A DNA stretch of 64,000 nucleotides, from NCBI RefSeq assembly GCF_009494395.1, contig NZ_VZCB01000060.1, positions 1 to 64,000 of the forward strand, read 5' to 3'. Position numbers and translations under genes: made by a program. The notes under the pieces were generated by a model. The model did not search any database and had not been told where the DNA came from. It was given only the letters and a program-made list of their open reading frames with translations. Every line of letters begins with the position of its first letter. Positions within the stretch are counted from its first letter, which is position 1. Origin of the DNA: Segatella copri. Lineage in GTDB: Bacteria; Bacteroidota; Bacteroidia; Bacteroidales; Bacteroidaceae. Shown piece after piece: positions 1 to 64,000 of this stretch.

Positions 1-133
1 CCTTGGTCACGCTCAGCTTGCAACTGAACTGTGCGATAGTTCCGTTGATTGTCACACGTCCCATGATAGGGACAATTCCGTTTCTCTCCTTGCTTCCGTT
101 TACATAGAAGACTGTCTTGAATGTACTTCTCAT
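1..133 (-). CDS. Tyrosine-type site-specific integrase, N-terminal part (cut by window edge)
   Basis: The minus strand reads from ATG at 133 through 44 codons to the window edge with no stop. The peptide begins MRSTFKTVFYVNGSKERNG and continues with IVPIMGRVTINGTIAQFSCK. This is the typical start of the Arm-DNA-binding domain of Bacteroidota tyrosine recombinases, which integrate and excise mobile elements by binding arm-type sites. The SAM-like core-binding domain and the catalytic R..H-R-H..Y domain would lie beyond position 1 and cannot be checked. It fits the decayed accessory strip to its right. Whether the full gene is intact is unknown. Confidence 0.8.
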   Translation of the reverse strand, partial: MRSTFKTVFYVNGSKERNGIVPIMGRVTINGTIAQFSCKLSVTK

Positions 134-417
134 AATTCCTTGCTTTTTGTTCTGTGCAAAATTAAATCATGAGAGTTGCATGGCAAATTCACAACCTGTG
201 CAGAATTGAGAAGTAAAAACCGAAGCCGTTAAAAATGCTTATTAGAGCGTTTCTTTGAGGTAATGACTTGAAAGCGTTTCTACTTCTCAAATCCGCCATT
301 TTCGCATTTCCTCACGAACGTCACTTAAAGCCAACAACTGCCACAACCACTTGAAACTCAAAACAAAAGCCCAAATCTGCTATTTTTTGCTTTTTTAGTC
401 ATTCTTTTTCCGAAAAA
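134..417. other. Non-coding stretch upstream of the integrase
   Basis: I see no credible gene here. It is AT-rich, and carries the upstream side of the integrase and the left flank of the 22-bp repeat array. CTTTTTCCGAA at 404-414 is an exact inverted copy of TTCGGAAAAAG at 579-589 on the other side of that array. Confidence 0.5.
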
Positions 418-589
418 TCTCACCCGATGCAGTAGAAATCTCACCCGATGCAGTAGAAATTGCGTCCCGACGTAGCATCGGATGCGTCCCGACGCAGTAA
501 AAGATGCATCCCGACGTAGTACAAGATACGTCGGGACGTAATTTCAGAAGCATCCTGGTGACCATCAGGTAAGCCTCATTCGGAAAAAG
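404..589. repeat. 22-bp-period palindrome array A with flanking 11-bp inverted repeat
   Basis: 14-bp cores start at 418, 439, 461, 483, 505, 527 and (degenerate) 549, so the steps are 21, 22, 22, 22, 22 and 22. Cores include TCTCACCCGATGCA (twice), TGCGTCCCGACGTA, TGCGTCCCGACGCA, TGCATCCCGACGTA and TACGTCGGGACGTA. Several are palindromes around a central CC or GG, separated by 8-bp A-rich spacers. The block is bracketed by a perfect 11-bp inverted repeat (404-414 and 579-589). The same core family returns at 37788-37889. The function is not recognised; it is not a CRISPR because the spacers are only 8 bp. Confidence 0.85.
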
Positions 590-621
590 TATTTTATCAG
601 AATTTTCGCATCAGGTTCAGG

Positions 622-674
622 GTGTGGCAATAAGTGGCAATAAGGTGGCAATAAAAAATCCCTTATTGCCACAC
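622..674. repeat. GTGGCAATAA direct repeats closing into a hairpin
   Basis: Three near-tandem copies of GTGGCAATAA lie between 624 and 654. They are followed by CTTATTGCCACAC (662-674), an exact inverted copy of GTGTGGCAATAAG (622-634). The hairpin could be a terminator or the end of a mobile element. A weaker echo (gtgtggcagatgtggca) follows near 710-723. No gene is attached. Confidence 0.6.
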
Positions 675-779
675 GCTATTTGTTTATAATCAATGAGTTA
701 AGTGTGAGTGTGGCAGATGTGGCATTAATTTGATAAAAAATAATTTTTCGTTTATGTAAAACTTGGGTTAAAGATAATG

Positions 780-849
780 AATCTGTGTGAATCTGTGGAA
801 TCTGTGGGAGTTTTATATGTCCCACGGATTTCACAGATTTACACAGATT
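780..849. repeat. 30-bp-arm AATCTGTG inverted repeat
   Basis: Left arm 780-809 contains three iterations of the word AATCTGTG. Right arm 820-849 is its inverse with only three mismatches, and as RNA those positions can form G-U pairs, so a nearly perfect 30-bp stem with a 10-nt loop is possible. Words of this kind recur in intergenic DNA of Bacteroidota. A T-run follows the right arm on the + strand, so it may terminate rightward transcription. It is most likely a dispersed repeat of unknown role. Confidence 0.7.
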
Positions 850-1092
850 TTTTATGCCCTGGGTTAGCAGCTTCTGCCTTAACCTTTCCGCTGTAGTGTA
901 GTGTGAAGTACGTTTGCTTATTCCGTTGTCTGTGCATTTGAGGCGGCTTTAGGAGATAATTATTATTAAAAAACTAGAAAACATTTGGCTATCTCGTTTT
1001 TTATTGCGTAATTTGCGTTGCGTAAAAAGCGCAATAGCTGTAAGTATAACGAAAACAATAAGATAAAAGCAATAATATGGCAACATTGAACG
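850..1092. other. Non-coding stretch before the AAA-ATPase remnant
   Basis: Nothing recognisable is seen. An in-frame stop (TGA at 1087-1089) lies directly upstream of the remnant that begins at 1093. Confidence 0.4.
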
Positions 1093-1353
1093 ATGGCTTA
1101 TCAGAATTATTGTGCCTGGCTTACGGAGAACCAGCAGATGCTGTTGCTGGCTATAGCTAGTGAGAGCCTGGTATCTTCGCCATTGAGCCAGCAGTTTATC
1201 TGCACCCACCATCTTCCTGCCACGAGCAGCGTGAAGACGGCATTAAAGGCATTGGTGGATAAGCAGCTGGTAAGCAAGACCCCAAACGGTTATTTAGTAA
1301 GCGACCGCTTCTTTTCGAAGTGGCTGGTGAAAGGGGGAATCATAGCCAACTGA
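1093..1353 (+). pseudogene. C-terminal remnant of an AAA-family ATPase (winged-helix end)
   Basis: The 86-residue frame contains LLLAIASESLVSSPLSQQF, then VKTALKALVDKQLVSK, then YLVSDRFFSKWL. This pattern closes the winged-helix tail of the common Bacteroidota ATP-binding (AAA) proteins, in which 'AL.aLvdk.lv' is followed by 'Y.v.DrFf..WL'. No Walker A or B region is present, since an in-frame TGA at 1087-1089 lies just upstream. Full-length relatives are several hundred residues, so this is a leftover scrap. It is followed at once by repeat DNA. An independent short protein is possible but unlikely. Confidence 0.6.
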
Positions 1354-1385
1354 GGAAATGAAAATTACGTCATTGCACAAGTTCA

Positions 1386-1473
1386 TACGTTTCATTGAGT
1401 CGAAGGATACGGTTGCGCTGGGTGAAGGATACGACTTCACTGGGTGGAAGAGTCAATTTCGTTGGCGGAGCTT
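1386..1473. repeat. 22-bp-period tandem array B
   Basis: Units start at 1386, 1408, 1430 and 1452, exactly 22 bp apart. The first three begin TACG and share a ...TTGnGTnGAAGGA-like second half; the fourth is more diverged. Unlike arrays A, C and D there is no obvious palindrome within the unit. An open frame across this block (1358-1546) is explained by the repeat and is not called as a gene. Confidence 0.7.
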
Positions 1474-1490
1474 CTTTACGGCAAGATATA

Positions 1491-1515
1491 AATTCGGCGG
1501 TTCAACCGCCGAATT
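1491..1515. repeat. Perfect 25-bp inverted repeat
   Basis: AATTCGGCGGTT and AACCGCCGAATT flank a single C. This is a 12-bp-arm perfect palindrome with almost no loop, so it is more likely a protein site or element end than an RNA terminator. It lies between arrays B and C. Confidence 0.7.
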
Positions 1516-1590
1516 ACTGTCAAGCATATCACATGCCTCGCCTTGAGAATTAGCTATGGTGAGATGGATGATAACAATGCCGCAACTTAT

Positions 1591-1722
1591 ACGATGCAAG
1601 GAAGCAATTATAACGATGCAAGGAAGCCTTTCTTACGATTGCGTGACATTTGTCATGCGTTTATACGACTCTTGTCGTAGGGTCGGATGACAAATGTCGT
1701 ATAATCACATGACATATATCAA
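1591..1722. repeat. 22-bp-period palindrome array C
   Basis: Six 22-bp units start at 1591, 1613, 1635, 1657, 1679 and 1701. The first two share ACGATGCAAGGAAGC. The last four carry 14-bp cores at 1643, 1665, 1687 and 1709: GTGACATTTGTCAT, ACGACTCTTGTCGT, ATGACAAATGTCGT and ATGACATATATCAA. Most are palindromic, and the arm changes between the first and second are compensated on both sides. The sequence differs from array A, but the period and the 14+8 layout are the same. Confidence 0.8.
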
Positions 1723-1934
1723 AGTATAAATAAACCTAATATTTTACACCAAAAGATACAAGTTATCACATTATTATATATATATGCATCATCTTTCATA
1801 GAAGACAAAGAATGCGAATTCAACAAGCAAGTGCAAAAATTCATCCCATTGTCTGTTAAAGAATATAATCATAAAAATCTTGAAAACGTGCAGAAGGCTT
1901 AATACGATTTGCATAACGTAAAGGCATACAAAAA
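1723..1934. other. Non-coding stretch
   Basis: AT-rich, with a short TA run (tatatatatatg) near 1775. No gene, RNA or clear regulatory element is recognised. Confidence 0.4.
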
Positions 1935-1965
1935 AGGCGACTCCCGATATGTTCGAGAGCCGCCT
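1935..1965 (-). terminator. Rho-independent terminator of the Rpn-like remnant
   Basis: On the minus strand AGGCGGCTCTCGA and TCGGGAGTCGCCT form a GC-rich stem, followed by TTTTTT, 13 nt after the stop codon at 1978. The stem is almost the same as the terminator at 3034-3065. Confidence 0.8.
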
Positions 1966-1977
1966 GGTAATCTCTTC

Positions 1978-2400
1978 TTATTCCTTCATTTTCTGAATTT
2001 CCTCCAGTGGAAGCTCTGTGGCCGTTGCCACTTGCGCTTCAGAAAGACCCATTGACAAAAGGCGGTAAGCTGTGGCTATCTTTTCTTTCGCCATTCCTTT
2101 TTCCATTCCTTTTTTCATTCCTTTTGCCATACCTATTTCCATTCCTCTCTTCTCATCAAACTTTCTGGTGGCATATATATCACGCATATTCTTGATGTCC
2201 TCGTCATAAAGCTCAAGTTCCTCTCGGGAAAGCTTGCGGAGGTCGCCTATCTCTGCCAATTTGCGGAAGACTGGATACTTCTCGCTGAATGGCATCTGTT
2301 CAAACATGTTCATATTCTTCACTATATAAATCCAACAATCAAATATATCCATACACTCTGCCTCCGTGTGCTTGTCAAACAATGGCAGTTGGAGTAATTA
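1978..2400 (-). pseudogene. C-terminal remnant of Rpn-family (PD-(D/E)XK) recombination-promoting nuclease
   Basis: The frame opens after TAA (2400-2398) as LLQLPLFDKHTEAEC, which matches the 'ieLPkF.k...E' segment found midway in Rpn/PDDEXK_2 transposase-family proteins. It continues through WIYIVKNMNMFEQMP and FRKLAEIGDLRKLS to a repeat-rich EKGMAKEKIATAYRLLSMGL tail with the usual G-M-x-K-G iterations. The N-terminal nuclease domain is missing, so the protein is cut at its 5' end; any translation would need a TTG near 2382. Its terminator survives. Full-length members are about 280-320 residues. The loss fits a decayed island. Confidence 0.75.
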
Positions 2401-2447
2401 CCATACTATGTTTTTATATGCATTTTGCCAACAATAATACATTATAG

Positions 2448-2723
2448 TCAAAACAAATCGCTATGGGTTCCATTGTTAAGAAACAGCAAGGTTAGTTTTT
2501 CATTGTTTTGTTCCCACAGCATCAACCAATCTGGGGTTATGTGACACTCCCAGATACCTTCTAGGTTTCCATGAAGTTTATGCGATTTATATGATGGTGG
2601 CAGTTTCCCCTCTTTGGCTAGTTTCTCTACGGCTTTTTCAATGAGGGTTGGATCTAGACCACGTTTCACTCCTTTTCGCAGAGACTTTTTAAATTTGTTT
2701 GTAAAGTCAATAGAGTATTTCAT
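2448..2723 (-). CDS. YafQ/RelE-superfamily mRNA interferase toxin
   Basis: This 91-residue protein has the YafQ layout: SHKLHGNLEGIWECHITPDW followed by LTLLFLNNGTHSDLF. The histidines at about 51, 61 and 87, Asp65, Trp66 and the terminal Phe91 match the residues that form the RNA-cutting site in E. coli YafQ. YafQ toxins cut mRNA on the ribosome. The start at 2723 is chosen because this ATG overlaps the antitoxin stop as ATGA, the usual coupling; an upstream ATG would add MLR. The gene is co-transcribed with the antitoxin from the promoter near 2970. All key residues are present, so it is probably active. Confidence 0.88.
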   Translation of the reverse strand: MKYSIDFTNKFKKSLRKGVKRGLDPTLIEKAVEKLAKEGKLPPSYKSHKLHGNLEGIWECHITPDWLMLWEQNNEKLTLLFLNNGTHSDLF

Positions 2724-2926
2724 TCTAAGCACTGTTTGATTAAGTCGTGAGCATCTTTTGCATGATATACTCTGCCAGCTTTAACATCTTCTAGGGCTTC
2801 TTCAATGCCACTTTTCTTTTCGGTTTGAATAACCCAGCCAAACTTCTTTGCCAGTTCCTTTAATAAGTTGAAGTCAACTTGCGGAACAGTTATTGTTGTT
2901 GTTATATTATTTATAGCTACATCCAT
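2720..2926 (-). CDS. Antitoxin of the YafQ-type module (RelB/DinJ-like role)
   Basis: A 68-residue protein directly upstream of the toxin, overlapping it by 4 nt. The first half (MDVAINNITTTITVPQVDFN) is strand-rich and probably the DNA-binding/dimer part. The acidic second half (KKSGIEEALEDVKAGRVYHA and KDAHDLIKQCLE) resembles the toxin-binding tails of small Bacteroidota antitoxins. Its role is to hold the toxin inactive and repress the shared promoter. Assignment as the antitoxin rests mainly on position, size and coupling. Confidence 0.8.
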   Translation of the reverse strand: MDVAINNITTTITVPQVDFNLLKELAKKFGWVIQTEKKSGIEEALEDVKAGRVYHAKDAHDLIKQCLE

Positions 2927-2962
2927 ATTGCTTTACTTTTAATGTTATTTTTAATGCTGCCG

Positions 2963-2970
2963 CAAAGATA
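2963..2970 (-). promoter_or_regulatory. -7 box of the toxin-antitoxin operon
   Basis: On the minus strand TATCTTTG matches the Bacteroidota -7 consensus TAnnTTTG and lies 36 nt before the antitoxin ATG. Confidence 0.6.
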
Positions 2971-3033
2971 CGACTTTTCCTCGTAACTTCCAAGTTTTTG
3001 GGGGAAAAATGTAGGGAGGGTGATAAAGAAAAA

Positions 3034-3065
3034 ATAGGCGGCTCCCGGATTCGAGAGTCGCCTAT
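3034..3065 (-). terminator. Terminator of the starch susCDEF operon
   Basis: On the minus strand ATAGGCGACTCTCG pairs with CGGGAGCCGCCTAT around a 4-nt loop and is followed by TTTTT, about 35 nt after the susF-like stop codon. The stem nearly repeats the one at 1935-1965. Confidence 0.88.
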
Positions 3066-3099
3066 GATTATGCAGTATTTATTATGATGAAACAAATGC

Positions 3100-4497
3100 T
3101 TACTTTACTGTGCAGTAGATGTTGTCAGATGTCTTTCTTGTAGGATACAACTTGATGGTGTTTCCAGCAACAGCAATGTTGTCACCACCTGCTGTCAAGT
3201 TATTGAGACTACCACCGAGGTTGATGTCCCAACCACCGTTTATGCGGAACTTCCAACCATCGGCAGTAACACCTACTTTTGTTGCTTCGAAGCAATACTC
3301 TTTAGCATTCCAAGTCATGACTGCGTCGCCACCCCAATTGTTGAAGCCACCGATGATTCCCATGGTTTCAACCTTAGTGGCTGTGATAGTGCCTTCTGAA
3401 AGATTAACATCCATGTAGTAAACACCTTCGCCTGCATTTACGCCGATGTTGCCATTGTCGACACCGATAGCAGCTCCACCAAAGCTTACAAATGTACCTG
3501 CACCAATAGCGGTGTCCCAGTTTCCTTGCGCGCGCTGGAACTTGAACTCAAAGCCAGCAGCGTTAGGATCGGCCAAATAAACATAACCAGTGTATACGCC
3601 CTTTGCATCGTCTACGAGAGCAAGCTTCTGATCATTGGATTTCCAACCATCAGTACTACCGATGAAGTAGATGAATGGATCGTAGTTAACCTCCTCTATG
3701 GTATAAGAGTAGTCCATCATGTTGATGGTGAGCTTATACTTACCAGCCTTAGCAATCTTACCTGCCTTAGCTTCACCGTTGGTCAGTGCACCAGTCATAC
3801 TGTCGTCGCCGTCAACCTTAGGTCCTACAACACCTGGAGCCCAGAGGTCATCTGCATCAATATTTTTCTTAGGAATAATCTTCCAATACTGGTCTGCCTT
3901 TGTTGTCTCGAAGCTTACGGTGAAGATAGGATCATCATATACATCCTTTTCGCTGTGATTGAATGCCTTTGCAACACCCTTAGTCCAGCCATTAACGTCA
4001 TCTGTAGTAAACATATCGCCTACGAGGTAGTAAGCTGCATCGATGAATGGAGCCTCAGGAATAGCCTTAACCTGGAATGTTTCAGATGTAACCATCTTCA
4101 CGGCTGTTGAGCCATTGCTTTGCCATGCGTCAAGAGTAGCATCGATGTCGCGCTCTTTAGGACGCTTGCCATACTTATTGGTGATGTAATTTACCAAGTC
4201 AGCTTTAGCCATGTTACCATCAGCATCAATGTCGAATGACTGACCGTCGAAGTTAATCTTATAATTAGGTGTATAAGCTGCGTCGGAAGAAGTAGGAGCA
4301 ACAATGCTCGCTACTTTTACCTTCTCTGTCTTAACGTTAGCCAAGTTGATGACATCAACTGGAGTTACGCTACCGTCGCCGAATGATACAGCTTCCTCCT
4401 GAGGATTTGACTGTGGGTTACCCCAATCTGTGTAGTCCTCGGTACAAGATACCATAGACATCAGCAGGGTCATTCCCAATAATATTTTCTTAATCAT
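3100..4497 (-). CDS. susF: SusF-like starch-binding outer-membrane lipoprotein
   Basis: A 465-residue lipoprotein: the signal peptide ends in the lipobox MSMVSC, so Cys19 would be acylated. After an N-terminal region come SusE/SusF-type segments, including AYYLVGDMFTTDDVNGWTKG, then FIYFIGSTDGWKSNDQKLAL, and a third GIIGGFNNWGGDAVMTW. These Trp-rich 'iGgfn.W' modules are the starch-binding domains of SusE/SusF, which hold starch at the cell surface. It is the last gene of the operon, 22 nt after the SusE-like gene and followed by a strong terminator. Sequence among SusF proteins is variable, so the label rests on module type and operon place. Confidence 0.82.
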   Translation of the reverse strand: MIKKILLGMTLLMSMVSCTEDYTDWGNPQSNPQEEAVSFGDGSVTPVDVINLANVKTEKVKVASIVAPTSSDAAYTPNYKINFDGQSFDIDADGNMAKADLVNYITNKYGKRPKERDIDATLDAWQSNGSTAVKMVTSETFQVKAIPEAPFIDAAYYLVGDMFTTDDVNGWTKGVAKAFNHSEKDVYDDPIFTVSFETTKADQYWKIIPKKNIDADDLWAPGVVGPKVDGDDSMTGALTNGEAKAGKIAKAGKYKLTINMMDYSYTIEEVNYDPFIYFIGSTDGWKSNDQKLALVDDAKGVYTGYVYLADPNAAGFEFKFQRAQGNWDTAIGAGTFVSFGGAAIGVDNGNIGVNAGEGVYYMDVNLSEGTITATKVETMGIIGGFNNWGGDAVMTWNAKEYCFEATKVGVTADGWKFRINGGWDINLGGSLNNLTAGGDNIAVAGNTIKLYPTRKTSDNIYCTVK

Positions 4498-4519
4498 AAT
4501 TGTCTATACTTTAAGTGAT

Positions 4520-5797
4520 TTACAATTTAACGATGCTGAATGCACCTGTGATGTCGTTGAATGAGATGACATACTTACCTTCTGCCAAACCGATGTTATG
4601 ACCATTAGCCTCGCACTTACCATACATGTTGATAGCGCCATCTGCTGCACCATATCCCCAGTTGGTATCCCAAGAACCAGCAATCTTGAACTTGAAGCTT
4701 ACTGTCTGTCCGGCAGGAACTTCCATCACATAGTACCAAGCGTGGTTTTCAACGCCCTCAGTGTTGTAAGGAAGCATTGGAGTGTCGCTCGCGAAATCGT
4801 CTAATGAGGTTGCAATCTGGATAGTACCATAGTTGGTTACATTACCCTCGTACTTCTCCATCTTGGCTGTATTGTCAGCAGTGTTGATTGTAATGGTGTA
4901 GTAACCGGCTTCAGAAGCAACGATATGACCACCGTCAGCACCGCCATTACGATTTTCTATTGTGCCTTTTTTAGCGCTGATTTCGTTATTGAGTATGGCG
5001 TTCATACTGTAATCCCAGTTGAAGTCTGAAGGCAGAATCTTGAAGCCAGCTCCGTCGCACTCGGCCTTGTCGTTGTAATCGCCAGTAAGGAAGTAGTTGG
5101 TGTATTCAATCTCACCAGCACCAGTCTTCTTGTCGTAAGAGAAGTTTGGCTTAAGGAACATAGGAAGTGCGTCTACTCCAATGTTCTTGTCGTTTGCCCA
5201 CTTAGCGCCGAACATGTTACCTACAAGATACCACATTGTTGGAACAGCATCCTTCAATTCAATGTAGTAAGGCTTTACGTTAAGCTTTACTGAGTTTGAA
5301 GCGATAGGGTTCAGGTGGTTTGTGCCCTCAAGGATGTAAGCGTTAACACGAACGTACATCTCCTGCTCGGCAGGAACATTACCTTCAGTCCATTTAAGTA
5401 TCTTTACCAATGCCTTGTCCATTTCTTCTGCAGAGGCAGAAATATTACATTTCTGTGTGGTGTTGCTAAGAACAGCGTAGTCTGGCACCTTTTCGCCACT
5501 CTCGTCTGCAGCAGCTTCATCAGTAGAAACTGTGAAGCTGTTGGTTGGAGATACCTGTACCTCGTAAGTTGCGTTGATTGGGGCATTGTCTGCTGTGTAC
5601 TTAGGCTGTGACCATGTAAGCTCAAGACCAGTAGATTTTTCCAAATCAATAGTCGTCGCATTGGCATATTCTGGAGTATTCAACGTGAACTCCTTAGGCT
5701 GGATAAGCGTAGGGTTTGAGTCGTTGTCATCCGAACATGAAGCGAATAAGCTGATGATGCCGATAAGCAGAGCACCAATTATATATTTATTCTTCAT
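4520..5797 (-). CDS. susE: SusE-like starch-binding outer-membrane lipoprotein
   Basis: A 425-residue lipoprotein with the signal LIGIISLFASC (Cys21). The N-terminal part carries the SusE Ig-like domain: QPKEFTLNTPEYANATTIDL, then LELTWSQPKYTADNAPINAT, then YEVQVS. Two starch-binding-type modules follow: MWYLVGNMFGAKWANDKNIG (about 190-210) and a C-terminal segment with WYYVMEVPAGQTVSFKFKIA and GSWDTNWGYG. It sits between the susD and susF genes with gaps of 31 and 22 nt. The expected role is binding maltooligosaccharides at the surface next to the SusCD complex. Confidence 0.85.
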   Translation of the reverse strand: MKNKYIIGALLIGIISLFASCSDDNDSNPTLIQPKEFTLNTPEYANATTIDLEKSTGLELTWSQPKYTADNAPINATYEVQVSPTNSFTVSTDEAAADESGEKVPDYAVLSNTTQKCNISASAEEMDKALVKILKWTEGNVPAEQEMYVRVNAYILEGTNHLNPIASNSVKLNVKPYYIELKDAVPTMWYLVGNMFGAKWANDKNIGVDALPMFLKPNFSYDKKTGAGEIEYTNYFLTGDYNDKAECDGAGFKILPSDFNWDYSMNAILNNEISAKKGTIENRNGGADGGHIVASEAGYYTITINTADNTAKMEKYEGNVTNYGTIQIATSLDDFASDTPMLPYNTEGVENHAWYYVMEVPAGQTVSFKFKIAGSWDTNWGYGAADGAINMYGKCEANGHNIGLAEGKYVISFNDITGAFSIVKL

Positions 5798-5828
5798 ATT
5801 GTGTTTTCTTTTATAATTCTTTTATACT

Positions 5829-7562
5829 TTAGTTTTGAACCTCGTTGTATCCATCAATCTGTGTCAAGTTCTTGTTAGAACGAACCTCTGAAGATGGGAG
5901 AGGATATACATTATAGGTCTTGGTGAAGGTTGTACCATTAGTACTTCCACCCTTAAGCTCCCATTTGTATGTAGCCTGAGTTCCACCAAACTGATTGAAA
6001 CGAATCAAATCGGTACGGCGCAGACCCTCGCAATAAAGCTCGCGAGAACGCTCGTCAAGAACATCGTTAAGAGTGTAAGAAGGACGTACGGCAGCGTGGG
6101 CACGATTGCGGAGAGCGTCGATATAACCCTTAGCCTTAGCCGAACCCTCGCCATTGATGTGCATCTCTGCCTCTGCTGCATTGAGGTAAGCCTCAGCTAC
6201 ACGGAAGAGGAAGAAGTCGATGTCGACATTATAGCTGTCGTGAGGAGTACCACCATTAGAATAGTTGTTATTCCATTTTGGTGTTGCAATACCCTTGATG
6301 AATTTATCGTTAGCACCAATCTCCAAAGTACGATCGCCGTCACTGTTGCCTTTACCCCAAAGGATAGCACGGTCGTCAACGTTCATAGCACGGATTTCGG
6401 AAGCTGACTTGTTTACAACAACTTTTGGATCGGTGAAGAACTTCTCTACGAATTGTGGACGAACACGCATACCTGACCATGTGTTGGCAGTAGTGGCAGC
6501 ATCCTTACCTGTAACAGTCTGCATCGTAGCATCCCAAAGAGCAGCTACATAGAACATAGAACCACCCCATCCCTGAGTCTTTTCTCCATCTTGCATCAAT
6601 GGGAGAAGAGCCTCGCAGCTTGCTCCATTCGATCCATTGTCGCCCATGAAGAGCAGGTCGTATGGCTTGTAGCCATTAGCCTTAGCCTCATTAGACATCT
6701 TGCTGTCATCGAAGAGCTTATAGTCTGAATTGATAACCTTCTCGGCATATTCGAGTGCCTTATCCCAATATTGATTGTTCTGACCATCGTTATTGAGGTA
6801 TGTACCAGCATTGAGGTACAGACGGCTTAAGAGCAACCAGCATGTGCCTTTATCAATGCGGCCATAGTCTGGGTCGCTGTCAGTCTCAGGCTTTGCTGCC
6901 AGCAAGTCTGGCTCTGCTGCCAGCAATTCGTCCTTTACCCAGTTGAACAGGAATTCACGGCCCATCTGAAGAAGCTCTGCGCGAGTGTAGCTCTTGCCTT
7001 CTTCAAACTTTTCGTTGTAAGCGTGGGCCTGACGCGGTGTCTCTGCAGAAATCTTGTCAATGAATGTCGGGTCTCCGAAGAAGTCGAGCATCAAGAAATA
7101 GCTGTAGGCACGAAGTACACGTACCTCTGCATACTTAGTTTTATCCTCTTTGGCTGCATCGAGGCTCAAGAAATGATTCTCGTAAGAGATGTTCGACATC
7201 AGACGATAGTACAAGTTCTTCAATGTAGCATTACCCGGATCTAACTTATTATTGGCAACATCTGCGATACCGCCATCCGACCACCAGCAGACAGCTTCGT
7301 CGGTAGGTACCTCGTTGAAGTTGAACAGGTTGCGTAGAAGGGTTGACTTACCATTGTCGTCGATAGTGAAATCGGCATTACCGTCATTACCCTCCATGAT
7401 AAGACCAGCATAGCACTTGCTGTATAAGCCCATAATATTAGGATTGGCATCAACAGTAGGGTCAATGTTTCCCTTGTTCAAGTCATCCATGCAAGAGCTC
7501 AAGCTTGCTGAAAGCAGAAGAGCTGCTGCTGGGGCAATTATTTTGAATTTATTGAGTTTCAT
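5829..7562 (-). CDS. susD: SusD-like starch-binding outer-membrane lipoprotein
   Basis: A 577-residue RagB/SusD-family protein. The signal ends LLLSASLSSC (Cys24), and the mature protein starts with the family hallmark MDDLNKGNIDPT. The TPR-type helices are visible, for example VRVLRAYSYFLMLDFFGDPT and CWLLLSRLYLNAGTYLN. The C-terminal family signature is present: FFLFRVAEAYLNAAEAEM and then LRNRA...DERSRELYCEGLRRTDLIRF. SusD forms the lid on the SusC transporter and binds starch. It follows susC by 21 nt in one operon. Confidence 0.93.
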   Translation of the reverse strand: MKLNKFKIIAPAAALLLSASLSSCMDDLNKGNIDPTVDANPNIMGLYSKCYAGLIMEGNDGNADFTIDDNGKSTLLRNLFNFNEVPTDEAVCWWSDGGIADVANNKLDPGNATLKNLYYRLMSNISYENHFLSLDAAKEDKTKYAEVRVLRAYSYFLMLDFFGDPTFIDKISAETPRQAHAYNEKFEEGKSYTRAELLQMGREFLFNWVKDELLAAEPDLLAAKPETDSDPDYGRIDKGTCWLLLSRLYLNAGTYLNNDGQNNQYWDKALEYAEKVINSDYKLFDDSKMSNEAKANGYKPYDLLFMGDNGSNGASCEALLPLMQDGEKTQGWGGSMFYVAALWDATMQTVTGKDAATTANTWSGMRVRPQFVEKFFTDPKVVVNKSASEIRAMNVDDRAILWGKGNSDGDRTLEIGANDKFIKGIATPKWNNNYSNGGTPHDSYNVDIDFFLFRVAEAYLNAAEAEMHINGEGSAKAKGYIDALRNRAHAAVRPSYTLNDVLDERSRELYCEGLRRTDLIRFNQFGGTQATYKWELKGGSTNGTTFTKTYNVYPLPSSEVRSNKNLTQIDGYNEVQN

Positions 7563-7583
7563 ATCGAAATCTATTTTAAAATG

Positions 7584-10500
7584 TTAGAAGTTAAGGTTCA
7601 GACCGAGCAGGAATGTGCGGCAACGAGGATAGATGTTGTCGTCCTTACCTGATGTTACTTCAGGGTCGATACCTTTATACTTGGTGATAGTAAATACGTT
7701 AGAGCATGAGGCGTAGATACGGCCAGAGATGCCCTTGTAGTTGCCACCCTTCAGCAGATTGTTGAAGTTATAGCCCAGTGTGATGTTGTCGCACTTCAAG
7801 AAGCTACCATTCTGAACGAAGTAGTCAGTAAGAGGATAGTTGTATGAAGTCCAGCCCAAATTTACAATATCCTTTGTGCTGTTTTTGTAATATCCCTTAG
7901 CACTACAAATTTCTTTCGTATTTATTGCACCCTCAGCGTATCCATTGTAGAGATAGTTTCCGAAGCTTGCACGGAAATTACTGCCGAGATCCCAGTTCTT
8001 GTATGCAACCTTGAAGCTGAAACCGCCTGTCCAAGGAGCCACGATATTCTTATAGAAGTATCTGTCGTTCTCGTCAATTGTACCATCGCCATTACGATCT
8101 ACGTAGCAACCCATGATTGGACGTCCGCTCTCATCGTAAACCTGCTGGTAAACCAAGAATGAGTTGGCTGGCTTTCCTACCTTATGATAGGTGATAGCCT
8201 GATCCTGACCTACCTTCATACCTGCCTCTATCATATCACGACCACCAGCAAGTTCGGTAATCTCGTTCTTGTTGTAAGCAGCGTTGACGCTCAATTCTAC
8301 AAACCAGTCCTTGGTCTGGATAGGACGACCTGTGATAGCTACCTCAAAACCCTTGTTTTCCAATGTACCTGCATTCATCAAGAGCGCATTGTCAAAGTTC
8401 TGACCTGCAGCGATGGTTGTTGTGCTGAGCAAGTCGGTTGTCTTGCGGATATAACCATCAAGGTTGATGGTGAGTCTCTGGTCGAACATACCATAGTCGA
8501 GACCTACGTTCCATGTAGTAGTCGTCTCCCAAGTCAATTCGTCATTGTATGCCAATGGACGGTAGAGTGTTCCTGGGTTGTTGGCAATACCACCGATTGG
8601 ATAGAGGAAGTGATTACTTGTACTCTTCTTATAGGTAGCGGTGTAGTACTCTTTACCTGTATCCTGCTGACCGGTCTTACCCCAACCAAGTCGGAGTTTC
8701 AAGTCGCTGATAGCATCAACATCTTTCAGGAATTTTTCGTCTTTGATACGCCATGCGAAGGCTGCTGATGGGAAGAAACCCCAACGGTGTCCGTCTGCAA
8801 AGCGGCTTGAACCATCATAACGGGCAGTGAATGTAAGGAGGTAACGATCCAACAGAGAATAGTTGGCACGTCCATACCAGCTCACGAGGTAAGTCTGTCC
8901 CTTCCAGTTGCTTGTATCGTAAGACTTCACGGTTCCTGCAAGAGCTTCGCCCTTGTCGTTCTTACCTTCGTAGGTAGATGGATACATAGACTTGCTCCAC
9001 TGGTCTCCCCAATATTTCATGTGGCTATACTCATAACCAGCCATGATGTCGAAGTGGTTAGCCTTGTTGAAGTCCTTGGTGTACTGAGCATAGGCAGTAG
9101 CTACAACGTTATACTTCTTCTCCTTATTTTCGCTGTTGCCACCATAGTAGAATCCGTATGTAGATTGTGGATTGTTGGTGTTGTACTCTCCACCAGTGCT
9201 ATATTCTCCAGCTATGTTGGCGTGAAGATGAAGGTCTTCGAAACCATGTATCTTATAGTCTGCCTCTACATTACCCAAGAGAATATGCGCACTCTTGTAG
9301 AAATCGTAGTTTTCAACTTTTTCTACAGGGTTTGTTGGAGCATCGTCGTTGCGGTTATATGGGAATGTAGGGTCGTATGAAGTAGTAGGTAATGCCCACT
9401 GCCAATAGCCACCCCAGTTCTTGAATGTTTCGTCACTGCTCTTTACTGGGCGGGTAGGATCCATGTTGATAGCTGCACCTACTGCATCCTGTCCACCTGG
9501 ATTTGTTTTTGAGTAAGAATACTTACCGTTGACATTAATGTTAAGGTGCTTGTCGAACAATGATGGATTGATGTTGAAACCGGCAGTAACACGCTTATAG
9601 TCAGAACCCTTCAGAATACCTTCCTGACCAGTGTAACCAACGCTGACACGATAAGGCATAGACCAAGAATTCTTACTGATTCCACCTGTCAAGCTGACAT
9701 TATGCTCATGGCTGACAGCTGCACGGTAAATCTCGTCCTGCCAGTCGGTATCGTATGTGCCGGCAGAATAATCTGGAGTTCCATCTGCGTTGAACTTCTT
9801 CCAGCCTAAACCTTTGTAGGCAGAAGAATCTTCACCATAATAGTTCTTGATGAAGTCTGTATATTCAGAAGCATTCATCACATCCATCTTCTTGGCAACA
9901 GTACTTACCGAAAGTGTACCATTGTAAGAAACCTGTGGCTTCTGGCCGCTGCGACCCTTCTTGGTTGTAATGATGATGACACCATTGGAACCGCGTGAAC
10001 CGTAGATGGCAGTTGCTGAAGCATCCTTCAATACGGTAAAGCTCTCGATATCATTAGGGTTGACAAGAGACAGAGGGTTGTTTACACCCTTTGTGCTGTT
10101 GTTATCCATAGGCATACCATCGATAACAATCAATGGGTTGTTGCTCGCAGTAAGAGAAGCACCACCACGGATACGAATCTGTGCACCATCACCAGGAGCA
10201 CCCGTTGATGAGTTGACATTTACACCAGCAATTTTACCCTGGATCATATCCTGTGCAGAAGTAATGATACCATGGTTTTTCTCATCAGGCTTGATCGCAG
10301 TAACAGAACCTGTCAAGTCGTTCTTTTTTGCTACACCATAACCGATGACTACGACTTCGTTCAAAGACTTAGAGTCATCCTGCAAGGTGATGTTCATGTT
10401 GTTGGCAGCCTTCACTGTCTGTGGAGTCAATCCCAGATAAGTGAAAGTAATGTTAGAACCTGGAGCTGCGTCAACAGAGAAGTTACCATCCATGTCGGTA

Positions 10501-10676
10501 ATACCTACTGCCTTACCGTTCACTGTAATGGTAGCACCCATGATTGGCTCACCGGAAGCATCCTTCACGTGTCCCTTAATCGCATTAGTCTGCGCAAAGG
10601 AACTTGCTGTCAGAAGCAGACCACTTGCGAGGGTCAATGCTCTGAGAGGCAATTTAAATTTTACCTGCTTCATCAT
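7584..10676 (-). CDS. susC: SusC-like TonB-dependent outer-membrane oligosaccharide transporter
   Basis: A 1030-residue SusC/RagA-family receptor. After the signal peptide (LLLTASSFAQ) comes a carboxypeptidase-like domain (IKGHVKDASGEPIMGATITV), then the TonB-box region SLNEVVVIGYGVAKKNDLTG. The plug has MIQGKIAGVNV, IRIRGGASL and DASATAIYGSRGSNGVIIIT. The rest is a long beta-barrel ending in the aromatic LLGLNLNF. It imports maltooligosaccharides using TonB energy with SusD as lid. It is the first gene of the leftward operon. A -7 box lies about 150 nt upstream, with a LacI-type operator half a turn of a few dozen bases further up. MM at the start leaves a one-codon start ambiguity. Confidence 0.94.
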   Translation of the reverse strand: MMKQVKFKLPLRALTLASGLLLTASSFAQTNAIKGHVKDASGEPIMGATITVNGKAVGITDMDGNFSVDAAPGSNITFTYLGLTPQTVKAANNMNITLQDDSKSLNEVVVIGYGVAKKNDLTGSVTAIKPDEKNHGIITSAQDMIQGKIAGVNVNSSTGAPGDGAQIRIRGGASLTASNNPLIVIDGMPMDNNSTKGVNNPLSLVNPNDIESFTVLKDASATAIYGSRGSNGVIIITTKKGRSGQKPQVSYNGTLSVSTVAKKMDVMNASEYTDFIKNYYGEDSSAYKGLGWKKFNADGTPDYSAGTYDTDWQDEIYRAAVSHEHNVSLTGGISKNSWSMPYRVSVGYTGQEGILKGSDYKRVTAGFNINPSLFDKHLNINVNGKYSYSKTNPGGQDAVGAAINMDPTRPVKSSDETFKNWGGYWQWALPTTSYDPTFPYNRNDDAPTNPVEKVENYDFYKSAHILLGNVEADYKIHGFEDLHLHANIAGEYSTGGEYNTNNPQSTYGFYYGGNSENKEKKYNVVATAYAQYTKDFNKANHFDIMAGYEYSHMKYWGDQWSKSMYPSTYEGKNDKGEALAGTVKSYDTSNWKGQTYLVSWYGRANYSLLDRYLLTFTARYDGSSRFADGHRWGFFPSAAFAWRIKDEKFLKDVDAISDLKLRLGWGKTGQQDTGKEYYTATYKKSTSNHFLYPIGGIANNPGTLYRPLAYNDELTWETTTTWNVGLDYGMFDQRLTINLDGYIRKTTDLLSTTTIAAGQNFDNALLMNAGTLENKGFEVAITGRPIQTKDWFVELSVNAAYNKNEITELAGGRDMIEAGMKVGQDQAITYHKVGKPANSFLVYQQVYDESGRPIMGCYVDRNGDGTIDENDRYFYKNIVAPWTGGFSFKVAYKNWDLGSNFRASFGNYLYNGYAEGAINTKEICSAKGYYKNSTKDIVNLGWTSYNYPLTDYFVQNGSFLKCDNITLGYNFNNLLKGGNYKGISGRIYASCSNVFTITKYKGIDPEVTSGKDDNIYPRCRTFLLGLNLNF

Positions 10677-10828
10677 TTTGTCTGATTTTTAAGTTTATGT
10701 TTATATTTATTGTTTATTCTTTATGAATATTCTGCTTGTTTTGTGATGAATATCACGTTTTTAGTCTCTGGCCTCGTTTTATATATAAAAATAGGTCGAA
10801 GAGTTGCGCTGTTTATTCTTTCTGGGTG

Positions 10829-10836
10829 CAAAATTA
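10829..10836 (-). promoter_or_regulatory. -7 box of the starch susC operon
   Basis: On the minus strand TAATTTTG fits TAnnTTTG. It lies 54 nt downstream of the palindrome at 10891-10904 and leaves a leader of roughly 150 nt before susC. Confidence 0.65.
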
Positions 10837-10890
10837 AGGTCTTTTTCAATACGATGTACTATTTTTTAGTTAATTCCGTTATTTCTTATG

Positions 10891-10904
10891 CGCAATCGTT
10901 TGCA
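10891..10904. promoter_or_regulatory. LacI-type operator upstream of susC
   Basis: CGCAATCGTTTGCA matches TGCAAACGTTTGCA at 12 of 14 positions. It lies in the divergent region between susC and the lacI-family gene, 54 nt before the susC -7 box, the same distance as at the GH77 and GH97 genes. It also lies about 55 nt before the regulator's own -7 box at 10960. Confidence 0.75.
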
Positions 10905-10959
10905 TTCCTTTTGCTTGATTTAAATCAATGAAAATGATGCAACTTAACGGATATTTGTC

Positions 10960-10967
10960 TAATTTTG
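10960..10967 (+). promoter_or_regulatory. -7 box of the LacI-family regulator gene
   Basis: TAATTTTG lies 20 nt before the chosen ATG and gives a very short leader. AGGAAAG at about 10975-10981 may serve as a ribosome-binding site. Confidence 0.6.
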
Positions 10968-10986
10968 CAGCGTGAGGAAAGATATC

Positions 10987-12012
10987 ATGAACGAGAATAA
11001 TATTATTACAATGAAAGATATAGCTCGCGACCTGGGGGTAAGTATCGCCACGGTGAGCAGAGCTTTGAAGGACAGCCCTAGAATCAGTGCTGCTCAGAAG
11101 GAGCGTATACAGGCGTATGCGCGGGAACATAATTTCTATCCCAACGTCATCGGAGAGGCTTTGCGACATAGCAAGGTGCAGCCGATGAAGGTGATAGGAG
11201 TTATCATTCCGGAGTTGGTACATTATTATTTTATGTCCGTTCTTTCGGGTATTGAGGAGGAAGCGAGAGCCAGAGGCTATCGTGTGATGGTGGCACAGAG
11301 CAGGGAAAGATATGACCGTGAGGTTGCCATCTGCGATGACTTCTATAAGAATAAGGTGTGCGGCATCATCGTTTCGCAGGCAAAGGACACCAAGCAGTAT
11401 GCTCACTTCGAGAAGTTGATGAACAATGGCGTGCCGCTGGTCTTCTATGATAGAATATGTACGGGCGTCAACTGCTCCAGAGTGGTGGTGGATGACTACA
11501 TGGGCGCCTTCACCGCAGTGACTCATCTCATTGATACGGGCTGTAAGAAGATTGCCTTCTATGGTTCGCCGATGAATATGGAGATTTCCAAGAACCGGTA
11601 TAATGGTTATCATGATGCCCTCGTGAAGCATGGATTGACGGAAAATCCAAATTGGGTGAAGGTTTGCGACAACCGTGCGCAGGCTGAGGCTATCACACCG
11701 GAAATCCTGGAGCAGGATGATGTTCCTGATGCTTTCTTTGCCATCAACGATGATACCGCAATCGGCATCCTCTATACCGCTAAGCGTATGGGATTCTGTG
11801 TGCCGGATGATATCAGCATCTGTGGCTTTACCAATGGTGACCGTGCCAAGGCGAGTGATCCGATGCTTACCACTGTGGAACAGAGAGGTGTGGCTGTAGG
11901 AGAAGAAGCGGCAAATATCCTTATCGGGCAGGTGGAAGGCTCCATCCCGAAAGATGATGTAGAGAAAAGGGTTGTGAGAACCCGACTCGTGGTAAGAGGA
12001 ACTACCAGATAA
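10987..12012 (+). CDS. LacI-family transcriptional regulator of the starch locus
   Basis: A 341-residue LacI/GalR protein. The N-terminal helix-turn-helix is clear (MKDIARDLGVSIATVSRALK) and is followed by the hinge region. A periplasmic-binding-type sugar domain starts around VIGVIIPELVHYYF and includes VPLVFYDRICTG, PDAFFAINDDTAIGIL and ISICGFTNGD. ATG 10987 is chosen over an upstream GTG at 10972 because AGGAAAG lies just before it. It leads an operon with the MFS transporter (19-nt gap). Palindromes near three promoters of this locus are its probable sites. Their place upstream of the -7 boxes suggests activation, which is inference. It stands where Bacteroides uses SusR. Confidence 0.92.
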   Translation: MNENNIITMKDIARDLGVSIATVSRALKDSPRISAAQKERIQAYAREHNFYPNVIGEALRHSKVQPMKVIGVIIPELVHYYFMSVLSGIEEEARARGYRVMVAQSRERYDREVAICDDFYKNKVCGIIVSQAKDTKQYAHFEKLMNNGVPLVFYDRICTGVNCSRVVVDDYMGAFTAVTHLIDTGCKKIAFYGSPMNMEISKNRYNGYHDALVKHGLTENPNWVKVCDNRAQAEAITPEILEQDDVPDAFFAINDDTAIGILYTAKRMGFCVPDDISICGFTNGDRAKASDPMLTTVEQRGVAVGEEAANILIGQVEGSIPKDDVEKRVVRTRLVVRGTTR

Positions 12013-12031
12013 AAATTCAAAGTATAACAAT

Positions 12032-13393
12032 ATGACACAAAAACCTGATTTAAGTTTCTGGAAGCTCTGGAATTTGAGTTTCGGATTCTTCGGGGTACAG
12101 ATTGCCTACGCCCTTCAGAGCGCCAATATCTCCCGAATCTTTGCAACGTTGGGTGCTGACCCACACAACTTGAGTTATTTCTGGATTCTCCCTCCATTGA
12201 TGGGAATCCTGGTACAGCCTATCGTAGGAACACTGAGCGATAAGACCTGGTGCCGATTCGGTCGCCGCATCCCTTATCTCTTCGTGGGAGCCACGATAGC
12301 CGTCCTCGTGATGTGCCTGCTGCCGAATGCCGGTTCGCTGGGCTTGACCGTGAGTGGAGCGATGCTCTTCGGACTGATTGCCCTGATGTTCCTGGATACG
12401 AGTATCAATATGGCGATGCAGCCATTCAAAATGCTGGTGGGCGACATGGTGAACGAGAAGCAGAAGGCAAAGGCTTATTCTATCCAGAGTTTCCTCTGCA
12501 ATGCCGGCTCTGTGGCTGGATATATCTTCCCATTCCTCTTTACCTTCCTGGGAATCAAGAATGTAGCTGAACAGGGCGTAGTGCCGGATTCTGTTATCTG
12601 GTCGTTCTATGTGGGTGCTGCCATCCTCATTCTCTGCGTCATCTATACAACGATGAAGGTGAAAGAGTGGAATCCTCAGCAGTATGCGGAATATAATGAA
12701 GTGAAGAGTGAAGAGGGAAGAGTGAAGAATTCTAATGCTGAGGCTCCTGAAGACAAGGCTAACTGGATTACTTTGCTGTGCAATGCTCCATCTACCTTCT
12801 GGAAGGTGGGACTGGTTCAGTTCTTCTGTTGGGCTGGTTTCCTTTATCTCTGGAACTATTCTACCGGTGCCATCGCCGAGACAGTTTGGAATACTACCGA
12901 TCCTAAATCGGCTGAGTTCCAGGAGGCTGGTAACTGGGTAGGTATTCTCTTCGCTGTTCAGGCAGTAGGTAGTGTGCTTTGGGCTGTGGTTCTTCCTCAG
13001 TTCAAGAATACCAAGATGGCTTATAGTGTGAGCTTGATTATAGGTGGTGTGGGCTTTGCTCTCATTCCGTTCCTTCACGACCAGTACTTGCAGTTTATCT
13101 CATTCCTGATGATTGGTGCCGGTTGGGCAGCCATGCTGGCAATGCCTTTCACCTTCGTTACCAATGCCTTGCAGGGCTATGGTCACATGGGTGCTTATCT
13201 GGGCTTGTTCAATGGAACCATCTGTATTCCTCAGATTGTAGCAGCCATCTGTGGTGGTGGCGTCTTGAGTCTGGTAGGTTCTCATCAGAGCGATATGATG
13301 ATTGTGGCTGGTATTTTGCTTATCTGTGGAGCTTTATCGGTTAGTATCATCAAGGACCATCAGAAAGAGAATGCAAAAGAGTTAAAGAAATAG
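12032..13393 (+). CDS. MFS/GPH-type sugar transporter (probable maltose or maltodextrin uptake)
   Basis: A 453-residue integral inner-membrane protein with about 12 hydrophobic segments. The family start is seen in FWKLWNLSFGFFGVQIAYAL and the loop motif in GTLSDKTWCRFGRRIPYLF, as in the sucrose/maltose symporters related to SLC45. It would move maltose-type sugars from periplasm to cytoplasm for the GH77 enzyme. It follows the lacI gene by 19 nt. The central cytoplasmic loop holds a low-complexity stretch (12700-12732) made of repeated AGTGAAGAG-like words. The substrate is inferred from context. Confidence 0.88.
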   Translation: MTQKPDLSFWKLWNLSFGFFGVQIAYALQSANISRIFATLGADPHNLSYFWILPPLMGILVQPIVGTLSDKTWCRFGRRIPYLFVGATIAVLVMCLLPNAGSLGLTVSGAMLFGLIALMFLDTSINMAMQPFKMLVGDMVNEKQKAKAYSIQSFLCNAGSVAGYIFPFLFTFLGIKNVAEQGVVPDSVIWSFYVGAAILILCVIYTTMKVKEWNPQQYAEYNEVKSEEGRVKNSNAEAPEDKANWITLLCNAPSTFWKVGLVQFFCWAGFLYLWNYSTGAIAETVWNTTDPKSAEFQEAGNWVGILFAVQAVGSVLWAVVLPQFKNTKMAYSVSLIIGGVGFALIPFLHDQYLQFISFLMIGAGWAAMLAMPFTFVTNALQGYGHMGAYLGLFNGTICIPQIVAAICGGGVLSLVGSHQSDMMIVAGILLICGALSVSIIKDHQKENAKELKK

Positions 13394-13410
13394 GTGTGAA
13401 ACCGAAACCA

Positions 13411-13426
13411 ATGCAAACGTTTGCAT
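13411..13426. promoter_or_regulatory. LacI-type operator upstream of the GH77 gene
   Basis: ATGCAAACGTTTGCAT is a perfect 16-bp palindrome located just after the MFS stop codon. The 14-bp core ends 55 nt before the -7 box at 13481. Confidence 0.85.
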
Positions 13427-13480
13427 CGTTTTTTGGGTTCTTTTGTGCAAATGAAAGTTGAATATGACGGATATTTTTCT

Positions 13481-13488
13481 TAATTTCG
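13481..13488 (+). promoter_or_regulatory. -7 box of the GH77 gene
   Basis: TAATTTCG is a one-base variant of TAnnTTTG, followed by the GCACCG context typical of initiation regions, 38 nt before the ATG. Confidence 0.55.
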
Positions 13489-13525
13489 CACCGTAAATAA
13501 TAACAAAATAACCTTTTTGGGTCTT

Positions 13526-16201
13526 ATGATTATACATTTTCATATTTCGTATAAGACAATGTTCGGCGAGCAGATTGTCGTCAACATTCAGAAAGATAAT
13601 GAGGAAGTGAAGTTTCCTTTGACCACGCTCGATGGTGAGCGCTGGTCGTATGATTGGTGTGTAGAACCTACTCAGCAGGCTTACACCTATTATTATAGTG
13701 TAGTACGTGAGGGCGTTGTGCTGAAGACTGAATGGCTTCTGGTGAAGCATCGCCTGGATATGACAGCGAAGAAGGCAGCGGAATATACGCTCTACGATCA
13801 CTGGAAGGTGATACCTCAGGATTCCTACTTGTATAGTAGTGCCTTTACTGACTGCATCAACCACCAGGCTCCTCAGGAGATGAAGCCATGCAACTATGCT
13901 AAGACAGTCCGTATCATCGTTCGTGCTCCTCAGTTGCGTGATGGTGAGAGTCTCGGATTGTTGGGCGCAGGTCAGGTATTGGGTAACTGGAAGCTTCAGA
14001 ACGTGGTACCAATGACTCAGCATATCTATAATGAATGGGCGGTAGATTTGGATGCTACCCAGTTGCAGAGTTCTCATTTGGAACTGAAGTTTGTGGCTGT
14101 TGATAAGAAGAAGTCACAGGTTCTTTGGGAGACAGGAATGAACCGTACCATAGACTTGCCGGAGATGGAGGCAGGAGAAGTCGTAGTCTATGATTTAGAC
14201 CAGGCATTCTTCGCCCTTTACAACCGCAAGCTTGCCGGAACGCAGGTGCCAGTATTCTCCTTGCGCAGCGAGAAGAGTGCCGGAGTGGGCGATTTCGGTG
14301 ATCTCAAGACCATGATTGATCTCGTGGCATCTACCGGTCAGAAAGTTCTTCAACTTCTGCCAATCAATGATACCACCATCACCCATACCTGGACGGACAG
14401 TTATCCATATAGCTGCATCAGCGTCTTCGCCATCCATCCGATGTATGCCGATCTTCATGCACTTCCAGAGTTGAAGGATGCCAAGGCTCGTGCTGCGGCA
14501 GAGAAGAAACGTGAACAGCTGAACAGCTTGTCCCAGATAGATTATGAACAGGTAAATGATTTCAAGATCAATTACTTGCACCAGATATTCGAACAGGAAG
14601 GTAAAAAGATAATGTCGGGAGCCGATTTCAAGGCTTTCATTCTGGAAACACAACAGTGGCTCGTGCCTTACGCACAGTATTCTTACCTGCGCGACAAGAA
14701 TGGTACTGCCGACTTCACTCAGTGGCCAGACCATAATGTCTGGGATGAGGCTGAGCGCAAGGATTTGACCAACCCTGAAACCGAGGCGTACAAGAACGTG
14801 GAGTTCTTCTACTTCGTGCAGTTCATTCTGAACAAGCAGATGCAGGAGGCACACGAGCATGCCAAGGCTAAGGGGGTCATCCTGAAGGGTGATATTCCTA
14901 TCGGTGTGCATCGTCACAGTTGTGATGTCTGGATGGAGCCTAAGTACTTCAACCTGAACGGTCAGGCAGGTGCTCCACCTGATGACTTCTCTGTGAACGG
15001 TCAGAACTGGGGATTCCCTACTTACAACTGGGATGAGATGTTGAAGGACGGTTGCCAATGGTGGACCCGCAGATTCCAGAATATGTCTAAGTACTTTGAT
15101 GCTTACCGCATTGACCACGTGCTGGGCTTCTTCCGTATTTGGGAAATTCCAGTAGATAGCGTACATGGTTTGCTCGGACAGTTTGCTCCAGCCATCGGCA
15201 TGACCCGTGAGGAGATTCAGAGCTATGGCTTGAACTTCCAGGAGGATCGCTTCACCCGTCCGTTCATCACCGACTGGGTATTGGACCGCATGTTCCATGA
15301 GCGTGCTGACGAGGTGAAGGAGAAGTATCTCGACCGCATCGACGATGAGCGTTATCAGATGAAGCCAGAGGTAGATAGCCAGCGCAAGGTAGAAGCTCTC
15401 TTCGCTGATGTAACAGATGAGAAGGAAATCTGGTTGCGTGATGGCTTGTATGCCCTGATCAGCGATGTACTCTTTGTACGTGACCGCAAGAATCCGGAGC
15501 TTTTCCATCCACGTATCTCTGCACAGCTCGACTTCATCTACGAGTCGCTCTATGATAGTGATAAGGTTGTGTTCAACCGTCTTTACAATGACTACTTCTA
15601 CCGCCGCCACAACCAGTTCTGGTATGGCGAAGCAATGAAGAAGTTGCCTAAGTTGATTCAGGCTACCCGCATGCTGGTTTGTGCCGAAGACCTCGGTATG
15701 GTACCAGATTGCGTGCCATGGGTAATGAACGAGTTGAAGATATTGAGTCTGGAGCTCCAGAGCATGCCAAAGGATCCAACGGTTAAGTTTGGTCATCTGA
15801 GCCGCAACCCATACCGCTCAGTCTGCACTATCTCAAGTCATGATATGCCAACCTTGCGTATGTGGTGGGATGAGAACATCTCCCGTACCCAGGAGTATTA
15901 CAACACGATGCTCTATCGTGAAGGACCAGCTCCTCATCCGCTCCCAGGTTGGTTGGCAAGAGATATCATTGCCCGCCACTTGACTTCTCCATCCATGCTC
16001 TGTGTATTGAGCGTTCAGGATTGGCTCGCCATCGATGAGAGACTCCGTCTGCCGGATGCTGATGCCGAGCGTATCAACATTCCTGCCAATCCAAAGCACT
16101 ACTGGCGCTATCGCATGCACCTCAGTCTGGAGGAATTGGCTGCCAGCAAGGAGTTTATGGAGAACATCACCGAGCTGATAGCTCAAGGTGGAAGAATCTA
16201 A
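13526..16201 (+). CDS. malQ: 4-alpha-glucanotransferase (amylomaltase), GH77
   Basis: An 891-residue cytoplasmic enzyme without a signal peptide. Two N-terminal starch-binding-type (CBM20-like) domains are visible: the start MIIHFHISYKTMFGEQIVV, and a second near VRIIVRAPQLRDGESLGLLG with VLGNWKLQN. The GH77 barrel follows, with the nucleophile in DAYRIDHVLGFFRIWEIP, the acid/base in VCAEDLGMVPDCVP and the third carboxylate in SSHDMPTLRMWWDE. It transfers glucan chains between maltooligosaccharides and frees glucose. The start at ATG 13526 is preferred to a TTG nine bases earlier. It has its own operator and promoter and a terminator at 16286-16319. Confidence 0.93.
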   Translation: MIIHFHISYKTMFGEQIVVNIQKDNEEVKFPLTTLDGERWSYDWCVEPTQQAYTYYYSVVREGVVLKTEWLLVKHRLDMTAKKAAEYTLYDHWKVIPQDSYLYSSAFTDCINHQAPQEMKPCNYAKTVRIIVRAPQLRDGESLGLLGAGQVLGNWKLQNVVPMTQHIYNEWAVDLDATQLQSSHLELKFVAVDKKKSQVLWETGMNRTIDLPEMEAGEVVVYDLDQAFFALYNRKLAGTQVPVFSLRSEKSAGVGDFGDLKTMIDLVASTGQKVLQLLPINDTTITHTWTDSYPYSCISVFAIHPMYADLHALPELKDAKARAAAEKKREQLNSLSQIDYEQVNDFKINYLHQIFEQEGKKIMSGADFKAFILETQQWLVPYAQYSYLRDKNGTADFTQWPDHNVWDEAERKDLTNPETEAYKNVEFFYFVQFILNKQMQEAHEHAKAKGVILKGDIPIGVHRHSCDVWMEPKYFNLNGQAGAPPDDFSVNGQNWGFPTYNWDEMLKDGCQWWTRRFQNMSKYFDAYRIDHVLGFFRIWEIPVDSVHGLLGQFAPAIGMTREEIQSYGLNFQEDRFTRPFITDWVLDRMFHERADEVKEKYLDRIDDERYQMKPEVDSQRKVEALFADVTDEKEIWLRDGLYALISDVLFVRDRKNPELFHPRISAQLDFIYESLYDSDKVVFNRLYNDYFYRRHNQFWYGEAMKKLPKLIQATRMLVCAEDLGMVPDCVPWVMNELKILSLELQSMPKDPTVKFGHLSRNPYRSVCTISSHDMPTLRMWWDENISRTQEYYNTMLYREGPAPHPLPGWLARDIIARHLTSPSMLCVLSVQDWLAIDERLRLPDADAERINIPANPKHYWRYRMHLSLEELAASKEFMENITELIAQGGRI

Positions 16202-16257
16202 GGTTTTGTAAAAACAATAGCAAAAGCGAATGCAAAAGCAATAGAGGATGCAAGTGC

Positions 16258-16273
16258 GTGCAAACGTTTGCAC
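16258..16273. promoter_or_regulatory. LacI-type operator upstream of the GH97 gene
   Basis: GTGCAAACGTTTGCAC is a perfect 16-bp palindrome with the same core as at 13412. The core ends 55 nt before the -7 box at 16328, and the terminator of the preceding gene is folded in between. Confidence 0.85.
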
Positions 16274-16285
16274 CTTGATATACAG

Positions 16286-16319
16286 AAAAATACCCTCCCA
16301 ATTTGTGGAGGGTATTTTT
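16286..16319 (+). terminator. Terminator of the GH77 gene
   Basis: AAAAATACCCTCC pairs perfectly with GGAGGGTATTTTT around an 8-nt loop. It lies between the operator and the promoter of the next gene. Confidence 0.9.
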
Positions 16320-16327
16320 GTTTTTTG

Positions 16328-16335
16328 TATCTTTG
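16328..16335 (+). promoter_or_regulatory. -7 box of the GH97 gene
   Basis: TATCTTTG followed by CACTG fits TAnnTTTG exactly. The leader to the ATG is about 75 nt. Confidence 0.7.
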
Positions 16336-16408
16336 CACTGTCTTAAGAATAAACTGATTATGATGAAGACGAACTAACAAGAATTCAAAAAACAAGAATA
16401 AGCAATAA

Positions 16409-18553
<2,145 letters not shown>

Positions 18554-18565
18554 GTCTATAATTTC

Positions 18566-18603
18566 CGTATTTCCGTCCAACTGTCGGGTTGGACGGAAAT
18601 ACG
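18566..18603 (+). terminator. Strong hairpin after the GH97 gene
   Basis: CGTATTTCCGTCCAAC pairs perfectly with GTTGGACGGAAATACG around a 6-nt loop. No T-run follows, so it may be a processing or stability element rather than a full terminator. A weak -7-like TACGTTTT near 18640 could restart transcription for the pullulanase gene. Confidence 0.6.
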
Positions 18604-18685
18604 CTAAAAATGAGTGTAGATAATCTGGGACACTTATTCTACGTTTTGCTCACGTTAATGTCCTGTATAATAGCAACTTAACAGT

Positions 18686-20656
18686 ATGAAAGTCCAAAAA
18701 CTAATAATTGCAGCATTGACAGCATCGATATTACCTACTTCATTGAGTGCTCAGCAGACATTCAATGAGATGATGTATTCCAAGGAGAAAACCATGTTTG
18801 TACTCAATGCCCCTACAGCCGGCAAGTCTTCTGTTACCATCCGTCTTTATAAGGACGGACAAAAGGGAAAGGCTTATAAAGCGCTGAAAATGAAGAAGAT
18901 GGGTGATGAGCGCTGGGAAGCTACCGTGAAGGGCGACCTCAAGGGAAAGTTCTATACCTTTGATATCGGCAAGGGTGAAACTCCGGGAACATTTGCCAAA
19001 GCAGTAGGTGTGAACGGAAATCGTGGTGCCATCGTTGATTTGTACGATACCGATCCATCTGGATGGGATAAGGACGTGCGTCCTGCCTTGAAATCACCAG
19101 CCGATCTCGTCATTTACGAGCTCCACGTACGTGATTTCTCCATTTCTCCTACATCTGATTTGAAGTATAAGGGTAAGTATCTTGCCCTTACAGAGCCTGG
19201 TGCCATCGAATATCTCAAGAACCTCGGCATCAATGCCATCCATTTCCAGCCGGTATTCGATTACGCATCAGTAGATGAAACCCAGCTCAACAAGCCACAG
19301 TTCAACTGGGGTTATGATCCAAAGAATTATAATGTGCCGGAAGGCAGTTATAGTACCGACCCATATTCTCCGGGAACCCGCATCAAGGAGTTCAAGGAGA
19401 TGGTGATGGCGCTTCACAAGGCAGGCATCCGAGTGATTTTCGATGCCGTATACAACCATACTTTCGATATCAACGGCAGCAACTTCCAGCGTACTTATCC
19501 TGATTATTATTATCGCAAGACCAAGGATGGCAAGTACTCTGACGGCTCCGGCTGTGGAAACGAGACTGCTTCAGAAAAGGTTTTGATGCGCCAGTTTATG
19601 CTGGAGAGCGTGAAGTATTGGATAGATGAATATCATATCGACGGTTTCCGTTTTGACCTGATGGGTGTGCATGATATCGAGACCATGCAGGCTATCCGTG
19701 AGTTGGTGAACCGTATTGATCCTAGCATCTATATCTATGGTGAGGGATGGAGCGCAGGCAGCTGTGCTTATCCTACCGAGAAACTTGCCATGAAGGCGAA
19801 TACCCACCAGCTCAATGGTATCGGTGCCTTCAGCGATGATATGCGTGATGCCCTCCGTGGTCCTTTCTCTGATGACCATAAGGGTGCGCTTCTGGCTGGT
19901 CTTCCTGGACAGGAGGAGAGCCTGAAGTTCGGTATCGTGGGTGGCATCGCTCATCCGCAGGTGGATATGAACAAGGTGAACTATGACAAGAAGCCTTGGA
20001 CCAACAACCCAACCGAGCAGATCAGTTATGTAAGCTGCCACGACGATATGTGTCTGGTAGATAGATTGAAGGCAAGTATCCCATCCCTGACAGATAAGAG
20101 TATCCCGGAGGAGATGCGTATTGCCGAGTTGCTTCGCATCGACCAGCTTGCACAGACCTGCGTCTTCACTTCCCAGGGTGTACCTTTCATTCTTGCCGGT
20201 GAGGAGATGCTCCGCGACAAGAAGGGGGTTCACAACAGCTTCAACTCTCCAGACAGCATCAACCAGTTTACCTGGACCAATCTGCAGAAGTATCCACAGG
20301 CATTCACCTTCTATAAGAATCTGATCCAGCTCCGCAAGAACCATCCAGCCTTCCGTCTTTCTACAGGCGATAAGGTACGTGAGCATCTGGAGTTTTTGTC
20401 TAATCAGGATGCCAACGGCAAGGAACAGAGCTGTCTCGTAGGTTTCCAGCTCAAGAACCTGGAAGGTATTGATGCCTGGAAGCATATCGTAGTCATCTAT
20501 AATTTCAACAAGCAGACTAAGAAGATGCAGATTCCTGAAGGCAACTATACCGTGGCTTGCTGCAACGGAGTCATCAACGAGGAAGGTCTGGGCTTTATCT
20601 CCGGCAAGGAAGTAGAGGTTGCCCCTCAGTCTGCCTTGATTCTTTATCAGAAATAG
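18686..20656 (+). CDS. pulA: Type I pullulanase, GH13
   Basis: A 656-residue exported enzyme (signal ending PTSLSAQ, no lipobox, so periplasmic). A CBM48-like N-terminal domain spans about 25-130, then the GH13 barrel. The pullulanase signature FNWGYDPKNYNVPEGSYSTD is present. Catalytic residues are in DGFRFDLMG (Asp near 323), YGEGW (Glu near 352) and SCHDDMCL (Asp near 452). The last motif is slightly unusual, with HDD where many pullulanases have HDN. It cuts alpha-1,6 branch points so that the GH97 and GH13 enzymes can finish linear chains. It is followed after 26 nt by the neopullulanase gene. Confidence 0.92.
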   Translation: MKVQKLIIAALTASILPTSLSAQQTFNEMMYSKEKTMFVLNAPTAGKSSVTIRLYKDGQKGKAYKALKMKKMGDERWEATVKGDLKGKFYTFDIGKGETPGTFAKAVGVNGNRGAIVDLYDTDPSGWDKDVRPALKSPADLVIYELHVRDFSISPTSDLKYKGKYLALTEPGAIEYLKNLGINAIHFQPVFDYASVDETQLNKPQFNWGYDPKNYNVPEGSYSTDPYSPGTRIKEFKEMVMALHKAGIRVIFDAVYNHTFDINGSNFQRTYPDYYYRKTKDGKYSDGSGCGNETASEKVLMRQFMLESVKYWIDEYHIDGFRFDLMGVHDIETMQAIRELVNRIDPSIYIYGEGWSAGSCAYPTEKLAMKANTHQLNGIGAFSDDMRDALRGPFSDDHKGALLAGLPGQEESLKFGIVGGIAHPQVDMNKVNYDKKPWTNNPTEQISYVSCHDDMCLVDRLKASIPSLTDKSIPEEMRIAELLRIDQLAQTCVFTSQGVPFILAGEEMLRDKKGVHNSFNSPDSINQFTWTNLQKYPQAFTFYKNLIQLRKNHPAFRLSTGDKVREHLEFLSNQDANGKEQSCLVGFQLKNLEGIDAWKHIVVIYNFNKQTKKMQIPEGNYTVACCNGVINEEGLGFISGKEVEVAPQSALILYQK

Positions 20657-20682
20657 TCTATATATATAATAAGGTGTAAATT

Positions 20683-22608
20683 ATGAAAAAGATAATAGCT
20701 TCATTATTGCTTATGGGTAGCGCAATAAGTATGAACGCAGCGGTCAACGTAAGCCGCATAGAACCAACTGACTGGTATGTGGGCATGAAGGATGCTTCGC
20801 TCCAGCTGATGGTGTATGGCAAGGATATCAAGAATGCCGATGTTACGGTAGATTATCCTGGTGTGAAGGTGGATAGCATCGCCCGCCTCGATTCTCCTAA
20901 CTATCTCCTTGTTTATCTCAATCTCGATGGCGCCAAGGCAGGAGAGATGACCCTCAATTTCAAGCAGGGCAAGCAGTCGAAGAAGGTGAAGTATGTGTTG
21001 AAGAACCGCGAGATGGCGGGAGACAAGCGCATCGGCTTCTCTAACAAGGATGTGCTCTACATGCTGATGCCTGACCGTTTTGCCAATGGAAATCTGAAGA
21101 ACGATGCATTCAAGAACATGCGTGACAAGACCTGCGACCGCACGGCACCTAGTCTTCGTCATGGTGGTGACCTGGAGGGAATCCGCCAGCACCTGGATTA
21201 TTTCAGCCAGTTGGGCGTAACTGCCCTGTGGTTTACTCCGGTTTTGGAGAACGACAGTCCTAATGATGGCAAGAACAGTACCTATCATGGTTATGCCACC
21301 ACCAACTACTATCGTGTGGATCCACGCTTCGGAACCAATGCAGAGTATAAGCAACTCATTGATGAGGCTCACAAGAAGGGTCTGAAGATTGTGATGGATA
21401 TGATTTTCAACCACTGCGGTTTCGATCATCCTTGGGTAGCCGATATGCCATCGAAGGATTGGTTCAATACTCCGGAGTGGCTTGCTCCTGAAAACCAGAC
21501 TCCAGAGCATCAGAAGAATATCGGAACCATGGATGGTGCTGCCAAGGTAAATGACAAGTATCTCCAGACCAATTATAAGCTGACTCCAGTACTCGACCCA
21601 TACGCCAGCAAGGTTGATCTCACAGAAACCGTGGATGGATGGTTTGTTCCATCTATGCCGGATTTGAACCAGCGCAATCCGCACGTCATCAAGTATCTGA
21701 TTCAGAACAGTGAGTGGTGGATAGAGACCGTTGGCATCGATGGCATCCGCATGGATACCTATCCATACGCCGACCGTGATGCGATGGCACACTGGATGAA
21801 AGTGCTGGGCGAGGAATATCCTCACTTCAATACCGTAGGCGAGACTTGGGTAACCGAGCCTGCCTATACCGCCGCATGGCAGAAAGACAGCAAGCTCTCA
21901 GAAAAGAACAGCTATCTGCCTACCGTTATGGATTTCGCCTTCTTCGACCGCATCAATAGTGCGAAGAACGAGGAGACCGATGACTGGTGGAATGGTATGA
22001 ACCGTATCTACAATGTGTTCTGCTACGACTATCTCTATCCTAATCCAAAGAGCGTGATGGCATTCGTCGAGAATCACGATACCGACCGCTTCCTGGGTGA
22101 AGGCAAGGATACTCTGGCATTGAAGCAGGCCTTGGCACTTCTCTTGACCGTAAACCGCACCCCGCAGCTCTATTACGGAACTGAGGTGTTGATGAATGGT
22201 ACCAAGAGCGTAACCGATGGCAATGTGCGCAAGGATTTCCCAGGCGGTTGGGCAGGTGACAAGCATAATGCCTTTACTGCCGAAGGAAGAACCCAGGCTG
22301 AAAACCAGATGTTCGACTGGCTCAGCCGATTATTGCATTGGCGTCAGGGCAACGAGGTTGTCACCAAGGGCAAGCAGACCCAGTTCTGTCCACAGAAGGG
22401 TGTGTATGTCATTGCCCGCCAGTATAAGGGAAAGAGCGTGATGACCATCATCAATGGCAAGAAGGAAGCCAACGAACTGAATGTTTCCCGCTATGCTGAG
22501 ATTATCGGTTCTCATGACAAGGCTACGGATGTTACAAACGGTCGCACCGTTCTGATCAACAAGAACGTGAAGCTCCGTCCTCGCCAGACTATGATACTTG
22601 AGTTCTAA
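20683..22608 (+). CDS. susA: Neopullulanase / cyclomaltodextrinase-type GH13 (SusA-like)
   Basis: A 641-residue protein with signal MKKIIASLLLMGSAISMNAA, so periplasmic. The N-terminal cyclomaltodextrinase Ig-like domain is seen in VSRIEPTDWYVGMKDASLQL. The GH13 barrel carries LMPDRFANG, DMIFNHCGFDHPW, DGIRMDTYPYAD (nucleophile near Asp358), VGETWV (acid/base near Glu387) and ENHDTDR (Asp near 466). SusA-type enzymes hydrolyse alpha-1,4 bonds of maltooligosaccharides, pullulan and cyclodextrins. It lies in an operon with the pullulanase and is followed by array D and a strong terminator. Confidence 0.92.
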   Translation: MKKIIASLLLMGSAISMNAAVNVSRIEPTDWYVGMKDASLQLMVYGKDIKNADVTVDYPGVKVDSIARLDSPNYLLVYLNLDGAKAGEMTLNFKQGKQSKKVKYVLKNREMAGDKRIGFSNKDVLYMLMPDRFANGNLKNDAFKNMRDKTCDRTAPSLRHGGDLEGIRQHLDYFSQLGVTALWFTPVLENDSPNDGKNSTYHGYATTNYYRVDPRFGTNAEYKQLIDEAHKKGLKIVMDMIFNHCGFDHPWVADMPSKDWFNTPEWLAPENQTPEHQKNIGTMDGAAKVNDKYLQTNYKLTPVLDPYASKVDLTETVDGWFVPSMPDLNQRNPHVIKYLIQNSEWWIETVGIDGIRMDTYPYADRDAMAHWMKVLGEEYPHFNTVGETWVTEPAYTAAWQKDSKLSEKNSYLPTVMDFAFFDRINSAKNEETDDWWNGMNRIYNVFCYDYLYPNPKSVMAFVENHDTDRFLGEGKDTLALKQALALLLTVNRTPQLYYGTEVLMNGTKSVTDGNVRKDFPGGWAGDKHNAFTAEGRTQAENQMFDWLSRLLHWRQGNEVVTKGKQTQFCPQKGVYVIARQYKGKSVMTIINGKKEANELNVSRYAEIIGSHDKATDVTNGRTVLINKNVKLRPRQTMILEF

Positions 22609-22610
22609 AA

Positions 22611-22668
22611 CGCAAGTAGGTGCGATGGCAGACGCAAGTAGTTGCGATTGCCAACGCAAGTATATTCC
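22611..22668. repeat. 22-bp-period palindrome array D
   Basis: 14-bp cores at 22611, 22633 and 22655 are exactly 22 bp apart: CGCAAGTAGGTGCG, CGCAAGTAGTTGCG and a degenerate CGCAAGTATATTCC. The second is a palindrome with 5-bp arms. The array begins two bases after the neopullulanase stop codon and ends just before the terminator, so it would be in the 3' untranslated region. Confidence 0.8.
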
Positions 22669-22674
22669 TATATG

Positions 22675-22719
22675 AACGTTCCTAGAGTTGTAATTTTACA
22701 CATCTAGGAACGTTTTTTT
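22675..22719 (+). terminator. Terminator of the starch enzyme operon
   Basis: AACGTTCCTAGA pairs perfectly with TCTAGGAACGTT around a 16-nt loop and is followed by TTTTT. Confidence 0.9.
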
Positions 22720-22754
22720 CTTGATAAAAATTCTTTGGTTTCATTTTTTCTTCG

Positions 22755-22762
22755 TACTTTTG
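22755..22762 (+). promoter_or_regulatory. -7 box of the small-membrane-protein/regulator operon
   Basis: TACTTTTG fits TAnnTTTG. Because it ends at 22762, the ATG at 22764 would lie at or before the transcription start, so the next in-frame ATG at 22791 is taken as the start of the first gene. Confidence 0.65.
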
Positions 22763-22790
22763 CATGCAGAAGTACAAAAACTTAATAAAA

Positions 22791-22997
22791 ATGTATAAGG
22801 AAATAGGCAAATGGTTCTTGGATGTTGCGAAGTATATAGTAACAGCATACGTTTTGACCACAATGTTTGTAAAGGTTGATTCAATCTTTGCTGCATTAGG
22901 GGCAATAGTCATCATGGTGATAATGTTTGCCATAGGTGTCTATTTCTTGCATAAAGATAATAATAACGATAAAAAAGATAAGGGAAAGGAGAAATAA
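22791..22997 (+). CDS. Small two-segment membrane protein (DUF6722-like)
   Basis: A 68-residue protein starting MYKEIGKWFLDVAKYIVTAY. Two hydrophobic segments follow (IVTAYVLTTMFV and ALGAIVIMVIMFAIGVYFL), then a highly charged lysine-rich tail. It resembles the short Bacteroidota membrane proteins grouped as DUF6722, recalled from the 'elGkwllDiaKy' start, so the name is tentative. It is the first gene of a run leading into the membrane regulator. An upstream ATG at 22764 is set aside because of the promoter position. Function unknown. Confidence 0.7.
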   Translation: MYKEIGKWFLDVAKYIVTAYVLTTMFVKVDSIFAALGAIVIMVIMFAIGVYFLHKDNNNDKKDKGKEK

Positions 22998-22999
22998 GT

Positions 23000-23098
23000 A
23001 TGGATGCAGGATTGTTAAGTATGTATGTCGCTCTTATGCTTTTAGGCTTAGGAATGATAGTATTTTCCAAAATTGAAGATAATAAGAAAGGGAAGTAA
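23000..23098 (+). CDS. Mini membrane protein, 32 aa (copy 1)
   Basis: ATG at 23000 starts a 32-residue frame (MDAGLLSMYVALMLLGLGMI, then VFSKIEDNKKGK). One transmembrane segment is followed by a short charged tail. It begins two bases after the stop codon of the 68-residue protein and 7 bases before its paralogue. The two share M-D-x-G-L-L-x-M-Y, the membrane stretch and K-I-E-D. Conservation of pattern between two tandem copies, in register with an operon, is strong evidence of real coding. Function unknown; possibly a partner of the membrane regulator downstream. Confidence 0.7.
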   Translation: MDAGLLSMYVALMLLGLGMIVFSKIEDNKKGK

Positions 23099-23105
23099 AA
23101 TAAGT

Positions 23106-23210
23106 ATGGATTACGGATTATTAGGAATGTATATATTTCTGGCTTTGATTGCTGTTGGTTCTTTCATTTACGTTAAGATTGAAGACAGAAAAGAGCAAAA
23201 GAATAGTTAA
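23106..23210 (+). CDS. Mini membrane protein, 34 aa (copy 2), coupled to the regulator
   Basis: ATG at 23106 starts a 34-residue frame (MDYGLLGMYIFLALIAVGSF, then IYVKIEDRKEQKNS). It is a diverged copy of the 32-residue protein just upstream, and the two are preceded by the same AAATAAGT-ATGGAT context. Its stop codon overlaps the regulator start by one base (TAATG), so translation is probably coupled. It has a single transmembrane segment. I do not recognise a family. Confidence 0.7.
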   Translation: MDYGLLGMYIFLALIAVGSFIYVKIEDRKEQKNS

Positions 23211-26200
23211 TGACTAGATATATTTTTTCCATCATAGCAGCATTATTCATAACCTTGAGCAGTTTTGCGCAAGGCAGCCTTCCTAGTCGCTTTAATGTAA
23301 GTTACCTCAACATGGCAGCAGGAATGCCTAATAATTTTGCGGATGATATTTTCCAGGATTCATACGGCTTCGTCTGGATCAGTACACATGGTGGTGGACT
23401 GGTACGTTATGACGGATTCAATTATATGAACTTCAATCTGGGTTCATCCGGTATCAGTCTGCGAAGCAATAGCTGCCGCAATGTCTATGAAGATCATTTC
23501 AAGCGCCTTTGGATAGCCTTCGAGGAAGGTCCGCAGGTGCTCGACCTCAAAACGATGCAGCCTATCATTCCACCTTGTGAGAATGAAAAAATAGAAGCTC
23601 AGCTCAACAAGGCACTCAAGAACCTTTGCACCCGAATGTATTGTGATGCAAAGGGCAATATATGGATGGTATCCATCAATATCCTTACCCGTTTCGCTTT
23701 CAATGAAAAGGGAGAGGTAAGTAGTGTCTTATCTATCGATTATCCATTCAATGCTCCTGACTTCGGTCTTTGCGATGTGTATCGCAATGGCACGGTGGTG
23801 ATGTGCAATAATGGAGTGGTGAGTGAATTCTCTGTTCAAAACAACAGATTGGTGGCAAAGAACATCAGTTCTATGTTCTTACCGCTTGATTACCGATATG
23901 CGGGAGCCGTCATTTCTTATCATGGAAAAATCTGGTTGGCTACCAACCGCGGCTTGTTTAATAGTGCCAAGCAGGAATTCCACTGTTCGGCAACCGATCA
24001 TTCCCTCCAGCATGAAGTAGTGACGAGTCTCGCCGTTTCTCCAGATGATAAGCTTCTGGTGGGTACTCTCTGTGGTGTAGATATCATAGATGATAAGACA
24101 GGGAATATTGAGCATTGGAATTGTAACAGTGCAGTGAATCCATTGAGCAGTAACTTTGTGAACAGTCTGTTCTCTAATGACGGACAGATATGGGTGGGTA
24201 CTGAAACCGGTGGTGTAACCAAGTTGGCTCCACGCCAGTTGCAGTTGGAATTCTATCGCCATGACCCGGCTGATGCATCTAGTATTTCTCCTAATGCGGT
24301 CAATGCCATGTATGCAGCTGCCGATGGTACGCTATGGGTTGGTACCGTGGAGGGAGGTCTCAATGCCTTGGCTCCTCATTCCAAGACCTTTACGCATTAT
24401 ACGACCGCCAATTCCGGTTTGCCTCATAACAGTGTTTCTACGCTTGCTGCCGATAATCGTGGCAATCTGTGGATAGGAACCTGGGGTGCAGGTTTCGCGG
24501 TGATGAATCTGAAGCAGCCTGGCAAGATTACTCCTTTTGTGGTGGATAGCAAGTATCAGCGTCTGCTTCTGTTTGCTGGTGTCTCGGTTTACGATTCCGT
24601 GAATGATGGTATGTGGCTGGGAACCAATGACGGTCTTTTCTTCTATGACTTCAAGCGCCAGCAAATCATCGAACCGTTCAAGGGTAGCTTGAATGTGCGT
24701 GGTTGCATCGGTAGCTTGATAACTCCTCAAGGTAAACTCCTGATGGGTTGCGTGCAAGGTATGGTAGAAGTAGACTTGAAGTCTCGTCCTCATGGAAAGG
24801 GTGATTTCGCGGTTAAGTATCATCAGTATAAGCTTGATGACCCGAAGAGTGGGGTGATAGACAAAATTCTGTCCTTCTGTCTTGCCAAGAATGGTAAAAT
24901 CTGGCTCGGCAGTAATGGTTATGGCTTATATTGCTATAACTATGATAAGGATGGTAAGACCCACGTGAAGTCGTTTACTACCAATAATGGATTGGCGAAT
25001 AATACCGTCAAGGGCATTGTGGAAGATAATCAGGGCATGTTGTGGATAGCCACAGACAACGGACTGTCTGTCTTTAATCCGAAGACGGAAACCTTCAGCA
25101 GTTTCTATCGGGAGGATGGTCTGCTCAGTTCCCAGTTCTATTTCAATGGAGCCATTCGCAATGCCAAGGGAGAAATCTTCCTGGGAACGGATCAGGGAAT
25201 GATGGCGGTGCAGGGACTCAATCTTTCTGCTCTTTATGCGGGAAAACTGCGTTTTACCGAACTTCTGGTAGATAACCAGCCGGTTTTTGCCGGCAGTGAT
25301 TATCTGGATGAGGATATCTCTATTGCCAGGAAGTTGAGTATCCATGAGAGCGATAAGTCTTTTACCATCAATTTCTCAGCACTCAACTATGGCAGTGGAA
25401 CTCAGGGAGTTTATCTCTATCGAATGACGGGGTATGAGAATGAATGGGTACAGCTCAAACCGGGGCAGCATAGTGTCCGGTATTCTACTTTGCCTGCCGG
25501 TAATTATAAGTTTGAAGTGAAATATACGCCTTCTATCAATTCCGATAAGGAGCAGGTTATCTCTATTGATGTTACAGTGACTCCTTATTTCTGGAAGAGC
25601 TGGTGGTTCGTTACACTTATAGTAATAGGTATCATAGCTCTGCTCCAATATGCTTATGTACGCCGTCTTAACAAGATGCGTGAACGGGAGGTAGAGGCGC
25701 TGTATCGACCTATCGAAGCGGCACTCAAGGACAGTGATGAACCGGAAAAGCTCCAGAGCCGCATACAGATGATTCTGCAAAATCAGCAGCGTTATCAGGA
25801 AAGTCAGAAGAAGAGTATCGAAGCTGACAAGAAACAGGTTGTGGAGAATATGCATCCGTTCATGGAAGGCGTCATGGAGGTGATGGAGAAGAATTATGAT
25901 AATTCCGAGTTTGGAGTTCAGGAACTTTCCGATGCGATGGGCATGAACCGAAGTGTACTGAGCAAGAAGTTGACTGCAGAAACAGGCTTGCCTACTGCTC
26001 AGTTCATTCGAAACTATCGTCTGGATATTGCCAAGAAGATGATAGTTGATAATGGTGCCAATCGCAACATTACCGAGATAGCCTACCGGGTAGGTTTCAA
26101 TGATCCGAAGTATTTCACCCGCTGTTTTACCAAGCAGTATGGAGTTTCACCTACATCTTTCAGGGATGCCCAAGAAGATGAAAAAGTGGATAAGATGGTA

Positions 26201-26236
26201 GATGAGAAACCGGATAAAGAGGAAAAATCAAATTAG
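23210..26236 (+). CDS. One-component transmembrane sensor-regulator: beta-propeller, Y_Y_Y domain, TM, AraC-type HTH
   Basis: A 1008-residue protein with a signal peptide (FITLSSFAQG). A periplasmic two-component-regulator propeller covers about 30-700; blade words include GFVWISTHGGGLVRYDG, GQIWVGTETGGVTKL, GTLWVGTVEGGLNAL and GMLWIATDNGLSVFNP. A Y_Y_Y-type domain follows at about 710-787, then a transmembrane helix near 797-816, a charged coiled-coil (about 817-890), and an AraC-type DNA-binding domain at about 895-985 (ITEIAYRVGFNDPKYFTRCF). There is no histidine kinase H/N/G box and no receiver Asp, so it is not a true hybrid two-component system. It is expected to sense an oligosaccharide and activate the arabinan genes through GTCCACC sites. 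Confidence 0.88.
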   Translation: MTRYIFSIIAALFITLSSFAQGSLPSRFNVSYLNMAAGMPNNFADDIFQDSYGFVWISTHGGGLVRYDGFNYMNFNLGSSGISLRSNSCRNVYEDHFKRLWIAFEEGPQVLDLKTMQPIIPPCENEKIEAQLNKALKNLCTRMYCDAKGNIWMVSINILTRFAFNEKGEVSSVLSIDYPFNAPDFGLCDVYRNGTVVMCNNGVVSEFSVQNNRLVAKNISSMFLPLDYRYAGAVISYHGKIWLATNRGLFNSAKQEFHCSATDHSLQHEVVTSLAVSPDDKLLVGTLCGVDIIDDKTGNIEHWNCNSAVNPLSSNFVNSLFSNDGQIWVGTETGGVTKLAPRQLQLEFYRHDPADASSISPNAVNAMYAAADGTLWVGTVEGGLNALAPHSKTFTHYTTANSGLPHNSVSTLAADNRGNLWIGTWGAGFAVMNLKQPGKITPFVVDSKYQRLLLFAGVSVYDSVNDGMWLGTNDGLFFYDFKRQQIIEPFKGSLNVRGCIGSLITPQGKLLMGCVQGMVEVDLKSRPHGKGDFAVKYHQYKLDDPKSGVIDKILSFCLAKNGKIWLGSNGYGLYCYNYDKDGKTHVKSFTTNNGLANNTVKGIVEDNQGMLWIATDNGLSVFNPKTETFSSFYREDGLLSSQFYFNGAIRNAKGEIFLGTDQGMMAVQGLNLSALYAGKLRFTELLVDNQPVFAGSDYLDEDISIARKLSIHESDKSFTINFSALNYGSGTQGVYLYRMTGYENEWVQLKPGQHSVRYSTLPAGNYKFEVKYTPSINSDKEQVISIDVTVTPYFWKSWWFVTLIVIGIIALLQYAYVRRLNKMREREVEALYRPIEAALKDSDEPEKLQSRIQMILQNQQRYQESQKKSIEADKKQVVENMHPFMEGVMEVMEKNYDNSEFGVQELSDAMGMNRSVLSKKLTAETGLPTAQFIRNYRLDIAKKMIVDNGANRNITEIAYRVGFNDPKYFTRCFTKQYGVSPTSFRDAQEDEKVDKMVDEKPDKEEKSN

Positions 26237-26259
26237 TAAATTTTAAAATAGAATCCCAG

Positions 26260-26302
26260 AAAATAGGAATTGCTTGATATAGGTCAAGTGATTCCTATTT
26301 TT
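26260..26302 (+). terminator. Terminator of the regulator operon
   Basis: AAAATAGGAAT pairs with ATTCCTATTTT, extended by an inner CTTGA/TCAAG stem, and is followed by T residues. Confidence 0.88.
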
Positions 26303-26369
26303 GTATGTGTGGGAACACAGAGGGTGGATAAGTATGTAAATCAGCTAAAAATAAGATATTTATGCGTTT

Positions 26370-26397
26370 TGTCCACCTATATTTTTCATTTGTCCAC
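26370..26397 (+). promoter_or_regulatory. GTCCACC direct repeat: probable activator site of the arabinan susC operon
   Basis: GTCCACC occurs at 26370-26376 and 26391-26397, 21 bp apart (two helical turns), each preceded by a T-run (TTTT and TTT). The second ends exactly 20 nt before the -7 box at 26418. The same word lies at the same distance before the GH51 -7 box. This layout suits an AraC-type activator; which protein binds is inferred. An inverse copy (GGGTGGA) lies near 26322-26328. Confidence 0.7.
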
Positions 26398-26417
26398 CCT
26401 ATAATTACTGATTAATT

Positions 26418-26425
26418 GTACTTTT
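26418..26425 (+). promoter_or_regulatory. -7 box of the arabinan susC operon
   Basis: TACTTTTG followed by CCACCG. No good -33 TTTG is seen, as expected for an activator-dependent promoter. The leader to the ATG is about 140 nt. Confidence 0.65.
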
Positions 26426-26570
26426 GCCACCGAAAATTTGTGATGCGTATGGCTTTGCCCTGCGCTACTTACTTCCATCCGCAACCCCTAAAATGAGTAA
26501 ACGGACGAAAGCAACTGCAAACTATAGAAATTAGAATAAACAAAAATACAAACCTAAAAATTGATAAGCA

Positions 26571-29500
26571 ATGAGGAAACAATTATTCTCTATGATGCTA
26601 TGCCTTGGTGCTGTTGGTGGCGCTTCTTTTGTTGCCCCAATGCCCGCAATGGCTGCTGTTGCACAGGACCAGGTGATCACAGTCAAGGGACAAGTTGTAG
26701 ATGATCAGGGTGAACCTCTGATTGGCGCAACAGTCAAGACTAAGGATGCCAAGACAGGTACAGTTACCGACTTGGATGGTAATTTTGAAATCCGTGTGAA
26801 GGCGAACGCCACTCTTTTTGTAAGCTATCTTGGCTACAAGGAGCGTGAGATTGCAGTACGCGGTCGTGCCATTATTGATGCTATCCAGCTCTCTTCTGAT
26901 GACCATATACTCGACCAGGTGGTTGTCGTAGGTTATGGTACCCAGAAGAAGGCAGACCTTACCGGTTCCGTATCTATCGTCAATGCTGAGGAGATGAAGA
27001 AGGTATCTAATTCCAACATCTCTACCATGCTTGAGGGTAAGGTTGCCGGTGTACAGATTACATCAGACGGTCAGCCTGGTGCAGATCCTAGTGTGAGAAT
27101 TCGTGGTATCGGTTCTTTCGGTAGCACAGCTCCTCTTTATGTCATCGACGGTGTGCCTATGGGTACCACTATCCGTGACTTCTCTCCTAATGATATCGAG
27201 ACCATCCAGATTCTGAAGGATGCTTCTGCGGGTGCCATCTACGGTTCTCGTGCTGCCAATGGTGTCGTTATCATCACTACCAAGAATGGTAAGAAAGACC
27301 AGCCTCTGAAGGTGAACTACTCCGGTTACTTTGGTGTTGACCAGATTCCTGGCGATGTATATGATGTAATGAACGCTGACCAGTATAGCAACTATCTGGG
27401 TCAGGCTTGCAAGAATTCCAACACTCCTCTGCCTGGCGGTTACAAGATGGGCGAGGATGGAATGTATCATTTCCAGGACGAAACCAACACAGATTGGTTT
27501 GACGAGGTATTCAAGACCGGTATCCGCCAGAACCACAACGTAGCCCTCAGCGGTGGTAGCTCTCACAGTACTTATAATGTATCTCTCGACTACTATAACC
27601 AGAAGGGTACCTTGGAAGGTGCAGGCCCTAACTACGAGCGTTATACTGCCCGTGTCAACAACACTATGGACACCAAGTTCGTGAAGTTCCGTACCAGCAT
27701 GGTTTACTCTCACTCTAACCAGGACAACATGGGTCTTTCCAATGCCTCAGAGTATGTTCAGGGTCTTTACGGTGATGTAACCAACGTGCTCCGTGGTACA
27801 CTTCTGATGCAGCCTACCATCAAGGCTTACGATAACTCTACATGGGTTCTCGATGACAAGGTGGGTGCAGCCAACGGTTATCGCTACGATGCTTACGGTT
27901 ATGGTGTTTACTATGATGGCGTACATGGTGATATCTCTGCTTCTAACCCATTGTTGGTTAACAATATGTTGCAGCGCAATACATTGGTTGACCGCTTCGT
28001 AGGTACAGCTTCTGCTGATGTTGACCTGTTGGGTATGGTAGGCATCAAGAGCAAGAACCATGGTCTTCACTATAATGTAAACCTCTCTTACAGCAAGACA
28101 GAGGCTAAGGATAAGACCTGGATTCCTTCCTGGATTCAGAGCAACCGTGTATATCTCGCCAAGGAGAATGAGCGCCTCACCAAGGGTTCACGCAACTACA
28201 GCGATGCCCTGGTTGAGAATACCATTACATACGATGGAAAGATTGGCAAGCACAACATCAACCTGCTCGCCGGTATGACTTACGAGGAAGAGAATACCAA
28301 CCTCCTGACTGGTTGGGGTATCAACTTCACAGAGCCATACTTCCTCCAGCTCCAGAACGCCAAGAATACTTACTCAGAGTCATTCGAGTTTAAGCATAGC
28401 CTGGCATCATACGTAGGTCGTTTGAACTATAACTATGATGAGAAATACCTGCTTTCTGCAGTAGTACGTCGTGATGGTAGCTCTCGCTTGAGCAAGAACA
28501 TCCGTTGGGCAACCTTCCCATCTGTATCTTTAGGTTGGCGTTTCGATAAGGAGAAGTTCTTCCCTATCAGCCGCGACATCGTTAACATGTTCAAGATTCG
28601 TGCCAGCTACGGTGAGCTCGGTAACGAGAACATCGGTGAGTACCAGTATATGGCTACCATGAACCGTAACAACATGACTTACAGCTTCGGCAACAGTCCT
28701 GTAACCGGTTCTGCCGTTTCTACCTTCGTGAACAACGATATCGCCTGGGAGAAGAAGAAGACCACCAACGTGGGTATCGACCTGGCAATGTTCAACAACC
28801 GTTTGGAGTTCACTGCCGAGTGGTATAAGAACAAGTCAGAAGACCTGCTTTACTCAGTTCCTGTGCCAGCACAGACCGGTGTATCCAACACCGCTGTAAC
28901 CATGAACGCTGCCTCTATGGAGAACAGTGGTTTCGAGTTCAGCGCTACCTACCGCAACCACGATCATGCCCTCAAGTATGATATCAGCGCCAACGTAAGT
29001 ACCCTGAAGAACAAGGTAACCTCTCTGGGTATCGGTAAGGATTCATACATTTCTGGTGCATACGCTACTTACGTAGGTCAGGAGATTGGTCAGTTCTACG
29101 GTTGGGTTTACAAGGGAATCGCCCGTACTCAGGAAGATTTGGACAACAATGCTGTTCAGCAGGGTGCCAATGTCGGTGACTGCCTCTATGAGGATATCTC
29201 AGGTCCTGACGGAACTCCTGATGGCGTAATCGATGCTTACGACCAGACCGTATTGGGCAGTGGTCTTCCAAAGGTAAACTTCGGTTTGAGCACTCACTTG
29301 GAGTATAAGGGTTTCGACCTCAACATCTCTACATACGGAGTATTGAATTATCACGTATCAGATGATATCTATAACAGTTTGAACTCTTGCTACGGCTATG
29401 GCAACAAGGAAGTAGGCATGCTGGATGCCAACCGCTGGTCAGAGGATGGTTCTACCTACCTCTCTAGTGTTCCACGCACCTATGCAGCCAACAACGCTAC

Positions 29501-29777
29501 CTTGGCATGGAACGACCTCTTCAGCTCTCGCAAGATTCAGAATGCTGCTTACTGGAAGATAGCCAACGTAGAGTTGGGCTACAACTTCCCAGACAAGTGG
29601 TTTGGTGGATATGTAAATGGTGTACGTCTCTATGTATCAGCACAGAACCTCTACACCTTCACAGGCTATCATGGATATAATGTAGACTATGCTGGCGGTA
29701 CCTTTACCCCAGGTTACAACTTCTGCTCTTTCCCAAGTGCAAGAACATTCATGTGTGGTCTCCACTTCACATTCTAA
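26571..29777 (+). CDS. SusC-like TonB-dependent transporter of the arabinan locus
   Basis: A 1068-residue SusC/RagA protein. After the signal (MPAMAAVAQ) come the carboxypeptidase-like domain (VKGQVVDDQGEPLIGATVKT), the TonB-box region (ILDQVVVVGYGTQKKADLTG) and the plug (LEGKVAGVQI, VRIRGIGSFG, DASAGAIYGSRAANGVVIIT). A long barrel ends in MCGLHFTF. It imports oligosaccharides with the SusD partner 49 nt downstream. The neighbouring GH43 and GH51 enzymes suggest arabino-oligosaccharides. It is poorly similar to the starch SusC outside the family motifs. Confidence 0.93.
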   Translation: MRKQLFSMMLCLGAVGGASFVAPMPAMAAVAQDQVITVKGQVVDDQGEPLIGATVKTKDAKTGTVTDLDGNFEIRVKANATLFVSYLGYKEREIAVRGRAIIDAIQLSSDDHILDQVVVVGYGTQKKADLTGSVSIVNAEEMKKVSNSNISTMLEGKVAGVQITSDGQPGADPSVRIRGIGSFGSTAPLYVIDGVPMGTTIRDFSPNDIETIQILKDASAGAIYGSRAANGVVIITTKNGKKDQPLKVNYSGYFGVDQIPGDVYDVMNADQYSNYLGQACKNSNTPLPGGYKMGEDGMYHFQDETNTDWFDEVFKTGIRQNHNVALSGGSSHSTYNVSLDYYNQKGTLEGAGPNYERYTARVNNTMDTKFVKFRTSMVYSHSNQDNMGLSNASEYVQGLYGDVTNVLRGTLLMQPTIKAYDNSTWVLDDKVGAANGYRYDAYGYGVYYDGVHGDISASNPLLVNNMLQRNTLVDRFVGTASADVDLLGMVGIKSKNHGLHYNVNLSYSKTEAKDKTWIPSWIQSNRVYLAKENERLTKGSRNYSDALVENTITYDGKIGKHNINLLAGMTYEEENTNLLTGWGINFTEPYFLQLQNAKNTYSESFEFKHSLASYVGRLNYNYDEKYLLSAVVRRDGSSRLSKNIRWATFPSVSLGWRFDKEKFFPISRDIVNMFKIRASYGELGNENIGEYQYMATMNRNNMTYSFGNSPVTGSAVSTFVNNDIAWEKKKTTNVGIDLAMFNNRLEFTAEWYKNKSEDLLYSVPVPAQTGVSNTAVTMNAASMENSGFEFSATYRNHDHALKYDISANVSTLKNKVTSLGIGKDSYISGAYATYVGQEIGQFYGWVYKGIARTQEDLDNNAVQQGANVGDCLYEDISGPDGTPDGVIDAYDQTVLGSGLPKVNFGLSTHLEYKGFDLNISTYGVLNYHVSDDIYNSLNSCYGYGNKEVGMLDANRWSEDGSTYLSSVPRTYAANNATLAWNDLFSSRKIQNAAYWKIANVELGYNFPDKWFGGYVNGVRLYVSAQNLYTFTGYHGYNVDYAGGTFTPGYNFCSFPSARTFMCGLHFTF

Positions 29778-29826
29778 TAATGAGAATAGACAAGTATAAG
29801 AATCATTATTTAAAAGAACATTTGAT

Positions 29827-31584
29827 ATGAAACTATATAAATTATCATTAGCTCTCTTCCTTGGCCTCGGTGCAATGGCTACTACATCATGTGAGGACAA
29901 GTTGGAGGTAACAAATCCAAACCAGCAGACCACCGGAACCTTCGGTTTCAATGCAGATGATTTGGAGGAGTGCGTTATTGCAGCATACAACCATATCCGT
30001 ATGGAAGGTTCTTCGGCACGTGTGGGTTATACCCTCGATGTGACACGTGGCGATGAGGTTTGGAACTCATCACAGGTATGGTATATGCCATTCGACGACA
30101 TGAACGACCCAGTAACAGACGAAATCTCCATGTGGCCTTGGCGTGAGGCTTACTATACTATTAATGTATGTAACTTCATCCTTTCACGTACCACAGGTGA
30201 TGATGCTTCGCTCTCAGAGACCATGAAGAAGATCAAGGGACAGGCGCTCTTCCTCCGCGGTTATTCATACTATACATTGGCAGGATATTACCAGAATCCT
30301 GCGCTGATTACTGATTATGCCAACTATTCTTCTCTGGATGGTCTCTATGGCAAGAACAGTACCTACGATGATGTGCTCGACCAGGTGGAGAAGGATTTCG
30401 CAGAGGCTATGACTCTCCTCCCATCTCGCGATGCAGGTGGTCAGTGGGCTAAGGGTCGTGCAACCTGCGGTGCTGCTGCCGGTTACTATGCCCGCACTCT
30501 GATGCAGCGTCATAAGTACAGCGAAGCACTCACCGTACTCAAGGACATCATGAACAAGAAGTATGGCTCTTACAAGCTGATGGCCAACTATGGCGACAAC
30601 TTCCGTGAGGGTTCTGCTTACGAGAACAATGACGAGAGCCTCTTCGAGATTCAGTATCTCGACTACGGTTCACAGGGTGTGGATGATGAGTGGACTCCAG
30701 TCAATACAAGCCCTAACGCTACACAGGGACATGCCGTTGAGTCTAACTTCGCTCCAGGTAGATTCGGTGGATGGGCTGACCTCTCAGCTTCTCCATGGTT
30801 GTACAACCTCTTCAAGCAGGAGCGTACCAAGGAAGGTAAGTTGGATCCACGTCTCTACTGGACCATCGGTACATACGAGACTGACTGGGTTGGTTTTGAG
30901 AATGGTAACGTAGCTTACAAGACCGAGATGACAGCTTCTGATACCATCATAACCAACAACAACTATGGTGGTCTTCCTATCGCTAAGTGGACCAATTTCC
31001 GTACCAACCTTTATGATAAGGTGACAACCGGTCTTCATTGCGGTATCAACCTCCGCATGATGCGTTACTCAGACGTTTTGCTCCGTGCAGCAGAGTGCGA
31101 GAACGAGGTGAACGGTCCTACACAGCAGGCTATCGACTGGATTAACCAGGTTCGTGAGCGTGCCAACCTGAAGGACTTGAAGCTTTCAGACTTCAATAGC
31201 AAGGATAAGCTCTTCGAGCAGATTGCCAATGTAGAGCGTCCTAAGGAGTTCGGTTGCGAGTACGGTCGTGGTTACGACCTGATCCGTTGGGGATTCTTCT
31301 ATGATCAGGGTCATTTGGCTCAGTTGAAGGAGCACGGAACCTTCCGTCGTTCTCCATACAAGGCAAAGGAGCCGGTAAGCTACTCTTTGGTAGGTGTTGA
31401 TTCTGAGGTGAAGAGCTCTTACGATACATACGTACCAGGTCATGAGTTCCTGCCTATCTATCAGGGTTTGTTGAATGATAACCCTAACCTGACAGGTAAC
31501 TCAGCTAATACGAATACGGATAACTCATCTGATTTCTTCGGAAGAGGTTGGACAGTTCATCCAGTAGTAGACTTGAGCAAGTAA
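29827..31584 (+). CDS. SusD-like lipoprotein of the arabinan locus
   Basis: A 585-residue RagB/SusD-family lipoprotein. The signal MKLYKLSLALFLGLGAMATT ends at Cys22, followed by EDKLEVTNPNQQT. Family helices include KGQALFLRGYSYYTLAGYYQ, and the C-terminal signature is LRMMRYSDVLLRAAECENEV with DWINQVRERANL and EFGCEYGRGYDLIRWGFF. It caps the SusC transporter and binds the incoming oligosaccharide. It is followed after 85 nt, including a hairpin, by the glycan-binding lipoprotein. Confidence 0.92.
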   Translation: MKLYKLSLALFLGLGAMATTSCEDKLEVTNPNQQTTGTFGFNADDLEECVIAAYNHIRMEGSSARVGYTLDVTRGDEVWNSSQVWYMPFDDMNDPVTDEISMWPWREAYYTINVCNFILSRTTGDDASLSETMKKIKGQALFLRGYSYYTLAGYYQNPALITDYANYSSLDGLYGKNSTYDDVLDQVEKDFAEAMTLLPSRDAGGQWAKGRATCGAAAGYYARTLMQRHKYSEALTVLKDIMNKKYGSYKLMANYGDNFREGSAYENNDESLFEIQYLDYGSQGVDDEWTPVNTSPNATQGHAVESNFAPGRFGGWADLSASPWLYNLFKQERTKEGKLDPRLYWTIGTYETDWVGFENGNVAYKTEMTASDTIITNNNYGGLPIAKWTNFRTNLYDKVTTGLHCGINLRMMRYSDVLLRAAECENEVNGPTQQAIDWINQVRERANLKDLKLSDFNSKDKLFEQIANVERPKEFGCEYGRGYDLIRWGFFYDQGHLAQLKEHGTFRRSPYKAKEPVSYSLVGVDSEVKSSYDTYVPGHEFLPIYQGLLNDNPNLTGNSANTNTDNSSDFFGRGWTVHPVVDLSK

Positions 31585-31593
31585 CAATATTCA

Positions 31594-31631
31594 TTATCTC
31601 AAGGGGCAGGATTACCTGCCTCATGAGATAA
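31594..31631 (+). promoter_or_regulatory. Intra-operon hairpin between SusD and the binding lipoprotein
   Basis: TTATCTCA and GGGGCAGG pair with CCTGCCTC and TGAGATAA around ATTA. No T-run follows, so it may protect the susCD part of the message or lower downstream expression rather than fully terminate. Confidence 0.55.
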
Positions 31632-31669
31632 AACTAAACAATTCACATATTTATAATATAGAATATAAT

Positions 31670-33649
31670 ATGAAACACCTAAATAAATTAGCATCTGTCT
31701 TCTGCGTAGCTGCAATGGCATTGACAGCGATGACTGGATGCGAGGGAAGTGACATGTTCAGTGTTAACTCTCCTGATTGGATTTCAGAAAAGATAGACTC
31801 CATCAATGCCGCTAAGGGCAATGACAATGCATTGCCAGAAGGTGAAGAGGATGTTTACACAGTCGGTGCTACTGACTATTCTACAGGTTGGTGGACAGCC
31901 TTCTCCAAGTACTATGTCATTCCTGATGGCAAGACCTGGAATGCCGTGTTCAATCTGAACATCAACCCATCGGCTCCTAATACCTACAAGAACTTCGCCC
32001 TCGTCCTTGCTAGTGATGATGATCGTGGTGGCGCTAACTATAAGGAGTATGGAGCTATCCGTTTCGATAATCAGCCTAGCGGTAACTCTGAGTGGGGTGA
32101 TTATATTGATAGAAGTGGTGTAGTAAGTGATCTTACTTTTGAAAAAGATACCGACGAAGGCGTACAGAAGCTCGGTGGTACAGTGGTTCTTACTGTTGAC
32201 CGTTCTGACCCTAATGCCTTCAGCGTCAAGATTACCAACGGAACTGTAACCAAGACATACAAGCAGGCTACCCCTCTCCCAAATCTCAATCCTGATGCAA
32301 GCGATACCAATATCCGTGCATTCCTTGTACCGGAAGGTTCTTACATCAACTTCCTCCAGTCTAACCTCGAACCTATCGGTGGTTTCACTTCTGCAGAGGA
32401 TAAGCAGCCTCTTTCTATGGAGTTGCACTCTGTTCCTAAGAAGGTAATGGTAGGTACATCTCTTGAGGATGCAATGGCTAACGTTTCTGCTACCATTACA
32501 TTCGAGACTGGCATTACCAAGGAGGTTCCTGCTGCTGAACTCGGATTCGTGGCTGTTCCTAACATGGATCAGGTTGGTGTGAAGACACTCGTTGCTATCT
32601 ACAACAAGACATTCAAGAACGAGAACTGCAGTTCTCCTATCACAGGTCAGGCTCAGTTCAGCGTTGTTGACAAGATGTTCAACAGCCTGGGTGCTACCGA
32701 CAACTCAACTCCATTCTTCGGTGTTCTGTCAGATCCAGTAAAGGTAGCTCCTCATGAGACTCAGGTGATGCAGTTTACCAACTATACCAATGGTGGTAAT
32801 AACTGGGAAAACTTCCTCGTTGTAATGGTAAACGGTGCTGGAACAGAATACGGTGTTACCCGTGCCGACTGCTTCGGTTGGGGTGCTGCTTATGACGGCA
32901 AGGCAACTCCATTCGGTGCTCCTGATAACTGGGCTACATGGCTCGCTGACATGGATGGCGCCAAGGTTACCCTCTATACAACCAACAATGGTGATGGCAC
33001 TGTTGATATCAAGTACGATATCCTGGCAGCCAATGGACATAAGTATCACATGGGCTACACTGGAATCTCTGGCGTAGATCCTAACGACTTCTTCGTCAAG
33101 CTCTCTCTTGAGAAGGCTCACCTCGAGTTTGATACCGTCATTGGTAATGAGGACAATACTTCTGCTTTCTTCGGAGCTCTCTCTAATGTGTTTGATGTTC
33201 CTGCAGGCAAGACCGTTTCTACTCAGTTCGTCAACTACACAGCTGGTGGTTCTAACTGGTTCAACTTCGTAGCAGTTCTTGTCAACAAGGCAAACGATAA
33301 GGAGTATGCTGCCGTTCGTGCCGACAACTACGGTTGGGGTGCAGGATATGATGCATGTACTCATGCCTGCTCATGGGAAGACTGGGGTGCTTGGCTTACA
33401 GCCATGGATGGTGCCAAGGTTCAGCTCTCTGTAACCAATGTAGGTAATGGTACAGCCAACATCAAGGCAACCATGATAGGCAACAATGGTGTAACCTACA
33501 CCCAGACCTATAATGGCATCAACAACATCGATGCCAATGACCTGGCGTTCAAGCTCACTATAGAGAAGGCTCATCTCGTATTCGACCTTCCTTTCGCAAA
33601 TTCATCATTTGCTGCCCGCAAGCATTACTCACGTGCACATCGCAGATAA
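31670..33649 (+). CDS. Surface glycan-binding lipoprotein with three copies of an unnamed beta-sandwich domain
   Basis: A 659-residue lipoprotein (lipobox LTAMTGC, Cys24). Three related domains are visible at about 66-237, 340-488 and 491-639, with a shorter Ig-like linker at about 240-333. Domains 2 and 3 align closely: FFG.LS, QF.NYT.GG.NW.NF, EY...RAD..GWGA.YD, W..WL..MDGAKV, NGDGT/VGNGT, and EKAHL.FD. Domain 1 is more diverged (KNFALVLAS, KEYGAIRFDNQ). The repeated exposed Trp residues suit sugar binding. It sits directly after SusCD, where surface glycan-binding proteins usually lie. The same domain occurs in the GH43 protein downstream. The tail (FAARKHYSRAHRR) is oddly basic. Confidence 0.82.
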   Translation: MKHLNKLASVFCVAAMALTAMTGCEGSDMFSVNSPDWISEKIDSINAAKGNDNALPEGEEDVYTVGATDYSTGWWTAFSKYYVIPDGKTWNAVFNLNINPSAPNTYKNFALVLASDDDRGGANYKEYGAIRFDNQPSGNSEWGDYIDRSGVVSDLTFEKDTDEGVQKLGGTVVLTVDRSDPNAFSVKITNGTVTKTYKQATPLPNLNPDASDTNIRAFLVPEGSYINFLQSNLEPIGGFTSAEDKQPLSMELHSVPKKVMVGTSLEDAMANVSATITFETGITKEVPAAELGFVAVPNMDQVGVKTLVAIYNKTFKNENCSSPITGQAQFSVVDKMFNSLGATDNSTPFFGVLSDPVKVAPHETQVMQFTNYTNGGNNWENFLVVMVNGAGTEYGVTRADCFGWGAAYDGKATPFGAPDNWATWLADMDGAKVTLYTTNNGDGTVDIKYDILAANGHKYHMGYTGISGVDPNDFFVKLSLEKAHLEFDTVIGNEDNTSAFFGALSNVFDVPAGKTVSTQFVNYTAGGSNWFNFVAVLVNKANDKEYAAVRADNYGWGAGYDACTHACSWEDWGAWLTAMDGAKVQLSVTNVGNGTANIKATMIGNNGVTYTQTYNGINNIDANDLAFKLTIEKAHLVFDLPFANSSFAARKHYSRAHRR

Positions 33650-33672
33650 GAGATTTTTGAAATAGTATGAGA

Positions 33673-33717
33673 AGGCATGACCTATGCGGAAACACATTCC
33701 CATAGGTCTGCCTTTTT
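33673..33717 (+). terminator. Terminator after the binding lipoprotein
   Basis: AGGCATGACCTATG pairs with CATAGGTC-TGCCT around a 14-nt loop and is followed by TTTTT. It separates susCD plus the lipoprotein from the GH43 genes, which may have a weaker promoter or depend on readthrough. Confidence 0.8.
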
Positions 33718-33777
33718 GCATCATATCAGAAGTCTTGGTTTTCTTTTTACAAATCAATAATTAAACTCAATCAAGTT

Positions 33778-36429
33778 ATGAAGAAATTATTACTCTCTAT
33801 GTTGGGGCTTGCTGCCATCGGTGCTACTGCCCAGACACAGGTCTGCGACAACGACCTGACGAATGCTTATACGTCGAGATCATATAGTAAGCGTGTGGTT
33901 TGCCACGACCCGTCTATCGTGGTAGATGACATCACCAACCCTAGCTCGCCTACCTATTATATATATGGTTCTCATCTGGGTAGGGGCAAGACCACTGCGG
34001 CAAGCAACTACCAGGAATGGACTTCGTTCAAGGCGGGCGAGGAAGCTGCCGGCAATGTGAACAGTCTCTTTGCCAACAAGCAGGGCACATTGGTTAATTA
34101 TTCCATTGCCTATCAGTCGCATGTTGTCACCGAAGTGAAGAACAGCAAGGGCGAGAACGTGAAGTTCGGCAACTTCAATGCCCACGGCTGGCAGTATAAA
34201 GGCTATAATGTGCAGGGCAATCAGTGGGCACCAGACATCGTATATAACAAAACCATGAAGAAATGGTGTATGTATATGAGTCTGAATGGCGAAAACTGGT
34301 GTTCTTCCATCGTATGCTTTGTTTCTGATAACATCGAAGGACCTTGGGTTTATCAGGGACCAGTAGTTTTCTCCGGTTTCCAGGGCTCATACGCTCATAA
34401 CTCATACGCTGCTGCGGATGACTGGAAGCATACCGACTATGCCATCGCCACTGGCGAAACCGCTCTTCCTACTCGTTATAAGAATGGTAAGAGTTGGGGA
34501 ACCTATTGGCCAAACTGTATCGACCCATGCGTCTTCTATGATGACAACGACAACCTCTGGATGAGCTACGGCTCCTGGTCGGGTGGTATCTTTATGATTA
34601 AGTTGGATAAGACCAATGGTCTCCGCGACTATACCTACACCTTCCCTTACGAGGTGAATGGCAAGGTCACCACTCCGGGTGCTGCCAGTGCCAACTGCAC
34701 CAGCGACCCTTACTTCGGCAAGAAGATAGCGGGTGGATATTATGTATCGGGAGAGGCTAGCTATATTCAGAAGATAGGCAAGTACTACTTCCTCTTCATG
34801 AGCTATGGTGGCTTGAAAAGCGATGGCGGTTACCAGATGCGCATCTTCCGTTCTGAGAATCCTGACGGACCTTACGTAGACTGCTATGGTACATCGGCAC
34901 TCTTCAAGAGTTATAAGATGAACTATAGTGCTACCACAGCCGACAACCGTGGCGTATTGCTCTTTGGCGGTTACCAGTGGGATGCAATGAGCGGTGCTGA
35001 AATAGCACAGGGTCACAACTCTGCGTTCGTAGACAAGCAGAACCGTTCTTTCGTGGTTTACCACACCCGTTTCAGCAATGGTGGCGAGGGTCATCAGGTT
35101 CGTGTTCATCAGCTCTTCCTCAATGACGAGGGGTGGTTGATGGCAGCTCCATTTGAGTTTGACGGCGAGACCATCACCGATGCAGCTATCGCTTCCAAGG
35201 CATCTATCGCAGATGCTGACATTGCAGGCGACTATCAGTTCATGCGTCATCAGTATGGTCAGAACACCAAGGCAAAGGCTTTCGAGACTCCTGTGAACAT
35301 CACTCTCAATGCCGATGGAACCATCACTGGTGCCGAGAAGGGAACCTGGAAGCGTACGGCTGGTACTGATTACATCCACCTGACTATCAATGATGTAGTA
35401 TATCGTGGCGTACTGGTTAATCAGACCATCGACTATACCAATATCCCAGCCATCGCCATCTCTGCTCTCTCTTCATCAAGCGGTAGCCTGACTATGGGAC
35501 AGAACAACTTCACCTATCAGCAGGAGGTTTGGGCTGTGAAGGCAGATGCCAAGGCTGCCATCAAATATACAGTCAATAATCTGACTCTGCCATTCGCAGA
35601 CGGTGCCACCCTGAATGCGGCTCCTTCTCTGCCTACTCAGGGCAAGATGGGTGCTAATATCTCCTGGAAGTCAAGCGATACTTCTATCCTGACCGATGAC
35701 GGCAAGGTGAACGGTAAAGGCAAGGTTACTATGACCATGACAATCAGCAAGGATGAGTATGAGTATGTGAAGGATTATTCCCTGAATATCGATGCTGATG
35801 CTGAGGAAACTACTCCGGTTTATTATCCTGTTTCTGCACAGAAGAATCTTACGAATGCCTATGCTACCAACCTGAGTCAGGATTATACTGTGAAGGCTGG
35901 CAATAAGGCTCAGTTCAAGTTCTATAACTATACTGTGGGTACAGATAATTTCAAGAGTTGGGTATTGGGTGTTTCCAACGTAGCTCATGGTGCAGCTGGA
36001 TATAAGGAGTATGTGATGTTGCGTAATGATAACTGGGAGAACATTTCCTGGGGCAACATCGGATGTACCAGCGATTTCAACTGGGATACATTTGTGCAGG
36101 ATATGAACGGTTCTCTGGTTGATATGACCGTGGAATATGCAGCTACTGGTACTTTCAAGATGACAGCTGTGATTACTACCAAGGACAAGAAGGTATATCA
36201 TTATTCATATTCTACGACCATCAGCGGCAAGCCAGCCAAGATCAATGTCTTCTTTACTGGTGAGAATTCCTATATCGACGGCTCTAGCCTCGTTGATACC
36301 GGTATCGCTCCTATCGTCATCCAGAAGAAGCAGAATGACGGCAAGTGGTATAATCTCGCTGGTCAGCTGGTGGACAAGAGCTACAAGGGTGTAGTGATTG
36401 TAAATGGAAGAAAGTTTGTGAACAAGTAA
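33778..36429 (+). CDS. Multidomain GH43 arabinanase with C-terminal carbohydrate-binding-like domain
   Basis: An 883-residue exported protein (signal ending IGATAQ). The GH43 five-blade domain covers about 25-470, with carboxylates in VCHDPSIV (Asp44), NCIDPCVFYDD and VSGEASYIQ. A GH43_C-type beta domain follows at about 505-570 (GTWKRTAG, INDVVYRGVLV), as in endo-alpha-1,5-arabinanases. Next come an Ig-like segment (about 598-678, ISWKSSDTSILTDDGKV) and a domain at about 682-833 homologous to the three domains of the upstream binding lipoprotein (QFKFYNYTVG, KEYVMLRNDNW, VQDMNGS). The end (WYNLAGQ..., GVVIVNGRK) is a C-terminal module common in secreted Prevotella proteins. Expected to cut arabinan backbones; exact bond not certain. 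Confidence 0.85.
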   Translation: MKKLLLSMLGLAAIGATAQTQVCDNDLTNAYTSRSYSKRVVCHDPSIVVDDITNPSSPTYYIYGSHLGRGKTTAASNYQEWTSFKAGEEAAGNVNSLFANKQGTLVNYSIAYQSHVVTEVKNSKGENVKFGNFNAHGWQYKGYNVQGNQWAPDIVYNKTMKKWCMYMSLNGENWCSSIVCFVSDNIEGPWVYQGPVVFSGFQGSYAHNSYAAADDWKHTDYAIATGETALPTRYKNGKSWGTYWPNCIDPCVFYDDNDNLWMSYGSWSGGIFMIKLDKTNGLRDYTYTFPYEVNGKVTTPGAASANCTSDPYFGKKIAGGYYVSGEASYIQKIGKYYFLFMSYGGLKSDGGYQMRIFRSENPDGPYVDCYGTSALFKSYKMNYSATTADNRGVLLFGGYQWDAMSGAEIAQGHNSAFVDKQNRSFVVYHTRFSNGGEGHQVRVHQLFLNDEGWLMAAPFEFDGETITDAAIASKASIADADIAGDYQFMRHQYGQNTKAKAFETPVNITLNADGTITGAEKGTWKRTAGTDYIHLTINDVVYRGVLVNQTIDYTNIPAIAISALSSSSGSLTMGQNNFTYQQEVWAVKADAKAAIKYTVNNLTLPFADGATLNAAPSLPTQGKMGANISWKSSDTSILTDDGKVNGKGKVTMTMTISKDEYEYVKDYSLNIDADAEETTPVYYPVSAQKNLTNAYATNLSQDYTVKAGNKAQFKFYNYTVGTDNFKSWVLGVSNVAHGAAGYKEYVMLRNDNWENISWGNIGCTSDFNWDTFVQDMNGSLVDMTVEYAATGTFKMTAVITTKDKKVYHYSYSTTISGKPAKINVFFTGENSYIDGSSLVDTGIAPIVIQKKQNDGKWYNLAGQLVDKSYKGVVIVNGRKFVNK

Positions 36430-36467
36430 TTCTCTTATATATTATAATAAGGTATAATACAAAGAAG

Positions 36468-37520
36468 ATGAATTTATCTAAAATACTATTGGGAGCAGCA
36501 ATGATGATTGCTGCTCCTGCTGTAAAAGGCGGTTGCCAGATGATGGCACAGAATGCTCCTCAGGAGCCTGTCGTGGTAGATACTCCGATGGTTCACGACC
36601 CCGTGATGGCTTATGAGAACGGCAAGTACTATCTCTACTGCACGGGGCATGGCATTGCGCAGATGACTTCTACCGACCGCAAGCATTGGACCTTGAATCC
36701 GCAGGGTGTGTTGAAAGACGAGGCGCGTGGTGCTTTCCCAGCCTGGACCCATGATAGTGTGCCGGGTTATGAGAGTCATACCTGGGCACCTGATGTCATC
36801 AAGTATAAGAACAAGTGGTATATGGCTTATTCCTGTTCTACCTTCGGCAAGAACACCTCTGCCATCGGATTGCTCAGCAATGTTTCTTTAGCCGATACCG
36901 ATGGTTGGAAAGACGAGGGTTGTCTCATTGTCTCAAAGGGTGGAAAAGTGAATTGGAATGCCATCGATCCTAATTTCGTGATAGATGAGAAGGGCAAGCC
37001 TTGGCTTACCTGGGGGTCTTTTTGGGATGGCATCCAGCTCATTCCGCTGGACAAGAAGACGATGCATGTGAAGAAGGGCGCCAAGCCTCAGACCATTGCC
37101 CGCCGTTATGCACTCAATCAGATTGATGTGCCTACCAATCCTACTTCCAAGGATGCCGGCACCAATGCCATCGAGGCTCCATTCATCATGAAGCATGGTG
37201 GTTATTACTATCTCTTCGTCAGTTGGGATTACTGCTGCCAGGGGATGAAGAGTACCTATCGTGTTGCCGTAGGCAGAAGCAAGAAGGTTTCCGGTCCTTA
37301 TTTGGACAAGACGGGTAAGGATATGCGAGAGGGTGGTGGCACCCTGCTGCTGGAAGGTGACAAGAAGGAATATGAGGCGATGGGCCATTGCTCTGCCTAC
37401 TCCTTCCCTGATGGTGATTTCTTCTTCTGCCATGGTTACAGCATCGCCAAGAATGGCGCCAGCATCCTGGTCCAGAAGCGAATCAACTGGACGGAAGATG
37501 GGTGGCTGACGCTAGAATAA
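36468..37520 (+). CDS. GH43 arabinan endo-1,5-alpha-L-arabinosidase
   Basis: A 350-residue single-domain GH43 enzyme with an N-terminal signal-like segment (ILLGAAMMIAAPAVKG). Catalytic motifs: MVHDPVMAYENGKYYLY (Asp44), WNAIDPNFVIDEKGKPWLTW and NAIEAPFIMKHGGYYYLFVS. SHTWAPDVIKYKNKWYMAYS and WDYCCQGMKSTYRVAVGRS are characteristic of the endo-arabinanase group of GH43. It lies 38 nt after the large GH43 gene, presumably in one transcript. It would shorten arabinan chains to oligosaccharides in the periplasm or at the surface. A Cys at position 23 could in principle be acylated, but the preceding residues are not a good lipobox. Confidence 0.88.
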   Translation: MNLSKILLGAAMMIAAPAVKGGCQMMAQNAPQEPVVVDTPMVHDPVMAYENGKYYLYCTGHGIAQMTSTDRKHWTLNPQGVLKDEARGAFPAWTHDSVPGYESHTWAPDVIKYKNKWYMAYSCSTFGKNTSAIGLLSNVSLADTDGWKDEGCLIVSKGGKVNWNAIDPNFVIDEKGKPWLTWGSFWDGIQLIPLDKKTMHVKKGAKPQTIARRYALNQIDVPTNPTSKDAGTNAIEAPFIMKHGGYYYLFVSWDYCCQGMKSTYRVAVGRSKKVSGPYLDKTGKDMREGGGTLLLEGDKKEYEAMGHCSAYSFPDGDFFFCHGYSIAKNGASILVQKRINWTEDGWLTLE

Positions 37521-37550
37521 GATATATTAGCTTAGTGTTAAAATAGAGTT

Positions 37551-37615
37551 AAAATAGCGTTTATTCCGCTACGAACGGTAAAAAGTCGGTTTTGTAGCGA
37601 AATAAACGCTATTTT
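37551..37615. repeat. 22-bp-arm inverted repeat after the GH43 genes
   Basis: Arms 37551-37572 and 37594-37615 (AAAATAGCGTTTATT... and its inverse) match at 21 of 22 positions around a 21-nt loop, and the right arm ends in TTTT followed by CTTTC. It could act as a bidirectional terminator or be a small mobile repeat. Confidence 0.7.
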
Positions 37616-37787
37616 CTTTCGCTATTTCCGAAATTTGTCGTATATTTGCTGCATCTAATTGAGTATGATTATGTGGGAAATTCTGAGCTGGTGAGTAATG
37701 AGTACTCCGATATATTCAGGGCTTCAGTAACTCTGGATGATTTGTTTATATGATGAATTTATCAGGTTCTAAAACTATACTTTTGTT
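37616..37787. other. Non-coding stretch
   Basis: TATATTTG near 37632 looks like a -7 box, but no gene follows it before the repeat arrays. Nothing else is recognised. Confidence 0.3.
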
Positions 37788-37889
37788 TTTCTCCCGACGC
37801 CCTTGAAGTTACATGGCGATGTAGAAAACTCTGCATCGGGACGTAGGAAAGATTACGTCGCCATGTAATAAAGTCTACGTCGGGGCGTA
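37788..37889. repeat. 22-bp-period palindrome array E (same family as array A)
   Basis: 14-bp cores at 37788 (degenerate), 37810, 37832, 37854 and 37876 are exactly 22 bp apart. They read TACATGGCGATGTA, TGCATCGGGACGTA, TACGTCGCCATGTA and TACGTCGGGGCGTA. The first shows paired changes on both arms relative to TACGTCGGGACGTA. Like array A, the array ends in TACGTCGGG(A/G)CGTAATTT on the same strand, and starts after a T-rich stretch with a CTCCCGACG-type unit. Confidence 0.85.
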
Positions 37890-38000
37890 ATTTTTGGGGA
37901 ATCTATAAGGTTTCATATCAGATACTTTTTAGATTTTCCGTCGAGTTTATACGCATACAAAAAAAGTTTTTTCGTGAAAAAAGTCTCAAAGTATCATCGA

Positions 38001-38066
38001 AGTATCATGAAATTGGCATAGTAGTATCACCAAATCAGCATAAAAGCATCACGAAATCCTCATAAC
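38001..38066. repeat. 22-bp-period tandem array F
   Basis: Three contiguous 22-bp units start at 38001, 38023 and 38045 (AGTATCATGAAATTGGCATA, AGTATCACCAAATCAGCATA and AGCATCACGAAATCCTCATA, each plus two bases). A partial fourth (GCATCATGCATAA) follows. The consensus is AGyATCAysAAATyn-CATAA. Palindromicity is weak here. Confidence 0.8.
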
Positions 38067-38118
38067 GCATCATGCATAATAGCGAAGCCGCCGACACGCA
38101 AAAAATGCCCAAAAAACG

Positions 38119-38223
38119 TCCGGCACTTTGGGCGCTCGATGCCCGCAGTACGGGCAATGAGTGCCCGTAACTTGGTCTGTCGATGCCCGTAACTTGGTCC
38201 CTGAGTGCCCACTTGGCGGGCAC
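38119..38223. repeat. 22-bp-period array G (GC-rich)
   Basis: TGCCC(G) recurs at 38141, 38163, 38185 and 38207, exactly 22 bp apart, with a degenerate unit at 38119. The outer units are palindromes (TGCCCGCAGTACGGGCA and TGCCCACTTGGCGGGCA). The two inner ones share TGCCCGTAACTTGGTC. The GC content stands out from the AT-rich surroundings. Confidence 0.8.
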
Positions 38224-38280
38224 GGACAGACCGCTTAATGTGCTCTGAAAGACCACCTTATGTGCATTTGTTTCTATGTG

Positions 38281-38408
38281 GTTTCCTATATTTAGTTGAC
38301 TACATAGTTCCTTATTCCTATTGTAAGTTGACAATTATTTTCTCTATTCCTAATTCTACTTGTCAAACTTTCCTCTTATTCCTAGTTTATATTGACAATC
38401 TTTACATC
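38281..38408. repeat. 32-bp-period direct repeats, four copies
   Basis: Units start at 38281, 38313, 38345 and 38377, exactly 32 bp apart. Shared words are (A/T)TTCCTA at the start and (T/C)TTG(A/T)C(A/T)A about 13 bases later, with the rest variable. Multiple spaced repeats of this kind occur at the ends of some insertion sequences (for example IS21-type elements), so this may be an IS end remnant. No transposase is present. Confidence 0.65.
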
Positions 38409-38600
38409 CTGAAAAAGTAGACGCTAAAGTTTTTATAAAACTGGAAGAGTAGACACTTCTTTTTTAGCCTTTTAAATCGACTCAAAGCCGTATTTTATCA
38501 TGCGTTATCCTGACTCCGATACAATATGCCATAGAATTTCAGCGTAGAAGACACCGTATGAAATAAAATCTTTCTCATGTGACGGTGCTTAGCCTTGACT
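38409..38600. other. Non-coding stretch with AGTAGAC words
   Basis: AGTAGACGCTAAAG near 38417 and AGTAGACACTTCTT near 38449 are related words about 32 nt apart, extending the repeat region. No gene is recognised. Confidence 0.35.
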
Positions 38601-38629
38601 TTTGGATAAAAGTTGTATCTTTGCACTGA

Positions 38630-38749
38630 AAATGGTAACACCATAGGATGTCTCCATCATTTTTCAAAATTGTTTTGATTGGTGATCTTTTAAATAGACG
38701 ATAGTGCAGGAAAAGAGGGTGTGCCATAAGTCCATGACGCACCCTCTTT
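38630..38749 (+). ncRNA. Candidate small RNA between a promoter and a terminator (no ORF)
   Basis: TTGAC at 38595 and TATCTTTG at 38616-38623, spaced as in Bacteroidota promoters, would start a rightward transcript near 38630. It would run about 120 nt to the stem at 38712-38749. No reading frame of note lies inside, and the next gene is on the other strand. It could also be the abandoned promoter of a lost element. Confidence 0.3.
38712..38749 (-). terminator. Terminator of the 179-aa barrel protein gene
   Basis: AAAGAGGGTGTG pairs with CGCACCCTCTTT (one G-U) around a 14-nt loop, and TTTT follows on the minus strand. It could also stop a rightward transcript. Confidence 0.8.
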
Positions 38750-38796
38750 CGCAAAAAATGCCAACTTACTTTTATATTGTATTGAAGGCGTAATCT

Positions 38797-39336
38797 CTAG
38801 AATCTGAAACCGATGGTTCCAGTGATGCCATTCCAATTGGATAATCCTGAGGTGTGAGAATTAATGTGTCTGAAACCTAGTCCGATATAGGGAACACTTC
38901 TACTCTTCTTGCAGTTCGGATAGAGGATGAGATCAGCATTATAGGAGGTGTATTTCCAGTCGGCATTTCCGATAGTATTGGTTACGGAGAGACGAAGATC
39001 TACCCCTTGTGCGGTAGTCTTAGGGTTGAAGAGTTTGAAGCCCAGTCCACCACCTAAAGTTTGGCTCTTGAAATAAGTCTTCACATCATCTTTCTTGTAG
39101 AGGTTGATGCTACCTTCAGTTTTGGCGAAGGCGAAGAAGCGTGGGGTAAGTTGATAGCCAAGGGCGAAGTTCAAAGTAGTAGGTGTCATACCTTTGTTCT
39201 CCATTCCCACGCTAGCATCGAGATCAAACGTCAGATGGTCTAAGATGGAGTAATGTGAGGCATTGCTTTCCTCTTGGGCGTGCATAGGCATCGCCAAAGT
39301 AGCGGCACCCATGATTAGAATTAAACTTTTCTTCAT
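38797..39336 (-). CDS. Small outer-membrane beta-barrel-like protein, unknown function
   Basis: A 179-residue exported protein (signal MKKSLILIMGAATLAMPMHA-Q). The mature part alternates polar and aromatic residues in strand-like stretches (LTFDLDASVGMEN, LNFALGYQLTPRFFAFAKTE, VDLRLSVTNTIG) and ends GTIGFRF with a terminal Phe, as outer-membrane barrels do. About eight strands fit the length. I do not recognise a named family. It has a clear terminator and stands alone between the arabinan GH43 and GH51 genes, so a link to that locus is possible but unproven. Confidence 0.7.
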   Translation of the reverse strand: MKKSLILIMGAATLAMPMHAQEESNASHYSILDHLTFDLDASVGMENKGMTPTTLNFALGYQLTPRFFAFAKTEGSINLYKKDDVKTYFKSQTLGGGLGFKLFNPKTTAQGVDLRLSVTNTIGNADWKYTSYNADLILYPNCKKSRSVPYIGLGFRHINSHTSGLSNWNGITGTIGFRF

Positions 39337-39481
39337 AATTATCTATCTTGTAATATTAATATATAGTCCGATAGCTCATTTGTCATAATGGCGTCTAAAG
39401 AACGATAACGCTAGCAAAAGTACGAAAAAATGGCTACGGGTGTAGCCATTCTCCGTATCTTTTATGATATTTTGAACGTTT

Positions 39482-39679
39482 TTATTTCCTTAGAAACACT
39501 TTTTCAAAGTATTTAAGGATATAAATGATACATACAGCTATAATAGCTTTGAATAACGATGTCTTCCATTCAATACTATCATTGAATATGGCATCGATAA
39601 TCAAGTTTCCAATAAAAAATGCTATGGTCAAGCCAAGAATGACCATTAAGCATTTACTCAAATTCTTGTATTTTTGCAT
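39482..39679 (-). CDS. Small membrane protein with two hydrophobic segments
   Basis: A 65-residue protein starting MQKYKNLSKCLMVILGLTIA. It has two transmembrane segments (VILGLTIAFFIGNLIIDAIF and FKAIIAVCIIYILKYF) and a basic tail. The start at 39679 is preferred because the -7 box TATTTTTG (39719-39712) overlaps any longer version that begins at a TTG near 39721. No family is recognised. A similar size and layout is seen in the small membrane proteins at 22791-23210, but without convincing similarity. Confidence 0.6.
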   Translation of the reverse strand: MQKYKNLSKCLMVILGLTIAFFIGNLIIDAIFNDSIEWKTSLFKAIIAVCIIYILKYFEKVFLRK

Positions 39680-39811
39680 TGTCTCAATATAATTTACTAT
39701 TAATATCGTGCAAAAATACAACTTTTATTTTCAATTACCAAAATTTTGTGCGCAAAACTTATAAGTTGACAGTAAAATAAGTTTTAAGGTGATAGACAAT
39801 CATAAAAAACG

Positions 39812-39845
39812 AGGCGGCAAACTGCATCACGCAGGTTGCCGCCTT
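39812..39845 (-). terminator. Terminator of the GH51 gene
   Basis: On the minus strand AAGGCGGCAACCTGC pairs with GCAGTTTGCCGCCT and is followed by CGTTTTTT. Confidence 0.85.
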
Positions 39846-39932
39846 CTCTTTTTAACTAACTATCTTATCAACTATTCAAAATGGATCATATGATGGAGTT
39901 GTCTAGGGCTTAATGCCCTAGACGTATTTTGT

Positions 39933-42374
39933 TTATTTCAAACGGATGATATTCAGCGAGCTGGCTGGAATTTCTACCGTTGCACCATTCTTCTCTGTAG
40001 TTACGTAGTTTTCTACAGGATAGATGTTGGTAGGATTGTCGATGGTGTTCTCCTCCAGACCGTTCTTTGCAGAAAGACGGATGAGCTTGCCAGCCTTGAT
40101 TTCCTTGCCCTGAAGATTAATCTTCGCTGTGGTGTGCTCGGTACTGGTGTTGGCAATCTTCAGGATTACCTCGCCCGTCTGCTCATCGAGTGTTGCTGTA
40201 GAGAAGATGCCAGGAAGGGTGTTTGCCTTCAACTTGGTGGCGAATACTTCCTTGCCATCCAACTTGGCGAAGATGCTGTCGCCTACCACCTTCAGCTCGA
40301 TATCGTACCACTTGCCGGTTTCAATCTTGCCTGGGCAGGTAGCAATCTGACTCTTGGCACCATTCACGATAGACTCCACACCATGCTGGGTATTGTTCCA
40401 GCCACCAAGGTTCAACCAGCAGTAGTTGTTCTTATCCACGTAGTTGAAGATGATGAGGAAACCCTCGTTGCCGGCATCCTTCTTCGCGCGTACCTTGTAT
40501 ATATAACCGTTGCTGGTAATTTCGCCTGGGTTCAGACGGATGCAGCTCTCTTCGTTGCTGGTCTGCTTGATGAGGTTGCCGTCTGCCTTCCATTGTCCAC
40601 GGATATCGGTAGGCAACTCCTGCAAGGTCATCGGCAGCGCCTTGCCGTTCTCATCACTGTAGCCCTTGTCCTCAAAAGAAACCTGAGTGCCCCATGTTCC
40701 CATACCTACACGGCAGATGGTTGGCTTCACCTGAGTCTGCTCATACTTGTATGGATTCTCCTGGTTCACCTTCAGTACACGGGTACCGATGTTGTTTGCC
40801 ATCACGTTCTGAACGTAGTAAGATGGAGTTCCGAATACCTTATCAGATGTATATTGAATCATATCCGGTGCCCACATGCGGTTGTTGAGGTTGGCGAAGA
40901 TAGGAGCGTAGGATGCCATGGTCACGATGTCAGAATTGTTCTCGATGCCCATCATATAGACAGCCTCACCGAGTGCTGCATCGAGCGAACCCATATTGCC
41001 GAAGCCCTGGGTTACGGCATATTCACCTACATAAATCTTGCTGCCCTTGCGGTCGTAGTTGTCATACTTGTTGAAGTTCTCGGCAAACCAGGCAGGGTTT
41101 CTGTAGTAGTGCTCGTCGAGCAGCTCTACGCTCTCGTTGCTTTCCCACTTAGGGTTGTCATCGCCCCAAGCCACCACGTTACCGATGAGGTGCATCTTTG
41201 GATATTTCGCCAATACGGCATCCTTGAACTTCTTGAAGCGCTCGTAGTAGTGGTCGCTCTGTGCGGCAGGGTCTGGCTGGTTGTTCTCATTACCAATCTC
41301 CAGATACTCGATGTTGTATGGTTCCGGATGACCGTTCTTGGCACGCAGCGCACCATACTTGGAGGTAACAGGACCATTGGCATACTCCAGGGCATTCATG
41401 CACTCGTCAATCCAAGGCTGGATGCTATCCACTGGAGTCATACCGCCGTGCCACAAACCTACGTTTACAACATAGAGAGGCTTGGCGTTCAAATCCTCAG
41501 CCAACTGCAGATACTCATCGAATCCCATACCGTCGCTGGTACGGTAGCGCCAGTTTACGTTCTTATGACCCGGACGTTCCTCGATAGGACCGATGGTCTT
41601 CTCCCAGTGGAAAGCATTCTCAGGAGACTCCTGTCCCTCTACGTAGCAACCGCCAGGGAAACGGACGAACTTAGGATGGATGTTATAGAGAAGCTGAGCC
41701 AAATCAGGGCGCAAGCCATTCTCGCGATTCTTGAAAGTAGGAGGGAAGAGGCTTACCACGTCGAGAACGATGGTACCCTTTCCGTCGGCTACGAGTTCGA
41801 ACTGTGCTTTCGCATCGTTGGCATTGGCTGTAAGTTCAGCCGTATATTTGGTCCACTTCTTGCCTACCTTGGCATTGAGGGATGTTTCTGCATACACCTT
41901 GTCGCCCTGGGTGTTGGTGAGGCGAGCCTTCAATCCGCCCTTGTAGCTACCCTTTGCCCAGAAAGAGAGCTTGTAGGTTCTGCCCTGTACGGCGTTGATG
42001 CCCCAGAAACCTTCGTTGATGAGAGAGGCTGTGGCAGCAGGCTTGGCAGCGATGGTAAGCTGTAGTGCCTTGCCCTGTGCATTGTTGAGTAGACCCTTGT
42101 TGATGAGTTGTGTCTGGATCTTTGCACCTTTCTGAGCCGCAGTTTTCCAGGTAGGGATGTTCTTGTCGTCATCCTCAAAGGAGCGGTTGCTGATGAGTTC
42201 GGCATAGAGACCGCCATCGGCAGCATGGTTGATATCCTCGAAGAAGATACCATAGAGGTTAGGAGATACCTTGATGCCTGGGTTAGAGGCATCTACGTTG
42301 ATGGTTACCTGGGCATTGGCTGCCAATGTTGTGGCGAGCACAGCCGAAAGCAAAATCTGTCTTTTCTTATTCAT
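39933..42374 (-). CDS. GH51 alpha-L-arabinofuranosidase
   Basis: An 813-residue exported enzyme (signal ending TTLAANAQ). The GH51 start VSPNLYGIFFEDINHAADGG is followed by a CBM-like insert (about 65-210). The barrel carries the acid/base in YLEIGNENNQPDP (near 361) and the nucleophile in IYVGEYAVTQG (near 449). HPKFVRFPGGCYVEG and DSIQPWIDECMNALEYANGP are also family-typical. Towards the C-terminus comes a concanavalin-like segment (about 560-720) and the arabinofuranosidase beta domain. It removes terminal arabinofuranose units, completing arabinan breakdown with the two GH43 enzymes. Its promoter carries the same GTCCACC site at the same spacing as the SusC operon. Confidence 0.92.
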   Translation of the reverse strand: MNKKRQILLSAVLATTLAANAQVTINVDASNPGIKVSPNLYGIFFEDINHAADGGLYAELISNRSFEDDDKNIPTWKTAAQKGAKIQTQLINKGLLNNAQGKALQLTIAAKPAATASLINEGFWGINAVQGRTYKLSFWAKGSYKGGLKARLTNTQGDKVYAETSLNAKVGKKWTKYTAELTANANDAKAQFELVADGKGTIVLDVVSLFPPTFKNRENGLRPDLAQLLYNIHPKFVRFPGGCYVEGQESPENAFHWEKTIGPIEERPGHKNVNWRYRTSDGMGFDEYLQLAEDLNAKPLYVVNVGLWHGGMTPVDSIQPWIDECMNALEYANGPVTSKYGALRAKNGHPEPYNIEYLEIGNENNQPDPAAQSDHYYERFKKFKDAVLAKYPKMHLIGNVVAWGDDNPKWESNESVELLDEHYYRNPAWFAENFNKYDNYDRKGSKIYVGEYAVTQGFGNMGSLDAALGEAVYMMGIENNSDIVTMASYAPIFANLNNRMWAPDMIQYTSDKVFGTPSYYVQNVMANNIGTRVLKVNQENPYKYEQTQVKPTICRVGMGTWGTQVSFEDKGYSDENGKALPMTLQELPTDIRGQWKADGNLIKQTSNEESCIRLNPGEITSNGYIYKVRAKKDAGNEGFLIIFNYVDKNNYCWLNLGGWNNTQHGVESIVNGAKSQIATCPGKIETGKWYDIELKVVGDSIFAKLDGKEVFATKLKANTLPGIFSTATLDEQTGEVILKIANTSTEHTTAKINLQGKEIKAGKLIRLSAKNGLEENTIDNPTNIYPVENYVTTEKNGATVEIPASSLNIIRLK

Positions 42375-42472
42375 TTGTTTATTTTTTATTCTTAGGTTTG
42401 TTTATTTTATTTCTTGTTGGTGGCATGAAATCAAGCTTAGCCTGAATCCATGCGGCTATTAATACACAGTTG

Positions 42473-42480
42473 CAAAAGTA
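42473..42480 (-). promoter_or_regulatory. -7 box of the GH51 gene
   Basis: On the minus strand TACTTTTG, the same octamer as at the arabinan susC promoter, about 100 nt before the ATG. Confidence 0.65.
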
Positions 42481-42500
42481 CACAAAATGCACAAGAAACA

Positions 42501-42507
42501 GGTGGAC
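42501..42507 (-). promoter_or_regulatory. GTCCACC activator site of the GH51 gene
   Basis: On the minus strand TTTTGTCCACCT lies exactly 20 nt before the -7 box, matching the susC promoter. A related ATCCACC (42537-42531) lies 30 nt further up but is part of the upstream gene's terminator stem. Confidence 0.68.
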
Positions 42508-42526
42508 AAAATGCGAAATATAGTGT

Positions 42527-42560
42527 AAAAGGTGGATTTTCTGATGAAAATCCACCTTTT
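42527..42560 (-). terminator. Terminator of the AAA-ATPase/PDDEXK gene
   Basis: AAAAGGTGGATTTTC and GAAAATCCACCTTTT are perfect inverse copies around TGAT, about 55 nt after the stop codon. TTTT follows on both strands. Confidence 0.85.
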
Positions 42561-42612
42561 TGTCGATTTACATTGATAATGTTTATTTAACCTTTCATAT
42601 TGGTTGCTATAA

Positions 42613-44346
42613 TCAATCATTGCTATTCACTTTAAAAATCTTGCAAGTCTTGTTCCCTACAATATAAGCTACGTATGCTTTTGTCTGATAGTGAGGAAAG
42701 GCTTTCTGCATATCTGCGGCATAAGCCTTCACTTGTTTGCCGTCTTCTAAGCGTGCCTCTTCCAAATTATCAACAATGCCTGCGTCTTTAGACTTGTAAT
42801 ATTTAAACTCAATGATGCGGCAGTCGTTATGGAATGATGTGCCAGAAATGCCGGTCAGCACTAAGTCAGCACGACCTGATGGCAAGTTCTGTTCGATGGC
42901 GAATGTATAGCAATTGCTCAAGTAGCGGCTCAGTAACTCGAAAAATGAACAGCGAATGAAATTCTCGTTCATCTTGTCAAAGGCTTGGGCTGGAAGCTGA
43001 CCTAAGTATTCCTTAACATAGTTATGGAATAATGGCTCTAGTTCTCTGTCTCTGACAAATGCCTCGTATGCAGGAACAAACTTACGGGCATTGTCGCTGA
43101 TACTATTCAATTCGTTGTAGTAACTCATATATACACTCTTGGTCGTCAAGTTTGGCAAAGCCATTTTGTAATTGTCCTTCAGGGTGGTCATACCCAAGTA
43201 GTAGAGGCTGATAGGGTAGAACTCTGGGGAGAAGAACTTTTGCTTGTTGAACTTGCTGCGTAAATCGGCTTGTGAATAGTACAATTCTCCATCCATCAAC
43301 AGGCTGTCGAGCATTTCTTTGGCATTGTCAAGCGTGATGGTCAATCTTCTTATCCAACTAGTGTCAGTGCGCAGGTTCTCATCTACCATTTCCGTAGGGA
43401 TGCCGCCTTTCAGTTCAGCAAAGTTCTTGAGGAAGTAAGTCAGAATGGTAGAGTTAAATAATGGTTCTGCATTTGGTAAAAAGTGGTAACCGTCATAATT
43501 GTTGAGTATCAGAGTCCATAATTCCTCGAAAGAGGCTTGAGGGCCATATTTATTGATGACATACTTCAGATATTGGGCTGCTTCCTCATGGGTAAAGCCC
43601 AATAGATTGGTAAATTCCGGCTTCAGAGTCAACATCTCTGCGATGTTATAGCCACTGGTTAAGTCATCCATGGTGACAGGCAGTACTCCTGTGCAGAAGC
43701 AGGTGCGGATGGTACCTTCGCCAATGCCTGCCTTGATAACCTTGAAGAATGTTCGTAGGAAACTTTCCCCTGTGGTCAGGTCCTGGTACAGCGAGTCCTT
43801 ATAGACAACTAGTAGCTGGTTGGTAAAGTTGTCGTATTCATCTATTAATATATAAAGAGGTGGAAGATTATGGGAAGAGATAAACTCGCATACTTCAACC
43901 AACATGTTGGAGGCATTGCCATCCTCTCTGAACCTGAAATCTCCAAAAAGGTCTCTGTTGCGTTCCACCAATGTACGGAGTGGACTGCAATTCACGGCGT
44001 TGAAGTTCTTCTCGATGTCTTCCTTCTTGCTGGCAACGGAAGTTGTGGAAAAGTCATATCTTACAACGAGATATTGGTTGTGCTCGTTTGTTGGGTGTTC
44101 GCCAATCCAAGTTCCACCAAACAAATCTTTGAATTGTGTTGCCATGTTACGGTCGTAATAGTGAGCCAACATGGAAACGAGCAGACTCTTTCCGAATCTG
44201 CGAGGACGGAGAAAAACTGGTGCTTTGTAACGCTCAAGCAGTGGAATATAGTTGGTCTTGTCCACATAATAATATCCCTTGTGGCGAATCTCTGCAAAGT
44301 TCGCCACAGCGTATGGAACGGTAATATCTGCCTGTGAGTATGTCAT
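42613..44346 (-). CDS. AAA-ATPase-like protein with C-terminal PD-(D/E)XK nuclease-type domain
   Basis: A 577-residue cytoplasmic protein of the common Bacteroidota AAA-ATPase-like/PDDEXK_9 type. It begins with the family pattern VPYAVANFAEIRHKGYYYVD. A P-loop-like segment FLRPRRFGKSLLVSML follows, then a Walker B-like LYILIDEYDNF near 175-185. The C-terminal part has the nuclease-like core GRADLVLTG ... CRIIEFKYYKSKD. These proteins are often multi-copy and their role is not established; links to mobile or defence functions have been suggested from the nuclease fold. It stands alone with its own terminator. Confidence 0.85.
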   Translation of the reverse strand: MTYSQADITVPYAVANFAEIRHKGYYYVDKTNYIPLLERYKAPVFLRPRRFGKSLLVSMLAHYYDRNMATQFKDLFGGTWIGEHPTNEHNQYLVVRYDFSTTSVASKKEDIEKNFNAVNCSPLRTLVERNRDLFGDFRFREDGNASNMLVEVCEFISSHNLPPLYILIDEYDNFTNQLLVVYKDSLYQDLTTGESFLRTFFKVIKAGIGEGTIRTCFCTGVLPVTMDDLTSGYNIAEMLTLKPEFTNLLGFTHEEAAQYLKYVINKYGPQASFEELWTLILNNYDGYHFLPNAEPLFNSTILTYFLKNFAELKGGIPTEMVDENLRTDTSWIRRLTITLDNAKEMLDSLLMDGELYYSQADLRSKFNKQKFFSPEFYPISLYYLGMTTLKDNYKMALPNLTTKSVYMSYYNELNSISDNARKFVPAYEAFVRDRELEPLFHNYVKEYLGQLPAQAFDKMNENFIRCSFFELLSRYLSNCYTFAIEQNLPSGRADLVLTGISGTSFHNDCRIIEFKYYKSKDAGIVDNLEEARLEDGKQVKAYAADMQKAFPHYQTKAYVAYIVGNKTCKIFKVNSND

Positions 44347-44417
44347 GGTCTATCTCCTTTTGGTTGCAAATGTACGATTTTTATTTATTACTACCAAATA
44401 AAATCGAAAGATTTTGT

Positions 44418-44990
44418 TTAATATAGTAATACTAATCCGGCAAAAGCCGAGTAGAGTATCATGCGGATAGGATTGATCTTCATCACTTTTACGCCGATAA
44501 AGGTGGCAAAAAAGAGGGCGATGGAGATGTAGAAATGCCAGGGATTGGCTGGTGTAGAGAAGTTCTCGCCATTCATCAGAAGCAGGGCTGCGGCTCCTAC
44601 CAGACCGACAATGGCTGGGCGAAGACCGATGAAGATGCTCTGAACGGCTGAGGTGTTCATATACTTGTACAGCATCTTGCTGATAAGAATCATCAAAACA
44701 AAGGATGGGAGAACCAACGCAAAGGTTGCCATGGCACTTCCGAGTACAGCCATCATGCCACTCATGCCGGCATTATGGACTGCTGTATAGCCACAATAGG
44801 TGGCGGCGTTGATACCGATAGGACCCGGTGTCATCTGAGAGATGGCAACCACATCGGTAAACTCTTGCATCGTCATCCAATGATACTGCGTAACTACCTG
44901 TCCCTGGATCAGGGAAATCATGGAATAGCCACCTCCGAATCCGAAGATGCCTATCTGAAGGAATACGATGAAAAGCTGAAGAAATATCAT
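44418..44990 (-). CDS. Chromate-transporter-family membrane protein, second half-size subunit
   Basis: A 190-residue membrane protein of the short-chain CHR family. Conserved signatures: FGFGGGYSMISLIQ, WMTMQEFTDVVAISQMTPGP and GINAATYCGYTAV. The start at 44990 (MIFLQLFIVFLQIG) is chosen because upstream codons come from the AT-rich intergenic repeat (44991-45087). It pairs with the homologous gene 97 nt upstream; such pairs form the two halves of a full ChrA-like transporter. The substrate may be chromate or sulfate-like anions; many gut homologues are untested. Confidence 0.85.
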   Translation of the reverse strand: MIFLQLFIVFLQIGIFGFGGGYSMISLIQGQVVTQYHWMTMQEFTDVVAISQMTPGPIGINAATYCGYTAVHNAGMSGMMAVLGSAMATFALVLPSFVLMILISKMLYKYMNTSAVQSIFIGLRPAIVGLVGAAALLLMNGENFSTPANPWHFYISIALFFATFIGVKVMKINPIRMILYSAFAGLVLLY

Positions 44991-45087
44991 TTCAATTAAT
45001 AATTGATAATTGATAATTAACAATGAGGCTTACGCCTTTGCCTCGGAGGCTTCTATACATTATTAATTATACATTGTACATTAAACT
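44991..45087. repeat. AT-rich dispersed repeat between the two transporter genes
   Basis: Iterated ATTGATAATTGATAATTAAC on one side and ATTATTAATTATACATTGTACATT on the other flank a GC-richer core containing AGGCTTACGCC and CCTCGGAGGC, short palindromes. Elements of this type are scattered between genes in Prevotella-like genomes. It separates two genes that are normally adjacent. Confidence 0.65.
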
Positions 45088-45627
45088 TTACTCCGTTGGC
45101 TGGATAAACTGTCCATAGATGTATCCACCTACGGCAGCAGCGATAATAATCCAGATTGGGTTGACGCCCAGAAGCCATATCAGGAGGGCTGACAGGATAG
45201 GAATCCAGCAGTTGACAAGCGAAATTCCGGCACTCTTGGCAAGTGAGAACGTAGGAACGGCTATCAATGCCACGACGGCAGGACGGATGCCTGCAAACAT
45301 GGCAGCAATCACCTTGTTGTCTTCAAACTGATGGAAAAACATGGCTATCGCCAGGATAATAAGGAAGGATGGCAACGAAGCGCCGAGGGTGCAGACGATG
45401 GCTCCCGGTGTCTTTGCCAACTTATATCCGAGCAGGGAACTCATGTTGATGGCCAAGGCCCCCGGACAAACCTGGGTAGTAGCGATGGCATCCAGAAATT
45501 CCTCCTTCGTCATCCAATGATGCTTGTCGACGACTTCGGATTCTATAATAGGAATCATGGCATAGCCACCACCAAAGGTGACTATGCCAATCTTCATGAA
45601 TGTCTTAAATAAATCTGTATATTTCAT
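45088..45627 (-). CDS. Chromate-transporter-family membrane protein, first half-size subunit
   Basis: A 179-residue membrane protein of the short-chain CHR family, with VTFGGGYAMIPIIESEVVDK, HHWMTKEEFLDAIATTQVCP and GALAINMSSLLGYKLAKTPG. About five to six hydrophobic segments. It is homologous to the gene 97 nt downstream and the two probably act as a heteromer. It begins 4 nt after the purL stop codon, so the three genes are likely read together; the pairing with purine synthesis looks accidental. Confidence 0.87.
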   Translation of the reverse strand: MKYTDLFKTFMKIGIVTFGGGYAMIPIIESEVVDKHHWMTKEEFLDAIATTQVCPGALAINMSSLLGYKLAKTPGAIVCTLGASLPSFLIILAIAMFFHQFEDNKVIAAMFAGIRPAVVALIAVPTFSLAKSAGISLVNCWIPILSALLIWLLGVNPIWIIIAAAVGGYIYGQFIQPTE

Positions 45628-45631
45628 TTAT

Positions 45632-48600
45632 TTACTTTACTCTTTCTTCAATCCACTGACGTGCATTGACAAATGCCTCAATCCAAGGAGTTACCTCGTC
45701 GTTGTGGCGATCAGCTGGATACCAGGCGTTCTGCCATGGGAAGATGGCACGCTCCAAGTGTGGCATCATAGCCAAGTGGCGACCATCTGCAGAGCAGATA
45801 CCTGCTACATTGTAGTCACTGCCGTTAGGATTACCTGGATACTCAGCGTAGTTGTACTTCGCAATGATGTTGTAGTGATCCTCTGGCTCAGGCAAGTAGA
45901 AACGACCCTCGCCGTGAGCTACCCAGATACCGAGCTTATCACCGCTCAGGCTACCGAACATCACACTGTCGTTCTGAGGAATAGTCAAACCGAGGAATGT
46001 GCTCTCGAACTTCTTGGATGTGTTGTGGCAGAGGTGTGAACGATGCTTGTGCTCAGGATTGATGAGGTTCAACTCAACCATCAGCTGGCAACCGTTGCAG
46101 ATACCGAGTGAAAGGGTATCCTCACGGGCATAGAACTTATCGAGTGCCTCCTTAGCCTTAGGATTGTAGAGGAATGCACCAGCCCAACCCTTGGCAGAAC
46201 CGAGAACGTCGGAGTTAGAGAAACCACCGCAGAATACGATGAAGTTTACATCTTCCAAGGTCTCACGACCGGAAATCAAGTCGGTCATCATCACATCCTT
46301 TACATCGAAGCCGGCGAGATACATAGAGTATGCCATCTCACGCTCACCATTGGTACCCTTCTCACGGATGATAGCTGCCTTGATGCCTGATGGCTTGCGA
46401 CGGTTAGCGTCGAGGCTGTAGCTAGCAAGAGTTCCCTTGAAGCCGTAACCGAAGTTCATCTCGATAGGCTGCTTCTTATAGTTGGTGTAACGCTTCTTAG
46501 CCATACCGTTCATGCTCTGCTTGCGGTCGAGGAGGTAAGATGTCTTATACCAGTCATCACGTAATGCATCGATATCGAACTCGTGCTCGAAGCCTTCCTT
46601 CTTGATGATAATCTTGCGGAGCTCAGGAGCTGGATAACCAATCTTGGCATAACCGATACCGTTCTCATCGAAGAATGCCTTCAACTCGTCCTTGTGAGCA
46701 TCGCTTACCTGGATGACAACACCTGGGTTCTCTGCGAAGAGAGTCTTGATGATGTCGGCATCTGCGATGTCGTGGAGGTTGATCTTCATACCACCCTCTA
46801 CGTTGGCGAATGTCATCTCGAGGAGAGTTGTAATCAAACCACCGGCACTGATATCGTGACCAGCCATTACCCAACCACGGTTAATGAGTTCCTGTACAGC
46901 GTTGAAGCAGTCAACGAAGTATTCTGGGTTCTTCACGGTAGGAACATCGCTGCCCACCTTGCCCAGGCTCTGTGCGAAGGCAGAACCACCGAGGCGCTGC
47001 TCGTCGAAGCTGAAGTCGATATGATAGAGGCTAGAGTTCTTGTCGTTAACGAGAACTGGGCTAACCACCTTCTTGACATCTGAAACCTCACCGCCGGCAC
47101 TGACGATAACGGTACCAGGAGCGATGATCTTCTCGCCGTTAGGATACTGCTGGGTCAAAGAGAGAGAGTCCTTACCTGTTGGTACGTTCACGTGGATGGC
47201 GCAGCAGAAGTCTGACAATGCCTTCACACCCTCGTACAGACGGGCATCCTCACCCTTCTGGCTGCGGCAAGGCCACATCCAGTTAGCAGAGAGGCTGATG
47301 CTGTCCATACCATCTGCCAATGGAGCCCATACGATATTAGTCAATGACTCTGCTACAGAGAGTACTGAACCTGCCTTAGGATCGGCAAGACCAGCCTGAG
47401 GAGCATGACCCATTGCTGTTACGATACCCTTCTCGCCACGGTAGTCGAGTGCTACGACACCACAGTCTGAGAGTGGCAACTGAATCTGACCCTGACCCTG
47501 CTGACGGGCAATCTTACCTGTCACGGAACGGTCAACCTTGTTGGTCAACCAATCCTTACAAGCCACAGCCTCCATCTGGAGAACGCGCTGCAAGTACTCG
47601 TCGAGGTTATCTGCAGAATAAGTTACATCTTCATATTTACGCTCTACGGTCTCATCCACCATCACAGTCTTAGGAGTATGACCGAACATCTGAGCTACAT
47701 CGAGGTCGAATGGCTTCACGCCGTCAGCCTGCTTGAAGCTGAAGTGAGCATCGCCAGTAGTCTCACCAACCACGTACATTGGAGCACGCTCACGGTCGGC
47801 AATCTTCTGAACCTCGCTGATATACTTCTCGTCGATGAGCAAGCCCATGCGCTCCTGGCTCTCGTTGGCGATGATTTCCTTAGCGCTCAAAGTCTTGTCG
47901 CCGATAGGCAACTTAGACATGTCGATTTCGCCACCGCACTCTTCTACCAACTCAGAGAGACAGTTCAAGTGACCGGCTGAACCGTGGTCGTGGATGCTGA
48001 CTACTGGGTTCTCATCGTTCTCAACGAGTGCACGAACCAGGTTGTAGGCACGCTTCTGCATCTCAGGGTTGGCACGCTGAACAGCGTTCAACTCGATACC
48101 GTTGCTGTAACGGCCTGTATCTACAGAAGAAACAGAACCACCACCAAGACCGATGCGATAGTTATCACCACCTACTACTACAACCTTGTTGCCCTTCTGT
48201 GGCTCACCCTTCTTATAGTCACGCTTCTTGCCGTAGCCTACACCACCAGCAAGCATGATTACCTTATCGTATGCATACTTCTCACCATTCTCCTCGTGCT
48301 CGAATGTAAGCACAGAACCGGTGATGAGAGGCTGACCAAACTTGTTACCGAAGTCTGATGCACCGTTGGAAGCCTTGATCAGAATCTGTTCAGGAGTCTG
48401 ATAGAGCCACTTACGAACAGGCATGATGTCTTCCCAGTCGCGCTCAACATCGCTCTTTCCGTTGTCATCCTTCAGGCGAGGATAAGCAGTCATGTAGCAG
48501 GCTGTACCTGCGATAGGCCATGAACCTACACCACCACCCATACGGTCGCGGATTTCACCACCCGTACCGGTAGCAGCACCGTTGAAAGGCTCTACAGTAG

Positions 48601-49357
48601 TAGGGAAGTTGTGAGTCTCAGCCTTCAGAGAGATAACACTCTCGATATCCTTCACCTGGAAGAAATCGCTGGTAGTCTGATCGGCTGGAGCAAACTGCTC
48701 GATAACAGGACCCTGAGAGAAAGCCACGTTGTCCTTGTAAGCAGAGAGAATCTTGTTAGGGTTCTCCTGAGTGGTCTTCTTGATCATGCTGAAGAGAGAA
48801 GACTCCATCTCTTTACCATCGATGATAAACTGGCCGCCGAAGATCTTGTGGCGGCAGTGCTCTGAGTTGATCTGTGCGAAACCGAAGATTTCGCTGTCGG
48901 TGAGAGGGCGTCCGTTCTCTTTCTCCAGCTTGTGGAGATAAGCCATTTCGTCCTCGCTGAGGGCAAGACCCTCTTCCTCGTTATACTTCTCGAGGTCATC
49001 GACGTACTTGATAGGTTCTGGCTGGTGGTTCACGGTGAACACATCCTGACCGATACCGTTGTACATACGCTGGAGCATAGGGTCGTGCTCAGCGTCCTCG
49101 CTATCTACAGGGAAGTACTCCTCGATACGCGAAATGCCGTTAAGACTCATGTTCTGAGTAATCTCAACGGCATTCGTACTCCAAGGAGTAATCATTTCAC
49201 GGCGTGGACCGACATAGAAGCCCTGCAACTGCTGGGCGTCCTCTAAAGTCGCGTCACCATAAAGCCAACAAAGTTCATTGATTTCGTCCTGAGATGGTTT
49301 GTGATCAATCTCGGTCGCAATCACACTCTTAGATGGAGTTCTGAAAAAAAGAATCAT
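45632..49357 (-). CDS. purL: Phosphoribosylformylglycinamidine synthase (single-chain PurL)
   Basis: A 1241-residue cytoplasmic enzyme of the large, single-chain type. It turns FGAR, glutamine and ATP into FGAM, the fourth step of purine synthesis. Visible parts: the N-terminal domain, two AIR-synthase-type halves (FGFAQINSEHCRHKIFGGQF, then LKAETHNFPTTVEPFNGAAT and GTGGEIRDRMGGGVGSWPIA; second half MAGHDISAGGLITTLLEM), and a C-terminal glutamine amidotransferase with the nucleophile Cys in LSLGICNGCQLMVELNLI. Length and order match the family. The -7 box TATCTTTG lies at 49413-49406. Confidence 0.96.
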   Translation of the reverse strand: MILFFRTPSKSVIATEIDHKPSQDEINELCWLYGDATLEDAQQLQGFYVGPRREMITPWSTNAVEITQNMSLNGISRIEEYFPVDSEDAEHDPMLQRMYNGIGQDVFTVNHQPEPIKYVDDLEKYNEEEGLALSEDEMAYLHKLEKENGRPLTDSEIFGFAQINSEHCRHKIFGGQFIIDGKEMESSLFSMIKKTTQENPNKILSAYKDNVAFSQGPVIEQFAPADQTTSDFFQVKDIESVISLKAETHNFPTTVEPFNGAATGTGGEIRDRMGGGVGSWPIAGTACYMTAYPRLKDDNGKSDVERDWEDIMPVRKWLYQTPEQILIKASNGASDFGNKFGQPLITGSVLTFEHEENGEKYAYDKVIMLAGGVGYGKKRDYKKGEPQKGNKVVVVGGDNYRIGLGGGSVSSVDTGRYSNGIELNAVQRANPEMQKRAYNLVRALVENDENPVVSIHDHGSAGHLNCLSELVEECGGEIDMSKLPIGDKTLSAKEIIANESQERMGLLIDEKYISEVQKIADRERAPMYVVGETTGDAHFSFKQADGVKPFDLDVAQMFGHTPKTVMVDETVERKYEDVTYSADNLDEYLQRVLQMEAVACKDWLTNKVDRSVTGKIARQQGQGQIQLPLSDCGVVALDYRGEKGIVTAMGHAPQAGLADPKAGSVLSVAESLTNIVWAPLADGMDSISLSANWMWPCRSQKGEDARLYEGVKALSDFCCAIHVNVPTGKDSLSLTQQYPNGEKIIAPGTVIVSAGGEVSDVKKVVSPVLVNDKNSSLYHIDFSFDEQRLGGSAFAQSLGKVGSDVPTVKNPEYFVDCFNAVQELINRGWVMAGHDISAGGLITTLLEMTFANVEGGMKINLHDIADADIIKTLFAENPGVVIQVSDAHKDELKAFFDENGIGYAKIGYPAPELRKIIIKKEGFEHEFDIDALRDDWYKTSYLLDRKQSMNGMAKKRYTNYKKQPIEMNFGYGFKGTLASYSLDANRRKPSGIKAAIIREKGTNGEREMAYSMYLAGFDVKDVMMTDLISGRETLEDVNFIVFCGGFSNSDVLGSAKGWAGAFLYNPKAKEALDKFYAREDTLSLGICNGCQLMVELNLINPEHKHRSHLCHNTSKKFESTFLGLTIPQNDSVMFGSLSGDKLGIWVAHGEGRFYLPEPEDHYNIIAKYNYAEYPGNPNGSDYNVAGICSADGRHLAMMPHLERAIFPWQNAWYPADRHNDEVTPWIEAFVNARQWIEERVK

Positions 49358-49405
49358 ACTATTTCTCTTTTTATTATGTTAATGTATTTATTTTTCTTTC
49401 GGTTG

Positions 49406-49413
49406 CAAAGATA
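49406..49413 (-). promoter_or_regulatory. -7 box of purL
   Basis: On the minus strand TATCTTTG followed by CAACC, 49 nt before the purL ATG. Confidence 0.6.
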
Positions 49414-49560
49414 GCGCTAAATTTTGGAAATACAAAGCCTTTGCTCGTATTTTTATAGTTAGTTAATGCTTTCCCCTTGTAAAAAACTACAAAATATTGA
49501 TTTTGTGGTTAAAAATGTCTAAAACGCTTTGACAAATGATGTTTATTCGGGTCTAATAAG

Positions 49561-49568
49561 TAACTTTG
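49561..49568 (+). promoter_or_regulatory. -7 box of the OmpA-family gene
   Basis: TAACTTTG followed by CACCG fits TAnnTTTG, about 63 nt before the ATG; divergent from purL. Confidence 0.6.
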
Positions 49569-49630
49569 CACCGTGAAAGCGTGTGTAACATTTAAATGTA
49601 TATTTAATAACTGAAAATAAAAATAGGAAT

Positions 49631-50491
49631 ATGAAACAGACTAAGATTTTTGCAATGGTTTTGATGGCAGCAGCTTTGTTGACAACAAGTTGCGCTAGTA
49701 AGAAGGATCTTCAGAATTGCCAGACAGAAAACAGAGAGTTGACTGCCAATTACCAAGATACAAAGGAGAAGTTGGCTGCTACAGAGGCTAGTCTCGCTGC
49801 AGCTCAGGAGCAGCTCGCTACTGCAAAGAGCGACTACGCTAAGTTGCAGAGTGCTCTCGACAAGAGTTTGACAAATGCTAATCAGAACAACATTAGCATC
49901 GAGAAGCTCGTTGACCAGATCAATGAGAGCAACCAGTACATCCGTCATTTGGTTGAGGTGAAGAGCAAGAGCGATTCTCTGAACATGGTATTGACCAACA
50001 ACCTGACCCGCTCACTCAGCCGTGAGGAGATGAAGGAAGTTGACGTTCAGGTATTGAAGGGTGTGGTTTACATCTCTTTGGCTGACAACATGCTCTATCA
50101 GAGCGGTAGCTATGAGGTGAACAGCCGTGCTAAGGAGACTTTGAGCAAGATTGCCAAGATTATCCAGGACTACAAGGATTACGATGTACTCATCGAGGGT
50201 AACACTGATAACGTGCCTGTAAGCACAACAAGTGCCAAGATGAAGAACATCCGTAACAACTGGGACCTCTCTGCTCTCCGTGCAGCTTCTGTTGTTCAGT
50301 ATCTCCAGGACAACTTCGGTGTTAATCCTAAGCGTATGACTGCTGGTGGTCGTGGTGAGTACAACCCTGTTACAACCAACAATACAGAGGTTGGCAAGCA
50401 GCGTAACCGTCGTACCCAGATTATCATCACTCCTAAGCTCGACCAGTTCATGGACTTGATCGACAAGGCTCCAGAGGATTCTCAGAAGTAA
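49631..50491 (+). CDS. OmpA-family peptidoglycan-anchoring lipoprotein
   Basis: A 286-residue lipoprotein (lipobox LLTTSC, Cys20). A coiled-coil covers about 25-115 with heptads such as ENRELTANYQDTKEKLAATE. The OmpA_C domain lies at about 145-270: ISLADNMLYQSGSYEVN, then VLIEGNTDNVPVSTTSAKMK, NNWDLSALRAASVVQYLQDN and GRGEYNPVTTNNTEVGKQRN. The NxxLSxxRA and GRGE-type motifs bind diaminopimelate of peptidoglycan. It probably links the outer membrane to the wall. It has its own promoter and terminator. Confidence 0.9.
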   Translation: MKQTKIFAMVLMAAALLTTSCASKKDLQNCQTENRELTANYQDTKEKLAATEASLAAAQEQLATAKSDYAKLQSALDKSLTNANQNNISIEKLVDQINESNQYIRHLVEVKSKSDSLNMVLTNNLTRSLSREEMKEVDVQVLKGVVYISLADNMLYQSGSYEVNSRAKETLSKIAKIIQDYKDYDVLIEGNTDNVPVSTTSAKMKNIRNNWDLSALRAASVVQYLQDNFGVNPKRMTAGGRGEYNPVTTNNTEVGKQRNRRTQIIITPKLDQFMDLIDKAPEDSQK

Positions 50492-50560
50492 TCTTGGTTA
50501 GATTATGAAGAATGAATAATCAGGGCTTGCACATCATTGCGTCCTGATGTATATGATAGA

Positions 50561-50597
50561 AGGCACCAATGGGTTTATGCTCATTGGTGCCTTTTTT
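50561..50597 (+). terminator. Terminator of the OmpA-family gene
   Basis: AGGCACCAATG pairs with CATTGGTGCCT around a 10-nt loop and is followed by TTTTT. Confidence 0.92.
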
Positions 50598-50702
50598 GTA
50601 TAAATATGCATGAATTATAGAAGATGGCTTGGAAAAAGCGTGTTTTGTTGTCATTTTGATAGAAAATATTTTAATTTCCTTTCTTTTATCAAATCTTTTT
50701 CG

Positions 50703-50710
50703 TAATTTTG
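50703..50710 (+). promoter_or_regulatory. -7 box of icd
   Basis: TAATTTTG followed by CAGGC, 31 nt before the ATG. Confidence 0.62.
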
Positions 50711-50741
50711 CAGGCAAATTATTAATTAGACATGAATTGTT

Positions 50742-51953
50742 ATGGAAAAGATTAAGATGACGACTCCATTGGTAGAGATGGACGGTGATGAGATGACAAG
50801 AATCCTTTGGAAGATGATCAAGGACGAACTGATTCTTCCTTTCGTTGACTTGAAGTCTGAGTATTATGACTTGGGTTTGCCTTATCGTGACCAGACCAAT
50901 GACCAGGTAACCATTGACTCTGCTGAGGCTGCCAAGAAATATGGTGTAGCCGTGAAGTGTGCTACCATTACCCCTAATGCCCAGCGTATGGACGAGTATA
51001 AGCTCCACAAAATGTGGAAAAGTCCTAACGGAACAATCCGTAGCATCATGGACGGTACCGTGTTCCGTGCTCCTATTACCATTCCTAGCATTCACCCATG
51101 TGTGAAGAACTGGGAGAAGCCTATCACTATCGCCCGTCATGCTTATGGAGATGTATACAAGAGCGTGGAGATTCGTGCTGATGAACCGGGAGTAGCTAAA
51201 CTCGTGTTCGAGGGTAAGAGTGGCAAGAAGCAGGAGGTTGAAATCCATAACTTCGATGGCGCTGGCGTTATTCAGGGTATGCACAATACCGACAAGAGTA
51301 TCCGCAGCTTTGCTCACAGCTGCTTCAAGTTTGCCATCGATACCAAGCAGGACCTTTGGTTCGCTACCAAGGATACCATCTCCAAGACTTACGATGCTCA
51401 GTTCCGTAAGATTTTTGAGGAAGTATACGAGAGCGACTACAAGGAGAAGTTTGCAGAGCTTGGCATCGAGTACTTCTATACATTGATTGATGATGCCGTG
51501 GCTCGTGTGATTCGTAGCAAGGGTGGTTTCATCTGGGCTTGCAAGAACTATGATGGTGATGTGATGAGCGATATGCTCAGTACCGCATTCGGTTCTCTGG
51601 CAATGATGACTTCTGTCTTGGTTTCTCCTGATGGAAAATATGAATATGAGGCAGCACATGGTACAGTAACACGTCACTACTATCGCTACTTGAAAGGTGA
51701 GGATACATCTACCAACCCAATGGCAACCATCTTTGCATGGAGCGGTGCATTGAGAAAGCGTGGTGAGCTGGATGGCATCAAGGAGTTGCAGGACTTTGGC
51801 GACCAGTTGGAGGCTGCTTGCTTCGATACCTTGAATGACGGTATCGCTACCAAAGACCTCGTCAACCTGATGGAGGGAGTTAAGGCTAAGGCCGTGAACT
51901 CTGCAGGTTTCATCGCTGCTATTCGTGAGCGTTTGGAGAAGAGATTGGGATAA
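50742..51953 (+). CDS. icd: NADP-dependent isocitrate dehydrogenase
   Basis: A 403-residue cytoplasmic enzyme of the homodimeric, eukaryote-like NADP-IDH type. It turns isocitrate into 2-oxoglutarate and CO2 while making NADPH. Motifs: [16 protein letters not shown] at the start, [39 protein letters not shown] (substrate serine region), and the metal/NADP part [20 protein letters not shown] followed by [13 protein letters not shown]. Length fits the family (about 400-415). A single-gene unit with its own promoter and terminator. Confidence 0.96.
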
Positions 51954-51976
51954 GCCAAAAATCAGATAAACAAAGG

Positions 51977-52022
51977 AAAAGCCTTACCGGAGTCAATAGA
52001 TGACACTGGTAAGGCTTTTTTG
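51977..52022. terminator. Bidirectional terminator between icd and the XRE gene
   Basis: AAAAGCCTTACC pairs perfectly with GGTAAGGCTTTT, with T-runs on both strands, between convergent genes. Confidence 0.88.
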
Positions 52023-52041
52023 ATATAAAGAGCGGAAACTT

Positions 52042-52278
52042 TTACTTCTTACGCTTGGAAGAAAGAGCATCTGAGTAGTACTTGAAAAAGTCAACTTTCA
52101 AGATTTTACTGATGTGGAACAGCATGCCCGTATCGATGGTAGTGCGATCGTATACCTTATATATATTGGTGCGATGGCAACCAAGTTCGTTTGCCAACCA
52201 TACAGATGTTTTACCCTGCCGTTGAAGTTCTTCCTTGATGAGTTTGCCTATGGCCACAGTATTAACTTTATCGTTCAT
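52042..52278 (-). CDS. Small XRE-type helix-turn-helix protein
   Basis: A 78-residue protein. The helix-turn-helix core is in EELQRQGKTSVWLANELGCH followed by RTNIYKVYDRTTIDTGML, and then FHISKILKVDFFKYYSDAL, as in short Cro/C1-type regulators. The tail is basic (SSKRKK). A -7 box TAATTTTG lies at 52335-52328. It could repress itself or a distant target. No phage or toxin partner is next to it, so its job is not evident. Confidence 0.82.
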   Translation of the reverse strand: MNDKVNTVAIGKLIKEELQRQGKTSVWLANELGCHRTNIYKVYDRTTIDTGMLFHISKILKVDFFKYYSDALSSKRKK

Positions 52279-52456
52279 AATTCTTTGCTTATTAAAGATT
52301 TTGTATATTCTTGTCTAAATCCGGTTGCAAAATTACCAATATAGTATTAAAATAGCGAACAAACTTGTAGCGGATTTGGTTACATTGCGTTAAAGTGTGT
52401 CATAAAATTCTTTAAAATTGTAATAAAACTAATCTTTTTTAAGCTGATTTGGTGAA

Positions 52457-52483
52457 TGTAATTGAATTGTAATCGAATGTAAT
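52457..52483 (+). promoter_or_regulatory. Three TGTAAT direct repeats: probable response-regulator site
   Basis: TGTAAT occurs at 52457, 52468 and 52478 (11- and 10-bp steps), each preceded by GAA(T), and ends 22 nt before the -7 box of the response regulator. One-turn spacing of direct half-sites is the normal layout for OmpR/PhoB-family proteins, so autoregulation is likely. Confidence 0.65.
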
Positions 52484-52505
52484 GCGTATTACAAAAGAAA
52501 AAGTG

Positions 52506-52513
52506 TAATTTTG
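52506..52513 (+). promoter_or_regulatory. -7 box of the two-component operon
   Basis: TAATTTTG followed by CAGGC, 25 nt before the response-regulator ATG. Confidence 0.62.
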
Positions 52514-52538
52514 CAGGCAGAATTTAAATGATAGGAAT

Positions 52539-53234
52539 ATGGAAGCAAATAAGAAGAAAATCCTGGTTGTTGATGATGAGCAGGACTTGTGTGAAATCTT
52601 GAAGTTCAATTTAGAGACAGAGGGGTATCAGGCAGATACTGCCAATTCGGGTGAGGAAGCTATATCGATGGATATTGCCTCTTATGATCTTTTATTGCTT
52701 GATGTGATGATGGGAGGAATGAGCGGATTTCAGCTGGCAAGACAGTTGAAGGAGAATCCGATGACAGCTCATGTGCCTATCATCTTCCTGACAGCCCGTG
52801 ATACGGAGAATGATACTGTGACCGGATTCAATCTGGGTGCAGATGATTATATCTCCAAGCCTTTCTCTATCCGGGAGGTGATGGTGCGAGTGCGTGCTGT
52901 GCTGCGCCGTACAATGGAGCAGAGAGGTAACAGCAGCGAGCCTTCTCTGATTAACTATCAGGGTTTGCAGCTGAATCTGGACAAGAAGTCGGTGACTGTG
53001 GATGGAGAGTGTGTGCCATTTACCAAGACAGAGTTTGAACTCTTGCGCCTTCTGCTGGAAGAGCGTGGTAAGGTGTTCTCTCGTCAGGAACTCATCGACC
53101 GAGTATGGCCAAAGGATGTGATGGTGCTCGACCGTACTGTGGATGTGAATATTACCCGTATGCGAAAGAAAATTGGTAAATTTTCCAAGTGTATCGTTAC
53201 CCGTCTGGGATTTGGTTATTATTTTGATGCATAA
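52539..53234 (+). CDS. OmpR/PhoB-family response regulator
   Basis: A 231-residue protein. The receiver domain has ILVVDDEQDL (acidic pocket), the phospho-acceptor Asp55 in LLLLDVMMGG, IIFLTARDTE, and the Lys in DDYISKPFSIREVMVRVRAV. The C-terminal winged helix shows FTKTEFELLRLLLEERGKVF, SRQELIDRVW and LDRTVDVNITRMRKKIG, then LGFGYYFDA. It is followed after 12 nt by its sensor kinase. TGTAAT repeats before its promoter suggest it controls itself. The stimulus is unknown; a phosphate role (PhoB) cannot be claimed from sequence. Confidence 0.93.
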   Translation: MEANKKKILVVDDEQDLCEILKFNLETEGYQADTANSGEEAISMDIASYDLLLLDVMMGGMSGFQLARQLKENPMTAHVPIIFLTARDTENDTVTGFNLGADDYISKPFSIREVMVRVRAVLRRTMEQRGNSSEPSLINYQGLQLNLDKKSVTVDGECVPFTKTEFELLRLLLEERGKVFSRQELIDRVWPKDVMVLDRTVDVNITRMRKKIGKFSKCIVTRLGFGYYFDA

Positions 53235-53246
53235 ACATATATCATC

Positions 53247-54707
53247 ATGTTTAAACTGAATAATGTAGGTAAGAAGTTGTATTTCAGCGTACTGGCGGTG
53301 TTCCTTGTGTTCGCTGTCAGTTTTATTGTATTTCAGCAAACACGCGAGAAACAGTATAAGATTAGTACGTTGACTCTGAAACTTGCCAACTATAATGAAC
53401 TGCTGGCAGAAGATTTGGAATTGTCCAAGACTGGTGGCATTCTCCTTTCTGACAGTGTGGAAGTGGTGGATAGCGTGCGTGTGGCAGAGGCAAAGTTGGA
53501 AGATTTTGTGCAGACGCATGAGAGTAAGGACCTTCGTGTAACTTTGGTCAAGAAGGATGGAACCGTAATCTTTGACAATATGAGTAAGGATTATCGCCAC
53601 TTTGCCAATCATGCCCAGCGTGCGGAGATAGCACAGGCATTGAAAGAGGGAATGGGTACGAGTGTAGAGCGACAGTCGAAAACGCTGAAGCAGGATTATT
53701 TCTATGTAGCGTCCTATTTCCCGAAGAGTCATCTTATCGTTCGTACAGCATTGCCATATAATGATGATTTGACCAAGTCGCTTCAGGCTGATCAGCATTA
53801 TATCTGGTTTGCCTTGGCAGCCATCATCCTACTTACCCTGGTGCTATACCGTTTTACAAACAGATTGGCGAAGAATGTATCCAAACTCCGTATCTTTGCT
53901 TATAAGGCGGATCATAATGAGAGCCTGGAGGTGGAGGATCTGGCTAAGTTCCCTAATGATGAGTTGGGTGAGATTGCCGAGCGAATCATCAAGATGTACA
54001 AGCGTATTCAGACAACGCGTAAGGAGCAGGATATCCTGAAGCGCCAGCTTACCCAGAATATTGCTCACGAACTCAAAACCCCTGTAGCCAGTATTCAGGG
54101 ATATCTGGAAACCATTCTTGACAATCCGCATATCAATGAGGAAACGAAGGCCTTGTTCCTGCAGCGCTGTTATGCGCAGAGCGAGCGTCTTACCTCGCTG
54201 CTCCGTGATATCTCTACCTTGAACAGACTGGATGACGGTTCGGATATGATAGATTTTGAGGTGGTGGATATCACGATGATGGTGGCAGAAATCAATCGGG
54301 AGACGACTTTGGAAAGAGAAGGTCATCACATGACTTTCGATAATAAATTGCCTGAACGCATTGTGGTGAAGGGTAATCGGAGCCTGTTGTACAGTGTGTT
54401 CCGTAATCTTGTGGATAATGCCATTGCCTATGCCGGCGAGGGGACAACCATGACTCTGGAGGCAAGAGAGCAGGGCAATAAGTGGCATTTCATCTTCAGA
54501 GATAACGGACAGGGAGTGCCTCAGGAGCATCTTGCCCGTCTCTTTGAACGTTTTTATCGTGTAGATAAGGGAAGAAGCCGAAAGATGGGAGGTACCGGTT
54601 TAGGTCTGGCTATCGTGAAGAATGCTGTGTTGCTGCATGGCGGTACTATTAGGGTAAATAATTTGCCTGAAGGTGGACTGAAATTTGAGTTTACCATCAA
54701 GAAATAA
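53247..54707 (+). CDS. Sensor histidine kinase of the PhoR/EnvZ type
   Basis: A 486-residue inner-membrane kinase. The first transmembrane helix is near 13-29 (FSVLAVFLVFAVSFIVF). An extracytoplasmic domain of about 150 residues follows, with coiled-coil-like start and VTLVKKDGTVIFDN. The second helix is near 188-205 (FALAAIILLTLVLYRF), then a HAMP-like linker. The H-box is NIAHELKTPVASIQGYLET (His near 274), the N-box VFRNLVDNAIAYA, and G-boxes FRDNGQGVPQEHLARLFERF and KMGGTGLGLAIVKNAV. It pairs with the regulator 12 nt upstream; the signal is unknown. Confidence 0.93.
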   Translation: MFKLNNVGKKLYFSVLAVFLVFAVSFIVFQQTREKQYKISTLTLKLANYNELLAEDLELSKTGGILLSDSVEVVDSVRVAEAKLEDFVQTHESKDLRVTLVKKDGTVIFDNMSKDYRHFANHAQRAEIAQALKEGMGTSVERQSKTLKQDYFYVASYFPKSHLIVRTALPYNDDLTKSLQADQHYIWFALAAIILLTLVLYRFTNRLAKNVSKLRIFAYKADHNESLEVEDLAKFPNDELGEIAERIIKMYKRIQTTRKEQDILKRQLTQNIAHELKTPVASIQGYLETILDNPHINEETKALFLQRCYAQSERLTSLLRDISTLNRLDDGSDMIDFEVVDITMMVAEINRETTLEREGHHMTFDNKLPERIVVKGNRSLLYSVFRNLVDNAIAYAGEGTTMTLEAREQGNKWHFIFRDNGQGVPQEHLARLFERFYRVDKGRSRKMGGTGLGLAIVKNAVLLHGGTIRVNNLPEGGLKFEFTIKK

Positions 54708-54743
54708 AAAACTCGGAAGCCTTAGGTAGAAGAAATAAATCTT

Positions 54744-54780
54744 AAAAGTCGCTGGGAGTTTCGTCTTTGCGACTTTTTTT
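54744..54780 (+). terminator. Terminator of the two-component operon
   Basis: AAAAGTCGC pairs with GCGACTTTT and is followed by TTTT. Confidence 0.85.
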
Positions 54781-54783
54781 GTG

Positions 54784-54791
54784 TACCTTTG
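54784..54791 (+). promoter_or_regulatory. -7 box of tex
   Basis: TACCTTTG followed by CATC. It overlaps the first bases of any longer tex frame, which decides for the ATG at 54819. Confidence 0.65.
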
Positions 54792-54818
54792 CATCTACTA
54801 TTAACAATTATAAGAAAG

Positions 54819-56951
54819 ATGAATCAATTTACAAAGATTATTGCAGCCCAGCTCAAATTGAGTGAACAGGCTGTCGAAAATACCTTGGCGCTGCTCGAAG
54901 AGGGTTGCACCATTCCTTTTATCTCGCGATACCGTAAGGAGAAGACGGGTAATATGGACGAGGTGAATATTGAAGCTATCGCTCAGGCTAATGAAAAGTT
55001 GAAGGAGATGGCGAAGCGCAAGGAAACCATTCTCAAGACAATAGAAGAACAGGGAAAGCTGACCGATGCACTCAAGGAGCGTATCGCAAACTGCTGGGAT
55101 GCTACTGAATTGGAGGATATTTATCTGCCATATAAGCCAAAACGCAGAACCCGTGCCCAGATAGCCCGTGAGGCAGGCTTGGAGCCATTGGCACAGTTGC
55201 TCCTGTTCCAACGTGAGCGTAATCCGGAGCAGGCTGCAAGAAAATATCTTGGTGAAAAGGTGAAGGATGTGGAGGCTGCCCTGCAGGGCGCTAAAGACAT
55301 TATTGCCGAGACTGTGAGCGAGAGCGAGGAGAGTAGAAATCAGATTCGTGGCGAATTCCGTCGTGGTGCCATCATCACCTCAAAGGTAGTGGCTAAGAAA
55401 AAGGATGAAGAGGGGGCTCAGCGCTTCTCTGATTACTTTGATTTCTCTGAACCTTTAAAGAAATGTTCTTCTCATCGCTTGCTGGCGATGCGTCGTGGTG
55501 AAGCTGCAGGTTTTCTCCGTATCAGCATTTCGGCTGATGATGAGCAGTGCCAGGATAAATTGAAGCGCCACTATGTACATGGTTTCGGTGAATGCCAGAC
55601 TTTGGTGGGTGAGGCTGTGGATGATGCTTTCAAGCGTCTGCTGAAGCCTAGTATTGAAACCGAGTTTGCTGCTCTCAGCAAGCAGAAGGCTGATGAGGAG
55701 GCTATTGTCGTGTTTGCAGAAAACCTGCGACAGCTTTTGCTCGCTGCTCCTTTAGGACAGAAGCGTGTGATGGCAGTAGACCCTGGTTTCGCCAATGGTT
55801 GTAAAACCTGCTGTCTCGATGCGCAGGGTAATCTGATTCATCACGAAATCGTATTTCCTCATCCTCCACGTAACAAGAAGAATGAGGCTACCGCTGCCAT
55901 CCAGCGCATGGTGAAGATGTATCAGGTTGAGGCAATGGCTGTGGGTAATGGTACGGCAAGTCGTGAAACCAGCGATTGGCTGCACGAAATAAGTTATCCA
56001 CACCCTGTGGATATCTATGTGGTGAGCGAGGATGGTGCTTCTATCTATTCGGCTTCGAAGATTGCGAGAGATGAATTCCCTGATGAGGATGTTACCGTTC
56101 GTGGTGCCGTGAGCATCGGGCGACGACTGATGGATCCGCTTGCCGAGCTGGTTAAGATCGACCCAAAGAGCATTGGTGTAGGACAGTATCAGCATGATGT
56201 GGATCAGACACTGCTTAAGAAGAGTCTTGATACCGTGGTGATGAGTTGTGTGAATTCGGTAGGTGTAAATCTGAATACAGCATCCCAGCATCTCCTTACC
56301 TATGTGAGTGGATTGGGACCTACTCTTGCCAAGAATATCGTTGAATATCGTCGCGAGAATGGTGCTTTTGCTTCCCGTGCTCAGTTGAAGAAGGTGCCTC
56401 GTCTGGGCCCATCTGCCTTCGAGCAGTGTGCTGGTTTCCTCCGTATTCCTGGTGCCAGGAATCCTTTGGATAATAGTGCCGTGCATCCTGAGCGTTATGC
56501 GCTGGTAGAGCAGATGGCAAAGGATCAGGGTGTTACCGTGAAGCAATTGGTTGAAGATAAATCTCTACAGAAGAAGATTGATATCAAGAAATATGTAACT
56601 GCTGAGGTGGGTATGCCTACTTTGACGGATATCATGACCGAGCTTGACAAACCGGGCTTGGATCCTCGTGGTGAGGTGGAGAAGTTTGAGTTTGAAGCAA
56701 GTATCAAGTCCATTGAAGATTTGCAGGTAGGCATGGTGGTGCCAGGTATCGTCACCAATATCACCAAGTTTGGTGCCTTTGTTGATATAGGTGTCCACAA
56801 CGACGGTCTGGTTCATGTTTCCCAAATGTCTAATCGCTACATCAATGATCCAAGTGAGGTGGTAAAGCTTCATGAGCATGTGATGGTGCGTGTGGCAGAA
56901 GTAGATTTGAAGCGTAAGCGCATCGCCTTGTCGATGAAGGGCGTGAAATAA
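54819..56951 (+). CDS. tex: Tex-family RNA-binding transcription accessory protein
   Basis: A 710-residue cytoplasmic protein. The N-terminal Tex segment reads ALLEEGCTIPFISRYRKEKT and YLPYKPKRRTRAQIAREAGL. The YqgF/RNase H-like core is in KRVMAVDPGFANGCKTCCLD, followed by GNGTASRETSDWLHE. The helix-hairpin-helix part contains NTASQHLLTYVSGLGPTLAK and a C-terminal S1 domain lies at about 640-708 (GMVVPGIVTNITKFGAFVDI, GVHNDGLVHVSQMS). Tex proteins bind RNA and affect transcription; the exact role is unsettled. The start at ATG 54819 follows from the promoter position. Confidence 0.94.
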   Translation: MNQFTKIIAAQLKLSEQAVENTLALLEEGCTIPFISRYRKEKTGNMDEVNIEAIAQANEKLKEMAKRKETILKTIEEQGKLTDALKERIANCWDATELEDIYLPYKPKRRTRAQIAREAGLEPLAQLLLFQRERNPEQAARKYLGEKVKDVEAALQGAKDIIAETVSESEESRNQIRGEFRRGAIITSKVVAKKKDEEGAQRFSDYFDFSEPLKKCSSHRLLAMRRGEAAGFLRISISADDEQCQDKLKRHYVHGFGECQTLVGEAVDDAFKRLLKPSIETEFAALSKQKADEEAIVVFAENLRQLLLAAPLGQKRVMAVDPGFANGCKTCCLDAQGNLIHHEIVFPHPPRNKKNEATAAIQRMVKMYQVEAMAVGNGTASRETSDWLHEISYPHPVDIYVVSEDGASIYSASKIARDEFPDEDVTVRGAVSIGRRLMDPLAELVKIDPKSIGVGQYQHDVDQTLLKKSLDTVVMSCVNSVGVNLNTASQHLLTYVSGLGPTLAKNIVEYRRENGAFASRAQLKKVPRLGPSAFEQCAGFLRIPGARNPLDNSAVHPERYALVEQMAKDQGVTVKQLVEDKSLQKKIDIKKYVTAEVGMPTLTDIMTELDKPGLDPRGEVEKFEFEASIKSIEDLQVGMVVPGIVTNITKFGAFVDIGVHNDGLVHVSQMSNRYINDPSEVVKLHEHVMVRVAEVDLKRKRIALSMKGVK

Positions 56952-56966
56952 AAAAGGATATTCAGA

Positions 56967-57251
56967 ATGAATCAGAATAATAATGGTGATGCTCTCTTGG
57001 CAGGGGGCATCACCAGAGATTGTATAGAGTCGGCATATTGCTTTATTCATCAGAAGCTCAGGGTTTTTGAATTTTCCACCAATCCTACGCAGCGTGATGA
57101 TATAGAGTATGCCATCGCCCAGTATGTAGAGGGCATGAATCCTCAGCTTTACCAGTTCCTTTCGCAGGGCAGAAAGGAATTCCTTCTAGACCATGTGAAT
57201 TTCGAAAAAGACATGCGTGAGGCACAGGAGAAATTAGAGGGGATGATGTAG
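56967..57251 (+). CDS. Conserved-looking hypothetical protein, 94 aa
   Basis: A soluble, mostly helical 94-residue protein (ALLAGGITRDCIESAYCFIH, then DDIEYAIAQYVEGMNPQLYQ and GRKEFLLDHVNFEKDMREAQ). It starts 15 nt after tex and shares its transcript. No motif or family is recognised. Codon use is like its neighbours, and a strong hairpin follows, so it is probably a real gene. Confidence 0.65.
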   Translation: MNQNNNGDALLAGGITRDCIESAYCFIHQKLRVFEFSTNPTQRDDIEYAIAQYVEGMNPQLYQFLSQGRKEFLLDHVNFEKDMREAQEKLEGMM

Positions 57252-57317
57252 GCATCTGTTCTCCATTTGGGGGATATTCTGTAAAAAGTAGCAAAAAGAC
57301 GGGTAAATTTATAAACG

Positions 57318-57361
57318 AAAAATGCTAAATAGTTAGATAGTAACTACTTAGCATTTTTTTT
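57318..57361. terminator. Bidirectional terminator between the tex operon and tRNA-Leu
   Basis: AAAAATGCTAA with TAGTTA pairs with TAACTA and TTAGCATTTTT; T-runs occur on both strands. Confidence 0.85.
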
Positions 57362-57364
57362 ATG

Positions 57365-57446
57365 TGCGCCTGATAGGACTCGAACCTACACGGCCTGAAC
57401 CACTAGATCCTAAGTCTAGCGCGTCTACCAATTTCGCCACAAGCGC
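57365..57446 (-). tRNA. tRNA-Leu, anticodon UAG
   Basis: The minus strand folds as an 82-nt class II tRNA. The acceptor arms GCGCTTG and CAGGCGC pair with one G-U, and the discriminator is A. The D-arm region has the TGGCGAAATTGGTAGACGC pattern of leucine tRNAs. The anticodon stem CTAGA/TCTAG encloses CTTAGGA, giving anticodon TAG. A variable arm (TGGTTCAGGCCG region) and T-arm GTAGGTTCGAGTCCTAT follow. CCA is not encoded. A -7 box TACCTTTG lies 12-19 nt upstream. Confidence 0.95.
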
Positions 57447-57457
57447 ATTCGTGAGTG

Positions 57458-57465
57458 CAAAGGTA
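57458..57465 (-). promoter_or_regulatory. -7 box of tRNA-Leu
   Basis: On the minus strand TACCTTTG followed by CACTC, ending 11 nt before the mature tRNA. Confidence 0.65.
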
Positions 57466-57539
57466 CAACAAAAAAATGAATAAAAAGAAGAAATGAGCAG
57501 AAAAAAGCGGTTTTGTTCGTTTTTTACAAGAAATAATGG

Positions 57540-57547
57540 TACTTTTG
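57540..57547 (+). promoter_or_regulatory. -7 box of the esterase/phosphatase operon
   Basis: TACTTTTG followed by CAGGC. It lies inside the longer frame that begins at 57493, so the ATG at 57568 is used. Confidence 0.62.
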
Positions 57548-57567
57548 CAGGCAAACTAAAAATAATC

Positions 57568-58749
57568 ATGATGAAAAAAATGAATTTGTTATTGATGGCA
57601 ACAATGCTGAGCGCTGCTGCCTTCGCTGGTAATGGAAAGACTTCTACCACGCTTCCTGTCGAGGGAGAGGTGGTGAAGGCATCTCATCCCATGATTCAAT
57701 ACATGGGACGTGTGAGCTTCGGGAAGAATCCGGATGTGGCTAGCTTCAATTTCCCAGGTACTACCATTGAGGCAAACTTCCAGGGGTCTTCCTTGAAGAT
57801 GATGTGCCGTCCGATGACGGGATATTTCATGGCACAAGTTGATGGCAGTGAACCTTTTAAGGTAGGATTCAATGCAGAACGTGATTCGGTGGTTACGCTG
57901 GCTACAGCCTTGCCAAAGGGTGTGCATCATGTGAAGGTGATGTATGTGATAGAGGGATTGTTCCGCAACCCAGAGTTCCGTGGATTCGTGTTGGATAAGG
58001 GTTGTAAACTCGTTGAGGCTCCAGCTTTGTCTGAGCGAAAGATAGAGTTCATCGGTAATTCTATCACTTGCGGATATGGTGTAGAGAGCATCGAGATGAG
58101 CGATCCTTTTGAGGATGAGACGGAGAACCATTGGCTGACTTATGCCAATATCGTAAGCGATAGCCTGAAGGCGCAGCATACTTCGATCTCCCGCAGTGGT
58201 ATCGGTGTATATCGCAACTATGATGGTCCTAAGACGGGTTCTGCAGAGAATATGCCTTGGCAGTATGAATATACCTTATTTAATAAGCATGATGAGAAAT
58301 GGGATTTTGCCAAGTATCAGCCACAACTGGTTTGCATCAACCTAGGTACCAATGACCTTTCTACGGATAATTATGATATTCAGCTTTATGAGAAGAATTA
58401 CCGCATGTTCCTTACTACCGTGAGAAGTAAATATCCTGATGCCAAGATTGTGCTCCTGACAGGACCTATGCTCGGGAAGAAGGAGAGTAGCGAGCAGAGA
58501 GCTGCCCTTGACAGAATCTGCGCAGATGCCAACAAGAGCGGTTTCACTTTGGTGAATAAGACGGTAGTGGATAAAAAAGGCAAGATAAAGAAGGCGAAGA
58601 AGCTGGGGGATAAGGAGATTTATCGCTTCGACTTCTCTTTTCAGAAAGGCGACTTGGGATATGGTGCCAGCTGGCATCCTAGCAAGTTGCAGCATCAAAA
58701 GATGGCAAAGGAATTGTTGCCATTCCTAAAGAATTTGATGAACTGGTAA
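57568..58749 (+). CDS. CE2-like SGNH/GDSL carbohydrate esterase
   Basis: A 393-residue exported protein (signal ending SAAAFAG). An N-terminal beta-sandwich domain (about 25-150, with VSFGKNPDVASFNFPGTTIE) is followed by an SGNH hydrolase domain: IEFIGNSITCGYGVES (catalytic Ser in GNSIT), VCINLGTNDLSTDNYD (GTND block) and GASWHPSKLQHQKMAKELLP (catalytic His). The two-domain order matches family CE2 acetyl-esterases, which remove acetyl groups from plant polysaccharides. It is co-transcribed with a phosphatase gene 34 nt downstream. The polysaccharide target is unknown. Confidence 0.85.
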   Translation: MMKKMNLLLMATMLSAAAFAGNGKTSTTLPVEGEVVKASHPMIQYMGRVSFGKNPDVASFNFPGTTIEANFQGSSLKMMCRPMTGYFMAQVDGSEPFKVGFNAERDSVVTLATALPKGVHHVKVMYVIEGLFRNPEFRGFVLDKGCKLVEAPALSERKIEFIGNSITCGYGVESIEMSDPFEDETENHWLTYANIVSDSLKAQHTSISRSGIGVYRNYDGPKTGSAENMPWQYEYTLFNKHDEKWDFAKYQPQLVCINLGTNDLSTDNYDIQLYEKNYRMFLTTVRSKYPDAKIVLLTGPMLGKKESSEQRAALDRICADANKSGFTLVNKTVVDKKGKIKKAKKLGDKEIYRFDFSFQKGDLGYGASWHPSKLQHQKMAKELLPFLKNLMNW

Positions 58750-58783
58750 GAAGGAAAATAACAGATAAAATTAAGTAGTAACA

Positions 58784-60061
58784 ATGAACGCAAAGAATCT
58801 ATTATTGTGGGCATCTCTTGCTTTTGCGATGCCTATGACGGCCCAGACTCCTCAGGAGGATTTTAAGAGAGACATTACGCTCTCAGGTAGTAACTATGTG
58901 GCTTATCGCGGACCTCAGAAGCAGTTGACTCCTGCTCCTAAAGGATACAAACCTTTCTATCTGAGCCACTATGGCCGTCATGGCTCCCGATTCATGATTG
59001 GCAAAAAGGCGTATGATGTGCCTTATTTCTCTCTGTTGAAGGCGAAGCAGGAGGGTAAATTGACCGCCAAAGGTGAGGAGACATTAGCAAAGGTGAAGAT
59101 GATTCGTGAAGAGGCGAAGGGACGCGATGGCGAGTTGACTCCACTTGGTGCTTTGCAGCATCAGGGTATTACCCGAAGAATGATGGAGCGATTCCCTGAG
59201 ATTTTTGCCGGTAATGCGAATATTGAGGCTCGAAGCACATTGGTTATCCGATGCATCCTTTCTATGGAGAACGGTTTGCATCAGATGCTTCGCATGAATC
59301 CGAAACTCCATATCTTCCATGATGCCAGCGATCACGACATGTATTACATGAACCAGGGCGATAGATATCTGGATAGCTTGAAGCATAGTGTGGGAAGAAG
59401 AGTGGTAAGAGAGGATTTTGCCCGAAAGCATGCCTGCTATAGCCGTGTGATGCAGGAGCTTTTCAACGACCCTGTTTGGGTGAAGCAGAATATCGACCAA
59501 AGTGATCTTAACTGGCGTCTCTATGAGATGGCAAGCTCTATTCAGGGTACAGAGTTGAGAGGTAAGGTATCTCTCTATGATCTCTTTACAGAGGAGGAGC
59601 TTTATCAGAATTGGTTGCAGAGCAATTTAGGATGGCAGGTATCTTATGGCAATTCGCCTTATACGGGCAATGTTCAGCCATTCTCTCAGCGTAATCTTCT
59701 CATGGATATCATCGAGAAGGCTGATAGCTGTATTGCTCTTCAGCATCCGGGTGCAACCTTGAGATATGGTCATGATACGATGGTCACTCCGCTCACTTGT
59801 CTTCTGAACCTGAACGGATATGGCGAGGAGATCAAGGATCCGGAGAAGGTGGCAACCCAGTGGTTTGATTATAAGATTACTCCGATGGCTACTAACCTTC
59901 AGTTTGTGTTCTATCGCAACAAGGCGAACGATGTGCTGGTGAAGGTTTTGCTTTGCGAGGATGAGGCAACACTTCCTATCAAGAGCGATATAGCACCTTA
60001 TTATCACTGGAGTGATTTCAAGGCTTATTGCCTGGGGAAGCTGAAGGAATATAAGAAGTAA
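58784..60061 (+). CDS. Histidine-type acid phosphatase (phytase/MINPP-like)
   Basis: A 425-residue exported protein (signal ending AMPMTAQ). The catalytic motif is LSHYGRHGSRFMIG (nucleophilic His in RHGSR), and the second site is TLRYGHDTMVTPLTCL, where HD supplies the proton donor, as in AppA-type acid phosphatases rather than the HAE of typical MINPPs. LTPLGALQHQGITRRMMERF is also family-like. Periplasmic; it could release phosphate from inositol phosphates or sugar phosphates. Operon with the esterase; a terminator follows. Confidence 0.85.
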   Translation: MNAKNLLLWASLAFAMPMTAQTPQEDFKRDITLSGSNYVAYRGPQKQLTPAPKGYKPFYLSHYGRHGSRFMIGKKAYDVPYFSLLKAKQEGKLTAKGEETLAKVKMIREEAKGRDGELTPLGALQHQGITRRMMERFPEIFAGNANIEARSTLVIRCILSMENGLHQMLRMNPKLHIFHDASDHDMYYMNQGDRYLDSLKHSVGRRVVREDFARKHACYSRVMQELFNDPVWVKQNIDQSDLNWRLYEMASSIQGTELRGKVSLYDLFTEEELYQNWLQSNLGWQVSYGNSPYTGNVQPFSQRNLLMDIIEKADSCIALQHPGATLRYGHDTMVTPLTCLLNLNGYGEEIKDPEKVATQWFDYKITPMATNLQFVFYRNKANDVLVKVLLCEDEATLPIKSDIAPYYHWSDFKAYCLGKLKEYKK

Positions 60062-60104
60062 AAGGCGCTTTCTTTGCTGCAGCGTATATATCATATATAA
60101 AGAA

Positions 60105-60148
60105 AAAGGGGAACTTAAGGCAATTGATGCTTTAAGCTCCCTTTTTTT
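60105..60148. terminator. Bidirectional terminator between the phosphatase and parC
   Basis: AAAGGGGAACTTAAGGC pairs imperfectly with GCTTTAAGCTCCCTTT and has T-runs on both strands, between convergent genes. Confidence 0.8.
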
Positions 60149-60185
60149 ATACATCGAAATCCTTTACGGGAATTCTTTTGAGTCT

Positions 60186-63002
60186 CTATTGCTTTGATAA
60201 CCAATCTTTGTCTTTTTTTTCTTCTTCGAAATCCTTTTCGGAGAAGAGGTTGGTTTGACCAGTTAACTCATCAATAACCTGCTGTTCGCTTTTGCCAGCA
60301 TCTGGGTCGAGATTTTCTTCTGAGACTTCTGAAGAGGAAGATGCATTAGAGTCATCATTCGATGAATCATCATCGGAATCATCATCGGCTGGTGATGGCT
60401 CCGGGAATCTTGTCGGCTCCAGTTCTTCTATGCTCTCCAGCTTGAATGTCGTCAGGCGCTTACCCTTTGCCTTGAAGCTCTTCTGGGCGATGAATTGCTC
60501 GGCATCGATTTCCTCGGCAGGACGAATGGCGTCCACACCGCCATAGGTGACCTTGATGCGAGGAAATGGGGTATCGGTGAGGAGGATGAGCTTGCAGTTA
60601 GGGTTCTCACCCATGAAATTCTGATGGCGCTTGGTGGCATCCATCGTAAATCGCTTGATGTATGGATAACCCTGATTGTCGGCATCATAGAGGATGGCCG
60701 TCCATATCTTGTGCTCATCCCATTTCTCCAATCTCAGGATGTTGTCCTCGTAATGGTTGTTCACATCGAAGTTGGAGATGTAGAATTCGCCATTGTCTAA
60801 TGCTACAAGGATTGAGTCATCATCGTTGAATTCTCCCAGGAATCTGCCGTTCTCATCATAATTGATGCGGTTTACATCAGGGTCGAACCATACCTTCCTT
60901 CCTCCCAGGGTGCTGTGTCCGTGGCTCTTCAATCCGATGCGGCGGATGGTGCGCTTGGTGAGCAGGTTGCCCTTGGCAGCACGTCCCTTGATGAGGATTT
61001 CAGAGAAATCTTTCTCCAGGAAGATGCTTTGGCGCTTCTTGCTCAAATCCGGTTCCATGGTCACCTTGATGATTTCTGCTTCGCCATTAGGATTGGCGGT
61101 GAAGTAGATAATGCGGCTTCCCGGAGTGCCCTGGGTGATATCGTAGAGCTTGTCGCGTGTCATAGCAGTTACGTTGAATCGCTTGATGAAGTAATCGCCC
61201 TGCTTGCCGTCGCGATATACGCAGTTGTAGATGGTTCGCTTGTCGTTCTTCTTGAACACCTGAACGTGGAGGATGTTCTTGCCCACGAATATCTTGTCGG
61301 CAACTTTGGTTACCTTGAATTTTCCATCCTTGTAGAAGATGATGATGTCGTCGAGGTCAGAGCAGTTGCATACGAATTCATCCTTCTTCAATCCTGTACC
61401 AACGAAGCCTTCCTGTCGGTTGATGTAGAGCTTCTGGTTGGCTTCCACCACCTTGGTTACCTCTATGGTATCGAAGTTTCTGATTTCGGTTCTTCTTGGA
61501 TGCATCTTTCCGTACTTGCCCTTGAGATATTCAAACCAGTTGATGGTAACATCGGTCATGTGGGCGAGGTCGTTTTCGATTTCTGCCAATTCTGCCTTGA
61601 TTTTCATCAGGAGTTCATCAGCCTTATCCTTGTTGTATTTCAGGATGCGCTGCATTTTGATTTCCAGGAGCTTGAGGATGTCTTCCCTTGTGATGTCACG
61701 GTGGAAGGAGTATTCCACATTTCCCTTGCCATCAACCTCTGCAGTGAAGATCTGGTCCTTGAAAGGCTCCAGTTTGGAATCGATGAATGCCACTACCTCA
61801 TCCTGACTCTTGCTTTGCTCGAATTTGCGCTCCTTGTAGATGCGTTCCTCGATGAAGATGCGTTCAAGCGAAGAGAAGAAGAGCTGCTCTTCCAGCTCGC
61901 CCTTACGTATCATCAATTCGCGGCGGAGCAATCCCATTGTGCGGTCAACGCTATGTCTGAGCACATCGCTCACGGTGAGGAACTTTGGTTTGTTGTCCTC
62001 TATGACGCAGCAGTTGGGCGAAATGTTGATTTCGCAATCGCTGAAGGCATAGAGTGCATCCATCGTCTTATCCGAAGAAGTACCAGGAGTAAGATGTACG
62101 AGGATTTCTACATTCGCCGATGTGACGTCTTCTATCTTACGAGCCTTGATTTTTCCCTTTTCTACTGCCTTGGTAATGCTTTCGATGAGGCTTACCGTGG
62201 TTTTGCTGTATGGTATCTCGCTGATGACGAGCGTCTTGTTGTCGAGTTTGTCAATCTTGGCTCTTACCTTCAGAACACCACCTCTCTGCCCATCGTTGTA
62301 TTTGCTTACGTCGATGGCTCCACCAGTAGGGAAATCGGGGTAGATACTGAAAGGTTCTCCCTTGAGATAGTGGATGGCTGCATCGCAAAGGTCGTTGAAG
62401 TTATGCGGCAATACCTTGCTGCTCAATCCCACGGCGATACCCTCGGCACCTTGTGCCAAAAGCAGTGGAAATTTGGCTGGCAGGGTGATAGGTTCTTTGT
62501 TTCTTCCGTCGTAGGAGAGTTGCCAATCGGTAGTTTTAGGGTTGAATACTACATCCAAGGCGAATTTAGAGAGTCGTGCCTCGATGTATCGGGGAGCGGC
62601 TGCACGGTCGCCCGTGAGGATATTACCCCAGTTACCCTGTGTGTCGATGAGCAGGTCTTTCTGTCCCATTTGTACGAGGGCATCTCCGATAGATGCATCT
62701 CCGTGAGGGTGGAACTGCATCGTATGTCCCACGATGTTCGCCACCTTGTTGTATCTTCCGTCATCCATGCGCTTCATGGAGTGGAGGATGCGTCGCTGTA
62801 CGGGTTTCAATCCGTCTTCGATATGGGGTACGGCTCGCTCCAGAATCACGTACGATGCATAGTCGAGGAACCAGTTCTGATACATTCCGCTGAGGTGATG
62901 TACGGCAGAAGCATCAAAACGGTTCACCGGTTTGTAATCGGAGTGTTCTTGAGGCGTATTTTCCTCATTTATCTCGTTTTTATCTTTAATTTCGTCGCTC
63001 AT
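60186..63002 (-). CDS. parC: DNA topoisomerase IV subunit A
   Basis: A 938-residue type IIA topoisomerase A subunit. The breakage-reunion domain has GLKPVQRRILHSM, the quinolone-region HPHGDASIGDALVQMG, and the catalytic Tyr139 in RAAAPRYIEARLSK. The tower and coiled-coil gate follow to about residue 520, then a C-terminal beta-pinwheel. The GyrA-box of true gyrase A is not seen, which agrees with ParC. The last 90 residues are very acidic and Ser-rich (PADDDSDDDSSNDDSN), typical of a disordered tail in this phylum. It decatenates daughter chromosomes with ParE. The promoter -7 box is TATTTTTG at 63045-63038. Confidence 0.93.
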   Translation of the reverse strand: MSDEIKDKNEINEENTPQEHSDYKPVNRFDASAVHHLSGMYQNWFLDYASYVILERAVPHIEDGLKPVQRRILHSMKRMDDGRYNKVANIVGHTMQFHPHGDASIGDALVQMGQKDLLIDTQGNWGNILTGDRAAAPRYIEARLSKFALDVVFNPKTTDWQLSYDGRNKEPITLPAKFPLLLAQGAEGIAVGLSSKVLPHNFNDLCDAAIHYLKGEPFSIYPDFPTGGAIDVSKYNDGQRGGVLKVRAKIDKLDNKTLVISEIPYSKTTVSLIESITKAVEKGKIKARKIEDVTSANVEILVHLTPGTSSDKTMDALYAFSDCEINISPNCCVIEDNKPKFLTVSDVLRHSVDRTMGLLRRELMIRKGELEEQLFFSSLERIFIEERIYKERKFEQSKSQDEVVAFIDSKLEPFKDQIFTAEVDGKGNVEYSFHRDITREDILKLLEIKMQRILKYNKDKADELLMKIKAELAEIENDLAHMTDVTINWFEYLKGKYGKMHPRRTEIRNFDTIEVTKVVEANQKLYINRQEGFVGTGLKKDEFVCNCSDLDDIIIFYKDGKFKVTKVADKIFVGKNILHVQVFKKNDKRTIYNCVYRDGKQGDYFIKRFNVTAMTRDKLYDITQGTPGSRIIYFTANPNGEAEIIKVTMEPDLSKKRQSIFLEKDFSEILIKGRAAKGNLLTKRTIRRIGLKSHGHSTLGGRKVWFDPDVNRINYDENGRFLGEFNDDDSILVALDNGEFYISNFDVNNHYEDNILRLEKWDEHKIWTAILYDADNQGYPYIKRFTMDATKRHQNFMGENPNCKLILLTDTPFPRIKVTYGGVDAIRPAEEIDAEQFIAQKSFKAKGKRLTTFKLESIEELEPTRFPEPSPADDDSDDDSSNDDSNASSSSEVSEENLDPDAGKSEQQVIDELTGQTNLFSEKDFEEEKKDKDWLSKQ

Positions 63003-63037
63003 ATGTAGCTTTTAATACTTATTTTATTAATTTATGG

Positions 63038-63045
63038 CAAAAATA
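63038..63045 (-). promoter_or_regulatory. -7 box of parC
   Basis: On the minus strand TATTTTTG followed by CCAT, 36 nt before the ATG; divergent from the glycyl-tRNA synthetase promoter. Confidence 0.58.
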
Positions 63046-63069
63046 CAACATTTTTTCGAGAAAAAAGAG

Positions 63070-63077
63070 TATCTTTG
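63070..63077 (+). promoter_or_regulatory. -7 box of the glycyl-tRNA synthetase gene
   Basis: TATCTTTG followed by CCGAA, 30 nt before the ATG. Confidence 0.65.
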
Positions 63078-63107
63078 CCGAAAATTTGAAAAAAATAAGA
63101 TTTAATC

Positions 63108-64000
63108 ATGGCACAGGAAGATGTTTTTAAGAAAATTGTAAGCCATTGCAAGGAATATGGCTTCGTGTTCCCAAGTAGTGAAATTTATGATGGCTTGGCT
63201 GCCGTTTACGACTATGGTCAGAATGGTGTTGAGCTCAAAAACAATATCAAGCAGTACTGGTGGCAGAGTATGGTGTTGTTGCACGAGAACATTGTTGGTC
63301 TCGATGCAGCTATCTTCATGCACCCTACAGTATGGAAGGCATCTGGACACGTAGATGCTTTCAATGACCCATTGATTGATAACCGCGATTCAAAGAAGCG
63401 TTATCGTGCCGATGTGCTCATCGAGGATCACATGGCTAAGTATGAGGAGAAGATTGCCAAGGAGATTGCCAAGGCTAAGAAGCGTTTCGGCGATAGCTTT
63501 GATGAGGCTCAGTTCCGTGCAACTAATCCTCGCGTTCTGGAGAACCAGAAGAAGTTTGATGACCTCCATGCCCGCTATACTGAGGCTATGCAGGGTCCTA
63601 ACCTGGAGATGTTGAAGCAGATTATCGAGGACGAGGGTATCGTTTGCCCTATCAGCGGTACCAAGAACTGGACAGACGTTCGCCAGTTCAACCTGATGTT
63701 CTCTACCCAGATGGGTGCTGCCAGCGATGCTACAAGCAAGGTATATCTCCGTCCTGAGACTGCTCAGGGTATCTTCGTAGATTACTTGAGCGTTCAGAAG
63801 ACCGGTCGTATGAAGTTGCCATTCGGTATCTGCCAGATTGGTAAGGCTTTCCGTAACGAGGTTGTTGCCCGTCAGTTCGTATTCCGTATGCGTGAGTTCG
63901 AGCAGATGGAGATGCAGTTCTTCTGCCAGCCTGGTACTGAGATGAAGTGGTTTGAGTATTGGAAGAAGGTTCGTCTGGCTTGGCATGAGGCACTGGGCAT
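63108..64000 (+). CDS. glyQS: Glycyl-tRNA synthetase, alpha2 type (cut by window edge)
   Basis: The frame opens with ATG at 63108 (MAQEDVFKKIVSHCKEYGFV) and runs 297 codons to the window edge without a stop. Class II motifs of the dimeric enzyme are present: IYDGLAAVYDYGQNGVELKN, FMHPTVWKASGHVDAFNDPL, LMFSTQMGA, and motif 2 at GKAFRNEVVARQFVFRMREF with EQMEMQFF. VYLRPETAQGIFVDY is also characteristic. It charges tRNA-Gly. The anticodon-binding C-terminal part is outside the window. Full-length relatives are about 510 residues. Confidence 0.96.
   Translation, partial: MAQEDVFKKIVSHCKEYGFVFPSSEIYDGLAAVYDYGQNGVELKNNIKQYWWQSMVLLHENIVGLDAAIFMHPTVWKASGHVDAFNDPLIDNRDSKKRYRADVLIEDHMAKYEEKIAKEIAKAKKRFGDSFDEAQFRATNPRVLENQKKFDDLHARYTEAMQGPNLEMLKQIIEDEGIVCPISGTKNWTDVRQFNLMFSTQMGAASDATSKVYLRPETAQGIFVDYLSVQKTGRMKLPFGICQIGKAFRNEVVARQFVFRMREFEQMEMQFFCQPGTEMKWFEYWKKVRLAWHEALG

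Follow-up and report, generated by a model that had tools for sequence, protein, structure and literature searches.

Tandem arrays with a shared 22-bp period lie between genes in Segatella copri and its genus and recur upstream of VapE-like genes

We found that a class of tandem arrays with a 22-bp period is spread between the genes of this Segatella copri genome and of its genus, and that arrays of this period recur upstream of VapE-like genes, where lag 22 ranked first in 43 of 50 loci and another lag did so in the other 7. Since an array precedes the VapE gene in so many loci, a role in docking a DNA-binding protein is likely, and the explanation that we favour, tentatively and at close to an even chance, is that the arrays resemble iterons or operators and dock a dimeric DNA-binding protein, with their letters following the protein.

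The analysis started from a 64,000-nucleotide stretch of contig NZ_VZCB01000060.1 (the window), in which a preliminary description had noted seven such arrays. All seven are real, as a blind lag scan (44-base windows, at least 28 matches) recovered every block, giving seven segments at lag 22. The same scan gave one segment at lag 21 (the head of block A), three at lag 44, none at lags 20 and 23, and none or one at each remaining lag from 10 to 43. TRF gave a period of 21 or 22 for every block but E. The features, none of them assigned to a strand, are as follows.

Block A, 415..562: two 21-bp units (415-460), then four TRCRTCSSGAYGYA units (461-474, 483-496, 505-518, 527-540)
Block B, 1381..1471: lag-22 array without a palindrome
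Block C, 1528..1813: array in a dispersed module, lag-22 segment 1568-1738
Block D, 22608..22668: three CGCAAGTA units
Block E, 37810..37889: four TRCRTCSSGAYGYA-family units, at 37810, 37832, 37854 and 37876
Block F, 37970..38072: AAGTATCAT array
Block G, 38119..38269: TGCCCGTAAC array
Composite E-F-G, 37790..38501: counterparts in order, in three pieces, in genome G045 (C1:2391944-2392683)

Block A is bracketed by a 14-nt inverted repeat (401-414 and 579-592), and block D lies between the stop of a cyclomaltodextrinase gene and a terminator-like hairpin. The module of block C matches stretch L047 (13779-14064) at 87%, where the copy is upstream of an HU-HIG gene, and is also present in G045 (L124 19635-19779). 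Copies of block E were found in L032, L052, L035, L139 and L143; a stretch overlapping block F (about 37960-38038) is similar to inverted repeats on either side of DUF6078/VapE elements; and block G matches an array downstream of DUF6078 in L171, as well as arrays in L037 and L040. E, F and G belong together as parts of a single dispersed composite, and G045 has much of it in one place. The claim that the blocks share a period and not a sequence held for the period but not for A and E, which are both built on TRCRTCSSGAYGYA, a pattern with 34 occurrences in the genome versus 1 for the reversed pattern. G045 also has the unit family of A and E, in an array that precedes a VapE gene (L060). By resemblance, the window appears tied to DUF6078/VapE elements, A and E through this unit family, F through the inverted repeats and G through its array.

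The excess of lag 22 over neighbouring lags, on which the preliminary description had staked its case, was found in both the genome sample and the genus sample. In 855,383 bases of this genome, there were 34 intergenic segments at lag 22 versus 2, 12 and 3 at lags 20, 21 and 23; a separate heptamer repeat is responsible for much of the surplus at lags 14 and 21. In 92 stretches from 21 same-genus genomes, there were 97 at lag 22 versus 3, 18, 10 and 14 at lags 20, 21, 23 and 24, with array density raised in several stretches (e.g. L057-L060 and some contigs) because these were selected around hits to the TRCRTC family of units. The hosts are bacteria of the Prevotella/Segatella group from gut and rumen. 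Within the genus, the palindromes of the arrays differ by species and locus, and since the ruler and the symmetry are shared, rather than the letters, sequence-similarity searches would not group the arrays.

The VapE loci were picked by protein alone, and VapE mostly sits behind DUF6078 in them. The score reached by the 43 loci, which belong to a set of 54 that share descent and of which several come from one genome, was matched in 60 of 1107 generic upstream regions. As further controls, it was reached in 0/50 regions inside VapE, 3/49 downstream and 3/48 at -1150..-700, two of these last values (L216, L218) being unreliable. In a smaller set of ten VapE regions, seven had at least 33 of 44 matches and eight at least 29; among the five selected without prior knowledge of an array, three had at least 33. 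The median distance from the array end to the VapE start is 52 bp. In the 43 arrays, arm pairing was 0.83 versus 0.60 after column permutation, and 30 were individually palindromic (p<0.05); the palindromes are odd-centred in 41 of 43, with arms 3-7 bp from the centre. These arrays carry 17 half-site consensuses, and half-site similarity tracks VapE identity (Mantel rho 0.35, 0/1000 permutations, 42 loci).

In the favoured explanation, a dimer would sit once per 22-bp unit, that is, once per two helical turns, and all dimers would occupy one DNA face; putative side-by-side binding of this kind is compatible with the 22-bp geometry. Spacing and symmetry would stay, and the letters would change with the protein. 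The docking ligand may be DUF6078 or VapE, and the array at the VapE site may serve a mobile element as its replication origin or as an operator for autoregulation. Of the 105 lag-22 segments that the sampled stretches contain, only 3 are no more than 1.5 kb from VapE or DUF6078; the link of most arrays to VapE is therefore one that we infer, and the dispersed arrays, those of the window included, are likely relics or non-autonomous copies. Should the VapE-site arrays prove to be origins or operators, they would offer a testable handle on a little-studied family of probably replicative elements in bacteria that are dominant in gut and rumen, together with a natural series on the joint change of a DNA-binding protein and its sites. 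A broader version, possible but on the doubtful side, is a genus-wide class of cis-elements defined by geometry alone, in which the grid (about one turn between half-sites, two between dimers) would be conserved and every letter replaceable, with DUF6078-VapE lineages writing their own letters as a putative origin or operator and shedding copies into host intergenic DNA. Seemingly unrelated repeats of the genus may, as a caution, be one functional class.

Operator arrays of self-regulated genes are palindromic dimer sites just upstream, with letters that vary with the regulator; the VapE-site arrays differ in having three to seven regularly spaced units without a known regulator. Iteron origins of plasmids and phage-inducible islands, like the VapE site, have tandem repeats adjoining a helicase/primase-type replication gene, and in both the repeats vary between elements; on the favoured reading, the VapE-site array would also function as a row of initiator sites. 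Tandem repeats beside an initiator gene were found at the 43 VapE-like loci, with VapE a candidate initiator by profile. In PICI, according to the available part of the source (PMC6092414), the origin is 3' of the initiator, with an AT-rich region between two sets of iterons, whereas the arrays here are 5' of VapE and the downstream regions score as low as given above.

The column-permutation test bore out the reported near-palindromes for D (p 0.010), G (p 0.015) and E (p 0.025), and gave 0.055 for C and 0.060 for A, the other two for which they had been reported; B and F are not palindromic, because their values were 0.82 and 0.88. That palindromes persist while units diverge within an array found no support: 14 divergent units (less than 0.6 arm identity to every other unit of their own array) showed arm pairing of about 0.33 versus a background of about 0.27, and arms did not covary within dispersed arrays (1217 pairs versus 1202.0+-10.7 shuffled) or within VapE-site arrays (571 versus 570.1+-4.0 at d 3-7; 715 versus 704.2+-6.2 at d 2-8). 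L070 was the single clear exception among 79 arrays tested (p 0.001). Selection on symmetry inside an array is therefore not demonstrated, and the palindrome persists with changed letters from array to array, rather than among the units of one array. Past the array ends, its register did not continue and pairing was at background.

The spacing is kept more strictly than the letters. All 83 chained steps of the TRCRTC family measure 22 bp (the chains omit a one-base insertion within an L055 unit, which splits that chain), and identity between neighbouring units is 0.79 in the core versus 0.40 in the spacers; the core has purines at positions 2 and 4 and pyrimidines at 11 and 13 in 38-39 of 39 distinct units. 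Among 12 pairs of homologous arrays, the substitution rate was similar in arrays (166/1566) and flanks (225/2068), and small out-of-register indels numbered 1 in arrays versus 19 in flanks (Fisher p 6e-4), or 0 versus 7 in a less redundant subset (p 0.015). With the pair L045-L137, which was left out of the 12 (32% array substitutions), small indels came to 5 for 218 substitutions in the arrays and to 24 for 253 in the flanks. These results agree with the claim that spacing is kept while sequence changes.

Several of these features would also be expected of passive minisatellites, in which in-register slippage multiplies units without any protein, each event copies whole units so that the period is inherited, and replication template switching makes or repairs palindromes and inverts their centres. 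Unit number changes by exact multiples of 22 bp at block D (44 bp shorter in G045) and between L031 and L059 (44 and 22 bp), but the shorter L031 array lost three units by an out-of-phase deletion. Units drift gradually along the arrays of L031, L058 and L059; the centres of units flip between CC and GG, as template switching can produce by inverting palindrome centres in the accessible text of two reports (PMC8604942; PMC8794818); and both the substitution rate, as fast as in the flanks, and the missing covariation inside arrays fit such an origin. It leaves unexplained one period across unrelated sequences, the persistence of arrays at a single position, seen in 43 of the 50 VapE loci, and the shortage of small indels, and we consider it unlikely.

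Quite unlikely, too, are MITE-like non-autonomous transposable elements, whose internal 22-bp repeats would bind a transposase that is absent or has gone unrecognised. In their favour are dispersed copies that share boundaries (block E in L032, L052 and L035), half-units in inverted orientation at the two ends of TRCRTC arrays (58 ends, 29 arrays), inverted repeats in 5 of 11 element loci examined and an analogue, BrickBuilt, a minisatellite-MITE of Porphyromonas gingivalis. In the available portion of its description (PMC4596501), BrickBuilt is likewise intergenic and dispersed in Bacteroidales, with imperfect tandem units of about two helical turns, predicted stem-loops and, on some copies, terminal inverted repeats; it differs in its 23-nt unit, in being one repeat family of one species and a close relative, and in that no conserved site beside one gene family is reported there. 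The statement that no named element resembles the arrays stands for a 22-bp class in the literature searched, but BrickBuilt is a near analogue. Its IS5-like TIR GAGACCTTTGCA had 5 window matches (at most 2 mismatches) versus 5.89 expected, none at the arrays, and no BrickBuilt-style leader or tail was common over the array families, E copies sharing ends and TRCRTC arrays having half-unit ends. Against MITE-like elements, no clean empty site, target duplication or transposase tied to the arrays was found, and persistence upstream of VapE would be unusual for them. The neighbours are mostly ordinary genes, with PDDEXK_2 in 5 of 112 and absent from the 25 families listed for 111 control neighbours, so that a mobile-gene neighbourhood is unsupported; an alpha-amylase excess arises in part because some stretches were picked around that gene. 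Gene orientation showed no clear bias (tandem 43, convergent 17, divergent 12, versus 42.4, 11.1 and 18.4 expected; p 0.07). REP/BIME palindromes are dispersed and intergenic like the arrays, in mosaic blocks and with RAYT transposases; the arrays differ in their strict tandem period, and REP/RAYT was rejected, as a PF01797 search of the genome gave one match, below the cut-off, and no Y1 transposase above it.

RNA hairpin strings in transcripts such as a VapE leader, suggested by the short distance to VapE and by loop-like, weaker pairing of the central bases, are highly improbable: arms do not covary within arrays; G.U pairs are favoured neither on the VapE-sense strand (G.T 16 versus A.C 22 at d 3-7 and 53 versus 71 at d 2-8, near independence) nor in dispersed arrays (60 versus 67; within-array concordance p 0.36); and a window search of Rfam at the gathering threshold returned only a tRNA and placed the arrays in no described RNA family.

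As to the proteins that may dock on the arrays, VapE hits profiles of helicase/primase-like type and a single solved chain, entitled 'Similar to D. nodosus vapE', and DUF6078 has a confident structure model with weak fold matches only, some of them to helix-turn-helix proteins.

The preliminary description had claimed seven intergenic arrays with a 22-bp period in the window. The blocks are delimited here as A (415..562), B (1381..1471), C (lag-22 segment 1568..1738 within a module at 1528..1813), D (22608..22668), E (37810..37889), F (37970..38072) and G (38119..38269). A lag scan with a threshold of at least 28 matches in 44 bases recovered all seven and little besides, with 7 segments at lag 22, 1 at lag 21 and 0 at lags 20 and 23. 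When the scan was extended to the genome and its relatives, as that description had proposed, lag 22 exceeded the neighbouring lags in both. The same genome (41 stretches, 855,383 bases, the window among them) has 34 intergenic segments at lag 22, compared to 2 at lag 20, 12 at lag 21 and 3 at lag 23, and the same genus (92 stretches, 1.87 Mb, 21 genomes) has 97, compared to 3, 18, 10 and 14 at lags 20, 21, 23 and 24. Outside the genus the signal was weaker: other genera of the family, coding sequence included, gave 10, 7 and 2 segments at lags 22, 21 and 23 (17 stretches, 14 genera, 340 kb), and other families gave 2, 1 and 2 (20 stretches, 318 kb). The 22-bp period characterizes the genus and does not amount to seven accidents. 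A heptamer repeat is the source of much of the lag-14 and lag-21 excess in this genome; arrays of ACTTTGA / TCAAAGT, which give this signal here and in relatives, are found in sampled stretches (L043:8171-8267, L046:16302-16407 and L020:14552-14628). This genome and other genera also contain palindromic arrays with a period of 23 (GGTACTGTGAGTACC; TAGTTGTACGACTATA) or 21 (L198:18117-18329, L184:3887-3989, L185:16215-16375, L200:3015-3119 and L190:3150-3239).

Blocks E, F and G are parts of one dispersed composite, much of which is found together in G045, one of the genomes compared. Copies lie at contig ends in genome G000 (C16, end 83081; C20, end 80091), so the E-F-G repeats may break short-read assemblies. 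Block F is similar to the inverted repeats, and block G to the internal array, of ~3 kb elements with genes for DUF6078 and for a VapE-like protein (the latter a predicted replication gene), and this likeness led to a conserved site upstream of VapE. The inverted repeats were found in 5 of 11 element loci, and one of these pairs surrounds an AAA-ATPase gene instead.

By protein similarity alone, we gathered 54 VapE-like loci from Segatella copri, Prevotella species and, for the most part, rumen assemblies; the loci are related by descent, and several of them come from a single genome. In the 450 bp upstream of VapE, scored at lags 12-40 in the 50 loci with a usable start, the top lag was 22 in 43/50 regions; the lag-22 score was at least 27 in 43/50 loci, and any other lag reached 27 in at most 1 locus. 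The controls gave 60/1107 for generic upstream regions of equal length, 0/50 inside VapE and 3/49 downstream of VapE. This array is the strongest result of the analysis. DUF6078 homology lies upstream of VapE on the same strand in 41/53 loci, mostly at a gap of 100-260 bp. In one locus that has no upstream array (L227), the region downstream of VapE scores 29 at lag 22. Among the 43 arrays there are 17 half-site consensuses (GAAAA 15, TGTAA 8, others 1-3 each), and VapE identity is tracked by half-site similarity (Mantel rho 0.35, 42 loci, 0/1000 permutations). Palindromes are odd-centred in 41/43 arrays. Their arms lie at 3-7 bp from the centre, so that half-sites are spaced by about one helical turn and units by two. 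Arm pairing was 0.83, compared to 0.60 after column permutation (p < 0.05 in 30/43 arrays). Thus, the palindrome is kept between loci with different letters and the units of one array share one consensus, which is what binding sites with one protein per array would show.

The data fit a 22-bp grid of dimer sites on one helix face, in which the letters of an array would follow the bound protein and the grid would stay fixed. Since VapE has helicase/primase-like profiles, an iteron-like origin or an operator would be the natural functions predicted for the array at its site. PICI origins are described as located 3′ of their initiator (PMC6092414), whereas the array here is 5′ of VapE. In DUF6078, cysteines 23, 28, 34 and 63 are invariant across 35 sequences. 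Its structure model is confident, but the model's matches are only weak, some of them to helix-turn-helix proteins; a literature search on DUF6078 found nothing. Only 3/105 lag-22 segments in the sampled stretches lie near VapE or DUF6078, so that extending the reading from the VapE site to the dispersed arrays, blocks A-D included, is an inference; these arrays may be relics, copies that are non-autonomous, or sites retained on other grounds.

The absence of common sequence between blocks, as first described, does not hold for A and E, which form a single family, TRCRTCSSGAYGYA. Its sites number 34 in this genome, 32 in G045, 6 in G042 and 0-3 in each of 146 other genomes. With chaining permitted at 20-24 bp, 83/83 steps were 22 bp (29 arrays, three genomes), and 18/29 arrays have four units. 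Core identity between adjacent units was 0.79, compared to 0.40 for the spacer (51 neighbour pairs). Among distinct units, position 2 is a purine in 38/39 and position 4 in 39/39, positions 11 and 13 are each pyrimidines in 39/39, and the members of paired positions vary independently. An inverted half-unit lies 22 bp outward at array ends (G -14, A -13 and G -11 in 62-64% of 58 ends). Elsewhere the palindromes are species-specific, such as CAATTTCGCCCAATTTG in G061, CTTGTAANNNNNTTACAAG in G028, GATGACCCGGGTCATC in G042 and TGGCAGCGGCCGCTGCCA in G059. Best-stem pairing was 0.70 in 79 arrays of ten genomes, compared to 0.59 after column permutation (p < 0.05 in 32/79).

As a neutral account, slippage and template switching can explain how units and their symmetry arise (PMC8604942; PMC8794818), but they leave unexplained both the conserved VapE site and a shortage of small indels. 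In 13 aligned pairs of homologous arrays, counted after exclusion of one badly aligned pair, substitution frequency was similar in arrays (166/1566) and flanks (225/2068), and small indels numbered 1 in arrays compared to 19 in flanks (p = 6e-4), or 0 compared to 7 in a less redundant subset (p = 0.015), both p values being rough as some sequences are common to several pairs. Block D is 44 bp longer than the orthologous site in G045, and the long array of L031 exceeds the L059 array by 44 and 22 bp. An out-of-phase deletion removed three units from the shorter L031 array, which is evidence against a pure unit register. Palindromes had been said to persist as units diverge; symmetry is in fact lost in strongly diverged units, and arm covariation was not seen within dispersed arrays (1217 pairs compared to 1202.0 ± 10.7). 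The sole clear covariation case is an array of G044 (L070:6180-6345), whose adjacent units share a register and differ in their palindromes (AAAAC/GTTTT, AATCCTG/CAGGATT and GTTTT/AAAAC). RNA structure at the VapE site was not supported, since a locus-to-locus palindrome with one consensus per array is not the pattern expected of RNA, G.T was not favoured over A.C mismatches on the VapE-sense strand (16 compared to 22 at d 3-7; 53 compared to 71 at d 2-8) and arm covariation was not seen within these arrays (571 pairs compared to 570.1 ± 4.0; 715 compared to 704.2 ± 6.2).

The titles and abstract openings searched describe no 22-bp arrays in Prevotella/Segatella, in keeping with the earlier statement that no named element resembles these, although BrickBuilt of P. 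gingivalis comes nearest, with a unit of 23 nt compared to 22 bp here; the paper on it further notes repeats of 22 nt in strain W83 (PMC4596501).

Other features of the window are as follows.
1-423, minus strand: putative start of an integrase-like gene, judged by eye
1978-2382, minus strand: PD-(D/E)XK family transposase fragment
2448-2732, minus strand: YafQ-like toxin gene
Three more copies of 1-423, at ~85-88%, are found in L043, L034 and L017. At 619-744, GTGGCAATAAG repeats form a module together with an inverted TTATTGCCAC copy. Parts of this module recur next to TRCRTCSSGAYGYA arrays in L031, L048, L057 and L059; L040 and L046 contain parts of it as well. At 778-850, GAATCTGTG occurs three times with an inverted copy, and this segment is related to L021 10473-10524.
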